The notes under the pieces are model-generated. The model saw nothing but the letters and a program-made list of their open reading frames with translations, did not search any database and had not been told where the DNA came from. Both the position numbers and the translations under genes were made by a program. Positions 1-64,000 of a DNA stretch of 64,000 bases are shown here, one piece after another. Within the stretch, counting starts at the first letter, position 1; the number at the start of each line of letters is the position of its first letter. Source of the DNA: a virus; IMG/VR virus record IMGVR_UViG_3300035438_001058, positions 1 through 64,000 of that record, one strand, 5' to 3'.

Positions 1-2232
1 GCTTGAACTTTCAGTGGGTTGGAAGGAAAAATAGAGAAAGGTAATAAAGCTAAAGTAACTGCTGATGCTGTTGCCAAAGTTAAGGCGCACATTAAAGCGC
101 AATCTTTAGAAGTGGCTAAAGTATTTACACAAGCGGAAGCTGATGTTAACAGTCAAGTTAGAATTCCAGAAGACACTTTATCTCACGCAGCAAAACTTTT
201 AAATTTAAGTTTACCTGAAAAGTTAATTGTTGAAACTTCATCTGCTGAAGAAGTAGCTAAAAATTTAGATATAAGAAACAAAGTAATTGAAAAAGTAGTA
301 GAAAATTTTTATCTAAATTTTGCTATAAATCAATACTCACTTTCACAGATACTATACGGGGACGAAACTTTTTATAAATCTAAAGAAGACCAAACAAAAA
401 GGATTCAAATAGCAACTGCTACAGGAGACACTCTTTTAGTAGATGATAATCATGGAATACCTCGTGATTCCAAAGTAATGGTTGTTGAAGATTTAATTAG
501 AGTTGTAGATGAAGACTTAAGAAATATTCCAGCTGAAGCGTACAGAGCTGATTACGAAGCCTCTGATGCTGAAGGATTTATGCTGCCAGAATTCTACGAT
601 AAGATATCTAGAGCTTACGGGCAAGAAGCTATGACAGACATAGTAATGAAACCTGTTTATTTTTCTATCCAAAATGGCATTCCTGTAGCTATCAAATACT
701 CAGTTAAAGTATTGACGAATGAATTAGTAGATAAATTTCCTCACTTAGCTACTTATAGAGATGCTATGCGAGAAAGAGGAGCTGATCAAATGGTTTTCAA
801 ATCAGCTGTAAAAATCGGAGGTTTAAAAGGAATGGCTAAGTTAGATCAGAAAACAGGTGAGATTATTTCTACATCTGTAAACTCAGAAAACTTCTTAACT
901 TTAAACACTGCCAACTTAAGATTCCAATTAAACCCTGCGCACGATCCTGATGTATCTACAGCTAACCCTTCTCAAATTACAGCTCAAATTAATACTAATG
1001 GGCAAAATCCAAACGAAAGTTTTGAGTTAGCTAATTTAAACGCTGCTTTGTTAAACAGCGGGCTTAGAAGTGTGCAAAGTGATTTAAGATTGTCTGATAA
1101 AGGAACCCCAACAGAATCAACCGCCAGACAACTTCGTGAGACTATAATTAGATACGGAGAATCAAGTAACAATGCTGATGATGTTGTGAGGTTACTACAA
1201 TCCTCAGACCCAGTAACTTTTGATAAAGTTGATTTATCACTACCTTTGATAGCTGGACGTGTTGTGTCCACTATTGCGTCAATGATTTCCAGTGCTACTG
1301 TAGGTTTTAAATTCAAAGGTTCCAAACTAGTATTACAAGCGGATCTTGGAATTCAAAGTATCTATGACAGTGCATCTGGTAAAATGATGAAACGTAAACT
1401 TAATTACAGAGATTCTGAAGGTTATTGCGAAGTTATACTTCCAAGAATGTATGAAAACCATATGCAATTAGGCGACAAGTTAGTCCCTGGGCTTCAGAAT
1501 GGTGTAGTAGGCTTTAGAATACCGTCTACTAACTACCACTCTATGCTTCCATTGAAAGTAGTTGGGTTTTATGACGCACCATCAGGAGCAAAAGCAAACG
1601 TAGTTATAGCCCCTTCTGCTATAGTTTACTATCACGGATCTGACTATGATGTTGATAGTCTATTTATAATGAGAAAGTCTCAATTTAAAGACAAGAATCC
1701 TAAGGGAACTATTACTCCTACAGTAGATTTAAATACTATTTTATCTAAGTATTCCGATAAACATATTATTAATTCGGAGCTAGTAATAACAGCTGATTCA
1801 GTCGTAGGATTTAAAGGCACTAATCCTGCTAAAGCTGATCCTGTTACAGTAGATGGTTTGTTTTTGCACGAATACTTAGAAGGTAAAGTTATTGAAATGT
1901 CAAACCATACGGCAGCTTTATCCAGAACTTTGCTAACTGCTAAAACTCCTAAGGAAAAATCAGCTATAACTACACAACTAACTACTGCTAAAGATGATAT
2001 GTCTGTAATAGAAGATGTTATACAGCAATCTATTAAGAACAGCATAGTAGATTTATACACTACTAATATGTTAGATGTTAAGAATAGAACTGACTTGTTA
2101 ACTCCAATTTCTTTTGAGAATGTAAAGGGACTCAGAAGTGTTACAAAAGAAAAGCTATTGGAACTTTTAAAAGATGCTAATTTTCAAACAGATCTGCAAA
2201 ATGCGGGTATAATACAAAAAATATGTCAATAA
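1..2232 (+). CDS. Virion RNA polymerase, C-terminal part (partial)
   Basis: The frame is open from the first base, so the gene starts upstream of the window. An in-frame TGA at bases 4-6 is read as Trp. At 1642-1656 the protein has DYDVD inside SDYDVDSLF, which matches the metal-binding DxDxD signature of the double-psi beta-barrel RNA polymerases of crAss-like phages (known from the phi14:2 gp66 family). These enzymes are packaged in the virion and transcribe early genes after injection. About 190 residues follow the motif before a TAA stop. The next gene starts inside the last codons. The polymerase assignment rests on the motif and on its giant neighbours; residues around it were not compared with a structure. 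Confidence 0.75.
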
Positions 2233-5200
2233 ATTGTTTAATAAATTTTACCACTGTAAATGAAGAGTCAGTCAGTTTTACGGAGGAACAATTTATAAGC
2301 TATGTTGCAGAGAATGGGTTTGGGGGGATGAAAATCCCCTCAGACAATCCATTGGCAAAATTAATAGTAAATAAATTAGATTTTCTTCGGCAGCCAGAAT
2401 CAGTTTCTGAATACTGAGCTAGAATGGCTATCAATAAAAGATTAATTGCGGAAGGAAAACCTACGTTAAATTCTAATACTTTATTAACATCAGCACAAGT
2501 AGACGCAGAATTAAATCCTTCTGGGCAGTTAACTGATTACAACACTCAAAGACAAATACGGTACAACACTTATTCAGGTATAGATCTAACAGGTATATCA
2601 GCAGCCTTTGGTAAAACTTTAGGATATGTTTTTGAAGCAGGGGCAATAGCATCTGTAATAGACGTTAATACTAAGGAAGTTATTGATCTAAATAAAGAAG
2701 AAGATGTCAAAGCTTTTTTAAAAAAATACGGTCAATACAGTATTGAAGCTGTTTTGAAAAACAATAAAAATTTTAAGATTGTTAGCAGGAAGGAGCCTGA
2801 GTTTACTAGTGCAAATCATTTTACAGTTGACAAAGAACCTTATACAGGTCTAAGTAGAAACACAAAGGGTAAATTTAAAAATATATTTGAGACAATTGAC
2901 TCTATTATCAACTTAGCTATTGACAACGTTAAAGAAGGTAAACTACACTTGATGGGTATTACAGGATCTAACGCAAATATATTCTTTTCTTTGTTAGCTA
3001 CAGGTATGCCTTTGAATACGGTAACACTTATAATGAAGAACCCTTTAATAGTAGAGCTAAGTACTAACGGTAAGAAAATAGATAACGCCGCCATTGATGT
3101 TAAAATAGGCGAATTAAAAAAGTCCTTAGAAGAACTTAAAGGTGAAGAGTATGTCAATATGCTATCAAAAAGTAAAGACATTGATACTAAGTTATTAGAA
3201 CAAATTTATTTAGGTGAACTTACTGGGGCTCTCGCCATAGAAGAAACTCTTAAATCTTTGCAGGTGCTTAGAAGTATGGCAGAAGTTGGTAAATATATGT
3301 TTAAAGCTTCTAAAGTATTTAAAGCTCTTATTAAACTTCCGAATAAAAAGTTTGAGATTGACGATACTGTAAATAATATAGAATCTTTAGGAATGTTTAA
3401 AGATGCCGCTGCGTCTGAAGCTGAGGTTAACAGTGAGTGGATAGATATAGCTGCAGAATTCGCGCGTACCAGCAATGACCCAGATATAGCTAGAGTACAA
3501 GCGCAGCAAGATCAAGAATTAGCTTTAAGTTTAGAAGAGTTAGAAGTTAAATCCTCTGCTAATTTAAAAAGGGAAGATCTTAAAACGAATGCCCAAGAGA
3601 AAGTTTCTGAGCTTTCTAAAACTATAAAAGAACTTAAAAGTAGAAAAACTAAAATTAATAAAATATTAGCAGGTGATAATATTTTATCCGAAGAAGAAAA
3701 GGCTATATTAGTAGAAGAACTAGATAAGAACGAATTAGAAGTAATAAGATTAGACAGTATAAGGGCTGATTTAAACAACGGTTTAACTAAAGTATCTAAT
3801 TATATAGCTAAACTAGTACAAACACCAGAAGGAAGCATTTTTGGTACTGAGAAAGCTGCTATACGTGCGGCATATGTTAATTCTGTTTTAAGAAAAACTG
3901 TTACTAGAGGTGTAGAAGGAAGATCAGATAGTCCTTTTACAACTGACACTACAATTTTAAGAATACCACACGTAGCATCTGTTTATAAAGTTCTTTTGAC
4001 CACACAAGGTTTATTGAATAAAACTTTCGCTGTTTACAATCCCACTATAACAAGTTTTATAAAGAATATAGTAGATAATTATAATATCTTTAAACAAGAG
4101 GACTCTACAGAAAATGTAGAAATAATTACCAAAGAATTCGTAAAATTTGTAGGATCTAATCTTACTTTTAAATTAGATGGGGCTGATTTTTCTACTGAAG
4201 TGCCTTATTCAGAATATCCTTTTGTATCCTCTAGAAATAAACAATATTGGGGGAAAGAAGCTTGGGCCCAAAGGTTTTTGGAAAAAGCTAGATTACTAGA
4301 TGATTCTAATGAAATGACAGAAAATAATTTTGTTAAAAATCTAGAGCTTAGCAATAATACTAAAACAGGACTTACTGAAGCTAGGATATTAGCTGATAAA
4401 GTAAAGGACGACGAAGTATTAGCTAGGATACGTAGAGATTTCGCAGCTTTAGCGGTAGATGAAACAGAGATAGCAGAAGGATATACTAGAGCGGACTTTG
4501 CTAGAGATATGTTTAAATACTCCCTTCTTTCATCTACTATGTATTACGAGAGAACTGGTTTTGCTCAAGTATTCCCAGAACATTGGGCAGTAGCGTATTC
4601 AAAATCGCTATCTTCCAGATTAAACGCTGTGCTGCCAAAAGACAGTGCGGCAACTGACATACATTTGGAAATGTTGAAGGACACCTTTATTACCCAGCTA
4701 ATGACTAACAATAGTTCTATGCTGAATTTCTTAAAGGCTAAACCTGAAGTAGTGGCTTCTAAGAAAGTAAACGGGAAAAAAGAAACTCTTTATGAAGGGT
4801 ATGACGAATTAAACAATGTACATTATCATCTAAAGTTTAAAGGGTCCCCTTATGAAGACGGTAAAAGTTCTGAATTTGTATCTCATTACGACAAAGCTGT
4901 ATATAGAGTTATTAAAACCCCGGGAAGTGTGGACACTTTCTATGTAAGAGTAGCTATGGCTCCCAACAGTAAGTTTTACAACTTTACTTTTAATAATTTA
5001 GGAGGTTCTGTACAACATCGGGAGATAACTTCTGGTAAATATTATGTAACACATTTAGACAATGCCAAAGGAAATGTTTTAAAAGCGCAACCTTTAACTA
5101 CTAACTTTTTGCCAGTAGGAACTGAGGTGCTTGCTTACGACCAAATGAATGTAGGTACTGACACTGCAACAGTTTATACGGTAACTAAAGTAAATGTTGA

Positions 5201-5951
5201 GAATGGCTCATATACTCTGAAAAAATCTAGAACTATAGATCTAAAAGATTATACACAAGGCGATAGACTACGTGCTTTTTACGCTAAATTTTCACCTAGA
5301 AAAACAACTAGTACTATAGCTGTTGACGATATAAAAAGAACGATGGCTAATCTAAAGAATGCTTCTAATACGGTGTTCTTAACCAATTCTAGAGAAAACG
5401 TAAGCGGGACATTAACTTTAAATATTCCGGATATTTCTCCAAATACTACGCAGGAAGAGTTAGCAGTAATAGTAGAGGACATACAAAAAGATATAGAAGC
5501 TTTACCTAATAATAAAAATTATTACGTGTCTTCAAAACTATTGGAGCAATTTAACGACTTTTCTTCTAAAAAAGCTATTCTATTAGCCGCTTTGTTTAGA
5601 CAAATAGGTTACAAAGAAAATAATGCTCCTGTAAGTCAAACTAAAGAAGGTTTGTCTGAGAGTATGAAACGAATAACTCTAGGAATATTAACTTTACCAC
5701 AATACAAGTTGCAAAAAGCTGGCAACGATGTGGCTTACACACACTCTGTTAAAAAGGATCGTGCGTTCAGAAACGTGGCAGTAGGGGATATTCTATGGGC
5801 TGTTAAAGATATTTATATGCACGTAACAGCAGTTACTGAAAATGAAGTGCATATGAGGGAATTTAAAAGTGCGGTATTCATGAGCATAGAAAAAGAAAAT
5901 ATAAGTTCAGATGAATTTGAAACAATTTATAACAAACATAATAACTGCTAA
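2223..5951 (+). CDS. Giant virion-associated protein, 1242 aa
   Basis: A single frame from ATG 2223 to TAA 5951 if the TGA at 2418-2420 is Trp (context SEY-W-ARM). Without that reading it splits into a 64-residue piece and an 1175-residue piece in the same frame. The ATG overlaps the end of the polymerase gene by 10 bases and the stop overlaps the next ATG by one base, so the three genes look co-translated. The sequence is Lys/Glu-rich with a probable coiled coil around residues 400-530. I recognise no enzymatic motif. In crAss-like genomes proteins of this size next to the RNA polymerase are usually ejected with the genome; that role is inferred from position. Confidence 0.7.
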
Positions 5952-8900
5952 TGTGCCCAAATAAAAATTCACAAGAATGAAAAGATCTGGTTAGCAGATT
6001 TGGAGAAAAAGTAGCTTACATAAAATACTTTGCTTCAGACGAGATACAAACAGGAGATGAGCTTTCTAATATAAAAGAAAAGATTCGAGAAGCTGTATTA
6101 GGAAATGAAGAGTATTACGCTAAAAAATATGGGACATACCTAAAAGGATATTCAGCTACAAGTAATACTTTAGATGAAATGGTCGAAGCTTTTGCCCTCA
6201 GATTTACAGACTTGTCTCCAGTAATTAAAGGAGATGTAGTAGAAACTAATAAGGGAAATTTCTTATTGTTTCCAGAAGCAGATGCTGATTATGTTAGAAT
6301 GACCAATGTTCCTTCAGCAATGGACACCATGCTGCATGGTTTACAAGCAAAGTATGGCATACCGTTTACAGTTATAAATGATCCCAAACAAAAGTTTGCT
6401 GGCAAATACATAAATCAAGGGGATAAAAAGATGGTAGTGATTAACACTGCTTATGCTGATGAGAACACTCCTTTACACGAATATTATCACCCATTTGTCC
6501 GGTCCCTACTAGTTAGAAATAGACCTACTTTTGATATGCTTTTAAAGAAAGCAAGGTTAGATGGAGATGTTAGGAATGATTTAGAAGAAGTTGTAGTAGA
6601 CTTTTTAACTAAAAGTGCTAAGCAAAAAATAAATCTTAGTTTATTAGATGTTTTCTTTGATTTTATTAAGAAAATGTTAGGTATTAAACCTACCTTGACT
6701 ATTGATAATGCTACCACTTTAAGTGAAGTTATATCTTTAATAAATAAAGGAGAAGGTTTTAAAGAAGAAAGTACTTTAACCAAAGCTTATCAAAGAGCTG
6801 AAGATATGGCTAAAGACTTTAAAAACATGGTAAAAGACCGCAAAAAAGATGTAATAGTAGATTATATAGAAGCTCTTAAGAAGAACAGTAAAAATTATAA
6901 AACTTCTGACAGTAGTAATTTTTACCAAGATGATTCTAATAATGATGTAGCTAAACGTCTGTCTCCTTTTATAGGAGACGAAGACTTTGGGCAGTTCTCA
7001 CTTAAAGGCAAGAATAAAAAATACACTGTACCAGAGTTTAGGTTGAGAGAGTTATTAAGAAAGGCGGGTTTTAATTTGCAAGACAAGCCTTTAAGTACGG
7101 TAACAGAGACGTTTAAACTTGGAGATCAAACCTACACTGTGGCCCAATTATTAGCTGCGGAAGAATTGAAGTATAGTAAATTCCAGAAGTACGGTAAGAT
7201 GGTTCACTCTTTCTTACAGTTTAAACTTGAGACAGATCCAGACGCTAGAGTTAAAGCTAGAGCTGATGCTGTTAAGTATGCTAATGAATATCAAGCTGCT
7301 GGAGGTGAACCTTTTACTACTTTAGAAAATCACCCTAAACTTTCGGAAATTGATAAAAATTTTGAAGCGATATGTAAACGTGCGGGCATAACAATTACAG
7401 TGGATCTTGAGAAAGGAATTACCGCTAAAATGTTAGATAAAGTTCTTCCGGAGGTTATATTAGTATCTGATCTACTTACTGATGAAAATGGTGTGCCAAT
7501 TGGTACCACAGCTGATGGTATTATACAACACTCTAACGGAGAAATTTCCCTAATAGACTGGAAGACTGGTAATATAGTTAGTGATATGGGAACAGCTTAT
7601 TTAATGGCTTACGGAGAGAAGTTTGATTTAGCAGACTCGAAACTAAATAGAGGTTATTTGGAGTTAGCTTTCCGTGCAATGATATTAAAGGAGCAGCATC
7701 CAGACATGGTTTTTAGAAACATCAGAATAGTTAAACTTAATTATGATGGCTCTTCTCAGAATATGAATCTGGATCTAACACCTTTTTTAAATACTATAGG
7801 AGAATATTATAAGGTAAATAAACCTGAGATTTACGCCAAACTTCAATCGAAGAACCTATTGGAGGCAGCTTCATACGAAGGTGTTGGAGAAGATTTAGTA
7901 GGAGTGTATAAGCAAATTCCACAAGGATTGGAATATGCGGAACAAGTTGATTGGTTAAAAACTCAATTAGCAATATTACACGCCAATAAAACTAAAGAAG
8001 AGATTCAAAGAGACCCTGCTGTTCTTAAAAGATCTATTCAATTAACTAACGCAATATTAGAGTTAGAGAAAATTCCTGGAGCTAACTTTAACGAAAACAC
8101 TCCAGACCTTCCTTTTATAGGCAATCTAAAGAACTTTTCTGACATTGCTAATCCAAAGGTACAGACCTTACATAAAGTTTTATTAACAGCTAAAGAAACT
8201 ATACATAAAATAACTGGAGACAGGAATACTGAGCATGATAAATTAATGCTTGCTGTTGAAAAGGATGCTAAAGTAAAACGTAAAAACACAACCTTACAAG
8301 TGTCGGCTTCAGCTCTAGTACTTTACGGCGTAGTGGCGTATTCTTTCTTACCTTTTGCTGGAGGTTTATTACTGTACAAAATAGGTAAAAGAGCTTTTAC
8401 ATCTACAACTAAAGACTTTTACAGCTTTATGTGGAGACAGTCTACTGATGTGGGCCGTCCTGGTTACTATATGAATACTGGAGATACCTACATAGACGGG
8501 CAAGGTAAAGTTCAGAAGATGACTCAAGCTCAAACAGACTACAGGAATTTTATACAGCGTACTATGCGCGAAGATTTTAATAAAATTGCTAATAAAGTCG
8601 TCGGCCAAAAGTTGAGCGGGCAACCCATGTATATGTGGGAAAGACAAGGCTGGCCTTCTGAATTACCAGATGACTTTATGCCTCGCATTCCAAAACCAAC
8701 TGACGAACTTAGAGAAGAAGAAGACTTTACTTCTAATTATTTAGGTTTAAAAACAACTTTATCTAACAGCGCTCGTAAATACATGACATCATTTGTCGAG
8801 GATACTTTTGGTGATCCTGAAGGGACTATTCCTCTTAAGTATTTTAAGCACACAGGCTCTAGTGTAGTTGAAAATGGTATGCACTCTATGCACGCTGAAG

Positions 8901-10528
8901 CCAGTTATAAAAGTTTTATGGCGTCTTTACATTACAAAGATAACATGGACACTGTAAAGGATATGTTTATAGGATTGTCAAATGCTATGAATGAGGAATT
9001 AGATGAGAACCGTAAAGCAAAATATCCTGAGACTGTAAAATGGTTAGATAATCAGTTTTATCCTCAAGTTTTAGGAACATCAAAAGCGGTCACTATTAGC
9101 GCTAAGAAAATGAAGTTTACAGCTGGGGCTCTTACGGAGAAAATAACAGGTATTAAGGAAGGCACACCAATGTTCTTATCACAAGACGCGTTTTTAAGAG
9201 CTGTCAAAACAAGTGTGACTGCTTCTGTCATGGCTTTTAAAGTGTTTAGTCCGTTAAAAAACGCGGCTATGATTGCGACTCAAAACGCATCACAAGCTAC
9301 TCGTAATCTTGTAAATGGTGCTATAGGCAGTATAGTTGGAGTTCCTCCAGATACGTATGAAGGCATATCCCATAAAGCAGCTCATCCTCTATTCGTGGAT
9401 TTTTTATCGAAGAAATTATCTGGGAGACAAGATGAATCTAAACTATGGAACTTAGCTAAGAATTTTGATTTCTTGCCAGAAAGTTTCGGAGATTATGGAG
9501 CACAAGACGAACGGCTAATGTCAAATATGATAAATATAAGCACAATGTCTCACGCTTATGTATTCTACAATCTTGGCGAGACTATGGGGGCTTTGTGGCA
9601 ATTAGCCGGGCTAATGAAAGGTATTAAAGTTAAAGTAGACGGGAAAGAGATAAGTTTATGAGATGCTTATAATGACAAAGGTGAGTGGGCTGCTGGCGTT
9701 AGAGGTGTTGTAGAAGTAGCTCCGGGAGTATTTAAAAATCTAGAAGGATTAGACGTCTTAGAAATAAAGTCTCTGAAAAGAGCCAATGAGAAATTGAATG
9801 GATCTTACAGAAAGGAAGAAAAGACTGCTATGGAAGCTACTGTTATAGGAGAATACGTGTTTCAGTTTAAAAAATATTTTTACCAGTATTGGAAAACACT
9901 TGCGGCTAGCCCATATAAGGATATAACAGTCGGAAAGCACGTTTTAACGGGAGTTCGTCCTGACGGTATGCCTATATACCAATGGCACTCAGATGTCATG
10001 GAGGGGCAATTTAGAGTCTTATACAATGCTATTCTAGCTGGTATGTCCTTAAAGAAAGGATCCTTAAAGCATTACTTAACAGATACATCTATATACGGAG
10101 CTAATACTCTTAAAGGTCATAGAATTAGGGTTTTAGGTAACTCAGTAAACACCTTAATATGGTTCGCAATATTGTTGTCAGCTTTCCACGGATTTCTTGA
10201 CGATGACGAAGAAAAAAGTTTTGTGGGAAGACAACTACAAAAAACTATAGATGACTTAACAAGAGGCTTATCACCAAAAGATTTGATGGGTAACTTAGAG
10301 AAGCCAGTAGTAGCTTCTGAAAAGATATCTAAAGTAGGAGCAGCTACTTGGGATTTTATGACTGAAGGTGTATGGGGGGAAACAAATTCTGCCGGTAATA
10401 GGGTAGGAGCAAAAACTCTCATTAGATCTATTCCAGGGTTTTCTGGAGCAAGACAGATGTTGGATGTAATGGATTCCAGTTTAGGAGAAGATGTGTTTGA
10501 AAGTCCATTTATACCTAATTATAGGTAA
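5951..10528 (+). CDS. Giant virion protein with zincin-like HEYYH and PD-(D/E)XK nuclease motifs, 1525 aa
   Basis: It runs from ATG 5951 (in TAATG with the previous stop) to TAA 10528, with TGA read as Trp at 5978-5980 and 9659-9661. Near residue 176 there is HEYYH (bases 6476-6490), the HExxH zinc-binding pattern of metallopeptidases. Near residue 520-540 the stretch ADGII...SLIDWKTG fits the core of a PD-(D/E)XK nuclease. A hydrophobic stretch around residue 780-800 could insert in a membrane. A protease plus a nuclease on one giant protein beside the RNA polymerase suggests a packaged, self-processing ejection protein; this is inference. The last gene of the rightward transcript, followed by a terminator. 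Confidence 0.7.
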
Positions 10529-10549
10529 TTCGCGGAGTAGCGAAAAACG

Positions 10550-10584
10550 AAGGCCTCACCGCGCAATGCAGTGAGGCCTTTTTT
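10550..10584. terminator. Bidirectional rho-independent terminator
   Basis: A perfect 10-bp stem (AAGGCCTCAC with GTGAGGCCTT) and an 11-base loop are followed by a T run on the plus strand and by T-rich sequence on the minus strand. It lies between convergent genes and closes the giant-protein operon. Confidence 0.9.
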
Positions 10585-10813
10585 ATTGGAATTCGAATAT
10601 GGTGCTCCCTCTGTTAACAGGAGTTAATGTGTGTGTTATTTTGTTAGCGGTTAGTATTGCAACCATTAGTTCTTTTTTCCCGTAGCCAACTACAATTATA
10701 ATGTAAGGCTTTGGTTTTGATTTTAAAGAGTTTACAAACTCAGTAATTGCTGCTTTAGCTTCCACTCTACTAGAGGAGGCTTTGATTTTGTTAAACATAA
10801 TGTAGTGTATCAT
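10583..10813 (-). CDS. Small protein, unknown function, 76 aa
   Basis: A basic small protein with a hydrophobic beta-like core (YIIIVVGYG) near residues 37-46. It is the last gene of the leftward block and its stop overlaps the terminator. ATG 10813 is used, but a second ATG five codons in (MFNKIK) is equally possible. I do not recognise the family. Confidence 0.55.
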   Translation of the reverse strand: MIHYIMFNKIKASSSRVEAKAAITEFVNSLKSKPKPYIIIVVGYGKKELMVAILTANKITHTLTPVNRGSTIFEFQ

Positions 10814-10821
10814 AGGTGCAA

Positions 10822-10868
10822 AAAAAAATCCCCTATCCGATCGTTAAGACCAGATAGGGGATTTTTTT
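10822..10868. terminator. Bidirectional hairpin terminator
   Basis: The arm AATCCCCTATC pairs with GATAGGGGATT around a 15-base loop. A run of A precedes it and a run of T follows it, so it can end transcripts from either side. It sits upstream of the last small leftward gene. Confidence 0.8.
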
Positions 10869-11037
10869 GTTTAAACGCTCAATTATATTATAAGCAGTTC
10901 AATGGGTTTGTTTTATCTCTTTCTTATGTGTGTTCGACAAATAACCATTTAATGTGCGCAATTATTGTTAGCGTTTGAGTTTAGATGGCTTTACTACCAT
11001 AGATGGTTTTAACAGCAAGATCACCGCATTTCGAGTG

Positions 11038-11496
11038 CTAATTCGCTTTGGTTCTTTCCAACCTGTAAAGTAAAAAGCATAGTTCCAATGTCTCTTCTTC
11101 AGATAGCCCCTTGTACGCGTGTACTTTACTCCGAAAAAGTTTCAAAATTTCGGCGTGGTTGTAGGTTGCTAGTAAGCGTGTATTGCTTCCACCTGGCGCT
11201 GAGCGCAGTCTTTGAACATAGTCATAGGCTTGGGTCATGAATCGCCCAAAAGAGGGAGTAGAAGAGGCTATAATCTGCCGAATATAATCTCTCTTATCCC
11301 TCTTTCTAGCTTGTATGTGCTGTAAATCTTCACTATCAATGCCAAGAACTTCTAGAGCGAATCCTTCCAAAGTAGGGTGCTCTGCAATTCGTTTAATTAA
11401 ATCTTTGTCGCTCGCCACATTAAACTGCCTCCATATACGACTAGCAGTGTCAATGAATTTAGATTTTTGTGACGTCGTTGTTTGCGATGTATCCAT
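11038..11496 (-). CDS. Unknown protein, 152 aa
   Basis: A mostly helical, basic soluble protein starting MDTSQTTTSQKSK and ending TAG. Its start lies inside the last 38 bases of the preceding gene, so the two are probably translationally coupled. No motif is recognised. The 170 bases between it and the next leftward gene hold no gene that I can support. Confidence 0.6.
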   Translation of the reverse strand: MDTSQTTTSQKSKFIDTASRIWRQFNVASDKDLIKRIAEHPTLEGFALEVLGIDSEDLQHIQARKRDKRDYIRQIIASSTPSFGRFMTQAYDYVQRLRSAPGGSNTRLLATYNHAEILKLFRSKVHAYKGLSEEETLELCFLLYRLERTKAN

Positions 11497-12004
11497 AGGT
11501 TTCTCTTTTGGGAAAAGGACGTGGCCAAACTTCAGCGTTCTCAGGCAGAGAAACGCCTATCTTTTCCTCCCAGTCTTTCCTCCACAAATCGCTGCGTTCG
11601 AAAACTAAGCGATTACCATAACGTGGGTGCATATTACTGAGTGGAAAATGTTTATCCACTATCACTTTATCTGCTTTAGAATACTCTCCAACCAGAATAT
11701 GTTTTACATATCCTGCTAGCGTATCTTTCGGTAATTCGAATACAAACATTCTGTACCCAAGCATAGTAGGTGCGTAATCCTCTACATATGATGGCACTGT
11801 CTTGAAGTAATCCGAGAGTTCCTGCGGCAGATCCTTGTTGTACAACATTAAGATGTGTGAACCTCAGTTCTGGTATTTCTCCGATGTAGCGTCAGCAGAG
11901 TACGTATCTTCATAATACGGCCCAATTAAGTTTGTAGGCGCTTTCTCTTTTAACTCTAGTAGCGGGGATAAGAATGCGGCTGTGATGGAGAATTTAAGTT
12001 TCAT
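11459..12004 (-). CDS. Unknown protein, 181 aa, one TGA(Trp)
   Basis: From ATG 12004 the frame continues through a TGA at 11864-11866 (context YQN-W-GSH) to TAA 11459. A standard-code reading would lose the first 52 residues. The N-terminus (MKLKFSITAAFLSPL) resembles a weak hydrophobic leader but is not convincing as a signal peptide. The Trp- and aromatic-rich C-terminal half (RSDLWRKDWEEK) is not one I can assign to a family. It follows the RecB-like nuclease gene by 4 bases. Confidence 0.65.
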
Positions 12005-12008
12005 AATA

Positions 12009-13046
12009 TTAGGTTCGTGCGTTTTCAAACACGTTTAGTGTAACTTTACCGTTGTTCTCATAAACAGAGCGCGGGTAAACCCATTCGTTGTGTTCAATGT
12101 GCCAAAGATAATCTTCCAGAAGCTGGTCAATTCCTTTGTAATAAGTGTCTTTGTGGAAACCACCCTTTAGCCCGACTTCAATATCGTTCGTGGTAGTTTC
12201 GAATATAATTGCTGGGTTATGTGCAGACACTTTGGTCTCAGCAACTATGAATTTAAAATCTAAAATTTTGTATCCTTCTTGGATGAGGTTATATACAGGC
12301 GACTCAGGTTGCTGAATAGCGTAGTTGTACAAGGCAGCTTGCGTATAATACCCGTACATTAAGTAACTTTCCTTAAAAAGATACACAGATTTTCCAGTAG
12401 TCTTTAAATCAAAAGGATCTATAGTTTTGTCCTTGTGGTTGATTAGTATCCCGTCAAGTAAAGCTTTAAAATCTTGATTTTTATATTGAAAGTAAATTGG
12501 AACTTGATGAAGTCTCTCTTCCCACGTCTTGCTTTTAACGAAGTAGTTCTGAGCATAAGGACTAGCAGTAACTAATTCCACTGCCTTTACAACAGAATCG
12601 TACTCATCTTTTGCCAATACAGTAATGCCTTCAGGGCAGTTGTTAACCGTGTTGTAATAGTCTACATTATCCTTATTACCCCAGAATTTATCTAGCACCC
12701 ACTTGATACTCATTTTGTATCCAGACAACCAGTAAGCTTTCTCAAAGTTCACTACATCTGAATCTGCGGATAGATGGGGAGGTAAGTTTTGTATGAAAGT
12801 GCCCATAGGCCCGTAAGGCTTATAAACAAAGGAAACTCGGTATCTGTGTTCCCACTCTCGAGGAGCCGTTAATAGACAATCCACAGCAGATCCTATTTTA
12901 AATGATGTTTTGTCCTCTCCCTCGAATAGCTCTGGTTTTTCCTTTTTTAGTTGTAGTATTCTTGGGCTTTGTATTGCTTTTAGCAGGCTGTTTGATATCC
13001 TCGTGGAGGCATAATAATTCTTCGTTACTTCAAGTCCGTTTTCCAT
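12009..13046 (-). CDS. PD-(D/E)XK exonuclease, DUF3799 / exodeoxyribonuclease VIII-like
   Basis: 345 residues. The N-terminus (YYASTRISNSLLKAI) and the nuclease core near residues 200-225 (LLDGILINH...IDPFDLKTTG) match the RecB/Cas4-type PD-(D/E)XK fold of the DUF3799 family. The D...DLK arrangement supplies the metal-binding Asp and the catalytic Lys. Such enzymes process double-stranded DNA ends for phage recombination and fit the neighbouring recombination and replication genes. The ATG at 13046 lies inside the end of the upstream nuclease gene, giving an overlap of about 149 bases. Confidence 0.75.
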   Translation of the reverse strand: MENGLEVTKNYYASTRISNSLLKAIQSPRILQLKKEKPELFEGEDKTSFKIGSAVDCLLTAPREWEHRYRVSFVYKPYGPMGTFIQNLPPHLSADSDVVNFEKAYWLSGYKMSIKWVLDKFWGNKDNVDYYNTVNNCPEGITVLAKDEYDSVVKAVELVTASPYAQNYFVKSKTWEERLHQVPIYFQYKNQDFKALLDGILINHKDKTIDPFDLKTTGKSVYLFKESYLMYGYYTQAALYNYAIQQPESPVYNLIQEGYKILDFKFIVAETKVSAHNPAIIFETTTNDIEVGLKGGFHKDTYYKGIDQLLEDYLWHIEHNEWVYPRSVYENNGKVTLNVFENART

Positions 13047-13404
13047 TCTTTCATTTTTTGATTATTTCGATGCTTATTAGCACGTCTTTTTGTGTTGATG
13101 GTAATAATAATAGTCAATCTACATCCTTCTGCATATACTTGAATATCTTCCATCTAAGGTCAAAATCAGGTCTACGAAGGCCTTTAGTTTCTATTATTCA
13201 CCCGTCTCCTATAAAGTCAGGTGTAAATACTATGTTCTGGTAACTTTGTTTTTTAAGTTTTAGAACTTTGCTTTTTCCTATTCGCTCTATTGCCGTTAAT
13301 TTAACGGCAAAGGAAGGGAACAGCTCATATGATTTCTCATATTCAAACTGTAACCCTTCCTTTGTGAGAGCTTCCGCGGCGAAGCGCTCTAAGCCGTTTC
13401 GCAT
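12898..13404 (-). CDS. Small PD-(D/E)XK nuclease, DUF1064/resolvase-like, four TGA(Trp)
   Basis: 168 residues from ATG 13404 to TAA 12898, with TGA as Trp at 13198, 13114, 13051 and 13030. The core VFTPDFIGDG-W-IIETKGLRRPDFDLRWK has the PDF...IETKG pattern of DUF1064/endonuclease-I-like enzymes that cut branched DNA. A standard-code reading stops just before the catalytic E-x-K and hides the gene. The last ~45 residues are Lys/Thr-rich and overlap the next gene. The nuclease call is firm on motif; the junction-cutting role is inferred. Confidence 0.7.
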
Positions 13405-13407
13405 TTC

Positions 13408-14139
13408 TTAAGAGAGTTTGTGTTTAAATTTTGATGCGTTAGCAAGGATGTCCATGTAGCCACGGATTGGGGGAATGTCGGCTTGACGTAGTTTAGTGTC
13501 TACATTCAAGATTTCCAAGTTTCCGTCGCTGTCAAAGGCAATTTCAATTCGAGCGTAATCAAGCCCAAGGTCGTCAACAACATCTTTGATGATCCCTAGA
13601 AAGGGCAGACACATTTCAGAGCCTGGGATGTTGGTACTCAGTACTCCGTTGCGCACAAGGTGCTGACCTCTTGGAAGAGCTTTGCCATGTGCGTTAGGGA
13701 TTACTTGTGCGAAACCGCGCTGAGTAAGGAGCGGGTTAGGGCGCAAAAGCACTGAATGCTCATTAGATGCGTCCATGTGAGTCAAAATGTCAATCAATGA
13801 TGACAGTTCGACAGCAGAACCATTTCTTTGTAGAACTGCGGAACCTTGTTCCAGAAACTCTTCAAATTCCCCCAAATCCAAGGTAGACTTGTAGCTGAAT
13901 TGAGAGTACGGAGTTTGGGGAGGAACGGGATACCCGCTTTGAGCTAGTTTGTTAAACAACAAATCTTTGTTCTCCGTTAGTTCCACAGATTTCTTCGGGT
14001 TGATGTGCACTTTCGACTTGCGAATGATATCATCGCTCAAGGTAGCACTGTTAAAGCAGCCAGAAGCCGCATAAGGTGGTGTAAAAAACATGGACGTAAC
14101 GCCTGGGATGTTTTTCTTGGTTGCTTGATCTACTACCAT
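13408..14139 (-). CDS. Possible ATP-grasp-like protein, 243 aa
   Basis: The C-terminal part (DYARIEIAFDSDGNLEILNVDTK, split by a few residues around position 205-228) resembles the last strand-turn-strand of ATP-grasp enzymes, where acidic and Asn/Asp residues bind magnesium. The middle has ELTENKDLLFNKLAQSGYPVP, also typical of the ATP-grasp N-terminal subdomain (D-K-...-L...G.PVP). I therefore suggest a carboxylate-amine ligase fold without naming a substrate. The ATG overlaps the UDG stop by 7 bases. It could instead be an unrelated phage family with chance resemblance. Confidence 0.5.
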   Translation of the reverse strand: MVVDQATKKNIPGVTSMFFTPPYAASGCFNSATLSDDIIRKSKVHINPKKSVELTENKDLLFNKLAQSGYPVPPQTPYSQFSYKSTLDLGEFEEFLEQGSAVLQRNGSAVELSSLIDILTHMDASNEHSVLLRPNPLLTQRGFAQVIPNAHGKALPRGQHLVRNGVLSTNIPGSEMCLPFLGIIKDVVDDLGLDYARIEIAFDSDGNLEILNVDTKLRQADIPPIRGYMDILANASKFKHKLS

Positions 14140-14804
14140 TTAACTGGGTGTTTTAAGAACGAATTGATTTGTGTAAAAAATTTCCCCCCGAAAAATCCAG
14201 CGCGAGCTGAAAATGGGGAAGGATGGGCACCTGTAATAATGTGATGTTTACTGTTTGTAATTAAGGTTTTGTGGGTTTGAGCTTTCTTCCCCCATAGCAC
14301 CCACACTATAGAAGAGTTACTTTTATTCAGAGAAGTAATTAACTCCTTAGAAAAGGGGTCCCAAATCGCCAGGTGGGAACCCGGCTTACCCTTTTCCACT
14401 GTAAGCGCCGTGTTTAATAAGAGCACACCTTGGCTAGGGAGGTGCTCAAGATAAGACAACTGGTTTTCACCTGATATTGATGGGGTTTTGGTGTCAGACT
14501 CAATCTCCCTTAAAATATTCCTCAAGGAAGGAGAGGGTTTCCGGCTTTTGGGGTTATCAAAAGCAAGGCCTATGGCGCTGCCAAAATCATGGTACGGATC
14601 TTGCGCTAAAATTACTACACGCACATTCTCATATGGAAGCTCTTTCAAACTTCGAAAAATGTTATGTACGGCAGGAAAGACTACTTCCGTCTCAGCTACT
14701 TTATTCAAATAAGGGACAACGCTACTTTTAAAGTAATCGAAAGCCTTACTAGAATGTACTAGCCAGCTATTGTGCACAAGATGACTTAGGTTATTGTGTT
14801 GCAT
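14133..14804 (-). CDS. ung: Uracil-DNA glycosylase, family 1
   Basis: 223 residues, the usual length. It carries the catalytic water-activating motif as AQDPYHDFG (residues ~67-75; GQDPYH in most enzymes), LLLNTALTVEKGKPGSH, and the leucine-loop motif HPSPFSARAGFFG near the C-terminus. It removes uracil from DNA. A UDG gene is a common member of crAss-like replication modules. It ends in TAG, overlapping the next start. All its Trp codons are TGG. Confidence 0.93.
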   Translation of the reverse strand: MQHNNLSHLVHNSWLVHSSKAFDYFKSSVVPYLNKVAETEVVFPAVHNIFRSLKELPYENVRVVILAQDPYHDFGSAIGLAFDNPKSRKPSPSLRNILREIESDTKTPSISGENQLSYLEHLPSQGVLLLNTALTVEKGKPGSHLAIWDPFSKELITSLNKSNSSIVWVLWGKKAQTHKTLITNSKHHIITGAHPSPFSARAGFFGGKFFTQINSFLKHPVKW

Positions 14805-15195
14805 TTGTAAGGGCGGTGTCTCGTACTATGTAAGTTCCTTTAGGCGTGTCTTTGTAAAGCCAAACATGGACAGAGTCCAGACATTCGGAGGCAGATTCAC
14901 AGGACGCAAACGCTCCTCCGATTTGAGAGAAGTATTCTCTTTCAGCGGCGGGAAGTAAAGGGACAGTAATCGGGATGACATACAGCATACGCCCGTCAGA
15001 TTCGGAGAAAGTCTCCACTTCCACAGAGTAAGAATTAAGTCCTTCCTTTTGCAGCTCAATAATTTCGTCAAGTTTCTGAGTTTGAAGTTCCACAGTTTGT
15101 AACATTAAGAAAAATCCCGCAGACATAATAAATCCCCACAAGATTGGGGCAAGTGTGAGTATTACGCTAGGGACAAAATTTTTAAAAGGGGGCAT
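14791..15195 (-). CDS. Membrane-anchored small protein, unknown, 134 aa
   Basis: One hydrophobic segment spans residues ~10-32 (ILTLAPILWGFIMSAGFFLML), followed by a short heptad-like stretch (LQTQKLDEIIELQ) and a soluble domain with a Cys pair (CESASEC). This suggests an inner-membrane protein with an exported C-terminus. It overlaps the primase stop by 14 bases and the UDG start by 14 bases, so it is embedded in the replication operon. No family is recognised. Confidence 0.6.
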   Translation of the reverse strand: MPPFKNFVPSVILTLAPILWGFIMSAGFFLMLQTVELQTQKLDEIIELQKEGLNSYSVEVETFSESDGRMLYVIPITVPLLPAAEREYFSQIGGAFASCESASECLDSVHVWLYKDTPKGTYIVRDTALTNATQ

Positions 15196-16156
15196 TCCCG
15201 GTGTTTTTAAATTGTGATTTTATTAGTTTTTTTATCAGCCTGTATGTCTTACTAGGTTTGTGTGTTTTTTGAAAATCAGAAATGTCCTTATCTGCACAAC
15301 CAGTAGTGATGAACGGTATTCTATGTTTTCTAGCCAAAATGGCTGAAGATGCTAAACCTGCTGGGTCATGATCTAAGAATAAACATACGTACCTGAATCT
15401 ACTTTTCAATATTTTCACGTACATATCTACAACCTTAGAAGCGTCGCCTGAGTCAGAAGTTCCATAAGTCTCACCATTAAAGCAGATTGCTGGGAACCCA
15501 TGTTGCCTAAGTACCATAACATCTTTTATAGAAGATGTAATAAAGCACAGCACTCCTTTCTTCTGTAATTGAAAAAATCCTCCTACGTCTTTACAATTAG
15601 CGTTACCAGCCCACTTCTTAATTTTATCAGCTAATGGTCTGTAAAACTTCATGTGCCCTGAAATAAATTTATAGACAAATATAGGATTAGTTTTTGTACT
15701 TCTCCCTCAAAATGTCTCGTTTCTGTACACACTCTTTGCCAAAAAGCAATACTTGGCTACTATACTCATTGGTATTCAGTACTGTTTCCAATAGTCTTCA
15801 CTAATTTTAATATCTTCAGGTATAAAATCAAAGACTAACTCTTGTACTTCTTTTGCAGCTGCTTGTATTGGCTTCATTTTGGGGATGTCTGCACGAATCC
15901 TATCCATTACTTGTGTGTAAGTTAATCCAAACTTAGTTTCCATAAAACTAACCAGATCATACATTTTACCTATTCCAAAATCATGGAAATACAATTTACC
16001 TACTTTAGACTTTCAAAAACTGCACGTTGGGTGTGAGTCCTTTCTAAGTGGGGATTTGTACATTTTCCCTAACTCTACAACTTCTCCCAGATAATAGGAA
16101 AAAGCAGTTTCTTCTGATACTAACTCTTTTCAGTTTTTAAATTCTGTAGCTTTCAT
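15182..16156 (-). CDS. DnaG-type primase, four TGA(Trp)
   Basis: 324 residues when TGA at 16130, 16013, 15776 and 15707 are read as Trp; a standard-code reading leaves only fragments. The N-terminal part (SPLRKDSHPTCSF-W-KSK) matches the start of phage DnaG primases, where the zinc domain ends in P-x-R-x-D-x-x-P-S-C. The C-terminal half is a Toprim domain with FNGETYG and the metal-binding FLDHDPAG. It makes RNA primers for lagging-strand synthesis. The zinc-binding residues are incomplete. It starts just after a hairpin that follows the upstream gene. Confidence 0.9.
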
Positions 16157-16160
16157 TAGA

Positions 16161-16201
16161 AATAAAATAGGGGGTGCGCTTAGAATTTAAACACACCCCC
16201 T
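16161..16201 (-). terminator. Hairpin terminator upstream of primase
   Basis: On the minus strand AGGGGGTG pairs with CACCCCCT across a 17-base loop, followed by ATTTTATTT. It lies between the SSB-like gene and the primase and may attenuate rather than stop transcription. Confidence 0.65.
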
Positions 16202-16209
16202 GTTAAAGG

Positions 16210-16815
16210 TTACACTAAACTAGTTAAATCTTCTGAAGACATTGCACTACCCACATTCTGAGAAGCCGCACGTTTTCCTTCCATTGCTGCTACAGCTTCT
16301 AATTCTTTTTGCGTGAATGCTAACTTGGTAGGAATGCCTACTTTGTGCTTTTCCACGTAGGTGCCGTACTTGGAGGACATGGTATCAGGATACTTCTGCT
16401 CTTTATAATCAGGCACAACTTTCAGATTAACTTGTGTCCCTTTTTGCTGATTGAGCAAAGCTGCCGCGCTTGTCACAAAGGATTTGTAATCTACAGCACT
16501 AAAAGCTTCCACAATCTCTGGAGATAGTAATTCAGTCATGAGCTGAACTATGTAACTAATATTTCTTGACTCCTCACGTGTTTTAGCATCCTGTATAGTT
16601 TCGTTCCCCAAAGGAGAAGCCCCTGTTGGGGTAAATAGGCGCTTGTGAAGTGTTCTGCCACTTTTGTTTGAGAAATTGATGTCGTACCATGTAGTTTCGG
16701 TAGTTATACCATTAAAGACGACTGATCCGTCGCTGTGGATTCCTACAGGAATTTTAACACCACTTCCCTTGTTGTCTGCCGCCAACTCTGCGGCGAATAG
16801 TTTTGCTTCGTACAT
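16210..16815 (-). CDS. Possible single-stranded DNA-binding protein, 201 aa
   Basis: A protein with a beta-rich N-terminal half (VKIPVGIHSDGSVVFNGITTETTWYDINF) and an acidic, Ser-rich tail ending SSEDLTSLV, as seen in many SSB-like proteins. It lies directly after a Sak4-like ATPase, a position often held by SSB or annealing-helper genes. The SSB role is inferred from tail chemistry and position only; no OB-fold signature was verified. Confidence 0.4.
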   Translation of the reverse strand: MYEAKLFAAELAADNKGSGVKIPVGIHSDGSVVFNGITTETTWYDINFSNKSGRTLHKRLFTPTGASPLGNETIQDAKTREESRNISYIVQLMTELLSPEIVEAFSAVDYKSFVTSAAALLNQQKGTQVNLKVVPDYKEQKYPDTMSSKYGTYVEKHKVGIPTKLAFTQKELEAVAAMEGKRAASQNVGSAMSSEDLTSLV

Positions 16816-16836
16816 ATGTTTGTGTTTGTTGTTAGA

Positions 16837-17496
16837 TTAATTCTCAGCTTCTAGTACTGTTTTGCGCACAAATTCTAGATTATTCTCGATCTTTTCATCG
16901 AAAACTCCCATAACGCTGCGTGCTTCCGTTGTCCCATCGTTTTGGGTTATAAGTGAGTATTCCATCTTACCGTCCGCGCCTTTATTGACTTTCGTGTAAA
17001 GGTTGTAAGATAGGAATGCGGATAAATTTATCTTAGTAAGTTTCTTACCATTCGTCATTGTTCGCCAGTGAGTAACTCCGTTTACTTCAAATGGTTCGAT
17101 ATGAGCCATTACAAAAACAACCATGTCCTCTCGCTTAATCTCTCTTATTAGTTTATACAGGTTTCATACATCTGTAGCTAAATCTGCCCATTTATCTCTA
17201 GAAGGAGATTCAAGGATAGCCATTTCTTCTGCAGTCATCATGCCGTTAATTGTGTCTATAACAATGGCATTTACATCAGGCCTAGTCTCAGATACAGCCT
17301 TTATAAGTTTGTATATAGTAGCTGGGTCGTCTGTTTCTGCGTAGTTTTTATTCTCTTTATTAAAGTCAGCTTTCCAACCTTTCCAAGAGAGTCCTTTTTT
17401 GTCGGGCGATATATAATAGGTTTTCTTAGGATCTAAAAATCTAGCCCCAGTTGTTTTTCCAGACGCAGATGGTCCGGATATTTGTACTAATACCAT
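16837..17496 (-). CDS. Sak4-like RecA-fold ATPase, one TGA(Trp)
   Basis: 219 residues with the TGA at 17164-17166 as Trp (ATDV-W-NLYKLI). The Walker A motif GPSASGKTT lies at residues 8-16, a Walker B-like AIVIDTING near 75-83, and a typical polar strand MVVFVMAHIEPF follows. This fits the phage nucleotide-binding (AAA_24/Sak4) family that promotes single-strand annealing. A standard-code reading splits it into two. It starts one base into the helicase stop. Confidence 0.75.
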
Positions 17497-18485
17497 TATA
17501 TTAAGTTTATTTGTTCTAGTGTTGCGTTCTTAAAATCTTCTACCATTGGGATTATAACTGTTTTACCGAAACGCTCTTTTATAAGATGCCAGTAAACCAT
17601 ATCCCTTTTGGGATCATTTGGTGCTTTTATTGGTAATCCTCTAGGAAATTTATCCCCTTGAGGAGGTCCGTAATACTCCTTTATTCCATTTACATTTGCG
17701 GGTCTATGACTTATCATGACATAGTCAGAACAGTGGTAAATAGACGAAGCTGCAAAAATGTCGTTTCGTGTGGGATAATGGAGTAACGGATTTGATGTTC
17801 TTTCAGGACGTTCTATGTCCCGATTTAATTGTGATAAAACTAAGAATATGCACCTCAATCCTGTGGATGCAAAGTATTTTTTTAATTCGAGAAACACTGT
17901 CATCAACTCGTCAATGATAGATTTCTCTGTTTCCCCGCTTTTCCCCCTAACTAGGGTAGCGTGATCTATGGATATTACTAAGCCCTTGTTTAAACTTAAG
18001 AGATCTCTTTCCATAGCAAACTGTAATATGGTAGCCCGTATTTGCTCAGGTGTTCCAGGATTGTCTACGTAAAATACTGGAGAGTTTTTTCTATCCTCTA
18101 ATATATTCATTACTTCTGAGTAGTCATCATCACTTAATGGTGTATCAGAAGAATAAATATCCTTGAGAGATTTTTTTATTTTAGAGGATACGTACCTAGT
18201 AAGCTGGTCTTCTATAAGCATCTCAAAATCAAAAGACAGAATTTCAAAAGAATCGTCGTTGAGATCTAGAAAATCCCGCTTTATTTGCTCAAGTATAGTT
18301 GATTTACCACCGCCAGATAATGCCGCAATAGTAAAAATTCTATTTCAGTCTATACCATTTAGCAAAGCCTTGTTGAGCTTAGAAAATGAGGTTTTAAGAG
18401 ACTTAATTTCTCCGGTCCTTAGCTTGGTTATATACTCAGCAGTTACGTCCGCACCATGTGATATATGCCTTACATTTAAACTCAT
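17496..18485 (-). CDS. DnaB-like replicative helicase, one TGA(Trp)
   Basis: 329 residues from ATG 18485, reading TGA at 18345-18347 as Trp (NGID-W-NRIF). Walker A is ALSGGGKST (~residues 57-65); a Walker B-like strand GLVISIDHATL and the arginine-rich QLNRDIERPER follow in the order seen in DnaB. It lacks the N-terminal DnaB domain, so it is a core-only helicase. The upstream gene looks like a loader. A standard-code reading removes the Walker A motif. Confidence 0.85.
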
Positions 18486-19042
18486 TACATTAATTCATCT
18501 GATGTGAATGTTGTGGGTTGCGGCTCAACATCTAAGTCGGCATACACTTTATCTACTAACCACCTAACTGGACTTTTCATAAACTTCAAGGCGTTATTGA
18601 CACCAAAGTTCTCAAACTTTCTACTATTTACTTCAGACTGTAAGGCTTTTAACACCATCTCAGAAGATGTGGTTTTAGTAGCTTGCAGCCATTCTTTATA
18701 AGTTTCTTCTTTATTTACTCGGATCACCCTTGTTTTAGGATAATGAGAGTGTTTGTCAGACGCTGGGAAACTACGCCAAAACTTTTCAAACTCTTCTGTG
18801 TAGGGAGGTGGTGTACCTCCATCAGTAGTCAAATGAAAAATCAATATTTTCCCAGCGTCTGAAATTTTCTTGGTAGTCGTCTCTAGTAAGTTTCGGGACA
18901 CTAGAGTCTCTACGACTTCTGATTTTAGATATTCTCCTAGAGATGTCAACTCCTCTCGGCTCGCAAGGAGCAGGTACAGCAGCTCTTCTAAGCTCAACAT
19001 CTCTTGCCTGCACCGCTGATATGTATTTAATGTTAATTTCAT
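18485..19042 (-). CDS. Replisome organiser / helicase-loader-like protein
   Basis: 185 residues. The middle has EEFEKFWRSFPASDK...KEETYKEWLQA, the FxxFWxxFP plus YxxW arrangement common in phage replication-initiation and DnaC-like proteins, and an N-terminal helical region consistent with a winged helix. It sits immediately upstream of the DnaB-like helicase and shares its TAA with the helicase ATG. The function is inferred from pattern and context. Confidence 0.55.
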   Translation of the reverse strand: MKLTLNTYQRCRQEMLSLEELLYLLLASREELTSLGEYLKSEVVETLVSRNLLETTTKKISDAGKILIFHLTTDGGTPPPYTEEFEKFWRSFPASDKHSHYPKTRVIRVNKEETYKEWLQATKTTSSEMVLKALQSEVNSRKFENFGVNNALKFMKSPVRWLVDKVYADLDVEPQPTTFTSDELM

Positions 19043-19334
19043 AAATTATATTTTGGAGCACTATTTTTATGCTTAATTGATTTTCCTTGGCGGACTGCGT
19101 TGATTGTTTTAAAAGCTCGGCCGTTGTGTGCATTATCTCCATAACATCTAGTACGCACCACTCAATGCTTCTATAATAGCACGAAGTTAATACACAACTG
19201 TGGGTGTCTTCAGAAAAGTGCAAGACAAACTTGTAGTGAGTAGTGTCTTTATAAGCTGTTTCATAGATATAATATTTATAAATATCTACGTAATTCCCCT
19301 TAAACAGTTGATGCTGCGAATTTAATTTTTTCAC
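18771..19334 (-). CDS. Small-protein paralogue 4 of a tandem family; C-terminus uncertain
   Basis: The N-terminal ~80 residues (YKYYIYETAYKDTTHYKFVLHF...SIEWCVLDVMEIM) follow the same pattern as the three genes upstream. The frame stays open far into the next gene: to 18822 if TGA stops, to TAG 18771 if TGA is Trp. That tail is Arg-rich and looks like the shadow of the loader gene, so either the overlap of more than 200 bases is real or an indel or frameshift ends the protein earlier. Function unknown. Confidence 0.45.
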
Positions 19335-19536
19335 TTTTATCTGTGATTATGAACATAACAGCATCTTCAACATCTGTCCACGGACCTTCCTCGCTGTCTC
19401 TAGCAGTACCTACATAACAGATTACATAGTTAAGATTATTAACCTTGACAATGTCGTAACTAAAGAACGCTTTTTTTGTAGGCAACGCGTCAGACCAAAG
19501 TATGTCTTTTTCAAGATATTTGATTTTATGTTCCAC
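19300..19536 (-). CDS. Small-protein paralogue 3 of a tandem family
   Basis: 78 residues. The pattern SYDIVKVNNLNYVICYV...GPWTDVEDAVMFII matches its neighbours: two beta strands, a Gly/Pro turn and an amphipathic helix of the form (I/V)E-D-A-V. It overlaps the genes on both sides by 11-35 bases. Function unknown. Confidence 0.6.
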   Translation of the reverse strand: MEHKIKYLEKDILWSDALPTKKAFFSYDIVKVNNLNYVICYVGTARDSEEGPWTDVEDAVMFIITDKSEKIKFAASTV

Positions 19537-19768
19537 TTTTTTCGTTAATTATTTGATAAGCTTTTTCTACAGCGTCTTCAAGAGTAGCAAATGGACCTTT
19601 ACTTGTCTTTACTACATACTTTCCAGCAACTGTGTCTTTGCTATAGGAAATTGTCAGCGTGTAAGTTAGCATTTTTCTTCTGCTTTTATAGACATTTAAA
19701 GTGTGCAAAACTTGACCAGACATTATCTCTATTGTTTGAACGTGCTTCTTACTTTTTGGAGTTGGCAT
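19526..19768 (-). CDS. Small-protein paralogue 2 of a tandem family
   Basis: 80 residues with VYKSRRKMLTYTLTISY...KGPFATLEDAVEKAYQII, the clearest version of the shared strand-strand-turn-helix pattern. The basic N-terminus (PKSKKH) might bind nucleic acid, but nothing confirms it. The start ATG lies inside the upstream gene. Confidence 0.6.
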   Translation of the reverse strand: MPTPKSKKHVQTIEIMSGQVLHTLNVYKSRRKMLTYTLTISYSKDTVAGKYVVKTSKGPFATLEDAVEKAYQIINEKSGT

Positions 19769-19991
19769 CTAGTATTTTGTCTATACGTGTGAAGCACTCT
19801 TCAACCACACTCTCGATATCTGGATAATATGGACTTTTAAGGACTTCTTCTGTACGCATGACCTGCTTTTCAGAGTGCACAACCCCTATTTTATAATAGA
19901 AAAAAATTTCTTTTCCTATTAAAGATTTGTACACGTGAATTACTGCGTCTAAGTCCTCTTTAATTTCAAATACATACTTCCAAATTTCCAT
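19749..19991 (-). CDS. Small-protein paralogue 1 of a tandem family
   Basis: 80 residues; VYKSLIGKEIFFYYKIGVV...SPYYPDIESVVEECFTRI follows the same pattern as the next three genes. It begins one base before the zinc-finger protein stop. The four adjacent copies look like an old local duplication. Function unknown. Confidence 0.6.
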   Translation of the reverse strand: MEIWKYVFEIKEDLDAVIHVYKSLIGKEIFFYYKIGVVHSEKQVMRTEEVLKSPYYPDIESVVEECFTRIDKILDANSKK

Positions 19992-21139
19992 TACATTTTC
20001 ATTGTTAGCTGTTCTGCATCTGCGTCCATTAACTCTTCGACAATAGTCTCAAATTTTTCGTAATTTAATGGTCCCCAAACAGCTAGAACCCGTCCACTTT
20101 TTTTTCTTTTTTTAATGTGAAAAAGGTTAGGATCTCTAACTCCTTGGGTAAAGTTGTAAATGATATCCCCCACTACTATGGCTGCAAATGCTGGTATATT
20201 AGCACACTCGCAGTAAGCACATACTATTTGACCTTCTTTATTAATGTGCCTTGAAATAGTACTTGATGGTAGAATCATCAAATCTACCGCAAATTCCTCC
20301 AAACATAAATCACAGACATCATCTCTGTACCTACTTACCTTGCCCTGCATAGTTTTATCAGCGGTAAACAATCTGTTGTGCTCAGTAGTATGTAAGAATT
20401 TGTAAGCACATGGACCACATTGATACTCAATGTTTTGTTTTCCGTGAAAATCTGTTCTCATTTTAAACTCATCATTTATCATATAATAAGGCTCTCCACA
20501 AGTAGGGCATACGGCTGTTTGAAAAGTATTGGTGTAGAAATTAGATATACTTTTTTCTGGTAACCTCCCACTTATTTCTTTTATACACGAAGCACAAGTT
20601 AAAATAGTACCTCCATCCACAGTGTAAGGATCGTTTCCACACGGTACCCACATGAAATTAGAAGTTGTTTCTTCTACAACCCCTTGACAGAAGTAACAAT
20701 GCTTAACAGTATATAAAGATATATCTAATTCGTATTCGTACTTTGATTCTAAGTGCGTGAGACTATAATAGCAGTCTGCGGCAAACCTTCCGTCAAATAG
20801 TAGGGAATCAATTTTAGAATTTTTAGCGACGTCTTTGTTGGATAAGGCCTTGTAAAATATGTCCTCTGAATGTCTAGAGTTCAGATTTTTCATAGCTGTA
20901 ATTGCAGAGGAACAATTACTGCAGGTGTGCACACCTTCCAATACATCTATAAATTCGCGTTTTTCGACTTCTGATATTATGGTAAACTCTTCGTTGTCAT
21001 GCAGGGAATCACATAGCACACAAAGCGCGTGGTTATCCCCATAAGGGGCTCTGTACTTTTCAAACCCAACAGGTAAGTAAGCACCTCTAGATCTAATATA
21101 CCGATCTAACTTTGTATTTGATTTATGGTTTCGACTCAT
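19991..21139 (-). CDS. Zinc-finger-rich protein, 382 aa
   Basis: At least eight CxxC pairs are visible (CVLC, CSNC, CYFC, CASC, CPTC, CGPC, CDLC, CAYC), spaced like successive zinc ribbons or treble clefs. The C-terminal basic stretch HIKKRKKSGR may contact nucleic acid or ribosomes. The start shares bases with the SF2 helicase stop. I cannot name a family. Confidence 0.65.
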   Translation of the reverse strand: MSRNHKSNTKLDRYIRSRGAYLPVGFEKYRAPYGDNHALCVLCDSLHDNEEFTIISEVEKREFIDVLEGVHTCSNCSSAITAMKNLNSRHSEDIFYKALSNKDVAKNSKIDSLLFDGRFAADCYYSLTHLESKYEYELDISLYTVKHCYFCQGVVEETTSNFMWVPCGNDPYTVDGGTILTCASCIKEISGRLPEKSISNFYTNTFQTAVCPTCGEPYYMINDEFKMRTDFHGKQNIEYQCGPCAYKFLHTTEHNRLFTADKTMQGKVSRYRDDVCDLCLEEFAVDLMILPSSTISRHINKEGQIVCAYCECANIPAFAAIVVGDIIYNFTQGVRDPNLFHIKKRKKSGRVLAVWGPLNYEKFETIVEELMDADAEQLTMKM

Positions 21140-22308
21140 TTTGTAACACTTTTTAATCCAGCCCCAACTGTTTTAGCGTCTACCCAATTCTTTTCGACAG
21201 AGTTCTTGGTGTAAAGATTAATAAATATGGGTTTCATTTTCCCCTCTTTAAATCTTAGAATTCTGCCAGTTTGTTGCGTATTAGTAAGTTTAGTAGATAC
21301 TCCTGATAAGCATATTGCTCCGTCGACATCTGGCAAGTTAACACCTTCGTTTAAAGCGTCAACTGCTATAAGCAAGTTGAAATCACCGTTCTTAAACGCC
21401 TGTAAAACAATTTCTCTACTCTTTAACTTCATCTTAGAGTGGTAAACTCTACCCCCTACTACAGATCTTAAAGCTTCAGCAAATTTAATACTTTTAGTAA
21501 ACAGCAACCACTTTCTATTTGGCTCAAACTTTTCTATTATAGCTTTGGCGACACTAATCTTGGTAAGATTATTGTAAACCACTAATTTTCTTAGTTGCAT
21601 GGCTCCCCAGTATTGTTTGCAGAGCGTCTTTAGTTCCCTATCGTCAGAATACTGTTCAGCCTTAGCCAGATCAAACACGTTACGATATCTAGAAGATAAA
21701 TTAGGATCTTCACTTCGCAACCTGTCCAGCTTTATTAGCGACGTATTAAACACGTTGTCAAATGCCTTGTATTTACCTGCCATTGATTTGTCCATCCCCA
21801 CTTCTAAGTTGTAGATATTGAATTTAGGTAATATACCTTTATCGACAACATCTAATAAACTCTTGGCGTAAACAACTGGCGCTACTATACCTAAAAACTC
21901 TACGTACTCTTCTTCGTCTGGTATTGTTGCTGTTAAGCACAACATAGACGTAGCTTTAATACTTTGAAATACTTTTCTGTATTCAGGAGAAAGAGCTCTA
22001 TGAACTTCATCTATGATCACGAAATCGTATTCAGCGACATATCTGTAAGCAGATTGAATGCAAAGATAATCAACATTATTGTTATCTCCTAATTCTGCGG
22101 CAAATAATTCCCTAAATTGGTGTATAATGGGGATTCTTGAGGTAATGACTAGTGTCTTAGGAGGGACTCTAAAAGACTTAAAAGCCATTACCGCAAGTCT
22201 GGATTTTCCTACCCCGGTAGGTAGTACAACCGTTCCCCATTTACCAGCCTTATCTCAGGCTGTCAACGCTTCATTTTGAAGTGCTGTTACATTTTCTCTT
22301 AGTTTCAT
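21136..22308 (-). CDS. SF2 DEAD/DEAH-type helicase, one TGA(Trp)
   Basis: 390 residues from ATG 22308. TGA at 22255-22257 is Trp (EALTA-W-DKAGK-W), directly before Walker A LPTGVGKS. Then come DEVHR (motif II), LTATIP (motif III) and a helicase C domain with NEGVNLPDVDGAI and QQTGRILR (motif VI). This is the compact RecG/Rad25-like SF2 helicase often found with crAss-like replication genes. A standard-code reading loses the N-terminus with the ATP-binding loop. Confidence 0.88.
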
Positions 22309-22309
22309 C

Positions 22310-23098
22310 TTAGGTGCATGAGGCACAGTGGCCTCTTTCGTTAAAATATTCGTTTGTGCTGTCCAAGGCTTTTAAGCAGCTGGTACATTTGCCTTCACTT
22401 AAGTTGGCCATACAATTAGAGCAAAATGTGGCGTACTTAGTACTAGGAGTAAATTTTGCGTTACATCCTAAGCACGTGGACAATCCCTTAGCTTCTTTAG
22501 TGCAAGATTTGCATAGGGTTCTACCTACTGTGGTAGCTTTTCTGCATTTTGGGCAGATTTTAATGTCTTTACTATCTCTGGTGGCAGAAGTGTGGATCTG
22601 AATTTCTTTATAGCAATCTTTACATTGCCCCCTAGAGTTTAAGTGCGAAACATTTTTACAACTAGAACATTGTTCTGTCTTGTTGGTTTTTGGCATAAAG
22701 TTTCCGCCATAAAAACACTCTGGGCACGCACTAGTGTGCGAGGCATAAACATCACATTCATTCTTACACTTCGAGCATATAAGGGTTGCCTCGCTAGCGC
22801 AAGCCCCACATAGGGTTTCTCGCACAAGGCGGGAATTGCTGGGTATTAACTCGTTATCTTTTTCAAAACAACGTTGACACGCTCCTGCTATATTAACCCA
22901 TTTCTGCTCACCACACTCGTGGCAAACATCTTGGTGAGTTTCGACCCATTCTGCGTGCGTAGGGGCAGTTAGAACGCTAGAAGCAGGGTAACCTTTACAC
23001 TTTCTACAAGTGTTCTTACAATTACTGCATACAGCGTTCTCTAAATAGTGAAAGCAAGATGGGTCTAAGCACTGCCTGCTTTCACTCTCTAGTTTTTT
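22310..23098 (-). CDS. Zinc-ribbon array, probably translated by -1 frameshift from the membrane protein gene
   Basis: The frame is open from the slippery site at 23092-23098 to TAA 22310, about 260 codons, with about fifteen CxxC pairs spread evenly (for example CSNC, CRKC, CHEC, CQRC, CGAC, CSKC, CPEC, CPKC, CLGC, CASC). The CxxC pattern starts right after the slippery site, yet the frame has no ATG for its first 130 codons; the first start-like codon is a GTG at 22825 after five CxxC pairs. It most likely forms the C-terminal half of a frameshift fusion of about 630 residues. Zinc ribbons of this kind bind nucleic acids or proteins. Confidence 0.7.
   Translation of the reverse strand, partial: KKLESESRQCLDPSCFHYLENAVCSNCKNTCRKCKGYPASSVLTAPTHAEWVETHQDVCHECGEQKWVNIAGACQRCFEKDNELIPSNSRLVRETLCGACASEATLICSKCKNECDVYASHTSACPECFYGGNFMPKTNKTEQCSSCKNVSHLNSRGQCKDCYKEIQIHTSATRDSKDIKICPKCRKATTVGRTLCKSCTKEAKGLSTCLGCNAKFTPSTKYATFCSNCMANLSEGKCTSCLKALDSTNEYFNERGHCASCT
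23047..23098 (-). promoter_or_regulatory. Programmed -1 ribosomal frameshift signal
   Basis: On the minus strand the last codons of the membrane protein are TCA AAA AAC TAG, giving the canonical slippery heptamer A AAA AAC in frame, directly before the stop. Five bases later starts a stem AGTGAAAGCAGG that pairs with CTTGCTTTCACT (ten Watson-Crick pairs, then a G-U and a G-C) around a 16-base loop. Heptamer, spacer and stem match the textbook layout for -1 frameshifting, and the -1 frame is the zinc-ribbon frame. Confidence 0.8.
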
Positions 23099-24207
23099 GA
23101 TTTAGAGGGTAATGTGATGGCATCTTTGGTCCACCCTTGAAGAGTCTCCCTAATTTGCACCTGTAGCTGGGGTTTAGTGATCCCCTTGTGTGTAGCAGGT
23201 TTACCAGACTCTAAGGTCTTGATACCCATGTTAATCTCCACTATGCCAGCAAAAGCTTTTGTCTTTGCTGCATCATCCATTTTGATGTAGTAAGGAAGAA
23301 TTTTATCCATCCAGACTTGTGGTTTGTCTATCCCTAGAAATTCTAAGGCAGTTGTTATCTGGTCTGTGGCCTTCTTGTTCACCTTTTTCGGATCATTGTC
23401 CTTTTTCTCATCGTCTTTCTTGTCCTCGTCCTTCTTATCTTCTTTCTTATCTTCTTTTTTCTCTTCTTTCTTCTCAGCTGGAACGTCAAACATATCTGTG
23501 TTCAATGCGTGCTGAATTCCCTCTTTTGTTAAGGACAATTTAAGGGCAAGAACGACCTCATAAATTGTCAGAAGCAAGTGAAATGTTGTTATAATGACGC
23601 TACTCATCATAGCGCTATGAAGATTAGCAAAAGGAGAGAAAGTAGGTGGATACCTATTCTCTGCTATTACAGCCGTCAAGAAGGAAGGATGTAAAAATCC
23701 CATCTTCACCTTCATCATTACCCAGAAGCATTCTAATTGACCTGTGTTATGCACAGCGTTGGCCATAGCTAACATATTTACTATTGGAGCGCCGACAGCA
23801 AAGATGAAGGATATTAGAATAATTACTAGGATAGTAGAGCCTAAACCCATTCGCACCCCTATTGGTCTTGGTATAACAAATACGGAAACAAACTCGCCAA
23901 TAGCTTTTGCTAAGCCAAAAGCACCGACAGTACTGATAGCCGCTGCAATTAGGTGAACTGACATTCGCACCGTTACATTTGTCTTTTCGTCTTGCACTGA
24001 ACCTAGTAGTGCTGCTTCTGCTATCAACGCAGATAGTTGTAAACCTATTAGATAGGTAAAGTTGTACTTGATAATTGCTCTAGCTAAAAGAGCTGCAGGT
24101 TCTAATCCCTTTAATTTGGGATCTTTTTGTGCTTGTTTGTACAGGTAATAGGTCAAAAGACCTACGCAAACGAAGAAGGCGACAAATACTATCGTGCTCT
24201 CTATCAT
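23089..24207 (-). CDS. Polytopic membrane protein with charged linker (frameshift donor)
   Basis: 372 residues. Five or six hydrophobic segments lie in residues 1-230 (for example STIVFVAFFVCVGLLTYYLY and STILVIILISFIFAVGAPIV). A Lys/Glu/Asp-rich linker (KKEEKKEDKKEDKK) at ~245-280 leads to a soluble C-terminal domain of ~90 residues. The 0-frame product ends in TAG; ribosomes that slip would add the zinc-ribbon array. It shares its start with the polymerase stop. An inner-membrane platform is likely; the actual role is unknown. Confidence 0.7.
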   Translation of the reverse strand: MIESTIVFVAFFVCVGLLTYYLYKQAQKDPKLKGLEPAALLARAIIKYNFTYLIGLQLSALIAEAALLGSVQDEKTNVTVRMSVHLIAAAISTVGAFGLAKAIGEFVSVFVIPRPIGVRMGLGSTILVIILISFIFAVGAPIVNMLAMANAVHNTGQLECFWVMMKVKMGFLHPSFLTAVIAENRYPPTFSPFANLHSAMMSSVIITTFHLLLTIYEVVLALKLSLTKEGIQHALNTDMFDVPAEKKEEKKEDKKEDKKDEDKKDDEKKDNDPKKVNKKATDQITTALEFLGIDKPQVWMDKILPYYIKMDDAAKTKAFAGIVEINMGIKTLESGKPATHKGITKPQLQVQIRETLQGWTKDAITLPSKSKN

Positions 24208-26099
24208 TATTTATTCCATATTTTAGTTATTACTGCTTTAGCTGGGATATCTAAATGAGTAGTGTATTCTCTAGAAGCATCTAGGCAACACTTCTCTAAT
24301 ATCTTTGCGACAGTGTGTGAGAATTCGTCGGGGCATTCGAGTATTATTTCATCATGCACGAACAGTACGATTTTAAAAGGTATTTTTTTAGCAAATTTTC
24401 TAAGGAGAACTCCAGCCCTCTTACCTATATCGGCAGCGGTTCCTTGTACTGGAATATTCTGTGCCCATCTCTGTATTTTTGAATCCCAGTAACTATAGGC
24501 GTCTCTAATAGCTGGGTGTGGATCAGTGTATGTTAATCTGCACTTCTCCATGTACTTCTTGCACTCTAAATAATCATCAAAGAATGGAACAAATGACTTT
24601 CTACCGCTAACGGGGTTACAAACTACATATCCAAAATTCTTAGCCTCTAATCCTTGGTTGGAAAAGTATGCCTCAAGTTTTGGGAAGCTATCGTAATAAC
24701 CTCTAATAAGAGATTTTGCTCTTGTTATAGGAATATCAAATTGTTCCGAAAGTTTTTTAGCTCCTCCGCCGTAAGCTATCAAGAACCCTATGGACTTGGC
24801 TATACGACGTTCTTCGCTGTCTTTGGTCAAGTTCGGATCATTAAATGCGATCTTAGCAATCTCTAGGTGAAAGTCCGTACCGCTACCGCAAGCTTTGATC
24901 ATGTTTGGGTCTCCAGACTTATCCGCTATTATCCTTGCTTCTTGGTTTGAAAAGTCAGCCACTACAAACGAGTGGCCTTCTTCTGCCATGAAAGCAGATC
25001 TATAGACGTCACCTCTTGAAATATTCTGTAAATTAGGATTAGTGGAAGATATCCTACCTGTACGCATTACCTGCATGAAGGAAGAATGTACCCTTCCAGA
25101 ATAAGGGTTGATGTGCCTTAAAAATTTGTCCCCATAAGAGACTGCCTTTTTCTTGAGCATCTTGTAATCCAAATAAGTCTTGAGTATGCTAAACTTAGCT
25201 TCCTGTTTGAGAAGCACTAGTCTCCCTACACTCTCCTTTATTTCCCCAGTCTTTTTGTCTAGAGTAAGAACATCTACCCCTATTCCTTTCAGGGCGGTTA
25301 CAGCTTGTTTAGGGCTGTCCCAATTTATATCAAATTGGGCAAGTAATTGATCATGCAAACTCTTGGCTTGCTTAGCGACTTCTTGGGCATTACTAAGCCA
25401 CCTATTCCCTTCCAGGAATATTCCGTTTAGCTCCATATCTCCCAAAACCTTAATAAACTCAAACTCGAGTTTTAAGGTACGCTTTAAGTCCAACTCTCTC
25501 GCCTTCTCGACTAATTTCTTTTTTAGTAGAGCCGTGGCTTCCACGTCCATCGCTCCATAATATATTTGTTCTAAGGTAAACGGTGCATCCCCTATAGTGG
25601 AAAAAGAAGTCCGTACCTTTTTAGTAACTGTAGGCGCGAATAGATTGCCTTGGCCGCTGTAATAGGCTCTTACATACCTAGCAACGCATTGCTCGAGTGT
25701 GAAGTGGCCTTTAGGCGCATCTTTACCGCATTCAATAATCTGAGCGGCAATCATAGTATCCCAAAGATTCTCTAATCTTATCCCATAATTACTGGCTATA
25801 ACTTGGTAGTCATACTTGAGATTATGTCCGAGTATGGGCCTATTCGAATCTTGTATGCTTCTAAGTAGGCCTTTAGGGCAATGTTCTCTAGTGTCGATAA
25901 CAACTTGTGTGCCGCCATTCCCAAGTTGGAGCATGATAACCTGACGATCAAACAAATTAGTAAAATCACCAGTAGTCTCCGTATCGAGGCAAATTTCATC
26001 TCAGTCTTTTATTAGGTCCTGAATCTGGTTAAAAGTTATTTGGGAAATATCCCCCTGTTGTATGAGCCATACCCCTGTCGTAGATTGCTGTGTAACCAC
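24207..26099 (-). CDS. PolA-family DNA polymerase with 3'-5' exonuclease
   Basis: About 630 residues. The exonuclease motif LDTETTG lies just downstream of a TGA read as Trp at 26001-26003 (IKD-W-DEICLDTETTG), and GHNLKYDYQ gives Exo II. Polymerase motifs follow in order: VADFSNQEARI (motif A), RRIAKSIGFLIAYGGG (motif B) and LFVHDEIILECP (motif C). The start is uncertain: no ATG precedes the exonuclease, so GTG 26099 is proposed, which overlaps the upstream gene by 71 bases. This is the replicative polymerase of the phage. Confidence 0.9.
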
Positions 26100-26280
26100 T
26101 CTTATTTCGTTTAAAGCCCACCACTTGTAAAGTTTCCTTAATGGTAGGGGTTTTAGTTTGTTTTTCCGGTTGTAGCGGCTCTTGCGTTAAGCTTTTCGTC
26201 CGCTTTAATAGCTCGTTTGCTATGATGTTCCCGAACTGTGTTACAAGTGCGGTCATCATAACGGTAAAGAAAGTTCCCAT
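26029..26280 (-). CDS. Small possibly membrane-associated protein, 83 aa
   Basis: The N-terminus MGTFFTVMMTALVTQFGNIIANELL is mildly hydrophobic and could be a membrane-associated helix; the rest is basic and polar. It overlaps the start of the polymerase gene. No family is recognised. If the polymerase starts further downstream, the overlap disappears. Confidence 0.45.
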   Translation of the reverse strand: MGTFFTVMMTALVTQFGNIIANELLKRTKSLTQEPLQPEKQTKTPTIKETLQVVGFKRNKSGYTAIYDRGMAHTTGGYFPNNF

Positions 26281-26317
26281 AATTTTAATAAAGTGGGAGG
26301 GGTTAGGGCCCCCTCCC
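26281..26317 (-). terminator. Hairpin terminator after the M15 lysin
   Basis: GGGAGGGG and CCCCTCCC form a perfect 8-bp stem. On the minus strand it is followed by ACTTTATTAAAATT, a broken T run. It lies between the lysin gene and the small gene before the polymerase. Confidence 0.6.
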
Positions 26318-26329
26318 TTTCTTTACCAC

Positions 26330-26950
26330 TTATATATTTAAGTGAATATGGTCTCCAGAAGCATTGCTATTAAAGAATACATATTTTTCGGTATTCGAGT
26401 CGCCGAGATATTTCCGAACTCGCGCAGATCCTGGTCTACCTTCTATGTACATTCTAATGTTATGTTCCCGAAGTCATTCAACTCCTTCTTTGGAAACTAA
26501 AAATGAGATTACATCTTCGTTCCATTCCAAATCCACGGCTCTACCGTGAAAATGTTGCGACTTTTTGTTGTAGCCTCTCTTTAAAGAGTTGACACGCGCA
26601 GTTGGCCCTTTGTAGGATGACAACGCATAAATTAACTCCTTGCTGACACTTGTGTCTACTGGTGTGTACAGCATGAAGCCAAAGAAGTTTCCAGTGACAC
26701 ACTCCCCCGTTCTTTTAGATTTCCACCTTTTACCTAAGTATGGGTGTGTTTCTTCTAAACGTTTTAACTTCGCATTAGTTGTGTCTTGTTGAGAAAAAAG
26801 TTTCTCAACTTTCTCCATCAAGCACTTATTCTCACTTTTTAATTCTGTATTGATAGCAAATTGTTTTTGCCAGCCAAATACAGTAATAGTTAAAAGTAAA
26901 AACATTGCTAATGCCATTAAAGGCCTGTACCACTTTTCAGTGTTATTCAT
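26330..26950 (-). CDS. Peptidase M15-like endolysin, membrane-anchored, one TGA(Trp)
   Basis: 206 residues when TGA 26474-26476 is Trp (KEGVE-W-LREHN). A signal-anchor segment lies at residues ~9-28. The peptidase core has SQHFHGRAVDLEW (residues 131-143) and ends GDHIHLNI, the HxxxxxxD and HxH zinc ligands of VanY/L-Ala-D-Glu-type M15 peptidases. It would cut peptidoglycan stem peptides. A standard-code reading loses the last zinc-binding histidines. It is the leftmost member of the lysis-like genes and the last gene before the TGA-as-stop block. Confidence 0.8.
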
Positions 26951-27019
26951 AATATTCTATTAAGTGTTCATTGCCCTCTTATAAAGTGGTTGAGGGTAAT
27001 CCAGCCATCCACAAGGCTG

Positions 27020-27616
27020 TTAAATACTGTCCAGCAGAGCTCTGGGACTCTTAGGCACCATTACTGGCACCGCGTCTTCCCCGTCCCCGCCTTTAAGTAG
27101 GGTAGTAGCCATATTATATATGTCCCCTAATGTTGGTGACACTAAACCCGCTACTCTTTTCTGTCGGTTATGAAAGAACCTTTCATTTACCTCACTATCC
27201 GTTGTTGTATGTCCAAAACACATTTCACCATCTTTACGATAGACGGACCCGCCTAATACTTCAGCGAAGGTAAGGAATGCCGACATACCAATGCCTAGAA
27301 TTCCGTTCTTGCCCTTGCCTTCATCTTGTTTCTTCATATACCAACTCAAAGTCTCTACCCTAAAATACTCCAGCGCCTGATCTTGGGGTGGAATGTTTGG
27401 AGGGAGTTTAGATTCTCTCTTGAAATAAGAGATATTGGCGTTGATACCTCCAGTATCAGGGATCAATAGCACCGATTTAGGGTGATAGTGTTTCTGATCT
27501 GGTGAGATTGTGACTACTTGCCACTCCCTGTCCAGAAAGTAATTCCGGATTTCAAGTGTTCCACAATCTGCGTATGGCTGCATTATTAACAGCCGTTTCT
27601 CAATGTTGGCGTCCAT
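27020..27616 (-). CDS. Glutamine amidotransferase-like fold, probably inactive
   Basis: 198 residues. VLLIPDTGGINANISYF and GILGIGMSAFLTFAEVLGGSVY resemble the two signature stretches of class I amidotransferases (VxxGG...Y and the nucleophile elbow GICxGxQ...LGGxxY). The nucleophile Cys is absent from the elbow (GIGMSA), so hydrolase activity is unlikely. It may be a binding or scaffold version. The match is by eye and moderate. Confidence 0.45.
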   Translation of the reverse strand: MDANIEKRLLIMQPYADCGTLEIRNYFLDREWQVVTISPDQKHYHPKSVLLIPDTGGINANISYFKRESKLPPNIPPQDQALEYFRVETLSWYMKKQDEGKGKNGILGIGMSAFLTFAEVLGGSVYRKDGEMCFGHTTTDSEVNERFFHNRQKRVAGLVSPTLGDIYNMATTLLKGGDGEDAVPVMVPKSPRALLDSI

Positions 27617-27869
27617 AGTATAAATGTTTTAGGTATTCTAGTATAATACCTTTTACGTGTTTCTGCGTTATTTTTTTGGCTGTACGACTTGCGAAAAAGT
27701 TGCTCGCAACTAAGTACATGGTTTCAAAGTCGCCTACGGCCCCGTGAATAAATAAATCCTTGGGAATGCTGTTGTAAATGTCCCCAATGGTTTCAAATCC
27801 GAGGCTTCTAGCGAAGAAGCCGTTCTGCCCTTTTACGAGCATCCGACTTGTTTTTTCTGTTATGATCAT
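27600..27869 (-). CDS. Unknown protein, 89 aa, TGA as stop
   Basis: A small helical protein ending at TGA 27600-27602, just inside the next gene. Reading that TGA as Trp would add ~40 residues lying wholly over the next gene, so it is treated as a stop, as elsewhere in this block. The ATG overlaps the end of the upstream gene by 62 bases. No family is recognised. Confidence 0.5.
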   Translation of the reverse strand: MIITEKTSRMLVKGQNGFFARSLGFETIGDIYNSIPKDLFIHGAVGDFETMYLVASNFFASRTAKKITQKHVKGIILEYLKHLYYGRQH

Positions 27870-28248
27870 GCAGCTGGCCTAAAAGGCGTCTTGTGGTTAT
27901 TTGTAGCGCTCTTTTATAAGCGGTGTTTCTTTTCCTGGATTTTACCCGCACATTTAGTGTGGGGCCAGTTACAGTGACTGTATATCCAATACGTCGTGCT
28001 TCTGCAGGATATATTGGGTATATGTCTACCTGCTCACTAACTACGGTATCCAGCTGAAGTAAGTCTTTTTCCAACTGTGTTATTGTAAACGGTCTTCTGT
28101 TTACGTAGATCGTAGTCGTTTTGTCGAGTCTTTCCAGAAAACTCATCATACGATCGCTTATGCGCATTTTTTGACTGTATTTTACGGGCGAGCGATGGTG
28201 GGAATATTTCCCGTATTTGGTGTACTGTGTGGCCGTTAAAGCTTTCAT
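27808..28248 (-). CDS. Unknown basic protein, 146 aa
   Basis: A basic, probably alpha/beta protein with a convincing core (TTIYVNRRPFTITQLEKDLLQLD...YTVTVTGPTLNVRVKSRKR) and a very basic C-terminal tail. Its first ~70 codons overlap the upstream gene in another frame; starting at a later ATG (MRISDRMM) would reduce this. It ends in TAG. Function unknown. Confidence 0.55.
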   Translation of the reverse strand: MKALTATQYTKYGKYSHHRSPVKYSQKMRISDRMMSFLERLDKTTTIYVNRRPFTITQLEKDLLQLDTVVSEQVDIYPIYPAEARRIGYTVTVTGPTLNVRVKSRKRNTAYKRALQITTRRLLGQLHDHNRKNKSDARKRAERLLR

Positions 28249-28522
28249 CTCTTTCCATAAAATCTTCGAACATTACCTCAGGAGTTCTGGCAATGCCTAC
28301 TCCGTACAGGATTCCGATCTCAATTTCTGCCCTTCCTACACAATAACGTTCGTGCAGCGTGTGCATTTGTTCCTGTTTTTGAGAAATTCTTTTCAGTCTT
28401 TCTTCTCTTTTGGAACGCATTCGAGGTTCGCGGATTGTTGGTGCAGGTATGTAAAAATCTTCATCCTTGTGTTTGAAGAAGTTTACTACTCTTACATAGT
28501 CGCATTTAGCTTTAATCCTCAT
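28037..28522 (-). CDS. Unknown basic protein, 161 aa
   Basis: Highly basic N-terminal half with a helical stretch (REPRMRSKREERLKRISQKQEQM), then a more hydrophobic part (EIEIGILYGVGIARTPEVMFEDFM). The last ~70 residues are encoded over the start of the next gene. No family is recognised; nucleic-acid binding is possible from charge alone. Confidence 0.5.
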   Translation of the reverse strand: MRIKAKCDYVRVVNFFKHKDEDFYIPAPTIREPRMRSKREERLKRISQKQEQMHTLHERYCVGRAEIEIGILYGVGIARTPEVMFEDFMERDESFNGHTVHQIREIFPPSLARKIQSKNAHKRSYDEFSGKTRQNDYDLRKQKTVYNNTVGKRLTSAGYRS

Positions 28523-28949
28523 CTATAACCAGTTTTTTTCCTGTTACCAGGGGTTGCCGAATTTTACTTGCCTTTACTCCAAACTTACGAGCAAGGCCTA
28601 ATGCAGTGTCACCTTTTTTTATTACGTATTCCACAGGTATGGGCGTAGTTTTCTGCATACGTTTTTGCGTAGTTACAGAATAGCTCACAATTGCCCCAGA
28701 TTCCATTTTTATGTCCACGTGCACATCACTGGGCCCGGGAGCATTTTCGATCGCGCTCAAGTCAATTACGAGCCTTGTAGGCCCATCCTCGTCGCTTATT
28801 TGAACTGTTGGAGTAGTATCTAGCGCCATTCCTAAGGAATCGGTAGAAACTACGGGGGTTGGCCCGCTATAAACCTCGTCAGAACCGTCACACGATGCTA
28901 AAAGATTTATGATAATTAATAGGCCTAGAATTATATAATATTGCCTCAA
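28512..28949 (-). CDS. LysM-domain lipoprotein
   Basis: 145 residues. The N-terminus MRQYYIILGLLIIINLLASC is a lipoprotein signal with lipobox LASC, so the mature protein would start at the Cys and be lipid-anchored. The C-terminal 45 residues (EYVIKKGDTALGLARKFGVKASKI) are a LysM domain that binds peptidoglycan glycan. The linker is Asp/Ser/Thr-rich. It would hold the cell wall or an adjacent lytic enzyme near the envelope. It ends in TAA. Confidence 0.8.
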   Translation of the reverse strand: MRQYYIILGLLIIINLLASCDGSDEVYSGPTPVVSTDSLGMALDTTPTVQISDEDGPTRLVIDLSAIENAPGPSDVHVDIKMESGAIVSYSVTTQKRMQKTTPIPVEYVIKKGDTALGLARKFGVKASKIRQPLVTGKKLVIDED

Positions 28950-29451
28950 AATACTGGGTTTTACTTATTTCCACAGGTTTTCTGTGAGCGGGCATAGTTT
29001 TTGCCCACAAAGATACTACTTTCGCGTGATTCTTTCGCCAAATGGGCGAAGTATTTTTTAAAAGCTCGCGCTCTTTGGGATGAAATATAGCGAAAGCATC
29101 TGTATCCATGTAGTCTACGTAGTTGATTGTTTCTAAATACTGTTTTAGTTTCGTTGGTACTAACTTCAGAACTTCAGTATTTGGTACTGAAGTTCTATCA
29201 AATGCTGCGTGCGGGACGGTTAACTCAGGTACACCTTTATTTATAAGCTGGGCGATTGACTGAATTGTCTTTTCTTCTAGCCCAAGTATGTAATACGGTC
29301 TGATTAATGGTGAGGTGCTAACTAGTTTTAGCACTAAATGCCTTTTCTTATGCAACTCAAAACCATAATCCAACAATGCTGCCTTAGCACTAAAATGCTT
29401 AATAAATACATTTCCTGTACTACTATCATGCTCTATCGTTATTTTTGTCAT
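28888..29451 (-). CDS. Unknown protein, ~187 aa, TGA as stop
   Basis: The start at MTKITIEHDSSTG (ATG 29451) is preferred, since it lies 25 bases inside the end of the upstream gene; an earlier in-frame ATG exists at 29553. The sequence is basic with many aromatic residues (NYVDYMDTDAFAIFHPKEREL). It ends at TGA 28888; reading through would add only seven residues. The end overlaps the lipoprotein signal sequence. No family is recognised. Confidence 0.5.
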   Translation of the reverse strand: MTKITIEHDSSTGNVFIKHFSAKAALLDYGFELHKKRHLVLKLVSTSPLIRPYYILGLEEKTIQSIAQLINKGVPELTVPHAAFDRTSVPNTEVLKLVPTKLKQYLETINYVDYMDTDAFAIFHPKERELLKNTSPIWRKNHAKVVSLWAKTMPAHRKPVEISKTQYFEAILYNSRPINYHKSFSIV

Positions 29452-30055
29452 AAGTCTTGTCTTTCGTTTCCATCTTACTAGGAGCATCCATAAATAAGGT
29501 TGCGGGGTAAGATATAAGTGACCCATCAGGGAATACCACAACAAAGTAGACATCCTCTATTTTTTTAAAGAAGACACGTGTGGATATTACTTCCTTATGA
29601 AATATACCTTGATTTGAGTCATATATAGAATGCAAACTACCAGTTGCCACTATTTTCGCACCTTTCATGGAGTCTAAATAGGTTCTGAGCGACTGATAGT
29701 CCCACGTTATGGAGATGCAAGTCTTTGGGTCGTTGTTGTCTAGAGGAGTCAATGTGTACACTCCATTGTACGCAAAAAATGGATCGTATTTTATACGGCA
29801 TTTTGTGGACGTACGTCTGTGAGTGCACAGATTGTCTTGGCTTAGCCCTGTTATCAGATCTTTATGATCAAAAGGCAAATTTTCTGGGGGCATATACCCC
29901 TCATCTCCCAAGGGAGATATTTTTAGAGGGTAATACCCAAACGGGTAATCGCAATCCATCTTACCAGGATATGCGACTGTTACACGTTTTAATTGAAGAG
30001 AATATTTTGTAAAAATCCCCTCAATATTGATCGGATCGTTTAGCCTGTAATTCAT
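29426..30055 (-). CDS. Unknown protein, 209 aa, tandem TGA-TAG stop
   Basis: A beta-rich protein (for example DVYFVVVFPDGSLISYPATLFM) with three Cys. The stop is TGA followed directly by in-frame TAG, so the end is the same under either code within one residue. It overlaps the next start by 26 bases. Function unknown. Confidence 0.6.
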   Translation of the reverse strand: MNYRLNDPINIEGIFTKYSLQLKRVTVAYPGKMDCDYPFGYYPLKISPLGDEGYMPPENLPFDHKDLITGLSQDNLCTHRRTSTKCRIKYDPFFAYNGVYTLTPLDNNDPKTCISITWDYQSLRTYLDSMKGAKIVATGSLHSIYDSNQGIFHKEVISTRVFFKKIEDVYFVVVFPDGSLISYPATLFMDAPSKMETKDKTYDKNNDRA

Positions 30056-30061
30056 AGTTTA

Positions 30062-30090
30062 GGAGAGAGCCGATTTACGCGGCTCTCTCC
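30062..30090. terminator. Intergenic hairpin
   Basis: A perfect 10-bp stem (GGAGAGAGCC with GGCTCTCTCC) and a 9-base loop lie between the AAA+ gene stop and the next leftward start. The T run is on the plus-strand side, so on the minus strand it may act as a processing or stabilising hairpin rather than a full terminator. Confidence 0.55.
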
Positions 30091-30097
30091 TTTTTGT

Positions 30098-31456
30098 TTA
30101 GTTTAGTGCTGACGCCAAAAATGTGGCAAAATCGGGATCTTTGCCCCATGAATAGACTTCCCCCAACAGGTAATCTTTGGTAGTATCTGTTGGTAAAGTC
30201 CACACTTTTGTGGGGTACATTGTCTTGAGTGTATCATACAAAGGCCGCCATTGTGTGGGGGCCAATTTGTTGATATGCAGCAAGATCTGCATACGTCCAT
30301 CTCGCAGTAGATCCTGAGACATGGACTCTTCAGTCTGTGTCGCAAGTACTATTGAGACGTTCGAAGCGTCATCCAATCCCTCAGTGGCCGACAACAATGC
30401 TTTGGTCAGTGCAGGATTAAAGCCTGCTTCGTCGATGACCACAACTACGTGTTTTCCCAACTCCGGAAGTCTAGACTTCGCGAGTGGGTTTTCCATCATG
30501 TTGATGAACTGTTGACCAGTCGCTTTAACAACAGTCAATCCAGCTTTACCAGCCATAGAAATGAACAGACGCAAAACGCTGCTCTTACCGGAAGCTGGTT
30601 CGCCGAATAGAGAAAAGCAAAATTTCTGCTTCTTCATTAGTTCCAGGACACTGTCCAAGAACTTCTGAAGTTTAACAGTCTGCTTCTTCTCCGAGGTAAT
30701 CGCTGGGTATGACAGTTGCAACGGCGGCTGCACCGCGTGCATACGAACTGCATCCCAGACAAAAGAGGAGGGGCTTTGTTCTGCATACACGTAAACTGAG
30801 GCTTTTTGTTCCTCAGTTTTTACCAGCGGCTTGTACTCTACAAATAAGTCCTTTACGTGCTTGCGCACGTCTGGAATTATTGTTATTTGACAGCCGTCTT
30901 CACAGTTTGATGGAAGGTACGCCGTTATCCGTGACAGAATGTTGACTTTTCCGTCAGAGTTTAAAGGCACCTCCTCCGCCGTGACATCACAGTTCTCTAA
31001 ACTCCACGGTGAATACTCCGCCTTTAGTATCAACGTGTTGGGACGTGGGTCCTCAAAGTCTCGCCGGGATTTTGCCAGCACCAGAAACATCGAGCTGTCC
31101 TCATAATCCGCGGTGGTCTTCCACTCTTTGGTTACATAATAACCAGAGCTTATAATCCTATCAATAAAAACGTCCGCTAAGACATTTCTAGTAGTGATGG
31201 ATATAGCTTGGTAAAATTTAGATCCATCGAGATTCTGAGCAAGAAACTCAGTGACCTTGTCGTACCCCAACAAGCTCTCCAAGCTCTCAATTCCTCTGAC
31301 GATTTTTCTAAGATTATTAGACACGCTCGCCACTTCAGCGAGGAAAGATTCACCAGTTTCCAAACCTCTGTCGGCTTGTTCTTTGGCGATGTAAGTAAGG
31401 TACATCATCCCTAGAGTTAAGGCGACGACGCAGAAACAAATAACTAACCAAGTCAT
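30098..31456 (-). CDS. Membrane-anchored AAA+ ATPase, 452 aa
   Basis: Residues 1-23 form a membrane anchor (MTWLVICFCVVALTLGMMYLTY). A coiled-coil-like stretch follows to ~65, then a domain of unknown type, then an AAA+ module with Walker A GEPASGKSS (285-293), Walker B VVVVIDEAG (~338-346) and a sensor-like SIVLATQTEE. All Trp codons are TGG and no TGA occurs inside. The anchor puts the ATPase on the inner membrane. It is not adjacent to the MoxR/VWA pair; a remodelling role at the envelope is inferred. Confidence 0.75.
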   Translation of the reverse strand: MTWLVICFCVVALTLGMMYLTYIAKEQADRGLETGESFLAEVASVSNNLRKIVRGIESLESLLGYDKVTEFLAQNLDGSKFYQAISITTRNVLADVFIDRIISSGYYVTKEWKTTADYEDSSMFLVLAKSRRDFEDPRPNTLILKAEYSPWSLENCDVTAEEVPLNSDGKVNILSRITAYLPSNCEDGCQITIIPDVRKHVKDLFVEYKPLVKTEEQKASVYVYAEQSPSSFVWDAVRMHAVQPPLQLSYPAITSEKKQTVKLQKFLDSVLELMKKQKFCFSLFGEPASGKSSVLRLFISMAGKAGLTVVKATGQQFINMMENPLAKSRLPELGKHVVVVIDEAGFNPALTKALLSATEGLDDASNVSIVLATQTEESMSQDLLRDGRMQILLHINKLAPTQWRPLYDTLKTMYPTKVWTLPTDTTKDYLLGEVYSWGKDPDFATFLASALN

Positions 31457-31705
31457 AGATTTTGTTTTAAAAAAATAAAGGCCCCCTCAACAAACATCTA
31501 AGCGCTTGCTTTGAGTACTAAACAATATTAACGCCCAAAATCCCGAAACTCAGCCTCCCAGCCAAGCACAGAACCAAGAACATCTACATCATAATTCCCT
31601 AAAGTCTAATTAGAAGAATAGTCGAGGAGGCCATGTTAAGGAGGAAGCGATTGCGGCAATGGTCCGCAACGGCGTACAATATATAACAAGCCCTCCAGTC
31701 GCTCG

Positions 31706-32242
31706 TCACATAGATTTTAAAATCTCTATCCTCTTCCGTAAAGAAGGGATGTATAATTTGTCTTCAGCATATCTAGCCCCTCTGAGGTGGGGGAGATCTT
31801 CAAGTAGCTTCATATACTCCTCATTGTTATGTGGAGTTCTATTCTGCACAGCTGCTAACCTCAACATCATGCTTTGGTATTCCTTGTAATCCAGAATAGA
31901 TAGAATGATGTTCTTGTAGTAAGCGTGGCCGTTTTTCTCACCAGCACAAAACCCCCTCTTATTCAATTTCATGCCAAACATATTATTGTTTTCATGAAAT
32001 ATTTTAGAGGTGCAGAAATTAGTTTCGTGCACCATTTGCGCTGTAACTACTTCAGGAAATTTAATTCCTATACGTTGCAGGTATATGCACCAGCCCTTAT
32101 AAACAAAGGCGGTGTCAATGTCAGTCGTCAATCTCTTTGGCGAGATCGTCGATGTCTCTGTGGACGCCTGAAACCAGATACGTCCCCCCAACAGGATTAC
32201 GCCTGCGAGTATTATTAGGGTTATAACCAGACAGCTTCGCAT
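31706..32242 (-). CDS. Glucosaminidase-like lysin (GH73/FlgJ type) with signal anchor, TGA as stop
   Basis: 178 residues. A signal segment lies at residues 3-22 (SCLVITLIILAGVILLGGRI). The catalytic domain has VVTAQMVHETNFCTSKIFHENNNMFGMKLNKRGF, the E-x-N...NN-x-F-G-x-K pattern of GH73 glucosaminidases, and DYKEYQSMM near the end. The likely catalytic Glu is in VHETN. It ends at TGA 31706, where the domain naturally ends; reading on would add ~32 residues of low-complexity sequence. The 250 bases leftward hold no gene I can support. Confidence 0.7.
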   Translation of the reverse strand: MRSCLVITLIILAGVILLGGRIWFQASTETSTISPKRLTTDIDTAFVYKGWCIYLQRIGIKFPEVVTAQMVHETNFCTSKIFHENNNMFGMKLNKRGFCAGEKNGHAYYKNIILSILDYKEYQSMMLRLAAVQNRTPHNNEEYMKLLEDLPHLRGARYAEDKLYIPSLRKRIEILKSM

Positions 32243-32585
32243 GGGCGGTCACTAGTTTAGAGGCTCTGTTAAAAGCCGCGAATATTGCGGGATATCCCCA
32301 TTCAGTCCTGACTGTTGCTCTGAACGATCCGAATATTTCGGATCTTCGTTTTCCATCTTCAGTGATTGGGTTCTCAAGATTCAGCACATGGTTGACCACC
32401 GCCTTTGAATCTGCTGCTAACACGGCTTGCCGCATCCTAGCAGTGATGAAATCCCAAGTTTCCTGCTGCTGTCTCCGGTTCTTAGCCAGAAACTCAACTT
32501 GTTTAGGGCTGAACTCTACGCACATACTGACAATCAGTATGTTTTTCGTGAATTCAACGTTGAAGTGCGTGGAGTACAGTTTCAT
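32121..32585 (-). CDS. Unknown protein, 154 aa, TGA as stop
   Basis: A mixed helical protein; the start is fixed by an ATGA overlap with the upstream gene. The last ~40 codons share 122 bases with the signal sequence of the glucosaminidase in another frame, and both readings look protein-like. It ends at TGA 32121. The tail (RRRNPVGGTYLVSG) is basic. No family is recognised. Confidence 0.55.
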   Translation of the reverse strand: MKLYSTHFNVEFTKNILIVSMCVEFSPKQVEFLAKNRRQQQETWDFITARMRQAVLAADSKAVVNHVLNLENPITEDGKRRSEIFGSFRATVRTEWGYPAIFAAFNRASKLVTAHAKLSGYNPNNTRRRNPVGGTYLVSGVHRDIDDLAKEIDD

Positions 32586-33217
32586 AGTTGGATTCTTTTT
32601 GGAAACACACGATTTATCTCGGCTAAGATGTCGTTAGCCATTCGGCTGTCTTTCCTGCGAGGTGACCACACGAATATCCCACGTTTATCCCCTTTCCTAC
32701 CGATGGTTCCAGAAACAATGGACCCCTGCTGGTAATCTAGGGACTCTACCAACTCTTGCACTCCGTTTTGGAAGGGGACAAGTTGTGCGGTGCCACTAAA
32801 CCAGTGAACACCGTCTGTGTACAGGATGGGCCTGTTGAGGACTACAATTTGCAGAATCCCATCGACTACTTTTACGTAGGCGGCTTCCACAAGTTGAATA
32901 TCATTGCCTTGAAGACTCCAGGAACTATGTTCCATAGACACGTCGCCGACAATGCAGAAATCATTGGGTCGATATCCTGTCTCCGACACCTTTTCCATCA
33001 ACATATTGCGAATGAGAATATGCTGCATGGGGGTTAAATGTAGAAGAGGCGAAGTCGTCACTCTGTTAGTGCCCTTCCCTCCCGTGTGTATTCGGATGAA
33101 AGTGCGTAACTGAGAGCTTTCGCCCTTGTTGACGACTTGTATTTGTGCTGCGCCAGGCAACTGTATGAAATCACCGTTGTCATACTCCAGGCGACTTCCC
33201 ATTTCGTAAATGTTCAT
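32582..33217 (-). CDS. Unknown beta-rich protein, 211 aa, TGA as stop
   Basis: It ends with TGA at 32582-32584 in a classic ATGA overlap with the next gene, good evidence that TGA terminates here. The sequence is beta-rich (YVKVVDGILQIVVLNRPILY...GTAQLVPF). It follows the acidic protein by a hairpin and belongs to the same run as the MoxR/VWA genes. No family is recognised. Confidence 0.6.
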   Translation of the reverse strand: MNIYEMGSRLEYDNGDFIQLPGAAQIQVVNKGESSQLRTFIRIHTGGKGTNRVTTSPLLHLTPMQHILIRNMLMEKVSETGYRPNDFCIVGDVSMEHSSWSLQGNDIQLVEAAYVKVVDGILQIVVLNRPILYTDGVHWFSGTAQLVPFQNGVQELVESLDYQQGSIVSGTIGRKGDKRGIFVWSPRRKDSRMANDILAEINRVFPKRIQL

Positions 33218-33231
33218 AGGTTCAATTTAAT

Positions 33232-33258
33232 AGGGGGAGTATATTTCAACTCCCCCCT
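33232..33258. terminator. Intergenic hairpin
   Basis: AGGGGGAGT and ACTCCCCCCT form a strong stem with an 8-base loop between the acidic protein gene and the next leftward gene. On the minus strand it is followed by ATTAAATTG, so termination is weak; attenuation or RNA stability is possible. Confidence 0.55.
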
Positions 33259-33264
33259 GGTTAT

Positions 33265-34308
33265 TTATGCTTCAATTTCGATTGATTCTGTTAGCGCCAC
33301 TTTAGCGTCCAACAGTACTGCAGCCTCTTTTACACTGCGAAGTGCAGCTTTGGTGATGCTATCTTTCTGATCTTCCAGTGCTGCGAGTGCAGCCTTAATG
33401 CTCTTTTCAGCAGCGCTGATTGAGTCATAGGCCGTTTGGAGTTCGTCGGCTTTCAGGCCAAACTGTCCGGCAACTGCGGGTAGAGACTCTTCGTAAGCCA
33501 CAGGAAGGGATTCCACCGCTTCTGTGGAAGGCAGCTCGGCCTCTTCCTCTGCAGAGAACAGAGATTCTACCGCTTCTGCGGTTTCTGTCTCCGTCAGTGG
33601 GGTGAACGCTTCTGGGGTCTGGATTGGCCCGAATGTCTCGGCCAGCAGTTCTGCTGCAGATCCGGCTTCAGATCCGGCTTCGGTGGGGTTTCCTCCCAGC
33701 ATTGTTGTGATGAGCGACAACGTCATTTCGACGTCTTCTGCTGGCACCTCAGCGGGGTGGTAAAACGGAAACTCTGGGGAAGCTTGGTAAGCTTCGAGTT
33801 CCGCTTTTTGAAAACCTGCTACTACGCCACTCCAACGTGGAGAGGCAATCAGCTCTTGGTTTTCGTCGGATAGGTCCTCCCCACGCACAAGTTGCGAGAA
33901 AACATCATAGCACAGCAGTTGAACTGCTTCTCCTTCAGGAGTCAGCCCCAACTGTTCGCGCGTTATAGATTTTACAGCCTCAGCTGTCAGATTCAGGAGA
34001 CCAATGGTCTTTGTCATGTTGAGAGAATTTATGGTTAAAAAATTTGTGTTCTTCTCCTCTATAAGGAGCAATCCCCCAGGTACATTGTTGTACCTATGTG
34101 CGGTTTCTAAAGCTCTTGTTATGTAGACTTTAGGACCACGCCCTGTAAAATGGTCTGATATCACGCATACTGACGGGATAGCAAGATAGCTACGCGCTGG
34201 CTTGGTGTGGGTAAGACACCAAATACCGGAAGCAGTAGCAAATCCTGGACGCATTTTTTTGCATTTTTCGAAGCAGTTAAAGTAACTGAAAATCTCTATC
34301 TGCAACAT
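33265..34308 (-). CDS. Acidic protein downstream of the VWA gene, 347 aa
   Basis: The N-terminal ~100 residues are mixed (RGPKVYITRALETAHRYNNV), while residues ~190-290 are Ala/Glu/Thr-rich with repeated AVESL units (TAEAVESLF, STEAVESLP), and the C-terminus is a helical KSIKAALAALEDQKD region. It overlaps the VWA gene by 32 bases. Start: ATG 34308, although MRPGFATASG slightly downstream is possible. It may be a partner or substrate of the MoxR/VWA pair; this is inferred from position only. Confidence 0.55.
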   Translation of the reverse strand: MLQIEIFSYFNCFEKCKKMRPGFATASGIWCLTHTKPARSYLAIPSVCVISDHFTGRGPKVYITRALETAHRYNNVPGGLLLIEEKNTNFLTINSLNMTKTIGLLNLTAEAVKSITREQLGLTPEGEAVQLLCYDVFSQLVRGEDLSDENQELIASPRWSGVVAGFQKAELEAYQASPEFPFYHPAEVPAEDVEMTLSLITTMLGGNPTEAGSEAGSAAELLAETFGPIQTPEAFTPLTETETAEAVESLFSAEEEAELPSTEAVESLPVAYEESLPAVAGQFGLKADELQTAYDSISAAEKSIKAALAALEDQKDSITKAALRSVKEAAVLLDAKVALTESIEIEA

Positions 34309-35401
34309 AATACGCTTGCCCCCCTGAATTTTTACATAGTGTTACCAGCTTTGTATTTTGTTCTTCTATGATAAACGCAGTTATTGGAATTGAAAATTCC
34401 TTTAGATCTACGTCATCTTGCCCATCATTTATAATCACGATCTCTGTACGTTCCGGAAGCTGGATATCATCTAAGAACCCAGTTTCCATTGATTGTCTCA
34501 GTTCTTCTAATACACCACCTATGTATGTAGTCCCCCCATTTGGATCCCTATACTGTTTGGATTTAAAATAGTCGATAGCAGAGGCACTGTCTAGTAATAC
34601 ACATTTATCTCGAGTAGTTTCGAAATAAGACAATAATATCACAGAATTACCCGCCAGTACCATCTCAAATAGACCATCCAGTATTTTTGTTACGCATTGG
34701 ATTTTGTCATCATTGCTCATAGAACCGCTATCATCTAACAGAACTACGAGGTATTGTCGCTCCTCTTCATACTTTAAAGGTAGGGCTATCTCTAGCTTTC
34801 CTTCTGCCATGTTGAAAAAGAACTCGTCATCATCTAAGCACAAAGATTCTTCTGTTAAAAAGTCAATGTGTTCAGATTTCCTATAATACTTTCTAGCTGC
34901 GGCTACTCTTGGTTTGCCGTAAACTAGATTTTTTTCAGTAATTTCGGCTCTTTGCATAACCTCAGAAAATCCTATATCAGGAATATCTTCTGATGCTTCA
35001 AGAGACTCATCCCAGTCGAGTGGTGTAAAGTCTCTAGAACCTTCACCTCCTTTTTTGTCGCCAGTACGCTTCTCTTCTCTCTCCATTTTCTGGAGCATAT
35101 CCTCAAGCTCACCATTTTCTGCTAAGCTGTTTAAGGACGAGTCTGGGTAAGTAGACAACATCTCAGCATATTTCCAGCCGATATCCATAATGTCTGACGT
35201 ATCTTCAGCAATTCTGCTTTCAATAGCACTCAGCCACTTTAAATCTTCGGGTATATCGTAAACCTCTTGGAATACCTCTCTTGATGCTGCTGCAGTTATG
35301 ACAGACATCATACGCAGAGCTCTAGCATTTAGCTCTTTTGCTTGAGGCAGAGCTCTTAACTCATCTACAGAAGGAGGTGCCCATTTATAAGGCTCTATCA
35401 C
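34277..35401 (-). CDS. VWA-domain protein partnered with MoxR ATPase
   Basis: 374 residues with start GTG 35401, which shares bases with the MoxR stop (GTGA). The MIDAS motif DDSGSMS is at residues 223-229, with later NGGTTYIGG and a DGQDD stretch completing a von Willebrand factor A domain. The N-terminal half is helical and acidic. MoxR ATPases typically act with an adjacent VWA protein as a substrate adaptor that remodels protein complexes (CbbQ/CbbO, NorQ/NorD, RavA/ViaA). It ends in TAA. Confidence 0.85.
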   Translation of the reverse strand: MIEPYKWAPPSVDELRALPQAKELNARALRMMSVITAAASREVFQEVYDIPEDLKWLSAIESRIAEDTSDIMDIGWKYAEMLSTYPDSSLNSLAENGELEDMLQKMEREEKRTGDKKGGEGSRDFTPLDWDESLEASEDIPDIGFSEVMQRAEITEKNLVYGKPRVAAARKYYRKSEHIDFLTEESLCLDDDEFFFNMAEGKLEIALPLKYEEERQYLVVLLDDSGSMSNDDKIQCVTKILDGLFEMVLAGNSVILLSYFETTRDKCVLLDSASAIDYFKSKQYRDPNGGTTYIGGVLEELRQSMETGFLDDIQLPERTEIVIINDGQDDVDLKEFSIPITAFIIEEQNTKLVTLCKNSGGQAYYVADRDFQLL

Positions 35402-36393
35402 AGCCTAGGCCTTGATAGGTTCTCAATAGCGTTTTGCTGGAGAGCTTGCGCTTTCTTTACCAGGCCCTTCAATCTGCCAGAGTAAACCCCATCAGTTGGG
35501 ATAACTTTAAGGTTTCTGATCAGTCGTTGAGCCAGAGCGAGCAGTTTTAGATGCTGCTCTACGTTCGTGGTTACTTCCGCCAAGTTGACGGTTTTCTCTA
35601 TCTCCTCGATTTCCGCTATATACGGGAATGAGGCTTCTAGAGCCAACAACTCGTCGTAAACCATCTGCGTCATACCCCTAAAGGTGCGCAGTGCTTGTAG
35701 TCCGCCGATTTCATGAATTCGGCGCATCATCATTACATCTCTAGGGGATACTTCAAATCCCAAATCATGGCACTTTTCTGCGATGCGAGCAACTTGAAGA
35801 TCTGAAAAGCCTCTAGCCTCGAACATGGATTGAAAGTCATTAGCGGTGTAGCTAGGCCACTCAACTTTATGAGTGAACGCAAATCGACCTAACAGGGCAT
35901 TGCGACTCTGGTCCTTCCCTGCCCATTTAAGAGGGTCTACATTTGTGCAAATGATAAGGGTTTGCAACTTATTAGGTTCGCATACCCCGTTAATGCAAAT
36001 GTAACCTCTCTGTAGACCATCTTTTAAGGACAGCAGGAGATCGTCAGGTGCGTCAAATCCTTCTTCAAGGATCGCGTACCGGCTTTTGAGAAACACAGTA
36101 TCTTCAAGCACTGTTTTCCGTTTACCCTCTTCTCTGAGGGTTTTGATGTCTGTGTACCCGACAAAAGGGCTCGCATCCATCTGCTGGGAGCAGGAAGCGA
36201 TGTACGTTTCTCCGTAAAAATTGGGCGTCATTATTTTCAAACAAGCCTCCGCTATGTCTGATTTTGCGTGACCGCCCGGTCCGTGTAGAATTATGTTACT
36301 CTTTGACTTTAGAGCGTAGTAAATCGCTTCTGCAGTCGTCTGAGAGTGAACAAACTGGGACGTGATGGTATTCAAAAATTCTGGTAATTCCAT
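35398..36393 (-). CDS. MoxR-family AAA+ ATPase
   Basis: 331 residues. Walker A is GPGGHAKSD (residues ~38-46), the Walker B region is ILEEGFDAPDD, sensor 1 is LIICTNVDP, and GRFAFTHKVEWPSY is the arginine-finger region, in the order seen in MoxR proteins. Next to it, overlapping by four bases, is the VWA gene. The stop is TGA followed at once by in-frame TAG. MoxR/VWA pairs act as chaperones that load metals or remodel complexes; the target here is unknown. Confidence 0.85.
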   Translation of the reverse strand: MELPEFLNTITSQFVHSQTTAEAIYYALKSKSNIILHGPGGHAKSDIAEACLKIMTPNFYGETYIASCSQQMDASPFVGYTDIKTLREEGKRKTVLEDTVFLKSRYAILEEGFDAPDDLLLSLKDGLQRGYICINGVCEPNKLQTLIICTNVDPLKWAGKDQSRNALLGRFAFTHKVEWPSYTANDFQSMFEARGFSDLQVARIAEKCHDLGFEVSPRDVMMMRRIHEIGGLQALRTFRGMTQMVYDELLALEASFPYIAEIEEIEKTVNLAEVTTNVEQHLKLLALAQRLIRNLKVIPTDGVYSGRLKGLVKKAQALQQNAIENLSRPRL

Positions 36394-36399
36394 TTTTTT

Positions 36400-36427
36400 T
36401 GGAGAGAGGACTTAATGCCTCCCTCCA
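36400..36427. terminator. Intergenic hairpin with flanking T runs
   Basis: TGGAGAGAGG pairs with CCTCCCTCCA (one mismatch) around an 8-base loop. T8 lies on one side and T6 on the other (plus strand), giving A-rich flanks for the leftward transcript. It separates the glucosaminidase from the MoxR gene. Confidence 0.55.
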
Positions 36428-36431
36428 TTTT

Positions 36432-37085
36432 TTAATCATACTTGTGTAAATCGTACGTCTCGATTACCCGCACAATCGTGGCGGCATAATCTGGTGCAGT
36501 TGCATACCCGCATTTTTGAAGCCCCGACGCCCACGACCGATAGTCTTTTGACCAAAACAGCCGCTTGTAACGCTTTGCCTTCAAGAATGCCGAGTGTCTT
36601 TTGTAAGACTCTTCCGCACTCGTGAACTTCAGGAAAAAATCTTTGTGGGTATCATCCGTGTAATTCGAGCAGTGGCCCCTTTTGCAGGCTTTTGAAAAAC
36701 ACTTCAACCCAAAATGGTTGTTGTTCTTCACGGCCAGTGAGGACGTGCCCGCTCTAGACTCTATTAGCCCCTGAGCTAAGGTTATAGAGGCAGGGATTCC
36801 TGTGTTTTTTGCTTCCCGTTGGGCAATCCGAGCGAATTTCGCGATATACGCTGGTGCGTCATATTGCGGGGGCATTGCCGGGGCTTGTGGGTTAGCCGCC
36901 TTCTTTTTGACGGGCTTATAAACCATCTTTTCCGGGGCCTGTACTGCCTCAGGGATTGGTTTTGCCACTGCATAGGCGTACACCAGCCGTGGACTTGGGT
37001 TATCACTCGTCAACGCGGTTACAGCACATCCAATGGTAGCTGTACCTGTCGCAAAGAACAACACAATGCCCACTTTGGTGTGCAT
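36432..37085 (-). CDS. Glucosaminidase (GH73/FlgJ-type) endolysin
   Basis: 217 residues from ATG 37085, chosen because MHTKVGIVLFFATGTATIGCAV forms a signal sequence; a longer frame back to 37229 also exists. After a Pro/Lys-rich linker, GIPASITLAQGLIESRAGTS gives the catalytic Glu, and NNNHFGLKCF, AEESYKRHSAFL and the final YAATIVRVIETYDLHKYD complete a typical glucosaminidase domain. It would cleave peptidoglycan glycan chains. It ends in TAA. Confidence 0.85.
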   Translation of the reverse strand: MHTKVGIVLFFATGTATIGCAVTALTSDNPSPRLVYAYAVAKPIPEAVQAPEKMVYKPVKKKAANPQAPAMPPQYDAPAYIAKFARIAQREAKNTGIPASITLAQGLIESRAGTSSLAVKNNNHFGLKCFSKACKRGHCSNYTDDTHKDFFLKFTSAEESYKRHSAFLKAKRYKRLFWSKDYRSWASGLQKCGYATAPDYAATIVRVIETYDLHKYD

Positions 37086-37288
37086 ATTGACACTCTTAAA
37101 AAACTTTATTTGTATGAGGAACCACTCATGCAGTTCCAAATCCCTCACACTTTTTGTCTTTCTATATGGTTGCAGTTCCATACTAAAAAAATTTTGAGAT
37201 TTAAAAATAGACTTGTATTTGAACATCAAAGACCGCCCTGTGAATCTTTGTCGATGTGCAGTACAAGCCTTTGCCAGGACTTGAGTTG

Positions 37289-37528
37289 TTACTTTTCAAT
37301 ACTCCGCCACTTCTTGCGGATATCCGCCAACTCTTTCCCGAACAAGTCGTCCGAAACTGTTGACTCGGAGTAAAGGGCATCTGCTTTGGCGTTGATCTGG
37401 GCCAGCGCAGACACCTTCAGATTTTCCAAATCCACTACCAGATTAGTGGATTTAGGAGGAGGTCTTAGGCTTCTACCTATAAGAGTCCCCACTATAGCGG
37501 CAGCTAGTACCGCAAACATTGTTTCCAT
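37289..37528 (-). CDS. Small membrane protein, 79 aa
   Basis: One N-terminal hydrophobic helix (MFAVLAAAIVGTLIGRSL) and a charged helical tail. Size and topology suit an i-spanin or accessory lysis protein, which fits the lytic genes around it,but nothing specific proves this. Its start overlaps the zinc-protease gene by 25 bases. Confidence 0.5.
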   Translation of the reverse strand: METMFAVLAAAIVGTLIGRSLRPPPKSTNLVVDLENLKVSALAQINAKADALYSESTVSDDLFGKELADIRKKWRSIEK

Positions 37529-38037
37529 AAGTCGTAAAATACTTTTTCGGAAGCACTACCATGAGCGTCTCCAAGATGAGCGAATATTCCCGCTTCAGTA
37601 CATACCCAGTCTTCTATGCCCTCTCTTTTGAGACGGTTAATAAAGGCCAGTCTATATTTAGCGGGAACTTTGTCCACGTATTCTTTCGCACTATTTCTCA
37701 ACACAAATATTGAATTTTGTGCCAAGACGGCGGTTTCCACTCCATTCACCCACTTTGGGTGGGTGTACTCGTGCGCAAACAGCAGAGTAAGAAAATCCTC
37801 TGCTGGAATGTTTCTTTCTTTTTCTCCGTCGTAAGCACAAGTCACTAGACTTCCGTTTACGGTGATTTTTGGCAGCGAAGACCCTTTAGGGGGTTTCACT
37901 ATATTGGTACTAATCTTCCCCCACAAAGAAGGGAATCTGAAAGGGGGTTTGGCGTTTACACACCAACTGCTCCATGCTTTATACACACGGTACAGGTAAA
38001 CCCCCAGCAAGATCGCGCAACCTAGAATTACTTTCAT
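37504..38037 (-). CDS. Membrane-anchored HExxH metallopeptidase-like protein
   Basis: 177 residues from ATG 38037 (MKVILGCAILLGVYLY is the anchor); earlier in-frame codons exist. The motif LLFAHEYTHPKWVNGVE has HEYTH, the zinc-binding HExxH pattern, and the downstream helix supplies possible third ligands. It is likely an exported zinc protease or an inactive relative. It begins on the stop of the preceding small gene and ends in TAG. Confidence 0.6.
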   Translation of the reverse strand: MKVILGCAILLGVYLYRVYKAWSSWCVNAKPPFRFPSLWGKISTNIVKPPKGSSLPKITVNGSLVTCAYDGEKERNIPAEDFLTLLFAHEYTHPKWVNGVETAVLAQNSIFVLRNSAKEYVDKVPAKYRLAFINRLKREGIEDWVCTEAGIFAHLGDAHGSASEKVFYDLWKQCLRY

Positions 38038-38222
38038 TATTCCAGGTCTCTGCATCTGCACATTACTGAATCCGTAAGGATCCCATTTGGTTGGGTGTTT
38101 TCCCTTACACACTCCCAAAAAGTCTGGGTGTGGGAGTACTTTTCCCATTTGTCGTACAGCCATAAAGCCGCCACAAATATAGTAGCGACTTTTATGACTT
38201 TAAATAACCGTTGTTTACTCAT
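38037..38222 (-). CDS. Small exported/membrane protein, 61 aa
   Basis: Start ATG 38222 gives MSKQRLFKVIKVATIFVAALWLYDKW, a basic N-terminus and one hydrophobic segment, then a short domain with three Cys ending MCRCRDLE. It overlaps the next start by one base. The pattern suits a small secreted or inner-membrane protein. Confidence 0.55.
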   Translation of the reverse strand: MSKQRLFKVIKVATIFVAALWLYDKWEKYSHTQTFWECVRENTQPNGILTDSVMCRCRDLE

Positions 38223-38240
38223 ATAAATTGATTTGGTGAG

Positions 38241-38331
38241 TGCCAGCAACAGGAGTCGAACCTGTATTTCATTACACGAACCCTTGAACGGAGAACCGTA
38301 TAATGCGCATTACCGCTAATGCTATGCTGGC
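38241..38331 (-). tRNA. tRNA-like element with enlarged anticodon arm
   Basis: Perfect acceptor stem GCCAGCA/TGCTGGC with discriminator A, D arm GCAT-TAGCGGTA-ATGC, and T arm ACAGG-TTCGACT-CCTGT. In place of a 5-bp anticodon stem with a 7-base loop, CATTATACG pairs with CGTGTAATG (nine pairs, one G-U) closing an 18-base loop. No normal anticodon loop can be drawn. It is either a tRNA with an insertion in the anticodon arm or a tRNA mimic. Confidence 0.65.
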
Positions 38332-38333
38332 TT

Positions 38334-38363
38334 AAAACCCCCCACCTGCATTCAGGTAGGGGG
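38334..38363 (-). terminator. Hairpin before the tRNA-like element
   Basis: CCCCC-C-ACCTG pairs with CAGGT-A-GGGGG around a 4-base loop, and on the minus strand the stem is followed by TTTTAAG. It can end the leftward transcript just before the tRNA-like element. The next 93 bases upstream (38364-38456) hold only two small hairpins, GACT-GTTT-AGTC and GCCC-CGAAA-GGGC on the minus strand. Confidence 0.6.
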
Positions 38364-38459
38364 TAAACCGGCTCTGATAAAGTGTGCCCTTTCGGGGCCT
38401 GTAGTACGCTCACGACTAAACAGTCCAGAATAATCGCGCGACACTTCCAGTTTCCTCTA

Positions 38460-38804
38460 TCAGGCCTTCCCGTGTAAATACTCATCCAACGCCGAATCTT
38501 TATCCGACGCTGGATATGCTAGTGGGTTTAGAGGGTGCGTCTCATGTACCGCTCCATCTTTAAATATCCACCAGCGAGTTTCTTTGACTACTAAAATGTG
38601 CTCTACGCGACATTTTAAGTAGTACTTAAATTCAAACAGTCCCCTCTTCTCCTCTATAATGGAGATGTACTCTGTAACCATATGGTCCAAGAGTTCTGGG
38701 ACACCTGTAATGCCTTTAAGGCAAGATAGAATACCGAACATTGCGGGTATGCTATCCTCCTGCGAGGACTTTATCTTTAGGATTGACCGGAGATGACTAA
38801 TCAT
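38460..38804 (-). CDS. Unknown protein, 114 aa, tandem TGA-TAG stop
   Basis: A soluble protein with a Trp pair (KETRWWIFKDG) and a distinctive C-terminus (HPLNPLAYPASDKDSALDEYLHGKA). It stops at TGA followed by in-frame TAG at 38457. The ATG overlaps the previous gene stop (ATGATTAG). Function unknown. Confidence 0.55.
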   Translation of the reverse strand: MISHLRSILKIKSSQEDSIPAMFGILSCLKGITGVPELLDHMVTEYISIIEEKRGLFEFKYYLKCRVEHILVVKETRWWIFKDGAVHETHPLNPLAYPASDKDSALDEYLHGKA

Positions 38805-38967
38805 CTTTCGGTTTTTTTGCTATTACCTTAACATTGTTGCGCTTTAGGCGCTCAGTGCCAAGGTAAGTGTTACCTAAAGTTGGGCTAAACAGCGGGGTCG
38901 ACCGCTTTTTCGGCTTAGGAAGTGGGGTATAAAAACCCTTGCTTTTCCTAACTTTTTCGTTTTCCAT
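38797..38967 (-). CDS. Small basic protein, 56 aa
   Basis: From ATG 38967 to TAG 38797: a Lys/Arg/Pro-rich peptide beginning MENEKVRKSKGFYTPLPKPK and ending KKPKDD. It overlaps the genes on both sides by 8 and 20 bases, which fits a real gene in this tight operon. Too short for a family call. Confidence 0.45.
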   Translation of the reverse strand: MENEKVRKSKGFYTPLPKPKKRSTPLFSPTLGNTYLGTERLKRNNVKVIAKKPKDD

Positions 38968-39280
38968 ACTCGAATTTTTTTCGGGGGTGGAACCCGTTTT
39001 GACGAAAATGCTCTGCCAGGCTCTCTACTATATTGTAGTTCTCGTCTAGCTCGGTAATTACCGTTTTTACTTTTCCGTATCGCCAGATATGCTGGTTCCT
39101 GACGACGGTAATTTTTGAATTTGATAGCTCGTCTACTATCCGAGGGATAGTGTACCCCTGTTCGTGCATATCCTGGATCATGGATACGCAGAGCGACATC
39201 GACGGCGAGTGTGTGGAGAGCCGTAAATTCTCTGCTACAAATCGCAGTGCAAAAGCGGCCCCCTTTTCGAATTCTGTCAT
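38948..39280 (-). CDS. Unknown protein, 110 aa
   Basis: The start is fixed by an ATGA overlap with the upstream stop. A helical protein with a possible helix-turn-helix-like stretch (EQGYTIPRIVDELSNSKITVV); DNA binding is only a suggestion. It ends in TAG after a basic tail. Confidence 0.55.
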   Translation of the reverse strand: MTEFEKGAAFALRFVAENLRLSTHSPSMSLCVSMIQDMHEQGYTIPRIVDELSNSKITVVRNQHIWRYGKVKTVITELDENYNIVESLAEHFRQNGFHPRKKFEYGKRKS

Positions 39281-40191
39281 AATCCGAATCTTACGTTTAT
39301 GGATGAAGCCAGATTTTTTATAGGGCTCACACCCCTCTGGCCGTTTTTGATTTCACTGTAGTCTACTAGCCATCCAAACTGAATGGCTTTTTTGTACTTT
39401 ACCTGCAGTAAAGTCTTAATACCAAACCCATTGTAAAATGGATTGGTGGGTAAAAAGAGTTTACTGTTTATGATACTTGTCGCCATGCTAGTAATGTCGT
39501 CAGCGAATGGTATGTGCAGTTTGGATATTTCTGCGTTTACCATTTCTGATACATCAGGTACTAGCCCGACATTGTTTGAGGCATCAAGTGATGTTACCCA
39601 GTAGGGGTAAACATTTCCTGATATCCCCCATTTTTTGTACGGGGACGACTTTAATGAGGGGCTGATAATGTTGTACATATTCAGCTCTACCCTAAGATCA
39701 ACCCTGCCACTAATGAGTGGCTTACTAGCCTCCTCTTTGAGGGCCGCAATTGCGAGCTCCTCTAATAGGTGGCTTCTGTCAGTCAAAAGATCAGCTATTA
39801 AGCCGATTGATTTTGCTGAGTATATACTGGGTTGCTCCATTCTACCTTTACCCCATTGTATAGAGGCTTGGGCGTACGGTATTCCCAGAGTCACAGATTT
39901 GGTAATCTCAAATCCTCTAAAGGATTGAGTTCTTACCCCTGTAAGTGGGTTAATATCCATCAAGATGTTTTCGACACCTATTGGGATATTGAATCCTATC
40001 TGATTTTCGACATCATGAATGTCGCTCTGATTAATCTTGGCATCAAAATACTGTTCTAGATCCACTGTTGAGGTGGAGTAACGGTATTGTATGCCATTGT
40101 TCACATCCACCACACTGTGGCTCAGGAATCTACTAAAGTAGCCCTGAGCCTGTGCGGATGTAGCGATCAGCACTAAAATGACGACCCTCAT
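39277..40191 (-). CDS. Secreted outer-membrane-like protein, 304 aa, TGA as stop
   Basis: A short signal peptide (MRVVILVLIATSAQAQ) precedes a beta-rich protein whose C-terminus ends in Phe-Gly-Leu after alternating hydrophobic residues (SSINVRFGL), as in outer-membrane beta-barrel proteins. It starts in an ATGA overlap with the T9SS-type gene and ends at TGA in another ATGA overlap. It may work at the outer membrane with its two upstream neighbours. No specific family is recognised. Confidence 0.6.
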   Translation of the reverse strand: MRVVILVLIATSAQAQGYFSRFLSHSVVDVNNGIQYRYSTSTVDLEQYFDAKINQSDIHDVENQIGFNIPIGVENILMDINPLTGVRTQSFRGFEITKSVTLGIPYAQASIQWGKGRMEQPSIYSAKSIGLIADLLTDRSHLLEELAIAALKEEASKPLISGRVDLRVELNMYNIISPSLKSSPYKKWGISGNVYPYWVTSLDASNNVGLVPDVSEMVNAEISKLHIPFADDITSMATSIINSKLFLPTNPFYNGFGIKTLLQVKYKKAIQFGWLVDYSEIKNGQRGVSPIKNLASSINVRFGL

Positions 40192-40826
40192 TTAATAAGG
40201 GTTATGTCGCCAAAGTATGTCAGGCCATCGGTTGTGATGACCCATATATACACGGCTGGCGGATAATTTGCACCGTCCCAGCCACTAAACTCATCATTGG
40301 TGTAAAAGCCAGAGCGGCTCCACACCTCTGATCCCCAACGGTCGAACACCATCATCTCCTCAATGAGGATACTCTCCTCACTTATTGGATAGATGAAGGC
40401 GTTTATTGTGTCCCCGTTAGGACTGAACGCATTCGGCACCCAAAACTTGGCCTTTTTCTTAGGCCCGACAATTGCTGTATCAATAACAGCTGTGTCGATG
40501 GGTGTATCACAACTAGTGGCAACAACCACCTGATCGTATGCGCCAATGGTGGACTTTCCGTCATCATTGACTAACACGATTCTAGTGTACCACAACGTGC
40601 CTGGCGTTGTGATAATAATCATTGTAGAGTCTTCACCTCCCCCAAACACATGGCCGAAGGGAAGCTCATACTCAGCACTACCTCCCGTTATATCAAACGT
40701 GGAGTACGACCCAGTGGCTGGGTCTGATGTTTCATACAGGTAAAATGGTTCGCCTACGCAAACCTCCTGTTGGGCTGCCACTCCTGTACTCAGTAGCAGC
40801 AGCCCTATTAGGACCCTATAGATCAT
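40188..40826 (-). CDS. Secreted protein with type IX secretion (type B) C-terminal sorting domain, TGA as stop
   Basis: 212 residues from ATG 40826, chosen because MIYRVLIGLLLLSTGVAAQQ is a signal peptide; upstream in-frame codons lack one. Residues ~128-212 form a gliding-motility-type sorting domain (CHU_C, T9SS type B): VPNAFSPNGDTINAF, MMVFDRWGSEVW, FSGWDGANYPPAVYIWVI and the end GDITLIK. In Bacteroidota this domain directs export across the outer membrane. The TGA stop falls exactly where the domain ends. The cargo part (~100 residues) is small and beta-rich. A phage-encoded T9SS substrate is unusual. Confidence 0.85.
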   Translation of the reverse strand: MIYRVLIGLLLLSTGVAAQQEVCVGEPFYLYETSDPATGSYSTFDITGGSAEYELPFGHVFGGGEDSTMIIITTPGTLWYTRIVLVNDDGKSTIGAYDQVVVATSCDTPIDTAVIDTAIVGPKKKAKFWVPNAFSPNGDTINAFIYPISEESILIEEMMVFDRWGSEVWSRSGFYTNDEFSGWDGANYPPAVYIWVITTDGLTYFGDITLIK

Positions 40827-41514
40827 TTTTATATAATTTTTTGGGGGTTGTCCCCCGTTTAACATATACCCCAATAGACGCGGAGTGCATACGTGCCGTA
40901 TTAACTACGGACGTAATGTCTACGTCTACTTGGAGCATTGCTCCGATCTTAACACCTGAATCAAACAGGTGCCCTATCCCAACTTTTATTGGGATGATTT
41001 TGCCTGAGTTCCGGTGTAGCGCGTTTTTTTTACGAATCATTGGCATTGCTGCCATCTGATCGTTCGCGCTTTTTAATGAGTTCAGTATTGTGGGGCGTCC
41101 GAACCCCTTATCGTAGACCAGCTTATAGCCGATCTTGAGGGTTACGAACTGATACCCCCCGGACAGGGCGAAATCTTCCCCGAACCCAGCCTCGATTGAG
41201 GCGGATAGGTACTGAAGTGCCGACTTAGAGGTCGACACTTCTGCCCGCAAGAATGCGGGGAAGGTTTCGTAATACGCTTCCGCATTCACCCCGAAAGATG
41301 GGGCGAATATGAAGCGTTTTAGCGACTTTTTGTAGTCGCTGAGCTGGATATTTTTGTCCTCCAGATAGGACACCAGATCGGTATTTTCATACCGGATCTT
41401 GGGGCTCAAGACCCCGAAGCCTGCAGACAAACCGTAGTCGATTTGCTGGGCGTACGTAGCGGTGGTAAGAAGCAGGAGGAAAACTATCCCCCTGCCCTTG
41501 ATTTTGTTATGCAT
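40816..41514 (-). CDS. Outer-membrane beta-barrel-like protein, 232 aa
   Basis: Signal peptide MHNKIKGRGIVFLLLLTTATYAQQ, then alternating beta-strand sequence typical of small Bacteroidota barrels (DYGLSAGFGVLSPKIRY, FALSGGYQFVTLKIGYKLVY, KIIPIKVGIGHLFDSG). Directly upstream of the T9SS cargo gene, the usual place for a PorP/SprF-like partner of type B substrates. That pairing is inferred; the family was not verified. It ends in TAG, overlapping the cargo start. Confidence 0.65.
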   Translation of the reverse strand: MHNKIKGRGIVFLLLLTTATYAQQIDYGLSAGFGVLSPKIRYENTDLVSYLEDKNIQLSDYKKSLKRFIFAPSFGVNAEAYYETFPAFLRAEVSTSKSALQYLSASIEAGFGEDFALSGGYQFVTLKIGYKLVYDKGFGRPTILNSLKSANDQMAAMPMIRKKNALHRNSGKIIPIKVGIGHLFDSGVKIGAMLQVDVDITSVVNTARMHSASIGVYVKRGTTPKKLYKNDL

Positions 41515-41515
41515 T

Positions 41516-42190
41516 TTATAGCTTTGGTTGTACGACGAACCCAGTTTCGTCGTTGTGTTTGAAGAGCTCGAATGCTGGGTTCGAGATTTGTTTCCACTCC
41601 CTGCTGTACGTCAGCAGGGAGTATAGTGAGCGTCCATTATGCGCCAGACTAGCTGGTATGTATATTAGGTCTGCTGTCAACCTCCCTTGTGTGAGCGATC
41701 CCCAACCTACACCGCTACCAGTGAAGTGGATGTTGCATCGCAATTCCCCCGACTCGTATATGTACCCAATACGGTCATTATCCTGCGAATTGTTTGCCCA
41801 GAGGGTATATTCCTTTGTTGCTCTGATTACCTCTTTGTCACCAATACCCCACATTTTCATGGAGTCAGCACAAGAGCGCGACACCTTTGCACAGGTCTCG
41901 GTAAGCGACATAAAATATGTCGCCTTGGTTTCTAGCACTTGACTTTTAAACCAAGGCTGTGTGGACAACCACTTTGCCATTGTTGTGGCAGGAATGCTTA
42001 GTGTATGGGCTTTTTTGGGGTGCCAGATAGTGCACAAGTCACTTTTATTAGTGATGTGTACCCATCTGAGTTCATTGTCCTCCACAACACTCCAATCAAG
42101 AAGTTCACACTTCTCTTTTTCGGTTATGAAAAAACTAAAACCGTTGTAGGTGGGACAGACCCTTCGTTTACTTCCCAGGAATTTTTTCAT
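41516..42190 (-). CDS. Unknown protein, 224 aa
   Basis: A soluble, Trp-rich protein (all TGG) with no signal peptide (MKKFLGSKRRVCP). Pattern pieces such as FTGSGVGWGSLTQGRLTADL are not ones I can assign. It is the first gene of the run that holds the secreted proteins and lies just downstream of the nested-repeat element. Confidence 0.55.
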   Translation of the reverse strand: MKKFLGSKRRVCPTYNGFSFFITEKEKCELLDWSVVEDNELRWVHITNKSDLCTIWHPKKAHTLSIPATTMAKWLSTQPWFKSQVLETKATYFMSLTETCAKVSRSCADSMKMWGIGDKEVIRATKEYTLWANNSQDNDRIGYIYESGELRCNIHFTGSGVGWGSLTQGRLTADLIYIPASLAHNGRSLYSLLTYSREWKQISNPAFELFKHNDETGFVVQPKL

Positions 42191-42221
42191 ACTTTGTTTT
42201 TTAGTTTAAAAGGTTAAAAAT

Positions 42222-42327
42222 CCCCAGGAATTGTGCTATAGTACTTGTGGCGGTTTCTAGTGAAACATTGACCATAGTTAGGCGGTTTCTAGTGAAACAT
42301 TGACCAAGTAGTAGCACAACCCTGGGG
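42222..42327. repeat. Nested inverted and direct repeat element
   Basis: Two exact 26-bp direct repeats (42249-42274 and 42281-42306), each containing the hairpin GTTTC-TAGT-GAAAC, are enclosed by an inverted repeat: CCCCAGG...GTGCTA (42222-42238) with TAGCAC...CCTGGGG (42312-42327). As RNA this would fold into a closed multi-branch structure. It fills the gap between two leftward genes and may be a regulatory RNA, a terminator or a protein-binding site. Confidence 0.7.
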
Positions 42328-42331
42328 TTGT

Positions 42332-43132
42332 TTATGCTTTGTAATGTGCTTGTGGTTGTTGCTCACCTTCTATGGTGATGAGTTTTTCGTAGCGGTCAAA
42401 TGCCGCATTGCACAATTGGGTGCGGTGATCTGGATGCACCCAGCAAGGTGCACTCAACACCACTGTTTTGTAGTGCAATCCCATCTCATAGTAGCCGTGG
42501 TGGCCACCATTTAGCAGGTACTGGAGTTGGACGTTTGTAAACTCAGAGATGGTGGCGACCAGCTGGTCGAAATCTTGCAGCACTTTAGCGTGCTTTTGTT
42601 TAAACTCTTTCACTTCTGCGAGAGTTGCACTCTCAATGCTGCGCATTGATGTAAACGGCCCGCCAGCGTACTGCTGGGACCATAGCACCTTTGTGGTGCT
42701 ATGGTTTTTGAATGCGGCAATAAGCCCGTCCATACCAGATGGACGTGGGTCTGCGATGAATTTTTTGACAGCCGTTCCAAGAATTTGCAATTCTTCGTTT
42801 TCTTTTGCCACTTTGGCCGCATAAGCCACCGCCTCAGCGGCGAGCCTTGCTCGATACGCCTTCGCATCCGCCACATCGGCCAGGATTTTTTCCAGGTTAT
42901 TTGGCAAACTTCTGGCCGATGCCCAGAAGTGGTATTCACGGCGGAAGTTCCGCCCTGAGATTAGTACCTGAACTACTTCAGGTAGCTCATTGAATTTTCG
43001 AGTATTCCACTCGCTAGTCGTGATTCTAACTCCTTTAATGGTGAAATGAAAATCACTGCAAAATCGGTTAAATGTCACGGATAGGTGTCCTGCCGTGTAC
43101 GTGAATCGGTCAAACTTGTTCTGATCGCTCAT
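42332..43132 (-). CDS. Unknown protein, 266 aa
   Basis: Start ATG 43132 (MSDQNKFDRF) is preferred; an in-frame ATG 20 codons upstream (43192) is possible. A long Ala/Glu-rich helical stretch (AAEAVAYAAKVAKENEELQ) lies in the middle, flanked by mixed domains. No membrane segment and no known motif. Ends in TAA. Confidence 0.55.
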   Translation of the reverse strand: MSDQNKFDRFTYTAGHLSVTFNRFCSDFHFTIKGVRITTSEWNTRKFNELPEVVQVLISGRNFRREYHFWASARSLPNNLEKILADVADAKAYRARLAAEAVAYAAKVAKENEELQILGTAVKKFIADPRPSGMDGLIAAFKNHSTTKVLWSQQYAGGPFTSMRSIESATLAEVKEFKQKHAKVLQDFDQLVATISEFTNVQLQYLLNGGHHGYYEMGLHYKTVVLSAPCWVHPDHRTQLCNAAFDRYEKLITIEGEQQPQAHYKA

Positions 43133-43274
43133 TTTTATATTTGAACTTTGGTTTGTTAGACCTTGGTAGTTAGCCCGTTCACTGATGTTCAATCAGCATA
43201 CCCCTTTTTCAGGGTTTTCCATAAATTTGCCTACTCTAGTTTACCCCTTTTCGGCTACCTGGGTAATGGTTACT

Positions 43275-43332
43275 GTGCTTGTAGAATGAGTGTCTACACT
43301 TAGCTGACTACCTTAGTCAGAGCACTTTTTTT
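43275..43332. repeat. Three-way-junction structure with T run
   Basis: GTGCT (43275-43279) pairs with AGCAC (43321-43325) and encloses two hairpins, TGTAGA/TCTACA and CTGACT/AGTCAG, followed on the plus strand by T7. The same folding is possible on the minus strand. It fills the spacer between two leftward genes and looks like a structured RNA or an antisense terminator. Confidence 0.6.
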
Positions 43333-43606
43333 ACTCGATTATATCCCCCCTTACATGGGACGATATTAGAATCCGCCCTAAAGCGGTTTTACTTGTCAGG
43401 ATTAGAACCTGATTGTCGCACCCGACCAGTGCGATACCTGTCGAGTCCTTACACAGGACGGTGACGGGTTTTACTAGTTTGGAGTAGGCCCGCGATTCAC
43501 GAGCATTTACAACGTCTTCCGCGGGGCGGTTGATGTCATCGTAATCCGCAACTTGCAGCGCAAAGGCTGCGAAGGCTGTGACTACTATAATTATGAAATA
43601 TTTCAT
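43331..43606 (-). CDS. Small secreted protein, 91 aa
   Basis: Signal peptide MKYFIIIVVTAFAAFALQVA, then a small domain with a likely disulphide (VLCKDSTGIALVGCD) and beta-rich end. Exported, function unknown. The stop TAA lies in the T run of the structure described at 43275-43332. Confidence 0.6.
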   Translation of the reverse strand: MKYFIIIVVTAFAAFALQVADYDDINRPAEDVVNARESRAYSKLVKPVTVLCKDSTGIALVGCDNQVLILTSKTALGRILISSHVRGDIIE

Positions 43607-43627
43607 ATTTAAATTTTTTAATATTTC

Positions 43628-43978
43628 TCAAAGGCCTCTATATCGAATTGGCCAATGATGAGAAAAGGTAATATCAAGGATTTCCCCCTTTCTAGGAAAA
43701 GGGGAACTAAAGAAGGTGTTAAAATCAAATCCCTCTATGAAGAGGTTGTCGGTAGCGGAGAGGATCTCAAGAACGCATTCGGCGTAATTGAGGGCACTAG
43801 CACGTCCCCAGGGGAAAGCAAAAACAAGGTATGTTTTATATCTTGTTTTGCGGATTGCGTACCCACTTGCGTGGCTTAACACCAATTTTCCCTTGTTGAA
43901 GCTAGGTACTGTGTCTAAGTACCTAGCTTCCACTAATATGTCCTTCATTTTTTTATGGTTAAATTTCGCGTGGCTCAC
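43628..43978 (-). CDS. Unknown protein, 116 aa, TGA as stop
   Basis: A basic protein (MSHAKFNHKKMKDI) with beta-like strands (YKTYLVFAFPWGRA). It ends at TGA 43628. The start overlaps the next upstream gene by 20 bases. No family is recognised. Confidence 0.5.
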   Translation of the reverse strand: MSHAKFNHKKMKDILVEARYLDTVPSFNKGKLVLSHASGYAIRKTRYKTYLVFAFPWGRASALNYAECVLEILSATDNLFIEGFDFNTFFSSPFPRKGEILDITFSHHWPIRYRGL

Positions 43979-44285
43979 TATGAGACAATATTTCTGGTAC
44001 CCATTTTAGCCTACTACAAAGTCTATTGTGCAGCGTTCTGCACAATTCAGCTTCTGCCGGGGTTGCTGGGGCAAATTCCTCGCAAATTAATACGAGTTTT
44101 TTTATTCGGTCATTTGATAAATACCTAAAATAATAGGCATCGATAGGGATAAGGCAATCCTCGTCCGAGCAATGCCTCTCGTCGTCTATGTTATAGACGT
44201 ATTCATCAATAAGAGGGTTTTTAAAATTTGCGCAAACTCCTAGCGCTTTAGTTGACACTGTAAGCCTTGAAATGAAATGTCCCAT
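43959..44285 (-). CDS. Unknown protein, 108 aa
   Basis: A soluble protein with an acidic central part (DDERHCSDEDCLIPIDAYY) and six Cys, which might bind a metal. It ends in TAA. Function unknown. Confidence 0.5.
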   Translation of the reverse strand: MGHFISRLTVSTKALGVCANFKNPLIDEYVYNIDDERHCSDEDCLIPIDAYYFRYLSNDRIKKLVLICEEFAPATPAEAELCRTLHNRLCSRLKWVPEILSHSEPREI

Positions 44286-44389
44286 GATTTCGTTTTTTAA
44301 TTTATTAATTCATAGTTCGGCTATTTGCATTGGTTAGGTGCAAATATATTAAAATATAGACACAATGGGGTGGGAGGTTAGTTTTCTGG

Positions 44390-44902
44390 TTAGTTTTCTG
44401 GTTCTGTGACGTTTTCTGGCTTCTCTTCTGGCTTCTCTTCTGGCTTCTCTTCTGGCTTCTCGATTGCACTCAAAGAAACCAATTGATTGTACAAAAAAGT
44501 ATCCGACATCGGATTGATGCAACTTACCGATATCCATTGTATCCGCGCATCTGCGGTTGAAACCTGGAATTTGCATTGTGCTGGCCCTGCATTTAGTTGC
44601 AAGGCAACTTTCAAATGCATCTTGCACGTGTAAGGTATGTTGCCTACTAAAATTTCGGCAGTTCCTGTGCATTGCATCTTCTCTGAAGCAATGGTATATG
44701 TTTTGTCATCGGCACCAACACGAGACTCGATACGAGACGTTGGTAGCCCGCTACATACGTAAGACTTCAGCGTCACCGCCTGTATCGGATCGTTCTGAAC
44801 GAGCGCAAAAAGTTTTTGGTTTACAGAGCCACCACCGCCTGTTGGCGAAGTGATAGCCGCAAAAGCCGCCTTAACGGCTTCAAGTTTAGTTACCTGGAAC
44901 AT
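44390..44902 (-). CDS. Unknown protein with C-terminal EEKP repeats, 170 aa
   Basis: The first gene of the leftward transcript from the divergent region. A Gly-rich turn (SPTGGGGSVNQ), a beta-rich domain with six Cys, and a tail of perfect KPEE repeats (EKPEEKPEEKPEEKPEN). The repeat DNA is a 12-bp tandem array. No known family; the position suggests high or early expression. Confidence 0.6.
   Translation of the reverse strand: MFQVTKLEAVKAAFAAITSPTGGGGSVNQKLFALVQNDPIQAVTLKSYVCSGLPTSRIESRVGADDKTYTIASEKMQCTGTAEILVGNIPYTCKMHLKVALQLNAGPAQCKFQVSTADARIQWISVSCINPMSDTFLYNQLVSLSAIEKPEEKPEEKPEEKPENVTEPEN
44415..44462. repeat. 12-bp tandem repeat inside a coding tail
   Basis: Near-perfect copies of CTTCTCTTCTGG in tandem encode the KPEE units of the gene above. 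Such arrays change copy number by slippage, so this tail should vary between relatives. Confidence 0.75.
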
Positions 44903-44944
44903 AATTGAAATGATTTTATAATGTTAAAATGAAAAACGATATGA

Positions 44945-45160
44945 GTAACCCCCCACCCCATTTGTGCCAACAAAAGCGAAGCGGGGGTATGAAGTTGGGG
45001 GCCTAACTCTTTAACCCGAATATGTAAGTTTGACTCTTTAACACGAATATGTAAGTTGGGGGCCAAGCTCTTTAATAGACATATATATATATATATATAT
45101 AAATGAAGGGGGGGGGTCTTTATATAAATGGGGGGGTATCTTTATTTTAAAGGGGGGCGT
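44945..45160. repeat. Divergent intergenic region with direct repeats, AT tract and G runs
   Basis: Three copies of CTCTTTAA are present; two are in near-identical units of CTCTTTAAC-C/A-CGAATATGTAAGTT. A (TA)9-like tract near 45081-45101 and three runs of seven or more G follow. No gene fits here. The layout (short iterated repeats, AT-rich unwinding tract, divergent transcription) fits an origin or a main control region; this is inferred. Confidence 0.6.
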
Positions 45161-45178
45161 ATTTAGTCACTAGAATAC

Positions 45179-45209
45179 TTGCTTTTTCTCTTTTAATGTC
45201 GTATCTTTG
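45179..45209 (+). promoter_or_regulatory. Bacteroidota-type promoter P1
   Basis: TTG, 20 bases, then TATCTTTG matches the Bacteroidota -33 TTG / -7 TAnnTTTG promoter. It points into the DUF3310 gene, leaving only ~10 bases of leader, and rules out the in-frame ATG at 45196. Confidence 0.85.
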
Positions 45210-45222
45210 TAAGAAATGTTAT

Positions 45223-45444
45223 ATGGAAAAGATCAATCATCCCACTCACTATCAAGCTGGTAATGACACTTATGAGGTTATAAAGGTTATAGATGCGTGG
45301 GAATTAAATTTCAGTTTAGGGAATGTAGTTAAGTATCTTTATAGGGCTGGTAAGAAGGATAATGTGTTAGAGGATCTGCAAAAAGCCCTCTGGTATCTAC
45401 AAAATGAGATAAAAAACACAGAAAATAAAGTTTTTTTAAAATAA
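45223..45444 (+). CDS. DUF3310 phage protein, 73 aa
   Basis: INHPTHYQAGNDTYEVIKVIDAWELNFSLGNVVKYLYRAGKK, then DLQKALWYLQNEI, is the full signature of the DUF3310 (SaV-like) family of small phage proteins, possibly nucleotide-related. The start at MEKINHP (ATG 45223) is chosen because the earlier ATG lies within the promoter. It is the first gene of the rightward transcript. Confidence 0.85.
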   Translation: MEKINHPTHYQAGNDTYEVIKVIDAWELNFSLGNVVKYLYRAGKKDNVLEDLQKALWYLQNEIKNTENKVFLK

Positions 45445-45477
45445 ATGAAAATAAATTGAAAATAAATGACAAAAAAC

Positions 45478-45508
45478 TTGCATTTCGCATTTTAATGTTG
45501 TATCTTTG
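45478..45508 (+). promoter_or_regulatory. Bacteroidota-type promoter P2
   Basis: TTG, 20 bases, TATCTTTG again; P1 and P2 also share most of the spacer (TTTTAATGT-C/T-GTATCTTTGTA). P2 drives the structured leader region and then the rightward genes. Confidence 0.85.
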
Positions 45509-45513
45509 TACTT

Positions 45514-45744
45514 ATTAACGAAGAAGCAATTCTTCCCTTGGAAACACCAATAGCAACCATCTCTGTCCGAAGAGATGTACGACCCTACGACACCACAGCA
45601 AGCACTGACGTAGTCCTGGGTCCAGAAGTCGGATTGCCTACTAAGTTAGTTTAGGGAGTAGGTGCTTTTCTCCGATAGTTGCGCAAATGCGTATCATAAA
45701 TGCGAGAATTACTGTTGATTAATAAGTCGGAAAACTTATTTTTT
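45514..45744 (+). ncRNA. Structured leader RNA ending in a terminator-like hairpin
   Basis: Starting at the P2 start site there are several hairpins in a row: GAAGAA-GCAA-TTCTTC (GNRA tetraloop, 45520-45535), CATCTCT-GTCCGA-AGAGATG (45558-45577), GCCTACT...AGTAGGT (45636-45663), and finally AATAAGT-CGGAAA-ACTTATT plus T4 (45721-45744), which looks like a terminator. A frame without ATG (45520-45650, 35-48 codons) also crosses it. The next 200 bases to 45952 hold a long-range pair GGTCG/CGACC and no gene I can support. The most likely reading is a small RNA or an attenuated leader. Confidence 0.55.
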
Positions 45745-45952
45745 GGGTCGCCCTTAATTGCGGAGCACTGGCAGTATATTAAGTAGGATTCGTAAACCCC
45801 GACCGGCTCTTTGAGGTAGAGAAGGTTCTTGTCAAAACTTTAAAAAGTGGAGGCAGGGCATTGCTATATCTTAATGTGAACTACATCATCAACCCCCTAC
45901 CCCCTTCCAGGGGAGATTGATTTGAAAAAAATCAATCTATAAAATAGAAATT

Positions 45953-46318
45953 ATGATAAAGATTACAACTGATTCCAAACTAGTTTTCTTCCAAAAGATT
46001 CTGGCTGTTATATCTGCTCTGTCTCCAGAGGACAAGCAGCTATCTTCTTCGGAGTTAGATACTCTATCAAGGTTTCTAGCTCTTCCCCGTCAGTATGATT
46101 ACTTTCCATTTACGGCTAAAGCTAGGAAAGAGATATATAGGCAGTACACTCCTAATATGTCAGTGCAGATTGTTTCTGCTAGAGTTACTTCTCTGATATT
46201 AAAAGGTTACCTTATAAGGGATGAAGATAATTTTGTAGATTTCTCCCCACAGATAAAGAAACTAAGGACACTAAATTCATTCGATGTTAAAATACAAGAT
46301 TCACCCACTAATAGCTAA
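45953..46318 (+). CDS. Unknown protein, 121 aa
   Basis: A helical protein with RQYDYFPFTAKARKEIYRQYTPNMSVQIVSARVTSLILKGYLIRDED, which looks like a DNA-binding winged-helix-type arrangement common in small early structural-operon proteins. That role is a guess. The next gene starts 35 bases before its stop. Confidence 0.55.
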   Translation: MIKITTDSKLVFFQKILAVISALSPEDKQLSSSELDTLSRFLALPRQYDYFPFTAKARKEIYRQYTPNMSVQIVSARVTSLILKGYLIRDEDNFVDFSPQIKKLRTLNSFDVKIQDSPTNS

Positions 46319-46622
46319 GACAGCTGAAGACCTTAATATGCCTTTAGAGGTGGTAAGTTCAGTGGTATTACATGAGTTTGAAACCATAAAGAATAATATT
46401 GTTAATCCCATCTATCTAGGTTATAGGTTAGAGGATCTAGGTAAATTCTTCTTTAAAAGAAATCAGTATTATTCTGCGGCCTTTAGGTTGTTAATTAGGT
46501 ATAGGAAAGGTACAGTTAATAAGGAATTGCTTCAGAAGTTTATTCAGATGAGGCATTTAGTTAATAAATATTATTTTTTACAAAAGTATAAACGCCGATT
46601 TGGAAGTTGGCACTGGAAATAA
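46284..46622 (+). CDS. HU/IHF-like DNA-binding protein (tentative)
   Basis: 112 residues. HPLIAKTAEDLNMPLEVVSSVVLHEFETIKNNIV...YRLEDLGKF resembles the N-terminal helix pair and the L-x-x-L-G-x-F strand of the HU/IHF fold; IHF-like proteins occur at this place in crAss-like genomes. The DNA-binding arm is not obvious, and the C-terminus is basic (KYKRRFGSWHWK). Confidence 0.45.
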   Translation: MLKYKIHPLIAKTAEDLNMPLEVVSSVVLHEFETIKNNIVNPIYLGYRLEDLGKFFFKRNQYYSAAFRLLIRYRKGTVNKELLQKFIQMRHLVNKYYFLQKYKRRFGSWHWK

Positions 46623-46623
46623 A

Positions 46624-46956
46624 ATGAACAGGAAAATGACAAATAACGCTAATTCTCAGCACGCTCAACAAGCAGCTATGAATCACCAAATGCACACACA
46701 CTCTATTACCGTACTTACTGAGTTGTACAAGAATACGCCAATTGAATCTAATTTAAGGCCAGCACTTGAGGAGGCATTACTAGGATTGCTAGAGCCATTC
46801 TTACCTAGGTTAGCTGCTCCACCAACATTTCAATCAACACTTGAACCAACATTTCAATCAAAAAGTATTCAATCAGAAGGTATTCAATCAGAAGGTGTTG
46901 TCTTAGACACCTATAATCCAGATTACACTTATACAGAATCTAAAATTATTCAGTAA
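46624..46956 (+). CDS. Unknown protein with short repeats, 110 aa
   Basis: The start MNRKMTNNANSQH (ATG 46624, two bases after the preceding stop) is preferred over an in-frame ATG at 46600. A His/Gln/Asn-rich N-terminus, a helix, and a tail with repeats (PTFQS twice, IQSEG twice). The DNA shows short direct repeats (ACATTTCAATCA). Its stop overlaps the GroES-like start by one base. Confidence 0.5.
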   Translation: MNRKMTNNANSQHAQQAAMNHQMHTHSITVLTELYKNTPIESNLRPALEEALLGLLEPFLPRLAAPPTFQSTLEPTFQSKSIQSEGIQSEGVVLDTYNPDYTYTESKIIQ

Positions 46957-47321
46957 TGGTTTTAACTCAAGATAAAGTACTTATTCAGTTGGATGAACAT
47001 CCAGATCACACTGTGACAGAATCTAATATTTATATCCCACAGTTTATAAATGCTGAGTCAGATGGTGGGCGCCCAATGTCTATTCCTTCTAATCAGAAGT
47101 ATCTAGCTTCAGGTGTTGTGGTTGATTTATCAGATGCGGCTAAAAAGAAGATGGAAGATAACAACACTCCTATTAAGAAAGGAGATAAAGTTTTCGTATC
47201 TACATCGGTAGTTAACCAAGGTTATCATTTTCAACTTAAGAGAGATTCTATAGTTTATGATTTTGATGGTCTAGTACTAATTCCAACTATATTAATAGAG
47301 GCAATATTAAATGAAAAATAA
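46956..47321 (+). CDS. GroES-like co-chaperonin
   Basis: 121 residues. The order LTQDKVLIQLDE...IYIPQF, ASGVVVDLSD, IKKGDKVFVST and VYDFDGLVLIPTILIEAI matches the GroES beta barrel (P-L-x-D-R-V; GxVVAVG; xVKVGDxVLF; DGxxYLxxxESDILAI). It would cap the phage GroEL encoded 3 kb downstream. The mobile loop region is divergent (SNIYIPQFINAESDGGRP). Confidence 0.65.
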   Translation: MVLTQDKVLIQLDEHPDHTVTESNIYIPQFINAESDGGRPMSIPSNQKYLASGVVVDLSDAAKKKMEDNNTPIKKGDKVFVSTSVVNQGYHFQLKRDSIVYDFDGLVLIPTILIEAILNEK

Positions 47322-47694
47322 ACAAAAACCTAATACTCCAAAATCAGAAGTATTAAAAACAATAGAAACCCCAATGGTAGAACAACATATTTTCGATAGT
47401 CTTAATAGCGAGCACTCAAAATTTAAGGAAGAAATATCTATTATTACGAGTGAGCTTGAGGCTGTTAAGAAAGAGAGAGAAGCCTTTCAAAATATAGCTA
47501 ATACAGCGGCTTCTAAGTTGGTAAGTATTGAATCTGCTGTTACTCCTTTTCTTAATAGAAAGTTCAATGTTGTAACAGCTATATATCATTTAAAGGATGT
47601 GGTCGAACTTATTAAACAGATTGTAGAAGCTGTTAAAGAATTCCGTGCTCAGTTTATGGCACCTAACGTTAAACCTGATGATTCTACTAAATAA
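47311..47694 (+). CDS. Coiled-coil protein, 127 aa
   Basis: Heptads from residue ~30 to 75 (HSKFKEEISIITSELEAVKKEREAF) indicate a coiled coil; the C-terminal half is helical. It overlaps the GroES-like gene by 11 bases and its end overlaps the next start by 17 bases. Function unknown; possibly a structural or scaffolding helper. Confidence 0.55.
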   Translation: MKNKQKPNTPKSEVLKTIETPMVEQHIFDSLNSEHSKFKEEISIITSELEAVKKEREAFQNIANTAASKLVSIESAVTPFLNRKFNVVTAIYHLKDVVELIKQIVEAVKEFRAQFMAPNVKPDDSTK

Positions 47695-48172
47695 TTTTGA
47701 TCCTTTTCAAGATTTTTTTAATAGCAATCCACAATTAAAGATCTTATTTAAAGATTATTTAAAAGTTCCTTCTTCCCATATGTGAGGTCTATTTCTATAT
47801 TCTCATCCAGACTCAAAGTTTTTTAATGAGTCTCCAGAAGATAGAAAAGACCTCATATTTAAGGATTATCTTAAGAAAGATAAGACATTTGATTGGGATA
47901 AATATGAGGAGCTATTAAAGAAGATTGAAGTCTCTGTTTTAACTAAAGCTCAAAGAGCCCTTATGAGATGGGAACAGACGTTACATGAACGGGATGATTT
48001 CATAGCTTCTATTCCTTATACTCTCGAGACTTTTGAGGCTAAGGATAAGATGATGGCGATTACCCCAAAGCTTTGAGATCAATATGAAGCTGTATTAGAT
48101 AGGTTGAATAAAGATCAAGGATCTACAATGGGGGACATAGAAGAGTCTCTATCAGAAAAAGGTATTATATAA
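47678..48172 (+). CDS. Unknown protein, 164 aa, two TGA(Trp)
   Basis: From ATG 47678 (inside the end of the previous gene) to TAA 48172, reading TGA at 47783-47785 (SSHM-W-GLFLYSHPDSKF) and 48074-48076 (TPKL-W-DQYEA) as Trp. A standard-code annotation would miss it altogether. Helical, with an acidic C-terminus. It belongs to the set of small genes upstream of the terminase. No family is recognised. Confidence 0.75.
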
Positions 48173-48182
48173 TAAGAAGATT

Positions 48183-48464
48183 ATGCATACAGTAAAAAAC
48201 TTAGACAATTTAGATGTTCAGTCAGACGTTAAAATGAGTCGTCTTCAAGCTAACGAACAGATAATTAATCTTATCACTGATTATATGAGAACTTATACGG
48301 ACCAAAGGTTTGGGCAGATACTATATAATTTAGGTGTAGCTACACATTCCGTGTATCATACAATGCCGCAAGAAGGTGAAAGAGCTCAAGTTGGTTACAG
48401 AGATATATTCTTTGAAGAATCTGCTGAGACATTAAAGAAATTAACAATAAAAGATGGGGATTAA
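48183..48464 (+). CDS. Unknown protein, 93 aa
   Basis: A small helical protein (LQANEQIINLITDYMRTYTDQRFGQILYNLGV) ending in an acidic tail. It lies 10 bases after the TGA-containing gene and 13 bases before the tmRNA. The pattern is typical of small conserved phage proteins that are not assigned. Confidence 0.6.
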   Translation: MHTVKNLDNLDVQSDVKMSRLQANEQIINLITDYMRTYTDQRFGQILYNLGVATHSVYHTMPQEGERAQVGYRDIFFEESAETLKKLTIKDGD

Positions 48465-48477
48465 TTTCCCCTACATT

Positions 48478-48757
48478 GGGGGTGCCAGGTATTGATTGCA
48501 CTCATAGGTTTGGTATTACTAGCAAGCAGTCTAAAGACTATAAATTTAAATAATCGACAATAATACTAATGACTTTGGTATCGGACTTCCGTCCTTTTCC
48601 ACAGAAGCAGTTGCTCCTTCTGTTACTCAAGAGCAGCCAGTTTACCAGTACGCATAAGTTTACCACACTAATAGACTATAATATAGGTGTACAGAAGCTT
48701 GTAATTCTAGAATATTAAACGAGTCGTAAGACAGCGGTTCGAATCCGCTCACCTCCA
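48478..48757 (+). ncRNA. ssrA: tmRNA (ssrA) with 33-residue tag
   Basis: The tRNA-like ends are GGGGGTG (48478-48484) paired with CACCTCC (48750-48756) and discriminator A; the T arm is AGCGG-TTCGAAT-CCGCT. A long interrupted helix joins the halves: 5' ACTC, GTTT, GGTATT, CTAG, CAAGC pair in order with 3' GAGT, AAAC, AATATT, CTAG, GCTTG. There is no normal D stem. The tag frame runs from GAC 48556 to TAA 48657, beginning DNNTND and ending PVYQYA, preceded by AATAATC as in the AATAGTC before the Escherichia coli resume codon. tmRNA rescues stalled ribosomes with SmpB and tags the protein for degradation. Confidence 0.85.
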
Positions 48758-48772
48758 CTAAAATTAATTATT

Positions 48773-49042
48773 ATGTTTATTTATGTTTATGGATTTCAAA
48801 ATTTAGACGGGAAGTCTAGTACAATAATCCCGTTAGCTATCCTCTCTAGCTCTATAACTGCTTTTAAAGAGTTTGTAGACGATAATACGCCAGAAAGAAA
48901 ATCTTTAATTGAGACAGATACAGGTATGTATTTTACCACGTCTTCTTTTGAAGAGTTAAAAGAAATGATTGATCCGGACACTGATTGGACAAGAGACGCC
49001 CCTGTTCCAGTAGAGCCTCTGCCTTTGAATATGGGACAATAA
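48773..49042 (+). CDS. Unknown protein, 89 aa
   Basis: A small acidic alpha/beta protein (FIYVYGFQNLDGKSSTIIPL...FTTSSFEELKEMIDPD) placed between the tmRNA and the suppressor tRNA. It ends PLPLNMGQ. No family is recognised. Confidence 0.55.
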   Translation: MFIYVYGFQNLDGKSSTIIPLAILSSSITAFKEFVDDNTPERKSLIETDTGMYFTTSSFEELKEMIDPDTDWTRDAPVPVEPLPLNMGQ

Positions 49043-49099
49043 ATCGCTAACAGTCGTTAGGTCTCGCCCTCCATGTCGTAAGATGTGAGGGGGCAATTC

Positions 49100-49171
49100 G
49101 GGGATATGGGGTAATCGGTAACCGGGAAGTCTTCAAAACTTTAGTTGTCTGTTCGAGTCAGACTGTCCTCG
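49100..49171 (+). tRNA. tRNA-Trp(UCA), opal (UGA) decoding
   Basis: Acceptor GGGGATA/TGTCCTC with two G-U pairs; D loop AATCGGTA with A14 and GG; anticodon arm GAAGT-CTTCAAA-ACTTT with anticodon TCA at 49133-49135; T arm GTCTG-TTCGAGT-CAGAC; discriminator G, as in bacterial tRNA-Trp. The tRNA has no encoded CCA. It would read UGA, and UGG by wobble, as Trp, which matches the use of TGA in the flanking genes. Confidence 0.9.
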
Positions 49172-49188
49172 CCCACAAAATTTTTATT

Positions 49189-49554
49189 ATGGAAACTAAA
49201 TCACTTACGTCAATATTGACACTTTTTTTTCAACTGTCTAATGATCTTCATTGGCACCATTTAAATACCAAATCTTTTGCTGAACACAAAGCTTTGGAGT
49301 TTGCGTATGAAAAGATATTAGGTTATAAGGATACAATTGCTGAACAACTTATTCCGTTCGAAGGTAAACTTACGACTATGAAGTTATTATCTATACCTTC
49401 CTCTAAATGCGCAGAACTTCCTACTGATATTGTTATAGCTGCAGAAGCGCTCTGTGAGTTAGCTGAAGCTAAAGGCTACGATAATATAGAGAATTTATCG
49501 GAAGAGATTATAGGGGTTGCAGCCAAACTTAAATATTTATTAAACTTAGTATAA
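49189..49554 (+). CDS. DUF5856/Dps-like helical protein, 121 aa
   Basis: QLSNDLHWHHLNTKSFAEHKALEFAYEKI resembles the first helix pair of Dps/ferritin-like proteins (LHWxxxxxxFxxxHxxxExxY) and the phage family DUF5856. The usual ferroxidase ligands are only partly present, so iron storage is doubtful. It begins 17 bases after the tRNA. Confidence 0.5.
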   Translation: METKSLTSILTLFFQLSNDLHWHHLNTKSFAEHKALEFAYEKILGYKDTIAEQLIPFEGKLTTMKLLSIPSSKCAELPTDIVIAAEALCELAEAKGYDNIENLSEEIIGVAAKLKYLLNLV

Positions 49555-49555
49555 T

Positions 49556-49696
49556 ATGAAAAATAAATTTTTTACTATAGAAGAACTAATTGCTTTTGGT
49601 AACTATCTCTTGTCTGATAAAAGGGCTGAATTAGTTGATCCTAAAGTACAGAACATGGTACATGATTCTGATCTATTTAATTACTTCATTGACTAA
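49556..49696 (+). CDS. Small protein, 46 aa
   Basis: MKNKFFTIEELIAFGNYLLSD... from ATG 49556 to TAA 49696, a clean small frame between two genes with matching spacing. Acidic and helical; function unknown. Confidence 0.5.
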   Translation: MKNKFFTIEELIAFGNYLLSDKRAELVDPKVQNMVHDSDLFNYFID

Positions 49697-49698
49697 TA

Positions 49699-49944
49699 AT
49701 GACTATAAAGGTTAATATTTCTTTCGAACTTTGGCCATATCAACAGTCTTACTCAGTAGAAATACCAGAAGATAAGTTTAAGGAAATGGATAAGTATGTG
49801 GATTCTATAACATCTAATTTAAAGATGTCATTATTATCCCATGTACGTGTCCATCACCCTAATTTATGGTATAAATATTCTCCTTTAGAAGATCAAATAC
49901 TGGCAACTTTAAAAATAGAAAATCACACACACAAAATTAAATAA
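49699..49944 (+). CDS. Unknown protein, 81 aa
   Basis: Beta strand then helix (MTIKVNISFELWPYQQSYSVEIPEDKFKEMDKY). The stop overlaps the GroEL start by one base (TAATG), so they are co-translated. No family is recognised. Confidence 0.55.
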   Translation: MTIKVNISFELWPYQQSYSVEIPEDKFKEMDKYVDSITSNLKMSLLSHVRVHHPNLWYKYSPLEDQILATLKIENHTHKIK

Positions 49945-51545
49945 TGACAAAGAATATTCATTTAGAAAAAGAAACACGAGATAAAATGCTGGAAGGTGTT
50001 TTAACTTTGGCACACGCAGTAGGATCTACACTAGGACCAATGGGGTCAAACGTAGTAATTGAGACTCCTTACGGAGCTACCACAGTTACTAAGGATGGAG
50101 TCACTGTAGCTAAACATATTGATTTAGATGATGCTGTGCAAAATTTAGGAGCGCAGATATTAAAACAAGCTGCTTCAAGAACAGCTACTCTTGCTGGCGA
50201 TGGTACAACAACTGCTACTGTAATAGCTGCGTCTTTAGTACAGTCTGCGCATAAATTAATTACTGCGGGTGTGAAGCCTATTGATATTAAAAGAAGGTTA
50301 GAAATTCTCTTATTAGAAGCTCTGAATAAGATTCGGATTCAAGCTAAGAGTGTTGACCTTAATAGGATTAAAGAGATCGCCACTATCTCAGCAAATAATG
50401 ATGAGGAAATGGGGGCTTTAATTCAAGACGCTTACAACCATGTTGGCCCCAATGGAATGATCACTTTAGAGGAATCTAAGACAGGTCTAACTCATTTGGT
50501 TATGGAAGAAGGAGTTTCTATTGACAAAGGATTTGTATCTCCTTATTTTATCACTGATTCTGCAAAAGGAGAATGTATTCTAGAGAATCCATTTATCTTT
50601 ATTACTGATTCTAAAGTTAGATATACTCAAGATATAGTACCTATATTGGAAATTGCTGCTTCTAAATCAAGGCCCCTTCTTATTATAGGAGACGAAGTAG
50701 ATGCTCAAGCTCTTCAGTTGCTCGTACTAAATAAGATGCGCGGGACAATACAAGTATGTGCTATAAATGCCCCTTCTTTTGGGGATAACAGAACAGCGAT
50801 ATTAGAAGATATTGCTGCCCTAACATCTACTACTATTATAACCGCTAAAGCTGGCACTAGGTTAGAGGATACTCCAGAAAGAGCATTAGGAAATGCTCAA
50901 AAAGTTATCATATCAAAGTCGAAGACTATATTAGTAGGACCTAAGAATAACTTAGAGGCTATTGAGTCTAGAGCTGAAGAAATTCGTAACTCTATGGAAT
51001 TGGAGCAAGATCTTTATTTAAAGAATAGACTTCAAAAAAGATTGGCTGATCTTACTGCTAAAGTAGCTGTGCTTCATGTTGGGGGAGCTACTGAAACTGA
51101 ATTAAAAGAACGCAAAGATCGTGTAGATGATGCTCTAAGGGCTACTGCTTGTGCCATACAAAAAGGTTACCTTATTGGCGGCGGTGTAGCTCTAGCTCGT
51201 GTGTCTTCTTTCATAGAGATAAAAGATGCTTTAATAGATCCTATTTTTATAAACGCACTAACATCCCCTCTAAAATTAATAGCTTCAAATGCAGGGCAAA
51301 CAGGAGAAGTAGTTTTAGCTAAAGTTTTATCTTCAGAAGATCTTGATATTGGTTTTAACGCTCGCACGCTCAAGTATTCTAATTTATTAGAGGATGGTGT
51401 AATAGATCCCGCGTTAGTAGTTGAGCAAGCACTCTCAAACGCAGTATCAGCGGCTTCTATGATATTACTTTCTGCTACGGCAATCACAAATAAAGATAGA
51501 AAACCTCCTTTTAATCCAGGTAATATGGAAGATTATGCTGCATAA
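49944..51545 (+). CDS. groEL: Chaperonin GroEL (phage-encoded)
   Basis: 533 residues, close to normal length. Visible motifs: STLGPMGSNVVI near the N-terminus, the ATP motif AGDGTTTATV (~residues 80-89), and VDDALRATACAIQKGYLIGGGVALAR with the catalytic Asp and GGG. The C-terminus (NPGNMEDYAA) lacks the GGM repeats of bacterial GroEL. It folds phage proteins, with the GroES-like protein as probable partner. It ends in TAA, eleven bases inside the terminase. Confidence 0.93.
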   Translation: MTKNIHLEKETRDKMLEGVLTLAHAVGSTLGPMGSNVVIETPYGATTVTKDGVTVAKHIDLDDAVQNLGAQILKQAASRTATLAGDGTTTATVIAASLVQSAHKLITAGVKPIDIKRRLEILLLEALNKIRIQAKSVDLNRIKEIATISANNDEEMGALIQDAYNHVGPNGMITLEESKTGLTHLVMEEGVSIDKGFVSPYFITDSAKGECILENPFIFITDSKVRYTQDIVPILEIAASKSRPLLIIGDEVDAQALQLLVLNKMRGTIQVCAINAPSFGDNRTAILEDIAALTSTTIITAKAGTRLEDTPERALGNAQKVIISKSKTILVGPKNNLEAIESRAEEIRNSMELEQDLYLKNRLQKRLADLTAKVAVLHVGGATETELKERKDRVDDALRATACAIQKGYLIGGGVALARVSSFIEIKDALIDPIFINALTSPLKLIASNAGQTGEVVLAKVLSSEDLDIGFNARTLKYSNLLEDGVIDPALVVEQALSNAVSAASMILLSATAITNKDRKPPFNPGNMEDYAA

Positions 51546-53778
51546 TGCACAAAATTTCTTAGTCAAAGATGTGGAAATTCTCCATCCTTTGTCTCAAGAT
51601 TATCGTTCTTATTGAAGAGAACACAAAAGAAGATGTATTGAAGGTTATTGGGTGGGTGGCATTTGGATGCCGCCTGCCCTTTACTATTATGTAAACTTTC
51701 ATACTATAAAACTTAATAAAAGTATTCACACTAATACTAAGTCGTACGGTAGACCTTTGTTACGGGATATTGAGTGGGAATTTTTCTATAATTATTCTGA
51801 AGCGAGAGGTTTCTCAGGTTTTAAGAACGATGATAAGTATTCTTGTCATAGAATACTTTTGAATACTGAAGCTACAGACGATTACTTAATTAAATATTAC
51901 CCAGAGACTGTAAATTCTAAGGGGGAAAGAAAGACTTACGTGCCAGCTAGGACGTATATGCGTCAAGTACATCCTTTTGAATCTTCTCCTTTGTTTCAGA
52001 ACGAGATTAGGAATTTTATGATGTTAGGATCTCGTGGATTTGGTAAATCTTTCTCTGTATCAGGACTCATAGCTCATAATTTCTTATTTGATGGAGCTAC
52101 TGAATACAGCGAGGAAAAGATAATGAATCCGGACGCTGCTGAGATATTAGTAGGGGCGGCCAAATCTGATAGATCCGCAGATATTCTTAAAAAAGTGAAG
52201 GATGCATTTGATTTTTTACCCGGAAAACAGATGGTTAATAATAGGACACATCCATCACCATTCTCTAAACGATTTAGCGGATCTTGAGCAGTTAATTCCA
52301 CTATTGCAGCAGAATATAAACGTAAAACAGAAGGTCAATGAACCACAGTAGGTTCCAGATCTAATATAAAGCACAGATCTTTCAACTCAGATGCTTTTGC
52401 AGCTCAAGGAACCAGGCCCATTTTACTAGTTTTGGAGGAAATAGGTATGTTTCCTAATTTAAAGGAAGTACACGCTAACACAGTGGATAACTTAACTGAC
52501 GGTTACCGTAAGACTGGTATGGCTATGATGTTAGGAACAGGTGGTGACATGGAACAAGGTACTTTAGATGCTTCTGAAATGTTTTACGAGCCTGATAAAT
52601 ATGATATATTGTCTTTTTCTAATGACTGAGAGAGTTCTGGTAACATAGGATACTTTGTTCCAGCGTATTTAGCGCTCAATCAATTTAAAGATGCGCAAGG
52701 AAATACCGACATAGCGGCTGCTAAGAAGGAGATTGATTCTGTTAGGCGCAAGAAACGTGGAAACTCAGGATCTTCAGATGCGTTGAATAAGGAAATGCAG
52801 TATAGACCTATTGTTCCATCTGAAATGTTCTTAACTAAGACAGCTAACATCTTTCCTGCCGCTGAAATTAGGAGAAGGCTTTCAGAAGTGCAGTCATTTG
52901 ATCTGTATAACCAGTCAGAGAAGAAAGTTAATCTATATTTCGACCCAAAATCTCAGTTTAATGGTGTATCTTACAATATAAATGACTCTTTAAACGCCAT
53001 TAGCTCGTTCCCGTACAAGGGAGATGATAGAGAAGGGGCTGTTGTTTTATACGAATTACCTAAGTTTATAGAAGACAAGGTCCCGTCAGATGCCTATATT
53101 ATAGGATGTGACCCATTTAGAGATGATACGAATACAGGAGAATCTTTGGCAGCTATATATGTTATGAAAACCTCTAAATACATATCTAGTATAGGGTATG
53201 ATGAGATAGTAGCCTCGTATATTGGTAGACCATACTTCGGTAAAAATGAGGTAAACGAAACTCTATATAAATTGTCCTTATTTTATGGGGGTGCTAAGAT
53301 TTATTTTGAGAATGCAGTAGGAAATGTAAAAGATTACTTTGAGAAAATCAGAAGACTAGACTTATTAGCTAGGCAACCAGTCACAGTTTTTAATAAGAAA
53401 GCTTCTTATGATTCATCCCCGCAAGTTATTTATGGGTACCCAATGTCTAATGATAAAGTAAAATGAGAAGCGATACAATACTTACGCTCTTGGTTATTGC
53501 AAGAACGTGAAGAAAATAAAAGAAATCTGGATTTAATTATAGATCCAGGCCTACTTCAAGAGTTATTGGCCTTTAATATGAGTATAAATACTGATAGAGT
53601 AATGTCTTTAGTAGGTTGTATAATAGGATTAGAAGAAATAAACAATATCTCGAAAAGAAAGCAAGAGTTTTTGTCTGAAGATAGCGCACTTCAGAAGGAC
53701 ATTAATAGGTTAATTATAAATAATAAACGTTTATTTCAAGATGTTAAATTTCCCAAAGCAACGTCTCTCCTATTCTAA
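51535..53778 (+). CDS. terL: Terminase large subunit, five TGA(Trp)
   Basis: 747 residues from ATG 51535 with TGA as Trp at 51613, 52285, 52339, 52627 and 53464; a standard-code annotation breaks it into five or more pieces. The N-terminus (RSY-W-REHKRRCIEGYW) is typical of crAss-like TerL, where this Trp is a fixed residue. Walker A is LGSRGFGKSFS, Walker B LLVLEEIGMF, and the nuclease has IIGCDPFRDD. It packages genomic DNA into the procapsid. It is the best single proof that TGA is Trp in this part. Confidence 0.95.
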
Positions 53779-56164
53779 AAAATCAGAAGATGATTTTAGA
53801 TGGGCGAGGAAAGTTATGGAATCTTTACTTCAATTTTCTCCAGCACAAAAGAATATAGCTAGTGATTACACTTCAGAGTACGGAAGGAAATTATCTAACT
53901 ATAGGTTGTACAATAATCAACTAGATCAGAAAGATTTTGAGAGAGAATGTAATCCATTAGGATTAGAAGTAGGGCAATTCCAGGATTCAATACAACCTTA
54001 TAATAAGACATATAATAAGATTCAGGTTTTATTAGGTGATGAGTTAAAACGTCCGTTTAATTACAGAGCGGTTTTAGTCAACACTGAGGGCGTGCAGTCT
54101 AAGTTACAGAAGAGAGATTCTTTATATAGAAACTATATATACTCTCAGTTACAAGAAACAGTGAAATCTATAGGTGCCGCTTATGTTCCAGAGTTAGTCG
54201 ATACAATGACAGAGCATATACTACCTCCAGAGGACATTGAAAAATACATGAAGTACTCCTATCGAGAGCGAAGAGAAATCTTAGCTGAGAATATACTCAA
54301 CTATTTAACGAGAAAATTATCCTTAAAAGATAAGAAAAACGATGCTTTCAAGCACGCGTTAATAGCTGGAGAGGAAATCATTTATGTAGGTACTAATAAT
54401 GGTGAGCCTCACCTAGAAGTCATTAATCCCCTAGGAGTGTTTTACCACAAGTCTCCAGAAACAAAGTGGATCCAAGATTCATTATATGCTGGATTTAGGA
54501 CTTATATGACGGTAGGAGAGGTTATGGATAGATACGGTAAGTATCTAACCAAGGCTGAGATTACTAAGCTGGACAATACCACTACAGCAGGAGGAGCTTT
54601 ACCAGACCATAATATGGGCAGTACGCAGTCGTACGGCATACAAGATCAAGATAGGGTTTTATCTAAGATGTATAATTATGACTCAGGATCTTACGGAGAT
54701 TCTCACCACGAGGATATATTAGTACAGCACGTGGAATGGAAGTCCCAGAAAAAAGTAGGCTTTCTAACCATGATAAATGAGTATGGGGAAGAAGAAGAGC
54801 AGATGATATCTGAAGATTTCAAAGTCCCTAATAATGCTATAAAGCAGGTGGAAGTAAAAGACTTTGGTCAAAGATGTGATTATTATTATTGGGAAGAGAA
54901 TGGTATAAAATTCAAATTAGAATGGGACTGGATTCCAGAAGTTTGGACTGGTACAAAGATCAATAACGATATTTATTGCATGATAGGACCTAAAGATCAA
55001 CAATTCAGACCTTTAGATAATCCCAAAGAAGTGTCCCTGGGGTATCACGGAGTAATCTATAATGCTATGAACGCTACCTCTATCTCATTGATGGATAGAA
55101 TGAAGCCTTACCAGTATCTGTACTTTATTGTTATGCATAAGCTTAAAAAAGCTATAGCACAAGACCAAGGTAAAGTATTTCACTTCGATGTTACAATGAT
55201 TGATCCTAAAATAGGATTGGATAAAACCATGTACTATTTAAAGGAGATGAATATAGACTTTTTTAATCCATTAGCTAATGGAGATCAGCCTGGGCAAAAT
55301 CAAAGGGGTAAAGTATCGCACTCTACCGATATGTCTAATATGGCCAATATCAATAACTATATTAATCTACTGCAATCCATTGATCAGCAAATATCAGACG
55401 TAGCAGGTATTAATAGACAACGAGAAGGACAAATTTCTCCTTCAGAAGCGGTGTCTAATACCCAATCAAACCTTCAAATGTCGGCTTTGATTACTGAGAT
55501 TTATTTTCAAGCTCACTCCAAACTATGGGAGAAATGTTTGAATTCAATGATAGCTGTAACCCAACAAGCTTGGAAAGGTAAAAGTATAGCAAAGCAATAC
55601 ATATTAGATGATCAATCAATCGCTACACTAGAGATGAATAATGATGATATTATGGATTGTGAGCTAGGAGTTTTTGTTACGGATTCAGGTAAGGAGTACG
55701 AAATATTCAATGCTCTTATGGGCAAAGCGGAGTCACTTGTACAAGCACAAAAAGCTTCTTTTTCTGATATGATCCGATTATACGAGTCTAACTCAGTAGC
55801 AGAATTAAAGGCTGGTATAGAAAGCTCTGAAGAACTAAGTCAGAGACGACAGCAAGAAGCACAACAAGCTCAAATAGAAGCAGCTCAACAAGCTCAACAA
55901 GCAGAACATGATTTCCAAATGGAGAAATTGGCTATAGAACAAGAGCATGAGTTAATGATAGCTCAGATTGAATCATTTAAATTCCAGAAAGACCAGGATG
56001 CAAATGATAATGGGTTACCAGATCAATTTGAGATTTATAAGTTACGTCAAGACGCTGGTTTTAAAGATCGTAAACTATCCCTAGAAGAAAAAAAGTTAGA
56101 ATTCAATAAGCAGAAAAGCGAAAAAGAGTTACAAATAAAGCGTTCTCAAAACAATAAAAAATAA
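53741..56164 (+). CDS. Portal protein
   Basis: 807 residues. Size, position between TerL and the scaffold/capsid genes, and the long acidic-to-helical C-terminus (QRRQQEAQQAQIEAAQQAQQ...) suit a crAss-like portal with a coiled-coil crown. Motif pieces include FERECNPLGLEVGQF and IQVLLGDELKRPFNYRAV. It forms the ring through which DNA enters and leaves. The start overlaps the TerL end by 38 bases. Confidence 0.8.
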   Translation: MLNFPKQRLSYSKKSEDDFRWARKVMESLLQFSPAQKNIASDYTSEYGRKLSNYRLYNNQLDQKDFERECNPLGLEVGQFQDSIQPYNKTYNKIQVLLGDELKRPFNYRAVLVNTEGVQSKLQKRDSLYRNYIYSQLQETVKSIGAAYVPELVDTMTEHILPPEDIEKYMKYSYRERREILAENILNYLTRKLSLKDKKNDAFKHALIAGEEIIYVGTNNGEPHLEVINPLGVFYHKSPETKWIQDSLYAGFRTYMTVGEVMDRYGKYLTKAEITKLDNTTTAGGALPDHNMGSTQSYGIQDQDRVLSKMYNYDSGSYGDSHHEDILVQHVEWKSQKKVGFLTMINEYGEEEEQMISEDFKVPNNAIKQVEVKDFGQRCDYYYWEENGIKFKLEWDWIPEVWTGTKINNDIYCMIGPKDQQFRPLDNPKEVSLGYHGVIYNAMNATSISLMDRMKPYQYLYFIVMHKLKKAIAQDQGKVFHFDVTMIDPKIGLDKTMYYLKEMNIDFFNPLANGDQPGQNQRGKVSHSTDMSNMANINNYINLLQSIDQQISDVAGINRQREGQISPSEAVSNTQSNLQMSALITEIYFQAHSKLWEKCLNSMIAVTQQAWKGKSIAKQYILDDQSIATLEMNNDDIMDCELGVFVTDSGKEYEIFNALMGKAESLVQAQKASFSDMIRLYESNSVAELKAGIESSEELSQRRQQEAQQAQIEAAQQAQQAEHDFQMEKLAIEQEHELMIAQIESFKFQKDQDANDNGLPDQFEIYKLRQDAGFKDRKLSLEEKKLEFNKQKSEKELQIKRSQNNKK

Positions 56165-56231
56165 AACGGCTATTGTAAACTACAAATTTACTTATTAGAC
56201 CTTGTAAAATATATAATATAATATTATTTTT

Positions 56232-57275
56232 ATGATAAATACGAATGATGACTTTTTAGAGCAAATGTTTTCTGATCCTTCAACTACTCCATCAATGCTA
56301 AATGATGATAAAGGTTTTGAAGATTCCCCAGAAATAACTTCTGATGAAACAGAAGAACCAGAAGACGCTCCGGAAGCTCCTAGAGAAGTTTTAGAAGACA
56401 ATGACCCAGTTGTAGAGAATTACGTAAAGTTTCTACAAGAGAATGATCTTATAGAGATACCAGAAGATTACGATTTTCAAGGTACTCCAGATCAAATTCA
56501 GGAAGTATTTGAGTACACTAAAAAAACTAGGTCTGATAAAGCTATACAATCAGTTTTTCAGCAACTTCCAGACGACTTCAAACCACTCCTAGAATACGCG
56601 CTTAGAGGCGGGACTTCTCTGCAGGATTATATGGATACTTTTTCTGATGACTTATCTAACTACGGTTTAGACACTGAAGAAGACCAAAAAGAAATTCTAT
56701 TTAAATACTACAAAGAAACCTCTCCTTATCCAGACGATAAAATTGAGCGGTTGATTTCTCGTTTTAATGATGAGGAAGAACTACGTCTGGAAGCAGCTGA
56801 TGCTTATCAAGAGTTGCTGCAAATACGCGAAGAAAAAAAGAGAGAGCTCATCGTGGAAGCACAGGCTCAAAGAGAAGCGTATAGAGCAGATCTTGAACAA
56901 AAGACTATATCTTTAAACAGAGCTATAGAAGAAACAACTGCTATTCATCCACAAAGAAAAAACAAAGTACGGGCTTTCTTTTTTGATCCCATACAAACAG
57001 CAAACTCTGTTACTACAGGATTTAATGCTACGATAGCTTCTATCTTATCAAATCCAGAACATCAGGCACAACTTGCTGATATACTATTAGATTATAATCA
57101 TAATAATGGTTTTTCCTCTGATAGAATAGAACGACGTGTTAAAACTAAGGCAACTCAAGATTTTAAGACGTTATTGAAAACTAAACTAGATCCAAAACAA
57201 GCTCAAAGATCTTCAACATCTAGAGCACCTCAATCAACTTCCTTTAATTGGGAAGACTATTCACAATCTTTATAA
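56232..57275 (+). CDS. Scaffold-like protein
   Basis: 347 residues, strongly acidic N-terminus (DSPEITSDETEEPEDAPEAP), a helical middle with a long coiled coil (EELLQIREEKKRELIVEAQAQREAYRADLEQK split over residues 190-225) and a basic end. Position directly before the major capsid protein and these features are those of a scaffolding protein. The gap to the portal gene is 67 bases and AT-rich. Confidence 0.65.
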   Translation: MINTNDDFLEQMFSDPSTTPSMLNDDKGFEDSPEITSDETEEPEDAPEAPREVLEDNDPVVENYVKFLQENDLIEIPEDYDFQGTPDQIQEVFEYTKKTRSDKAIQSVFQQLPDDFKPLLEYALRGGTSLQDYMDTFSDDLSNYGLDTEEDQKEILFKYYKETSPYPDDKIERLISRFNDEEELRLEAADAYQELLQIREEKKRELIVEAQAQREAYRADLEQKTISLNRAIEETTAIHPQRKNKVRAFFFDPIQTANSVTTGFNATIASILSNPEHQAQLADILLDYNHNNGFSSDRIERRVKTKATQDFKTLLKTKLDPKQAQRSSTSRAPQSTSFNWEDYSQSL

Positions 57276-57280
57276 TTTAC

Positions 57281-58756
57281 ATGGCTACTCCTCAATCTTC
57301 TTTAATAATCAAACGTTACGACGCTTTTGGCGGTAACTTTATTGATTCTGATTACCTAGCTGCTTCTTACGAGAGCGGCAAACCTACATACCTGCCAGGT
57401 ATGATGATGCAGACATATTCGTCACAGTCACGCTTTATGAATCTGAAACCCCTCTTGAATCTTGTTGGCGTTAGTTCCAACGGAGGAAAAGAGATTGAAT
57501 CTGAAATTGTTCGTTGGTACCTACGTGGCGCAGAAGATCGCGATGCTCGTTCTATTGAAGCTGTAGATATTACCAACACTACACCAGGTCTTAACGGTAC
57601 TACTTTCCGCATTAAATTGGATTTGGATTATTTCCACTTCCCAGATATCCTTACTCCAGAAGATAACGATTTCCCTATTCAAGTAGTGGAAGGAGCAATT
57701 CCAGACGGTACAGGTTACATTTATGTTTGTAAACTTGTTACAGACAACCCACAGCTTTTTGTAGACCCTAATCTTTTACAGGCTGGTCGCACTTTCACTA
57801 AAGTATCTACCGCTGTGCCTTCTGAGTACAACCAATGGTTCGGCACTCAGCAGTATCCAAACGTATTCTTGCTTGAAGCACAACTTGGTTCTTTCGGACA
57901 ATCTTTGCACATCACTGACAAAGCTTGGAGAGACGGTGGTCGTCTTGGAGTTACTTTCCAGCACACTAACGCTGCAGGCGCTACTTCAGAGGTAAACAAA
58001 TTTATCCCTTACGCAGAGAACGTAATGGTAGATGAGTTCTACAAAACTATCGAATGGGCAGCTGTATACGGTAAGAAATCTACCATGTCAGGTCCAGATA
58101 AATATTGGATCAAAACAGGTCACGGTCTTCGTGAGCAACTCAGAGATGGTTGGACTCAGCAATACACTGGAGCTCTTTCTGTAACACTTCTTCAAGATTA
58201 TCTGATGTCCGTATTCTTTGGACGTGCTGATGAGACTAATCGTGATGTAAAAGTAATGACCGGAACTCTCGGTTCAATCTTGTTCCACAATGCTTTGGCA
58301 GCTGTGGCTAACGGATTCCTTACCGTTGATACACACTATGTACGCGATATCAAATCTCCTACATCTACTCCTTGGCTTGCTTATGGCGCAGAGTTCCGTC
58401 GCTATACTGGTCCATCAGGTATCTCCGTAGATTTGATGTTGAATCCAATGTACGATAGTATGCAGTATTGCAAACAATTCCACCCACAGTACCCAGATAT
58501 GCCGATTGATTCCGCTCGTATGACATTCCTTGATTTTGGAGGAATGGGCGTAGACAAGAACATTGAGCTTCTGAAAGTTAAGGACTCTTTCTATTACGGC
58601 TACAAGCCTGGTATGTTGTCCCCATCTGGCCCAATCAAAAATAACGGTATGTTTGGCGAATTAAAAGCTGGTTACGATGTAGCTATCCAAGGTTCTTTCG
58701 GTATTGTTATGCGTGATGTAACCCGTGGTGGTGAACTTATCATGTCTGTAGAGTAA
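57281..58756 (+). CDS. Major capsid protein
   Basis: 491 residues from ATG 57281 (MATPQSSLIIKRYDAFGGNF), six bases after the scaffold stop; an in-frame ATG at 57248 is rejected because it lies inside the scaffold gene. Size, position and codon use fit the HK97-fold capsid protein of crAss-like phages. Codon choice is markedly more C- and G-ending than in its neighbours, as expected for a very abundant protein. The stop overlaps the next start by one base. Confidence 0.85.
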   Translation: MATPQSSLIIKRYDAFGGNFIDSDYLAASYESGKPTYLPGMMMQTYSSQSRFMNLKPLLNLVGVSSNGGKEIESEIVRWYLRGAEDRDARSIEAVDITNTTPGLNGTTFRIKLDLDYFHFPDILTPEDNDFPIQVVEGAIPDGTGYIYVCKLVTDNPQLFVDPNLLQAGRTFTKVSTAVPSEYNQWFGTQQYPNVFLLEAQLGSFGQSLHITDKAWRDGGRLGVTFQHTNAAGATSEVNKFIPYAENVMVDEFYKTIEWAAVYGKKSTMSGPDKYWIKTGHGLREQLRDGWTQQYTGALSVTLLQDYLMSVFFGRADETNRDVKVMTGTLGSILFHNALAAVANGFLTVDTHYVRDIKSPTSTPWLAYGAEFRRYTGPSGISVDLMLNPMYDSMQYCKQFHPQYPDMPIDSARMTFLDFGGMGVDKNIELLKVKDSFYYGYKPGMLSPSGPIKNNGMFGELKAGYDVAIQGSFGIVMRDVTRGGELIMSVE

Positions 58757-59103
58757 TGAATATAGAGCAGCAACTGGGAATCAAGTTGTCTGTACTAGTA
58801 GCAGGTTTAGTAGGAGGCATCGTTTCACTAACTTACGAAGAAAAAATCTCTTTTCAAAGAGCCGTTCTTCTTATAGTAGCTGGTGCCTCTACTGCAGCCT
58901 ATTTACAACCATTAGCTGAACACTATATGAGTATCCCAGAGAATTTCTCCTCTGGTTTAGGATTTGTTTTAGGACTGATTTCCATGAAATTAATAGATTC
59001 CGTAATGATAAACGCTACTCATTTATTAGATAAATATTTGTATGCAAAGCGAAATAATCCCCCTGACACTGACGGCGACAAACGTAGCAGTGACATTGAT
59101 TAG
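58756..59103 (+). CDS. Membrane protein, holin-like, 115 aa
   Basis: Three hydrophobic segments (LSVLVAGLVGGIVSLTY, AVLLIVAGASTAAYL, LGFVLGLISMKLI) and a charged C-terminal tail (KRNNPPDTDGDKRSSD). This topology is that of a class I holin. It begins at the end of the capsid gene (TAATG), an unusual place for a holin but seen in crAss-like phages. The stop is TAG. Confidence 0.6.
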   Translation: MNIEQQLGIKLSVLVAGLVGGIVSLTYEEKISFQRAVLLIVAGASTAAYLQPLAEHYMSIPENFSSGLGFVLGLISMKLIDSVMINATHLLDKYLYAKRNNPPDTDGDKRSSDID

Positions 59104-59317
59104 CATTGCTGGGATAATACATATTCTCCAGGAAAAATTTATGCAGCCCAAGGCTTTAAAAGAAAAGTCTAAATGTGTATATTATATTCTTAGAGGGTCC
59201 CTAGCATCTTTAGCTGCCGTGCAATTGGTAACTTTATCATTCCCTGTATCTATACCGCTTTTGCTTGTTAATTTATGTACAGCAGCCATATCTACAATAG
59301 TAACAAAAAACTTTTAA
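59042..59317 (+). CDS. Small membrane protein, 91 aa
   Basis: Two or three hydrophobic stretches (LTATNVAVTLISIAGIIHIL, SLAAVQLVTLSFPVSIPLLLVNL). It overlaps the previous gene by 62 bases in another frame. Together they could form a holin pair; that is inferred. Confidence 0.55.
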   Translation: MQSEIIPLTLTATNVAVTLISIAGIIHILQEKFMQPKALKEKSKCVYYILRGSLASLAAVQLVTLSFPVSIPLLLVNLCTAAISTIVTKNF

Positions 59318-59364
59318 CAATACGTTGGGAATTCCCAGCGGTCTTCATCTCTTAAAGAAGTAAA

Positions 59365-60351
59365 ATGAGCAAATTAGTATTTATTTATAGTATCCCCAGA
59401 AACACTGCTTCTGGTATATCCGATTGGGTGAGCGATACTTCAGGAGTTAAACTAAAGAAAACAAAAGTTGGACGCGCAAAAGACAAACTTTCTGCGTTAT
59501 ACTCTGATAGAATTGGAGGACTAGCTAACTATATTTCATACAATTATCACACAGATCCAAAGACAGGTAAGCAAACTTTAAATGATAAAGGCGAACCGAT
59601 GTTAATGCAAGAATATTTGGAAAAAAAGTGGAACAAACCTCCAGGTTATTTTACAAACCAAGCTACAACTAGAAATTACAAAGGAGACGGTTCTGACTTT
59701 ACTTATTTCCAACAAACTGTTTGGACATTAGCAGACGGGTGCACCGTATTAGATTTAAATAAAATGGACGATGAGTTAGGATACTATATGTTCCTAGCAT
59801 CTTCTAAAGTAGCTAACTCTGAGCGAGAGTGGAAAGAACACAAGTGGCCAAAAGCTACTCACTACATTGCTTTGGAGAATGAATCTGAGGAGTTGAAATA
59901 CAACAGAACGCAACTTAAAACAAAAGCGTATGCTGCACTACACTCAGTAGATCTCACCGAAGTAGTAAAACGTAAGTTAGTATCTTTGTTAAATTTAGCT
60001 TCTACTAAAGCTAAATTATCTGAGCAACAAGTGCATAATGTGTTAACTGATTATATAGAAGCTTCGTCGTACACAGCCGGGTCTAATATTGAGAAGTTTC
60101 AAAACCTAGTGAATATGTTGAAAACAGCTCCCACAAGAGAGAAGTTTGAGGCAATGTATCTTCTAAAGAATGCGGACGATTTAGGTATTATTATTTCTAA
60201 ACAAGATATATGGACTTGGTTAAATCCAAAAGGATCTCCCCTTACTATAGGTAATAGATACTCTGAGGCAATAGAATTTATTTTAAATCCTAAAAAAGCT
60301 GACGAGATTTTAGAGATTAAACAAAATATCAAAGACAAACAAAATCAATAA
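59365..60351 (+). CDS. Structural protein, 328 aa, unassigned
   Basis: A long soluble protein with no signal peptide; mixed helix content and pieces such as LLNLASTKAKLSEQQVHNVLTDYIEASSY and KQDIWTWLNPKGSPLTIGNRY. It lies between capsid and connector-type genes. It is probably a virion or assembly protein conserved in the group, but I cannot name it. Confidence 0.6.
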   Translation: MSKLVFIYSIPRNTASGISDWVSDTSGVKLKKTKVGRAKDKLSALYSDRIGGLANYISYNYHTDPKTGKQTLNDKGEPMLMQEYLEKKWNKPPGYFTNQATTRNYKGDGSDFTYFQQTVWTLADGCTVLDLNKMDDELGYYMFLASSKVANSEREWKEHKWPKATHYIALENESEELKYNRTQLKTKAYAALHSVDLTEVVKRKLVSLLNLASTKAKLSEQQVHNVLTDYIEASSYTAGSNIEKFQNLVNMLKTAPTREKFEAMYLLKNADDLGIIISKQDIWTWLNPKGSPLTIGNRYSEAIEFILNPKKADEILEIKQNIKDKQNQ

Positions 60352-60353
60352 TT

Positions 60354-61082
60354 ATGGCAAGTGTTAAGGAATTACATTACCAGTTTAAATTAAACATGGA
60401 TAAGGTAGATAGTCTTAACGGCCCAGATTTCAATACAGCACAAATTGACTGGCTTTTAACAGAAGCGCAATTGGTGTTTATTAAACAACGTATGTCTATG
60501 AGTTCGAATTCAAAACAAAAAGGATTTGAACAATCGCAAAAAAGAATTGATGATTTAGGAACATTAGTTATCAAGTTTCCAAATCAAACGGGTATCACTC
60601 CCTTAAACCCATCTCCAGGAGTTTATGAAGTCTCCTTTAGTTCTTTACTATTTTCATACTTATTTTTAATATCTGCTTGGGCTGATATAACTATATCTCC
60701 AAATTGTACCAAATCAGTTCCACTTAAATTTACGCAGCACGATGATTATAGGACGTCACTAAAAGACCCCTTTAACGAGGCTGGAGAAGAATTTATACCA
60801 TATAATATAGGAAGATCTTCTAGCAGTAATGATGAATCTGTTTATTTATATTCAGATTTTCCAATACAAAAAGTATATCTGGAATATGTTCGGTACCCAT
60901 TAAAAGTATCATCTGGCACCTACAAATATATAGATGGGGTGATTTATCCAGAGCAATCACTACAAACCGCAACTCAAACCCACTCTGAAATTGTGGACAT
61001 CGCCTGCTTACTAGCAGGGATAAGTGCACAAAGTCCGGAGTATATCCAACTTAAGAGTCAAAAACTCTTAATACACGAATAA
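60354..61082 (+). CDS. Probable head-tail connector or ring protein, 242 aa
   Basis: The N-terminus (DFNTAQIDWLLTEAQLVFIKQR) and a beta-rich rest (KVYLEYVRYPLKVSSGTYKYIDGVIYPEQSLQTATQTHSEIVDIACLLAGI) resemble phage connector/adaptor proteins, whose final helix often contains a D-I-A-x-x-L motif. It starts 2 bases after the previous stop. Named by pattern and position only. Confidence 0.55.
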   Translation: MASVKELHYQFKLNMDKVDSLNGPDFNTAQIDWLLTEAQLVFIKQRMSMSSNSKQKGFEQSQKRIDDLGTLVIKFPNQTGITPLNPSPGVYEVSFSSLLFSYLFLISAWADITISPNCTKSVPLKFTQHDDYRTSLKDPFNEAGEEFIPYNIGRSSSSNDESVYLYSDFPIQKVYLEYVRYPLKVSSGTYKYIDGVIYPEQSLQTATQTHSEIVDIACLLAGISAQSPEYIQLKSQKLLIHE

Positions 61083-61086
61083 TATT

Positions 61087-62481
61087 ATGATTAATAATCA
61101 AAAACGTGCCACAGAATCTTTTCTAGTGGCAACTACGGCAGCTACGACTATACCTATTACAGGAACATTAAACGACTCAACAACGTCATCAAGTACGTTT
61201 GGGAATGTAAATTTGGCCAACGGTCAACTTGGTTTAGTAGCTCAAGGAATGTCTGGCACTGTGGCATATAATAGTTTTTTGTCCGCAACTCCGGCGCTCA
61301 CTGGCAGCAATGCTTTTGCAATCTTCCAAGGAAACGAGAACTCAGCTTCTATGACTTCTGCTACAGCTGTGTACCCACTAGCTGTTCGTCCTTACGAAAG
61401 AACCAATGTTATTGATGGCACTAAAGGTCCTATTCTTGTTACAAAACAAGAGTATAGAGCTGCAACCCACAACATCTGGGCTTTAGGTTCTATTAATACT
61501 ACCGGTGCTATAAACGTACTTGATGACACTGAATACCGTTTTTACATGACCTTTGCAGGTCGTAATGTTGACGAACTGTCAAATGGTACAACACAGTCGT
61601 CAGGTTTAAGAGTTTCTTTTACAACTCCCGCAGATCTTTCTACAAATACAGTTACTTATACAAAACCAATTGATTGGATCGCAACTAAACTTGCGTATGA
61701 GATTAACCGCAATTCAAGCGCGTTTACTTTGTCTAGCAAATGGAGAGGAACTAATCCAGTGGTAGCTTTTGCAGTTGGTACATCTGCTACAAACGGTACT
61801 TCGATTGCAGGATTAACAGCTACTGGACAAAATTTGGCAGTATTTACGTATAACGGTACAGATCGTTCTATTTACTTAACTCCTGAGATGGTAGCTTCGT
61901 TGAAAGCGGCAGTTACACCGCCACCAGCAGGAACAACAAATCCTTTTAATTTTACATACATATATAAAGTGGCTGTGAGCGACGCTGGTGTTGCTACTGC
62001 AAACGATACTTTAGGTGTTCTTATAATGGCTTTAGATCGTACTACTTCTTATGTAGATCGTATCCCAGAAGTTAAGGTTAGAATTCGTCCAGGTTTGAAC
62101 GCAGGTTTTAACTATAACACAGTTAGTTTATTAGAACGTTCATTAGCTGACGAAGGTCAAGGTTACTCTCGCCAACTGGATATTCTGTATAAGAATACTG
62201 CTGGCCAACGTAAGTACGCACAACGCCATGTAGTTGATCCTATTATCGAATACCCATCTCCAATTGTTGCGGGTGGTTCGTATGTAGTTTACAACATTAA
62301 TCACGGACGTTCTGAGCAAGTGTCTTCAACTGGAGGTGCAGTGTATTCCCCATACAGGGAGATTATCTGCATTCCAAGATTTAACAGTGTGGGTGCTACT
62401 CATGGCGCAATAGGCCTGCTTGACGCAGCTTTAAATTCTTATTTATCAGCTACAGCTAATCCAACAGTTATAGTAATTTAA
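61087..62481 (+). CDS. Head decoration or auxiliary structural protein, 464 aa
   Basis: Ser/Thr/Ala-rich beta protein (TTAATTIPITGTLNDSTTSSSTFGNVNLANGQLGLV), followed by an ordered domain (VRIRPGLNAGFNYNTVSLLERSLADEGQGYSRQLDILYK). Codon use is capsid-like, suggesting high expression. The gene closes an operon with a strong terminator. Confidence 0.6.
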   Translation: MINNQKRATESFLVATTAATTIPITGTLNDSTTSSSTFGNVNLANGQLGLVAQGMSGTVAYNSFLSATPALTGSNAFAIFQGNENSASMTSATAVYPLAVRPYERTNVIDGTKGPILVTKQEYRAATHNIWALGSINTTGAINVLDDTEYRFYMTFAGRNVDELSNGTTQSSGLRVSFTTPADLSTNTVTYTKPIDWIATKLAYEINRNSSAFTLSSKWRGTNPVVAFAVGTSATNGTSIAGLTATGQNLAVFTYNGTDRSIYLTPEMVASLKAAVTPPPAGTTNPFNFTYIYKVAVSDAGVATANDTLGVLIMALDRTTSYVDRIPEVKVRIRPGLNAGFNYNTVSLLERSLADEGQGYSRQLDILYKNTAGQRKYAQRHVVDPIIEYPSPIVAGGSYVVYNINHGRSEQVSSTGGAVYSPYREIICIPRFNSVGATHGAIGLLDAALNSYLSATANPTVIVI

Positions 62482-62487
62482 TCAACA

Positions 62488-62520
62488 AAGGGGAGTAGGA
62501 ACAATCCTACTCCCCTTTTT
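62488..62520 (+). terminator. Rho-independent terminator
   Basis: A perfect 13-bp stem (AAGGGGAGTAGGA with TCCTACTCCCCTT) with a 4-base loop, followed by T5. It separates the capsid operon from the fibre genes. Confidence 0.93.
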
Positions 62521-62542
62521 CATTACATATAAAGTATAAAAT

Positions 62543-63046
62543 ATGTTAATAAAATATAACGTATCTTCTACCCCTGCTTTGAGAGTAGACAATAAACCTT
62601 TGTATAAAGTTTATACTTCAAACTCAGTAGTGGGAAATGGAACGCAGAGTAGTCCTCTGGCAGTGTTAGGGAAAATAAACGCGAAAGGACTAACAAATGA
62701 TGGATTAGATTATGCTATTTCAGTAGCAAATTTGTCCGGCATTAATTTATTTAGTACGTTAAATAACGGTAAAATACTTTTTTATACTACACTTACTCCT
62801 GTAGGAACAGATGGTGCGCAAACTATTCATAAGCCAACTGGAGTAGTAAACATTGCAGTGGCAGGTTCCTCAATAGTAGTAACTAATAATTTAGTTACTG
62901 CAAACAGTACTGTATTTGCTGTTATACGTACAGCTGATTCTACTGCTGCTATAAAAAATGTAGTTCCTGCAGCAGGATCGTTTACTATTAATTTAACTGC
63001 TGCAGCAACAAGCGCAGTATCTATCGGATTTTTTACAATTAACTAA
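62543..63046 (+). CDS. Head/tail fibre-type protein, 167 aa
   Basis: NSVVGNGTQSSPLAV is the repeat seen in many phage fibre proteins, and the C-terminal stretch TANSTVFAVIRTADSTAAIKNVV, then SFTINLTAAATSAVSIGFFTIN, is a recurrent fibre/spike domain of Bacteroidota phages. It is likely exposed on the virion and binds host or mucus glycans. Separate expression from the capsid operon. Confidence 0.7.
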   Translation: MLIKYNVSSTPALRVDNKPLYKVYTSNSVVGNGTQSSPLAVLGKINAKGLTNDGLDYAISVANLSGINLFSTLNNGKILFYTTLTPVGTDGAQTIHKPTGVVNIAVAGSSIVVTNNLVTANSTVFAVIRTADSTAAIKNVVPAAGSFTINLTAAATSAVSIGFFTIN

Positions 63047-63050
63047 TAAC

Positions 63051-63428
63051 ATGAGAAACTTCAAACTTTTTTTAAATAAACAACTCTTTACCACTTCAGG
63101 AACTAATCGTGTAGATCTCCAAAAAGTACTTGGTATAGATTCTAGTATTGATAATAAAACCTTCGTAGGTTTGGGTACAAATACAAATACTCACATTTAC
63201 GGAAATATTAGTACAGGCGCAACTGCTACCACAACCGCAGGAGCTGCTTTTCAAGTAAACAGTACCACAGGAGGATTAGTTGTCCCAGTAATGACGGGAA
63301 CAGAAGCAGTAAGTTATAATACTGCTGGAGCACCAGATGGCGCAATTATCCACGTAACAACTGCTAGCGGTGTGTTTTTATCCGCAGGTTTTTGGGGGAA
63401 AACTGGTGGAAGCTGGGCTAAGTTTTAA
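63051..63428 (+). CDS. Fibre-type protein, 125 aa
   Basis: TNTHIYGNISTGATATTTAGAAFQVNSTTGGLVVPVMTGTEAVSYN is a fibre tip-like sequence of low-complexity beta repeats; the end GVFLSAGFWGKTGGSWAKF is typical of such domains. It starts 4 bases after the previous gene. Confidence 0.65.
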   Translation: MRNFKLFLNKQLFTTSGTNRVDLQKVLGIDSSIDNKTFVGLGTNTNTHIYGNISTGATATTTAGAAFQVNSTTGGLVVPVMTGTEAVSYNTAGAPDGAIIHVTTASGVFLSAGFWGKTGGSWAKF

Positions 63429-63450
63429 GTTAATATATAAACCCTAGAGA

Positions 63451-64000
63451 ATGCTAACTATTGATAAGATAAAAACTTTAGAAATCCCTTTTAATTCTAC
63501 TAGAAAGAATAATTTTGGGCCAGCAACTCAAGGACTAGCACTGTACAACGATTCGGTAAACTTATACAAGGCAATTTCTTTAGTATTGTCCAATTACGTA
63601 GCGAGTAGTACTACCGCTGTATTTGCACAAAACGCTGTGGGAAGTATAATGACGGATACAGCGTCCGTTAACTTTACATACAATACCGTTACTCCATCTA
63701 TTACAGCAGATGTAATACCAGGAGGAATAAATCACAACAACTTATTAAATTACGTAGCTAATGAACATATAAATCATGCTACAGTAAGTATATTAGCAGG
63801 CGCAGGGTTAACTGGAGGAGGTGATTTAACTTCTTCCAGAACTCTAAACTTGTCTGATTTAATAGTAGCAGAAACTAAGGGAAGTGCCTCAGAGATTCCA
63901 GTTATAACAGCGAATTCTCAAGGAAGAATTACCGGCTGGGTAAATACCCCTATTTCTATAGACACATCTGCTATAACAAATTTAACCGAAACTATTCAAG
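63451..64000 (+). CDS. Tail fibre protein, partial
   Basis: Open from ATG 63451 to the end of the window (183 codons). NYVANEHINHATVSILAGAGLTGGGDLT and SRTLNLS form the classic tail-fibre signature (G-x-G-L-T-G-G-G-D-L-x-x-x-R-T-L). The C-terminal receptor-binding part lies beyond the window. Confidence 0.8.
   Translation, partial: MLTIDKIKTLEIPFNSTRKNNFGPATQGLALYNDSVNLYKAISLVLSNYVASSTTAVFAQNAVGSIMTDTASVNFTYNTVTPSITADVIPGGINHNNLLNYVANEHINHATVSILAGAGLTGGGDLTSSRTLNLSDLIVAETKGSASEIPVITANSQGRITGWVNTPISIDTSAITNLTETIQ

Follow-up and report, generated by a model that had tools for sequence, protein, structure and literature searches.

Two genetic codes are used within the genome of a single crAss-like phage: its sequence shows that TGA encodes Trp in the genes for replication, in the giant genes and in the late genes, but is a stop in a block of genes adjoining the point from which the two arms of the genome diverge. 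The window, a stretch of 64,000 bases, comprises bases 1-64,000 of an 85,208-base IMG/VR record, and the remaining 21 kb was analyzed as well. As originally predicted, the phage is crAss-like, and it is assigned to the Crassvirales by a crAss-type TerL, portal and major head protein, which match PHROGs 6681, 6547 and 11589, respectively; the best cultured match to TerL is that of Cellulophaga phage phi14:2, at 37%.

The two arms leave a single divergence point at approximately 45 kb, the replication arm running leftward and the late arm running the opposite way. The region between them (44,903-45,195, no strand assigned) contains repeated G-rich motifs, and two promoter-like matches lie near 45.2 and 45.5 kb, with loose matching to the consensus. 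In the leftward arm, the standard-code block (27,020-44,902, minus strand, 28 genes) is proximal to the divergence point, and includes two glucosaminidases, a MoxR/vWA pair, an AAA ATPase and a CHU_C protein. The recoded replication genes, at 27-11 kb (11,038-26,950, minus strand), are distal and encode a small nuclease, an exonuclease, a UDG-like protein, primase, Sak4, DnaB, an SNF2-type helicase and PolA. The DNA primase gene (15,182-16,156, minus strand) has four in-frame TGA codons, and a helicase gene (21,106-22,308, minus strand) has two that align with Trp. On the plus strand, the first late-arm gene with in-frame TGA (47,678-48,172) has two such codons, both Trp in aligned relatives. 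It is followed by a GroEL-like chaperonin (49,944-51,545), by TerL (51,451-53,778), with up to six in-frame TGA codons aligning with Trp, and by the portal, major head protein and neighboring genes (53,741-63,428), which are without TGA. A scan for relatives with GroEL returned mostly unrelated phages. The late arm ends in three giant genes at 1-10,528 (plus strand), where TGA likewise reads as Trp.

Trp codons were recounted in curated genes, extending to 85 kb of the record. The TGA:TGG ratio was 4:19 in the giant genes (1-10.5 kb), 15:51 in the replication arm (10.6-27 kb), 2:10 at 45.2-49.9 kb and 22:90 in the late genes (49.9-85 kb), compared with 0:73 in the block (27-45 kb), where calling genes in the standard code excludes internal TGA by definition. 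The share of Trp codons that are TGA differs between block and replication arm (p=5.5e-6) and between block and late genes (p=8.6e-6). TGA ends 12 of the 28 block genes versus none of 60 genes elsewhere (p=1.5e-7), the 60 having been called with TAA and TAG as stops. The original prediction of two codes in one window is confirmed as an observation; the eleven TGA gene ends it placed in the block are all present, together with one more at 38,219. Its internal TGA counts were correct for primase and the small nuclease (four each), but its five for TerL becomes six if translation starts near 51,451.

That TGA is a stop in the block is further indicated by how the genes there are arranged. Standard-code genes occupy 94% of the block; the TGAs, if read through, would bunch at C-termini (KS p=4.7e-6); and several TGA stops lie in ATGA or GTGA overlaps of 4 nt with the next start (at 40,190, 39,279, 38,221, 35,400 and 32,584). 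A mechanical count of ATGA overlaps across modules also matched in the replication arms of two related phages (G010 and G019), some with TAA or TAG just behind, and the overlaps are thus relied on for the window only. Outside the block, the alignment of TGA sites with homologues that had been proposed as a check supports the reading as Trp: of the 157 cells aligned to TGA sites in relatives, 91 contain Trp (58%), against 60% at TGG sites.

Whole or large records of relatives, gathered through TerL, helicase and polymerase, revealed three further recoded lineages (G010/G011; G004; and G018/G019/G020/G022). Where homologous stretches were aligned, TGA:TGG in the replication arm is 17:56 for the window phage, 12:38 for G010, 21:39 for G019 and 11:26 for G004; in the late arm, the corresponding values are 25:100, 11:83, 5:71 and 0:47; and in the block, 0:15 for G010, 0:12 for G019 and 0:4 for G004. 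The replication-arm TGA codons of G004 align with Trp of other phages. An ORF-based count over part of the G004 late arm gave 1 TGA versus 27 TGG, so that its late genes are best described as essentially, rather than entirely, without TGA. The replication genes are thus the constant recoded module. Published recoding is mostly in late genes (Yutin et al. 2021, PMC7886860), a pattern from which the window phage, with its recoded replication arm, departs as had been predicted, and which G004, recoded essentially only in that arm, reverses. Two standard-code phages, G021 and G023, nest within the group beside G004 in a replication-protein tree (a single unrooted FastTree run), which implies either a loss of recoding in these two or more than one gain.

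These relatives also bear on the origin of the block, which the original prediction had considered a possible recent acquisition from a standard-code source. On that reading, the block would not yet have adapted to the code of the phage. The higher G+C of the block that had been noted is real (0.445, versus 0.39 and 0.37), and many block genes are without a homologue in the fetched relatives, both of which could be expected of an import. However, the two glucosaminidases, the MoxR/vWA pair and the gene at 27,020 have counterparts at the equivalent position of G010/G011, as some block genes do in G004, and there too they are in the standard code. The order of G+C, block above replication above late, is common to all four recoded lineages, and the higher G+C of the block is therefore an old trait of the architecture. 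By these homologues recent import appears largely refuted, and we regard it as very improbable; the earlier interpretation is in this respect only partly supported. The best remaining account, as we infer from gene order and codon use, is that the block is expressed before a suppressor accumulates.

A suppressor tRNA had been assumed, but not located, in the original prediction. One is present in the window: a tRNA gene with anticodon UCA, a short variable loop and G73 (49,100-49,171, plus strand), presumably a Trp-inserting UGA suppressor. Just upstream is a tmRNA gene (48,478-48,758, plus strand), which scores 54.6 bits against the RF00023 covariance model (gathering threshold 47), has an Ala-type acceptor with G3-U70, and encodes the tag DNNTNDFGIGLPSFSTEAVAPSVTQEQPVYQYA, ending at TAA. 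The same order, tmRNA and then UCA tRNA within about 0.3-0.9 kb, close to where the late arm begins, is found in G018/G022. ARAGORN identified stop-anticodon tRNAs only in the window-phage and G018/G022 groups (277 loci, many of them overlapping or partial), and a custom scan added a UCA tRNA in G010, with a long variable arm. The tmRNA thus adjoins the UCA tRNA in two of three UCA-tRNA lineages; the co-location is real, although the independent cases number two. A search of G010 found no tmRNA, showing that tmRNA is not required, and a few other phages among the fetched loci have a tmRNA without a suppressor. TrpRS, RF-1/RF-2 and SmpB were not found in the 85-kb record, where an RF2 gene had been proposed as something to look for, or in five records of relatives, all of which may be incomplete, the window phage's included; host machinery must supply these functions for a phage in which they are not detected.

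Not all of the tRNA evidence favors the suppressor. In G010 and G022, the variable arm of the UCA tRNA is long, as in Ser and Sec tRNAs, which is unusual for a Trp carrier and counts against the mechanism proposed below. From this resemblance, TGA might be read as a residue other than Trp, such as Ser. However, the TGA sites of G019 and G022 align with Ser in 3-5% of cases and with Trp in about 50%, and we give this possibility hardly any weight; Ser or Sec at UGA is ruled out by the residues in the alignments. It also counts against the mechanism that a search of G004, with its recoded replication arm, found no suppressor tRNA. Such a finding could be expected if UGA already meant Trp in the host and the phage had only conformed to its code. 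The block would then be difficult to understand, as in four lineages its genes are intact with UGA as a stop and none of their Trp codons is UGA; moreover, the window phage encodes a UCA tRNA of its own. A recoded host accordingly seems most unlikely, and reading of UGA as Trp through a phage-encoded suppressor is preferred.

The position of TGA within genes provides a second line of evidence. Across all four lineages, TGA sits closer than TGG to the start of the gene (z -5.5), with p values by lineage of 0.015, 2.5e-4, 0.006 and 1.5e-4 in a permutation test within genes; these tests are partly dependent on one another, given common ancestry and some common TGA sites. Gene length as a source of this 5' bias is removed by the within-gene permutation, and a length-confounded unpaired test was not used. 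A-richness of gene starts was also rejected as a source, with seven other A-ending codon pairs having no such shift. Additionally, the virion-core genes at 53.7-65.2 kb have TGA at 0 of 33 Trp codons versus 22 of 79 in other late genes (p=2e-4, an optimistic value for a region picked after the counts were seen). The 5' bias and the absence from virion-core genes together suggest that UGA is leaky. The placement of UGA near gene starts, along with the like division of genes between the two codes in three related lineages, points to selection acting on the code switch.

The choice between TGA and TGG also appears to be retained over time. At Trp sites common to the window phage and G022, the state is kept with an odds ratio of 9.6 (p=1.6e-5), versus about 1.4, near randomized, for control codons (Lys, Glu, Gln). 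Inside the replication arm alone, the odds ratio is 7.0 (p=0.006); for other lineage pairs, sharing of TGA sites was not significant. Selection against cost alone might account for much of this. UGA would be leaky everywhere, fatal in the early block and elsewhere tolerated and drifting to cheap sites, with no gate or regulation. Cost alone predicts both the 5' bias and the absence of TGA from the virion core, and the bias is compatible with such plain selection without any gating role. However, it does not by itself explain why TGA sites persist in both the window phage and G022, although the 5' bias and contrasts between modules produce part of that conservation. We consider cost alone a serious contender, though not the probable answer.

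The account that we favor, and hold to be fairly probable as a whole, is that two codes succeed one another in one infection, the block being read first and the UCA tRNA then enabling the replication and late genes. Unmodified host ribosomes would begin with the promoter-proximal block, where RF2 would end translation at UGA. The phage UCA tRNA, aminoacylated with Trp by the host synthetase, would build up and outcompete RF2, allowing first the distal replication genes and later the late ones to be translated to completion. UGA would stay leaky because host RF2 persists and competes throughout; leaky UGA codons might then be retained near gene starts, where a termination event is cheap, and kept out of capsid genes, so that UGA would act in effect as a translational gate. 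Read-through at UGA in host and block genes would strand ribosomes at mRNA ends, and the phage tmRNA with host SmpB may help to free them, a function for the tmRNA/UCA-tRNA pairing that is suggested by published work on read-through and SsrA. The location of the UCA tRNA gene in the late arm, rather than the early block, counts against the proposed timing. More tentatively, and less probably than not, the UCA tRNA and tmRNA might constitute a dedicated code-switch cassette. The 5' UGAs of the replication genes would then be an evolved gate that delays DNA replication until suppressor is available, and the tmRNA would be retained to clear read-through ribosomes; a limited literature search found no description of a cassette of this type.

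These findings bear on why phages take up codes foreign to their hosts. With a code boundary within a transcription arm, consistent recoding of replication genes, UGA placed 5' and, between two sister lineages, UGA sites that are kept, drift alone is a poor explanation, and a code switch as a timing device becomes testable through codon position and ribosome rescue in comparable genomes. TGA recoding in crAss-like phages is already known in general. As far as the limited literature search extends, what is new is the reversed partition and its repetition in relatives, the TGA-specific 5' bias, the tmRNA beside the suppressor, and the conservation of TGA sites between the window phage and a sister lineage.

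In comparison with known systems, the window phage resembles recoded crAss-like phages (PMC7886860; Zeta phages including Lera, PMC12386605) in reading TGA as Trp, in having part of the genome in the standard code and, for some of them, in having a UCA suppressor tRNA. It is unlike them in that all four lineages have a recoded replication arm, with late genes recoded less or hardly at all, and in that its endolysin-like genes are in the standard-code block; PMC10136315 reports reassignment mostly in structural and lysis genes. Phage phi14:2 (Crassvirales, Steigviridae) likewise has a replication arm and a late arm with GroEL, TerL, portal, head protein and a giant RNA polymerase (the giant genes of the window at 2,223-10,528, at the corresponding end of the late arm, were without a Pfam match), but is annotated in the standard code, has a family-B polymerase, and carries annotation for neither a tmRNA nor a tRNA over the 100 kb examined. 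The window tmRNA is similar to other phage-encoded tmRNAs in scoring above gathering for RF00023, in its Ala-type acceptor and in its TAA-ended tag, and differs from those compared in adjoining a UCA tRNA and in a long tag ending in YA rather than AA. Finally, in bacteria, read-through caused by a suppressor results in trans-translation (Ueda 2002, as cited in PMC3985003). Unlike in that case, the tmRNA and suppressor here are both phage genes, presumably linked, given their co-location; if that link is true, the two systems would be alike in that a suppressor creates non-stop ribosomes that tmRNA clears.

The UCA-anticodon tRNAs (presumed UGA suppressors) of two recoded relatives, G010 (locus L034, 11867-11963) and G022 (locus L175, 7644-7737), carry a long variable arm and give weak tRNA-Sec scores; nevertheless, Trp is the residue aligned with TGA in both phages. 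By reading, these two tRNAs and the window copy (49,100-49,171, plus strand) have in common G1-C72, a G-U pairing of positions 2 and 71, and a G at position 73. A UCA tRNA was also looked for in the relative G004 and not found, and the replication arm of this phage is nonetheless recoded. Its early block contains four tRNA-like genes (L041 13763-18502), in one of which (18424-18502) the D arm is apparently abnormal or absent. In the window helicase gene, one TGA whose aligned residue in relatives is Trp is at the same time part of an ATGA that overlaps the start of the next gene (21136-21139, minus strand), and thus the same bases could act as a Trp codon or as a stop.

Within the standard-code block, a protein encoded at 40188-40874 (minus strand) carries a CHU_C type IX secretion domain, pointing to Bacteroidota as the host or the gene source. 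Repeated G-rich motifs lie at 44.9-45.2 kb, and upstream of the rightward genes are two sites (45179-45209 and 45478-45508, plus strand) that resemble each other and loosely fit a promoter of Bacteroidota type (TTG...TANNTTTG). Farther along, a small gene between the UCA tRNA and the GroEL gene (49189-49554, plus strand) encodes a protein with matches to DUF5856 and to PHROG 858, a starvation-inducible regulator family.

Among the relatives, the G022 block contains a type-P3 twister ribozyme scoring above the gathering threshold (L175 16463-16526), and the replication arm of G019, of the same lineage, has a group I intron match below it (37 versus 50 bits; L171 2792-2977). The TerL reading frame of G010 comprises 1128 codons (L034 15177-18563), with its two conserved parts separated by an extra stretch that is possibly an intein.

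Finally, tmRNAs of the recoded phages (window 48478-48758; L175 8560-8808; L186 2352-2600) encode tags of 30-33 residues that begin with DN and end with YA. The remaining phage tmRNAs encountered in this analysis have tags ending in AA, the usual proteolysis signal.

Follow-up and report, generated by a model that had tools for sequence, protein, structure and literature searches.

Programmed frameshifting in phages is best known from virion proteins, and among bacterial genes for membrane proteins, copA of Escherichia coli (copper pump and copper chaperone) gives two products by -1 frameshifting, the frameshift truncating the protein early. Phage frameshifting has been described in tail assembly chaperones and in capsid and tail proteins, including Ig-like extensions (PMC5009743), and A_AAA_AAC is among the consensus heptamers listed in the GeneTack survey (PMC3711429). 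Frameshifts have also been described in RNA polymerase genes of the Zeta group of crAss-like phages (PMC7886860) and proposed in the reverse transcriptase of Quimbyvirus (PMC8008677). Within the accessible portions of these sources, neither "zinc" nor "membrane protein" was found in PMC5009743, "zinc" was absent from the GeneTack survey (PMC3711429), and membrane, zinc and crAss were unmentioned in the PRFect paper (PMC10885494). Literature searches on frameshifting in crAss-like phages (Crassvirales), in Bacteroidetes, in phages generally and in phage membrane or zinc-ribbon proteins, which covered few subscription papers, gave no earlier report of this target; its absence from the literature is not thereby proven. 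The mechanism of -1 frameshifting is known; its membrane/zinc-ribbon target appears to be new.

The stretch of DNA analysed here (the window) comprises 64,000 nucleotides, positions 1 to 64,000 of the 85,208-base virus record IMGVR_UViG_3300035438_001058. Its portal protein is ~30% identical over the full length to those of named crAss-like phages and matches phrog_6547 (portal), and its head protein matches phrog_11589 (major head protein). Because of these matches, together with those of the DNA polymerase and the SF2 helicase, the genome is, judged by gene content, that of a divergent crAss-like phage, with both the portal and the capsid protein by which Crassvirales are recognized. The phage also encodes a GroEL-like chaperonin (49944-51545; phrog_5725, E 2.4e-138) and a tmRNA (48478-48760; Rfam RF00023, 54.6 bits) whose predicted tag is unusually long. 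The gene pair under study lies on the minus strand, with a family A DNA polymerase gene as its upstream neighbour (24207..26186, minus strand, a stop-to-stop frame with TGA taken as Trp) and an SF2 helicase gene as its downstream neighbour (21136..22308, minus strand, with an in-frame TGA at 22257 taken as Trp). After the helicase follows a second CxxC-containing protein of 382 aa (19991-21139), which is ~24% conserved in the related loci L005-L008.

In-frame TGA codons are found in the genes for the helicase (22257), the polymerase (26003), an M15-like protein (26476) and the terminase (52285, 52339, 52627 and 53464). When eight such columns from three genes were aligned with relatives, three stood opposite TGG Trp codons in at least one relative, two opposite Ala or Tyr only, and three fell in gap columns. 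A tRNA with anticodon UCA (49099-49175), called SeC by ARAGORN yet only 77 nt long, is likely an opal suppressor. Reassignment of TAG to Gln and of TGA to Trp, mostly in late genes, is described for crAss-like phages in PMC7886860. In the window genome, TGA is probably read as Trp, replication genes included.

The first gene of the pair (23092..24207, minus strand, ATG at 24207) encodes a predicted membrane protein of 372 aa and ends with the codons TCA AAA AAC TAG. A preliminary description of this DNA had reported a slippery heptamer in the correct frame right before the stop, and this was borne out: A AAA AAC occupies 23092..23098 (minus strand) in the phase X XXY YYZ (tcA AAA AAC TAG, 23098-23092), and the 0-frame stop TAG (23089..23091, minus strand) is directly 3' of it. 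The -1 frame, which encodes the zinc-ribbon array (22310..23101, minus strand, TAA at 22312-22310), comprises 263 residues from stop to stop, of which 260 lie past the heptamer, and contains 15 CxxC matches, in agreement with the 260 open codons and the CxxC motifs reported before; the predicted fusion of ~630 residues computes to 372 + 260 = 632. It had further been stated that this frame lacks an ATG for 130 codons, which is correct (~135 codons) but needs a refinement, since the first ATG, GTG or TTG is a GTG at 22825, 91 codons downstream and after four CxxC pairs. Only 10 nt part the upstream -1 stop, a TAA just 5' of the heptamer, from the 0-frame TAG, and hence the frame could be changed solely at the heptamer. 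The layout of heptamer, stop and -1 frame is thus confirmed. Decoding of the TAG as a sense codon was considered and rejected, as relatives have TAA or TGA TAG at this place and no open frame 0 continues past it. The overlap of the two ORFs also leaves no room for an intron, which contradicts a reading as exons joined by a group I intron; although Rfam detects group I introns in the relatives L174 and L175, locus L001, which spans the junction, has no Rfam hit, and we assign this reading a negligible probability.

The comparison with relatives that the preliminary description had proposed was carried out, and the slippery site, its phase, the stop and the zinc-ribbon frame at -1 proved to be kept in four lineages. 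Loci L005-L008 were reached through their polymerases, which are 54-55% identical to that of the window; L005-L007 are almost identical among themselves over 13.7 kb. All four loci have the same gene order as the window (polymerase, membrane protein, zinc ribbon, helicase), with identities to the window of 39% (L006) and 35% (L008) for the membrane protein and 34% and 33%, respectively, for the zinc ribbon. Their membrane ORFs end with the codons CCA AAA AAC TAA, and the zinc ribbon is at -1 in each of the four. A membrane protein profile run against the six-frame ORFs of 173 loci added two members, L040 (E 1.5e-20) and L075 (E 9.1e-18), both of which carry G GGA AAC at the end of the membrane ORF, directly before a stop (TAA; TGA TAG), with the zinc ribbon at -1 and the helicase next. 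Weak matches to L052, L138, L141 and L011 (E 0.01-0.063) were dropped as chance, L052 after inspection; with a five-sequence profile, only L052 (0.0067) and L011 (0.12) remain among matches under 150 bits. A helicase profile search of genome contigs gave no relative. In the helicase gene of L008, an insertion of ~860 bp relative to L006 (L008:10572-11424) was seen, in which Rfam found no intron at gathering score.

We therefore compared four lineages, namely the window and L005-L008 (both with A AAA AAC) and L040 and L075 (both with G GGA AAC). A heptamer of the form X XXY YYZ stands in the correct phase of the membrane frame in all four, and the downstream frame is at -1 throughout. The overlap between the frames, 0-frame stop included, is just 13-28 nt, which fixes the site of the shift, and the slippery class has been kept though its letters changed, as L040 and L075 carry G GGA AAC. 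How often such a site would be expected was examined in 1,162 non-redundant ORFs of at least 150 aa from all loci collected: X XXY YYZ directly precedes the stop in seven of them, comprising all four family junctions and 3 of the 1,158 others, where the four junctions do not represent four independent draws because the lineages are related. A wider list, of ORFs with a heptamer near the stop, includes several others whose -1 frame offers an ATG within a few codons, which is typical of ordinary overlapping genes. In each of the four lineages the membrane part is accompanied by the zinc-ribbon part, and none of the loci examined has one without the other. The retention of the site in four divergent lineages suggests a deliberate two-product gene. 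This gene is not general in crAss-like phages, because it is absent from six of ten records searched with the membrane protein profile, some of which are fragments; in L113 and Flavobacterium phage FpV4 the helicase follows the polymerase, with no membrane/zinc-ribbon cassette between them.

Comparison of L006 with L008 over 717 nt of the zinc-ribbon frame reveals 10 changes, eight of which are synonymous third-position changes and two of which are conservative (Leu to Val and Ile to Val). If positions were random, such a third-position bias would have P ~0.003 (worked by hand), and this substitution pattern shows purifying selection on the -1 frame. The result bears on the possibility that the two ORFs are truly one frame, split by a sequencing or assembly error, or that the zinc-ribbon part is a dead, decayed gene. 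Homopolymers are error-prone on some platforms, and TGA breaks standard-code gene calls elsewhere in this genome. However, a second contig, IMGVR_UViG_3300035682_002304, which is possibly from the same sample as the window, spans 18092-29207, differs there at one base only (23971) and has the same sequence at the junction; the contigs of three relatives agree over 13.7 kb; and the heptamer is altered in two lineages, whose shift site, not being a homopolymer, argues against a homopolymer error. A miscount of the A run as five or seven residues, which had been raised as a way for the frameshift to be refuted, is thus contradicted by the second contig and the relatives, and together with selection on the downstream frame this makes error or decay extremely unlikely. 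Transcriptional slippage on the A6 run, by which some of the mRNAs would gain one more A and encode the same fusion, fits the window and L006/L008, where the run is present and the product would be the same. Six A residues are a short run for such slippage, and L040 and L075 have GGGAAAC at the same place, with no long run, so transcriptional slippage is disfavoured; the constant phase X XXY YYZ relative to the 0 frame also speaks against it, and we consider it very improbable.

Another explanation for the conserved junction is that the zinc-ribbon gene is translated alone, by re-initiation or translational coupling at the stop of the membrane gene, from an ATG in L040 and from rare or non-canonical codons elsewhere. 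It is favoured by L040, in which TAATAATG lies just past the heptamer and an ATG four codons past the heptamer is preceded by the purine-rich AAGGGAAAC, which could serve as a ribosome-binding stretch. L040 may therefore re-initiate instead of, or besides, frameshifting. Bacteroidota genes often start without Shine-Dalgarno pairing (PMC8710568), and a GTG is present in the zinc-ribbon frame 18 codons past the heptamer in L006/L008 and 91 codons past it in the window. In contrast, the interval from the -1 stop to the first Cys contains no ATG, GTG, TTG, CTG, ATT, ATC or ATA in L006/L008 and only one ATC in the window, located 5' of the heptamer; L075 has CTG and ATA, yet 44 codons without ATG, GTG or TTG. 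Hence the window, L006/L008 and L075, unlike L040, offer no ATG, GTG or TTG start up to the first CxxC pair at least, so that three of the four lineages appear to lack a usable start codon, and an ATG for the zinc-ribbon gene in relatives, the other finding named beforehand as speaking against frameshifting, was met with in L040 only. Furthermore, a slippery heptamer in every lineage would be needless under translational coupling. We thus regard independent translation as improbable, though the least so of the alternatives considered, and -1 ribosomal frameshifting at the end of the membrane gene as very likely the way in which the fusion is made; at the level of recoding, the comparative data support this interpretation.

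A candidate stimulatory stem-loop (about 23047..23086, minus strand) with a 12-bp core follows the heptamer after a 5-nt spacer, UAGAG, and folds at -17.9 kcal/mol. Folding of the 60 nt and 90 nt after the heptamer was compared with 200 dinucleotide shuffles. In the 60-nt windows, z was -2.47 for the stretch studied here (6/200 shuffles fold as well) and -3.18 for L075 (1/200), as against +0.22 for L006 (115/200), +0.71 for L008 (152/200) and +1.35 for L040 (184/200). With 90 nt, significance was lost for the stretch studied here (z -0.99, 30/200), and the values were -2.64 for L075, +0.36 for L006 and +0.86 for L040. The hairpin is therefore lineage-specific, present in the window and L075, with L006, L008 and L040 folding no better than shuffled sequences: the spacer and stem given in the preliminary description hold for the window but are not kept across relatives as a general rule.

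The membrane protein has five predicted TM helices, a Lys/Glu-rich linker and a helical C-terminal domain. By a simple hydropathy calculation of our own, L008 has six TM segments and the other four aligned proteins have five each. Where there are five, the 1-2 and 3-4 loops are positively charged, from which an N-out, C-in topology is predicted, and for this reason the zinc ribbons would be cytoplasmic. The residue kept invariant at the very end of the five aligned proteins is the last Asn, which the AAC of the heptamer encodes. In the structure model (mean pLDDT 65.3), a linker and then a helical domain come after the TM part; Foldseek searches of this model against BFVD and PDB gave no match at E <= 0.001. 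The zinc-ribbon model was too poor for use (pLDDT 29.8). DZR, DZR_2 and Zn_ribbon_15 matched the array with E values of 0.001-0.05, all under the curated Pfam cut-offs; its CxxC pairs are conserved in the alignment of relatives and presumably bind zinc. For the pair as a whole, searches of Pfam, PHROGs, NCBIfam and PADLOC gave no match over cut-off or weak matches only, and PDB sequence searches gave chance-level matches only. Neither the membrane protein (queries from the window, L040 and L075) nor the zinc ribbon (window and L040) had a relative among named phages in whole-protein and DNA searches.

Based on these results, we propose that most ribosomes would end at the TAG and yield a membrane protein of five helices whose C-terminus is cytoplasmic, whereas a minority would slip back by one base on the heptamer (A AAA AAC or, in other lineages, G GGA AAC), perhaps with help from the stop codon next to it and from the hairpin that some lineages have. 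The slipped ribosomes would continue in the -1 frame and make the 632-aa form, which would carry a cytoplasmic zinc-ribbon array. Against this proposal stands that A AAA AAC is a weaker slippery site than A AAA AAG in E. coli; both the occurrence and the rate of frameshifting are inferred. Since the cassette sits between the DNA polymerase and the SF2 helicase genes, a tethering role may be suggested, derived solely from gene order and topology: tentatively, a small share of the anchors, tipped with zinc ribbons, might tether phage DNA, RNA or replication proteins to the membrane, in a ratio set by the frameshift. That this environmental crAss-like lineage uses the ratio of plain to zinc-ribbon anchors to organise its machinery for replication or transcription at the membrane of the host is a possible but doubtful extension.

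Many proteins of crAss-like phages have no known role, and a conserved frameshift that affects a membrane protein encoded in the replication cluster would point to a ratio-controlled membrane complex in these phages. The locus also shows why such genes go unnoticed: the fusion is split by standard gene calls, and its neighbours are interrupted where TGA is read as Trp. The natural variants, which carry either A AAA AAC or G GGA AAC and have or lack a hairpin, offer a ready set for studying -1 slippage on Bacteroidota ribosomes.

Several described systems resemble parts of this locus. In cr126_1 and cr128_1 (Crassvirales), genes for SPFH/band 7 membrane proteins are likewise found close upstream of a related helicase, but these proteins have another fold (Band_7 for cr128_1) and the next small gene is not Cys-rich. 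The frameshift of E. coli copA also concerns a membrane protein; the one proposed here would instead add a C-terminal zinc-ribbon tail. Ig-like extensions, found on capsid and tail proteins of phages, are alike in that a fraction of the protein carries an optional C-terminal domain (PMC5009743), whereas those are virion proteins with Ig domains and the present case is a membrane protein with zinc ribbons. Another likeness is to the tail assembly chaperones (lambda G/GT), which also belong to dsDNA tailed phages and gain a minority C-terminal extension by slippage near the 3' end of the ORF (PMC5009743); the gene in the window differs in that it encodes a non-tail membrane protein, lies in a replication cluster and has its stop codon abutting the heptamer. 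If the proposed role is true, the ribosome would fix the composition of a stoichiometric scaffold, the membrane's equivalent of the ratio seen in tail chaperones.

Follow-up and report, generated by a model that had tools for sequence, protein, structure and literature searches.

A Divergent MoxR–VWA Gene Pair with an Adjoining Acidic Open Reading Frame in a Crass-Like Phage

Introduction

MoxR–VWA pairs are widespread; in these pairs the VWA protein picks the client via its MIDAS, which the MoxR ring then remodels at the expense of ATP. Viral pairs are already known in the archaeal virus ATV, in N4-like phages, in haloarchaeal viruses, and in jumbo phages, and the pair that we describe here is a divergent addition to them. 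The ATV pair is the only viral one with biochemistry that we found in the literature searched: p618 is a MoxR ATPase of the virion that hydrolyses ATP and binds the VWA protein p892 as well as virion proteins, and a role for p618–p892 in tail development has been inferred (PMC4124505). The gp24 (a MoxR-like ATPase) and gp25 (which contains a vWFA domain) genes of N4 are core genes of the N4-like phages that are middle-transcribed and have no assigned role (PMC4193335). A pair found in the jumbo phages of group 2.2 has been proposed to act in virion assembly (PMC7824862), and haloarchaeal siphoviruses likewise carry a pair (PMC7911831). Among cellular systems, RavA–ViaA acts with complex I (PMC3893208), and bpMoxR proteins belong to ternary systems composed of MoxR, vWA, and β-propeller proteins (PMC7159879).

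Here we analyze a pair found in a stretch of 64,000 bases (hereafter the window), which represents positions 1–64000 of a virus record of 85,208 bases. As judged from its portal (phrog_6547, E 3e-117; approximately 30% identity to portals of the Suoliviridae and Steigviridae) and its major head protein (phrog_11589, E 4e-67), the window phage is divergent and either belongs to the Crassvirales or is related to them.

Results

Organization of the Trio

Three consecutive open reading frames, encoding a MoxR-type ATPase, a VWA protein, and an acidic protein, in that order, all lie on the minus strand (Table 1). This strand, the early one, also carries genes for DNA polymerase A (24207–25955), helicases, a primase-like protein, and an exonuclease VIII-like PDDEXK protein, and the structural genes, including those for the portal and the MCP, are located on the plus strand, apart from the trio. 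The sequence GTGA is common to the stop codon of the MoxR gene (TGA, 35398–35400) and the start codon of the VWA gene, which bears out the four-base overlap described in the initial annotation, and no notable hairpin is present at this junction (RNA fold z −1.2). Because hairpins stand on both sides of the trio, the arrangement suggests that the three open reading frames form a single transcription unit.

Table 1. Coordinates of the trio and its flanking hairpins in the window
Feature	Coordinates	Strand	Evidence or remarks
MoxR-type AAA+ ATPase, P0001, 331 aa	35398..36393	-	bpMoxR, AAA_5, phrog_19600, AAA+ fold
VWA-domain protein, P0002, 374 aa, GTG start	34277..35401	-	VWA_CoxE, MIDAS alignment, VWA fold
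Acidic orphan ORF, P0003, at most 347 aa	33265..34308	-	candidate starts 34308, 34254, 34017
Hairpin in gap between upstream glucosaminidase gene and MoxR start	36393..36432	-	RNA fold -17.0 kcal/mol, z -4.7
Hairpin directly past stop of acidic ORF; stem 33233-33256	33225..33264	-	-17.9 kcal/mol, z -3.0

P0001 exhibits all of the core elements expected of MoxR AAA+ ATPases: Walker A (GPGGHAKS), Walker B (ILEE), sensor 1 (N151), an arginine finger (GRF), and sensor 2 (SPR). Alanine replaces the usual second-last glycine of Walker A, a change also seen in some members of the related set that we call group A (see below), and glutamate replaces the aspartate of Walker B, where group A has asparagine. 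The best Pfam match was to bpMoxR (E 4.9e-6, 26.2 bits against a cut-off of 27; 27.4 bits in a second search), followed by a match to AAA_5 that was at the cut-off (E 1.7e-4, 22.0 bits). Comparison with PHROGs yielded the ATPase family phrog_19600 (E 1.2e-3) and a weak match to phrog_1297, the family of N4 gp24 (E 0.22 in one search and 0.005 in another). An AlphaFold2 model of low to medium confidence (pLDDT 60) has an AAA+ fold, for which NorQ (Z 10.4) and CbbQ (Z 10.1) were tied with many other AAA+ proteins.

P0002 matched the Pfam families VWA_CoxE (9e-4) and VWA_2 (5e-3), both under their cut-offs. Its MIDAS is complete (D223, S225, S227, T292, and D326), as seen in an alignment with 13 related VWA proteins (A11). 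When residues 211–373 were modelled, a VWA fold was obtained (best Z 9.4 over 128 residues, 4.0 Å), and the top structure matches of the C-terminal half of the protein were VWA domains. The AlphaFold2 model of P0002 is of low confidence (pLDDT 46), and a Foldseek search with it returned nothing at E 0.001 or better. Residues 1–210 are mostly helical in the low-confidence model and matched no family. P0002 is also acidic, with a pI of 4.3. Gene order, motifs, family matches, and folds thus sustain the core of the initial annotation, namely that a phage carries a MoxR–VWA remodelling pair.

The third open reading frame had been described as an acidic repeat protein whose gene overlaps that for the VWA protein. 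The acidic character is evident: the last 250 residues have a pI of 4.1, with 46 D/E against 14 K/R. The repeats are slight, consisting of one 22-nt direct repeat and one 12-nt repeat present in 2.4 copies. As for the overlap, it holds (at 32 nt) with the first ATG, at 34308, but not with the later ones, the ATG at 34254 leaving a gap of 22 nt and that at 34017 a gap of 259 nt. The frame stays open through the stop codon of the VWA gene, and codon usage in its first 97 codons is near background (0.03 bits per codon, versus 0.215 for the rest). Profile searches assigned P0003, which the initial annotation put forward as an adaptor or target, to no family, no relative was found (the IMG/VR scan included), and searches of Pfam, NCBIfam, and PADLOC detected no VMAP, iSTAND, or β-propeller domain in it.

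MoxR–VWA Pairs in Environmental Crass-Like Phages

A portal-based scan yielded 80 IMG/VR contigs, and our family search covered 27 of these and the record from which the window is taken. Six records besides the window had an AAA_5 match above the cut-off; when the count is restricted to crAss-like records that were selected by their portal and are 50 kb or longer, the figure is six of 13. A VWA gene directly follows the MoxR gene in five records, which fall into a bpMoxR-like group A (G006, G014, and G039) and an N4 gp24-like group B (G034 and G038). A third type, which is CobS-like (phrog_249, E 5e-47) and adjoins a DUF7192 gene, was clear only in G022. As P0001 had no match of this type among those listed, we did not adopt a CobS/CobT role in cobalamin synthesis for it.

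A scan with the group A MoxR protein identified 25 loci, 19 of which have at least 300 bases downstream. In all 19 of these testable loci (about 14 of them distinct, since several are near-duplicates) a VWA gene comes directly after the MoxR gene, with a gap of −55 to +76 nt. The glycine, lysine, and threonine of Walker A, the WDRF arginine finger, and the MIDAS are invariant in 13-sequence alignments (A7 and A8) of group A. In most of the loci that were read, the gene order is helicase, Sak4-like ATPase, SSB, primase, RusA, exonuclease VIII-like PDDEXK protein, MoxR, and VWA, where only the exonuclease was profile-tested and the names SSB, primase, RusA, and Sak4-like are readings of the translations. 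The group A pair usually closes this replication and recombination block.

Group B proteins match phrog_1297 (E 1.6e-20), and the pair is present in five of five records. Here the VWA gene is followed by a conserved third gene of 162–165 codons whose product begins MEFL (L102, L103, L140, and L141) and is not similar to P0003. The MIDAS of group B is incomplete. Thus, the order MoxR–VWA is kept throughout the testable loci of both groups, and the integrity of active-site residues in relatives, which the initial annotation had put forward as a check, was borne out in group A and not for the MIDAS of group B.

Environmental crAss-like phages, then, repeatedly carry MoxR–VWA pairs, and this recurrence is among the new parts of our findings. 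We found no report of such pairs in crAss-like phages in the literature searched, whose coverage left out most subscription journals. When INPHARED was searched by tblastn with the proteins of groups A and B, no crAss-like record was among the matches listed.

The Window Pair Stands Apart from Groups A and B

The best families of P0001, bpMoxR and phrog_19600, are those of group A, and the window pair resembles group A in consisting of two adjoining genes in the same order, in having a complete MIDAS, and in lying on the early strand. It differs from group A in sequence: when the two are forced into alignment, identity is about 18%. Indeed, group A profiles run against the 258 open reading frames of the window did not raise P0001 (E 7.3) or P0002 (E 1.2) above background, group B profiles did not pick out the pair, and hhalign gave short local matches only between the pair and group A. 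The setting differs as well: group A pairs adjoin exonuclease, RusA, and primase genes and have no acidic third gene, whereas the window pair sits at 34–36 kb and does not follow a PDDEXK/exonuclease gene as the group A pairs do. The exonuclease gene of the window (12009–13046) is 21 kb away and has no adjoining MoxR gene.

Searches for closer homologues were negative. Among 50,697 phage records of INPHARED, tblastn with P0001 gave no match up to E 10, and P0002 gave marginal VWA matches only (E 3–10), to Gordonia and Pseudomonas phages. IMG/VR scans with P0001, P0002, P0003, and alignments headed by P0001 and P0002 produced no confirmed relative, nor did a scan with P0001 of bacterial genomes, one for each species; these negatives, that for INPHARED included, hold at the sensitivity of the searches. 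A sequence search of the PDB and a search of PADLOC-DB returned no convincing match. By all of these sequence comparisons the window pair is an apparent orphan, recognised by superfamily models only. Since profiles, hhalign, and homologue searches fail to tie the pair to the others and it lies off the group A position, we regard it as an orphan lineage of its own, which either evolved fast or was acquired independently.

N4 gp24 and gp25 resemble the window pair in combining a MoxR-type ATPase with a VWA protein in the early or middle region of a lytic phage, and group B adds a third gene after the VWA gene, but P0001 is weak on the N4 family, and group B departs in its MIDAS and in a third gene unrelated to P0003. 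In ATV, too, a MoxR ATPase of a virus is partnered by a VWA protein; p618, however, is a virion component of an archaeal virus, and no sequence relation to it was detected in the searches made. The bpMoxR ternary systems, NorQ–NorD, and RavA–ViaA are akin to the window pair through its best Pfam match and through NorQ and CbbQ among the tied structures, but these are bacterial systems of conflict or enzyme activation, and no β-propeller partner was found in the window.

Surroundings of the Trio

Two glucosaminidase-domain genes flank the trio on the early strand (36432–37229, minus strand, E 4e-32; 31706–32242, minus strand, E 3e-10). The product of a gene at 40188–40874 (minus strand) contains a CHU_C domain, a type IX secretion signal (E 7e-9), and two genes beside it (39277–40191 and 40816–41514) have signal peptide-like starts. 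A second AAA+ protein (30098–31456, minus strand; Pfam AAA, E 2e-5), with an apparent N-terminal membrane segment, had no relative in the loci searched. About 200 loci were searched for relatives of the early genes at 26–45 kb, and none turned up outside L130, which is a contig of the window phage itself and stops at about 29.4 kb. The initial annotation had drawn on the position of the pair next to envelope and lysis genes in proposing a function. This clue does not carry over to related phages, where group A pairs adjoin exonuclease, RusA, primase, and SSB genes instead. No relative has such surroundings, and we have dropped lysis neighbours as a clue to function; because that neighbourhood is seen only in the window phage, it does not support a role in lysis or at the envelope.

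Other features of the window deserve mention. GC-rich hairpins are concentrated between genes: the intergenic gaps make up 11% of the window but hold eight of its 17 strong hairpins, at 2318–2345, 10549–10581, 13379–13402, 26295–26317, 30061–30091, 33233–33256, 62487–62518, and 63812–63839. The terminase frame (51421–53778, plus strand) is open over 785 residues when six TGA codons are taken as Trp, and long plus-strand frames, including 5945–10528 and, in record coordinates, 66827–71587, hold two to four TGA codons. Late-strand genes are interrupted by TGA only, many early minus-strand genes terminate normally at TGA, and a tRNA(UCA) is located at 49099–49175. As frames are broken only by TGA and this tRNA is present, the evidence points to recoding of TGA in the late genes of the window phage, a phenomenon already described in other crAss-like phages (PMC7886860). 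The plus strand also carries a phage tmRNA (48478–48760; Rfam RF00023, 54.6 bits, above the gathering score) with a long tag of 33 residues ending in QYA, and, in the late region, genes for a GroEL-like chaperonin (49944–51545; Pfam Cpn60, E 6e-61) and a GroES-like protein (46956–47321; Cpn10, E 6e-6).

Discussion

What might the trio do? Our preferred reading, to which we assign a probability of roughly 0.4, is that it is an early-strand unit in which a MoxR ring and a VWA adaptor remodel an early or middle phage complex, most likely one of replication and recombination, with the acidic protein as an accessory. By analogy with RavA–ViaA, NorQ–NorD, CbbQ–CbbO, and ATV p618–p892, we infer that P0001 and P0002 form a complex with ATPase activity and a client. 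The MIDAS of P0002 would bind an acidic residue of that client, and the P0001 ring would spend ATP to pull on or reshape it. The client would be a complex of the early or middle stage belonging to the replication–recombination machinery, and P0003 may serve as an accessory or bridging subunit that only the window phage has. An early phage complex is the likeliest client because of the early-strand position of the trio and the position of the pair in the replication block in group A, and replication–recombination is favoured because in related crAss-like phages the pair closes that operon. Synteny is an indirect argument here, since the group A and group B profiles miss the window pair and its position differs. 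The substitutions in Walker A and Walker B and the low confidence of the models also count against this reading.

An unlikely but serious alternative, in line with a suggestion of the initial annotation, is host takeover, in which the pair would inactivate a respiratory, envelope, or defence complex of the host or put it to a new use. Cellular MoxR–VWA pairs act on specific enzyme complexes, RavA–ViaA and complex I being an example (PMC3893208), and the early position of the trio, among genes found only in the window phage, is what would be expected for host-specific functions. The two neighbouring glucosaminidases and the protein with a type IX secretion signal are in keeping with such a role. 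Repeated retention of pairs beside replication genes in relatives, however, suits a phage client better, and the search of PADLOC-DB gave no convincing match.

Doubtful, too, is a virion-assembly chaperone, in which the pair would mature or disassemble a structural complex in the tail or portal region, as proposed for ATV and the jumbo phages of group 2.2. ATV p618 is in the virion, binds p892, and has an inferred tail role (PMC4124505), the jumbo phage pairs were proposed for assembly (PMC7824862), and the INPHARED matches of a group A MoxR protein were, among the matches listed, ATV-type viruses only (E 6e-4). Against this, the trio belongs to the early strand and lies away from the structural genes, and in group A the pairs lie within the replication block. 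Finally, that the pair is a remnant, decayed or without function, of a MoxR–VWA operon from a bacterium or phage, as its divergent Walker A and B motifs, its orphan sequence, and its scores at or under family cut-offs might suggest, is very improbable given that both frames are fully open, the MIDAS is complete, the sensor and arginine-finger residues are kept, and the 4-nt overlap is retained in a compact genome.

Returning to a client in replication and recombination, we can entertain, as a speculation that we think unlikely, a broader scenario in which the Crassvirales recruited MoxR–VWA pairs several times into replication–recombination, for the loading, unloading, or recycling of nucleoprotein complexes, with the window phage having acquired its pair independently, along with an acidic cofactor of its own.

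What is new is the recurrence of these pairs in crAss-like phages, their location mostly beside recombination genes in one lineage, and the existence, in the window phage, of an orphan pair that an acidic gene follows. Among viruses, the client of a MoxR–VWA pair is known only in outline, and for one archaeal virus. The near-constant place of the pair beside recombination genes in one crAss-like lineage leads to a testable hypothesis as to its client, for a phage module whose annotation otherwise reads unknown or cobalamin synthesis.

Follow-up and report, generated by a model that had tools for sequence, protein, structure and literature searches.

Opal suppressor tRNAs are known in crAss-like phages and in other phages that use genetic code 4 (Yutin et al. 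2021, PMC7886860; Lera phage, PMC12386605). Bacterial TrpRS identity elements include G73, A1-U72 and the anticodon bases C34, C35 and A36 (table in PMC9976931), and in the E. coli complex TrpRS reads these three bases across its dimer (PMC12135181). Less clear so far is how a phage UGA=Trp tRNA, with its mismatched anticodon, is charged in a standard-code host. The Azobacteroides phage was considered as a further UGA-recoded precedent and set aside, since a tRNA-Gln is reported there instead. Here we describe a phage tRNA with anticodon UCA, together with relatives whose second anticodon arm suggests a direct answer to the charging problem. We read 49100-49171 as a working phage tRNA-Trp whose UCA anticodon decodes UGA and lets the phage's own genes, early and late alike, in which UGA makes up about a fifth of Trp codons, be read through, and we put the probability of this reading at roughly 0.85.

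A UCA tRNA gene in a crAss-like phage

The window, that is, the whole stretch of 64,000 bases analysed, runs from base 1 to base 64000 of a virus record with 85,208 bases. Its TerL, portal and major head protein match phrog_6681, phrog_6547 and phrog_11589, the set of matches that defines Crassvirales membership, and the closest named TerL relative, at 36.8%, is Cellulophaga phage phi14:2 (Crassvirales, Steigviridae). The record is thus a crAss-like phage contig of about 85 kb. Searches for TerL among viral contigs found 25 and 41 loci; the sole relatives from a genome scan, L128 and L129, belong to a Candidatus Dependentiae MAG, which may reflect misbinning or hint at the host. Elsewhere among the relatives, an insert of roughly 1 kb splits TerL in L013-L015 and L074, and group I intron-like matches, below cut-off, lie near the head gene of G001.

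Table 1. Coordinates of features in the window
Feature	Position	Strand	Basis
Early gene, four TGA, three aligned with homologues	12898..13404	-	TGA list
Primase-like early gene, four TGA	15182..16156	-	phrog_12622
DnaB-like helicase, early, one TGA	17496..18485	-	PF03796
DNA helicase, early, two TGA	21106..22308	-	PF00271, PF04851
DNA polymerase A, early, one TGA	24207..26099	-	PF00476
Phage tmRNA, 340 nt upstream of the tRNA	48478..48760	+	ARAGORN; RF00023, 54.6 bits (gathering 47)
Hairpin with loop GTCGTAAGA, directly upstream of the tRNA	49066..49094	+	motif scan
UGA-decoding tRNA, class I, 4-nt variable region	49100..49171	+	ARAGORN; RF00005; hand-read sequence
Anticodon UCA of this tRNA	49133-49135	+
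Discriminator G of this tRNA	49171	+
GroEL-like gene between tRNA and TerL, synteny anchor	49944..51545	+	phrog_5725
TerL, five in-frame TGA (codons 27, 251, 269, 365, 644)	51535..53778	+	phrog_6681, E=3e-103

An earlier note on this DNA had described a complete cloverleaf with anticodon UCA and discriminator G, had named Aragorn as a check and had made its reading depend on a covariance-model match. ARAGORN calls a UCA tRNA at 49099-49175, under the printed label SeC, and the Rfam model RF00005 matches 49100-49171 with 52.8 bits against a gathering threshold of 29; the E-value of 1.7e-8, over the whole window and both strands, excludes chance for the match, and the earlier description is borne out. 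Read by hand, the acceptor GGGGATA/TGTCCTC forms seven pairs, two of them G-U; the anticodon arm is GAAGT-CTTCAAA-ACTTT, the variable region AGTT and the T arm GTCTG-TTCGAGT-CAGAC; the CCA end is not encoded, and CCC stands after the discriminator. Because the unmodified RNA reaches its lowest energy in a fold other than the cloverleaf (z=-0.71), the call rests on the covariance model and not on free energy. When this record and those of 11 relatives, 12 phages in all, were searched for any U-UCA loop with a 5-bp anticodon stem, a 5-bp T stem and a 7-bp acceptor, the sole matches were the window tRNA and its counterpart in G001. The printed label, the anticodon UCA and the loop CTTCAAA would fit a selenocysteine tRNA, an identity that we reject and give next to no credence: the tRNA-Sec model RF01852 reaches 26.6 bits, short of its cut-off of 47, the variable region is short and the acceptor has 7 bp where tRNA-Sec has a long variable arm and 8 bp, and the TGA codons align with Trp.

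Compared with the bacterial Trp identity table (PMC9976931), the tRNA has G73, the main determinant outside the anticodon, as well as C35, A36, G3-C70 and G4-C69. It has U34 for C34, G1-C72 for A1-U72, G2-U71 for G2-C71, A5-U68 for G5-C68 and G9 for A9. The minor determinants A1-U72, G2-C71, G5-C68 and A9 mark efficient recognition by bacterial TrpRS, not suppressor status; the marks of an opal-suppressor tRNA-Trp, a UCA anticodon and in-frame TGA at conserved Trp, are both found here, and on its own the window tRNA is one more phage opal suppressor of an already-known type. Release factor (PF00472) and TrpRS-type (PF00579) domains had no match in 17 phage records including this one, from which the host TrpRS would be the enzyme that charges the tRNA. 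Given the weak acceptor identity and U34, this charging is a tentative part of our reading.

The surroundings of the tRNA hold other structured RNAs. The tmRNA encodes a 33-residue tag ending in QYA rather than LAA, and its acceptor carries G3-U70; the tag of the G010 tmRNA (L058:6560-6808) ends in VYA, and our guess is that such endings resist degradation. The tmRNA matches in L133 and phi14:2 are weaker, just below the Rfam cut-off. A functional tie between tmRNA and recoding was rejected, as phi14:2 has a tmRNA match (46.0 bits, cut-off 47) and no aligned internal TGA. The segment 48995-49099, upstream of the tRNA, folds with z=-2.33, and GTCGTAAGA-loop hairpins with other stems occur in G001 (near 44482), in G010 (17146 and 17245) and upstream of the L058 tRNA; this hairpin has no Rfam family. 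On the minus strand, a tRNA-like element at 38241-38331 (46.7 bits, A73, fold z=-4.65) has a long folded hairpin with tip loop GUUCAAG in place of the anticodon arm, and unusual tRNAs whose anticodon or D arm is altered were seen in G001 (L040) and G002 (L037, L045).

UGA stands for tryptophan in early and late genes

Both this genome and its close relatives use UGA for Trp. A simple, heuristic gene call that treats TGA as sense gives, for the whole record, 78 genes with 47 TGA and 211 TGG codons, so that TGA accounts for 47 of 258 Trp codons. Alignment with homologues from 11 relatives covers 28 of the 47, and 27 have a homologue with a codon other than TGA; Trp is the commonest residue at 19 of these 27, and the other eight favour eight different residues. 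The earlier note had placed a UGA-reading tRNA upstream of a recoded TerL, and the alignment agrees: all five TerL TGA codons fall in Trp columns, with Trp at column 65 in each of the 18 aligned loci, against a background of 60 Trp in 11,741 cells at positions where the query is not Trp. Trp is likewise the commonest residue at TGA positions in the relatives G001 (14/25), G010 (18/29) and G012 (16/29). The TGA codons are spread along the genes, with a median relative position of 0.46 and 7 of 47 within the last 15 codons; the medians are 0.35-0.46 across the window and its recoded relatives, as against 0.95-0.98, at gene ends, in six standard-code relatives. Counting against the main reading are the eight positions that favour another residue, the lack of an encoded CCA and the missing TrpRS determinants. 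The last of these would also suit charging with Arg or another amino acid, as would G73 and C35, which could fit Arg, and the TCA tRNA of the Lera phage, which is given the tRNAscan isotype Trp or Arg (PMC12386605). Arg, however, is the commonest residue at just one of the 27 positions, and we regard this as very unlikely.

The earlier note had also suggested late expression; a late system is not supported by the evidence here. With strand as a proxy for phase and heuristic gene calls, the early (-) strand has 22 TGA among its 119 Trp codons (97 TGG) and the late (+) strand 25 among its 139 (114 TGG; Fisher p=1.0). Late-only recoding is therefore rejected: TGA is equally frequent in both sets, and its early carriers include the replication genes of Table 1 as well as a Sak4-like gene. 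In the early gene at 12898..13404, codon 69 is Trp (TGG) in three relatives; on the late strand past the window, 65235-80331 holds 15 TGA codons in the structural region. The relatives are biased towards early genes, with TGA at 29/124 early vs 20/186 late Trp codons in G001 (p=0.004), 29/103 vs 13/149 in G010 (p=6e-5), 32/91 vs 12/181 in G012 (p=8e-9) and 25/102 vs 0/119 in G002 (p=7e-10), where some near-terminal TGA may be true stops. In G002 (L008), UGA=Trp is confined to early minus-strand genes. The window tRNA would thus be available already in the early phase, and early-gene recoding speaks against the notion that the purpose of stop-codon recoding in phages is always to delay late genes.

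The distribution of the tRNA follows that of the recoding in part. A UCA tRNA stands at the same site upstream of GroEL in the recoded G001 and G010, and none was detected at the corresponding site of L004, whose TerL is 66% identical and TGA-free. G012 is recoded and has no UCA tRNA on its contig, which ends inside TerL; in G002 the early genes read TGA, yet the search for a UCA tRNA came up empty. Another decoder, even the host's, may therefore serve some of these phages. The host itself might read UGA as Trp or lack RF2, with the phage tRNA merely adding supply, which would suit both G002 and the equal frequency of TGA in early and late genes. A host of this kind would not lead us to expect a TGA share as low as 47 of 258 Trp codons, a TGA-free TerL in L004, or the 119 TGG codons against no TGA on the late strand of G002, and we consider it quite unlikely.

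UCA tRNAs with a second anticodon arm

The UCA tRNAs of two near relatives, G001 and G010, and of the more distant L133 carry a long variable arm, here called arm B. L133 came from a GroEL-based scan that was otherwise unspecific, and is a recoded phage with a UCA tRNA and five TGA in a TerL at 49%. The arms read CACGCC-CTTCCAAAA-GGCGTG in G010 (L058), ACTGGG-GTCCAAA-CTCAGT in G001 and GGTCG-GTCCAAA-CGACT in L133: the stems differ, and the loops share U-CCA-AA, which is the anticodon loop of tRNA-Trp. The window tRNA, with AGTT in this place, has no such arm. The G001 tRNA was missed by both ARAGORN and Rfam, and exemplifies the possibility, raised by Yutin et al. 2021 (PMC7886860), of a suppressor that is divergent and goes undetected.

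The two-armed architecture is conserved across a family of such tRNAs. A scan requiring both loops gave 90 stretches, of which 80 were examined and yielded at least 50 well-formed tRNAs; these 50 were selected for TCCAAA, carry no information on its frequency and called for a control. The control scan, free of the CCA-loop requirement, gave 93 stretches, of which 80 were examined and 17 dropped as ill-formed, none of them with TCCAAA. Among the matches listed, 63 were well formed, 9 of class I and 54 of class II; the arm contained UCCA in 41 of 42 class II tRNAs with G73 (33 of 34 distinct) and in 0 of 12 with Sec architecture (0 of 11 distinct), against an expectation of 7.5% in shuffled arms. 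Over all loci, including some stretches beyond the matches listed, there are 54 distinct two-armed tRNAs. G73 in 54 of 54 is part of the counting criterion; A1-U72 is present in 40, and 43 have the 4-nt distance between arm B and T stem that is seen in class I tRNA-Trp. The loop of arm B keeps U33, CCA and mostly A37, and position 32, usually a pyrimidine in anticodon loops, is G in 29 of 54. Across 46 distinct sequences, which share descent and do not count as independent events, 92.6% of cells in arm B are paired vs 51.6% in shuffles, with a covariation score of 1.04 vs 0.24 (0 of 500 shuffles reach 1.04); sliding the arm by one column drops pairing below 50%. Separately, class I UCA tRNAs with A73 occur in the phage contigs L299, L305, L308 and L311, and possibly accept another amino acid.

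The two-armed phages, too, read UGA as Trp. At several loci, long reading frames emerge only once TGA is taken as sense. Treating TGA as sense raises the long-frame fraction from 0.20 to 0.84 in L261 (0.21 with TAG as sense) and from 0.10 to 0.65 in L315 (0.10 with TAG), and the gain is weak or absent at some two-armed loci, such as L240, L254 and L290. In the longest non-overlapping ORFs of 33 two-armed contigs, 96 TGA positions could be aligned, and the commonest residue was Trp at 60, Tyr at 11 and Ser at 1; Trp was commonest in 22 contigs, and most of the 11 without it had one or two positions. Contigs with Sec-type control tRNAs gave Trp at 0 of 14 positions. A looser tally over ORFs in every frame, antisense included, gave Trp at 66 of 162, Ser at 13 and Cys at 13. 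These counts bear on whether the long arm is an ordinary class II variable arm and the tRNAs are serylated, as might be supposed from the recognition of long arms and G73 by SerRS (PMC7609411). With Ser at 1 of 96 positions and the TGA codons aligned with Trp, and with UCCA at the frequency given above against 7.5% in shuffles, Ser charging is rejected as scarcely credible.

As to origin, four two-armed tRNAs used as queries against named phages reached 80% coverage in 0 of 57 and 0 of 7 records, had no match, and in 0 of 25 records, respectively, and the part-length matches were mostly annotated as ordinary tRNA-Trp. We infer that the simplest origin would be a duplication, in tandem, of the anticodon arm of tRNA-Trp, with a C34-to-U34 change in the first of the two. 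The TerL tree places the window between the two-armed G001 and G010, with uneven support (0.98 for the group when G001 is left out, 0.33 for the joining of G001), for which reason arm B was most likely lost, a separate origin being the alternative. The window tRNA has probably lost the arm, and is read as a reduced, one-armed member of a lineage with tandem UCA and CCA arms.

A proposed handle for TrpRS, and known systems

On balance we favour the view that many UGA-recoding phages have tRNAs with two anticodons, a UCA arm for the ribosome and a CCA arm for TrpRS, and that the window phage is a one-armed descendant. A tRNA with UCA as its sole anticodon loses C34. In the two-armed form, the first arm would pair with UGA on the ribosome, and the second, at the place of the variable arm, could restore CCA for TrpRS, so that the synthetase's anticodon would be separated from that of the ribosome within one molecule. 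The use of arm B by TrpRS is suggested by the architecture; if true, it would be an escape from the rule that altered codon reading also alters charging. Alternatively, the second arm might read UGG, giving a tRNA for both Trp codons, or serve as a decoy for anticodon nucleases, and decoding would also require the U33, CCA and mostly A37 that are kept. On 11 of 54 two-armed contigs there is, in the DNA analysed, a separate ordinary tRNA-Trp(CCA), which argues that arm B is not needed for reading UGG, and the frequent G at position 32 departs from the usual pyrimidine. Such roles are possible, if unlikely.

The locus resembles the suppressors of code-4 phages in its phage-encoded UCA tRNA and in TGA codons at conserved Trp. 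Recoding in crAss-like phages lies mostly in late genes (Yutin et al. 2021, PMC7886860), whereas it is even in the window phage and early-biased in its relatives, and the two-armed form is not described for code-4 suppressors in the portions of PMC7886860 and PMC12386605 available here. As in the theta ribozyme-linked phage suppressor tRNAs (PMC10879173), CCA is not encoded; unlike these, the window locus has no ribozyme family that we could find and the next gene begins 17 nt past the tRNA, and a theta ribozyme at the 3' end was rejected on both grounds.

With tRNA-Sec (RF01852) the window tRNA shares UCA and the loop CTTCAAA, and its two-armed relatives share a long variable arm as well; the 7-bp acceptor, the score under the cut-off, the reading of the codon as Trp and the relatives' U-CCA arm loop set them apart. 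With bacterial tRNA-Trp(CCA) it shares G73, and the halves of the two-armed relatives, A1-U72 being present in most, each match ordinary phage tRNA-Trp; the differences are the UCA anticodon here and the extra anticodon arm there. A tRNA-Trp(CCA) with a 4-bp anticodon stem (PMC13092985) likewise decodes UGA as Trp and keeps the CCA of TrpRS, by near-cognate reading with one arm as that source has it, whereas the two-armed relatives combine a second arm with a cognate UCA. A search of open-licence full texts and of passages in the cited papers found no description of a tRNA with two anticodons, and as far as that literature shows the two-armed tRNA would be an architecture not previously described. 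Phage UGA=Trp tRNAs are already known; we propose that the two-armed architecture is the novel part.
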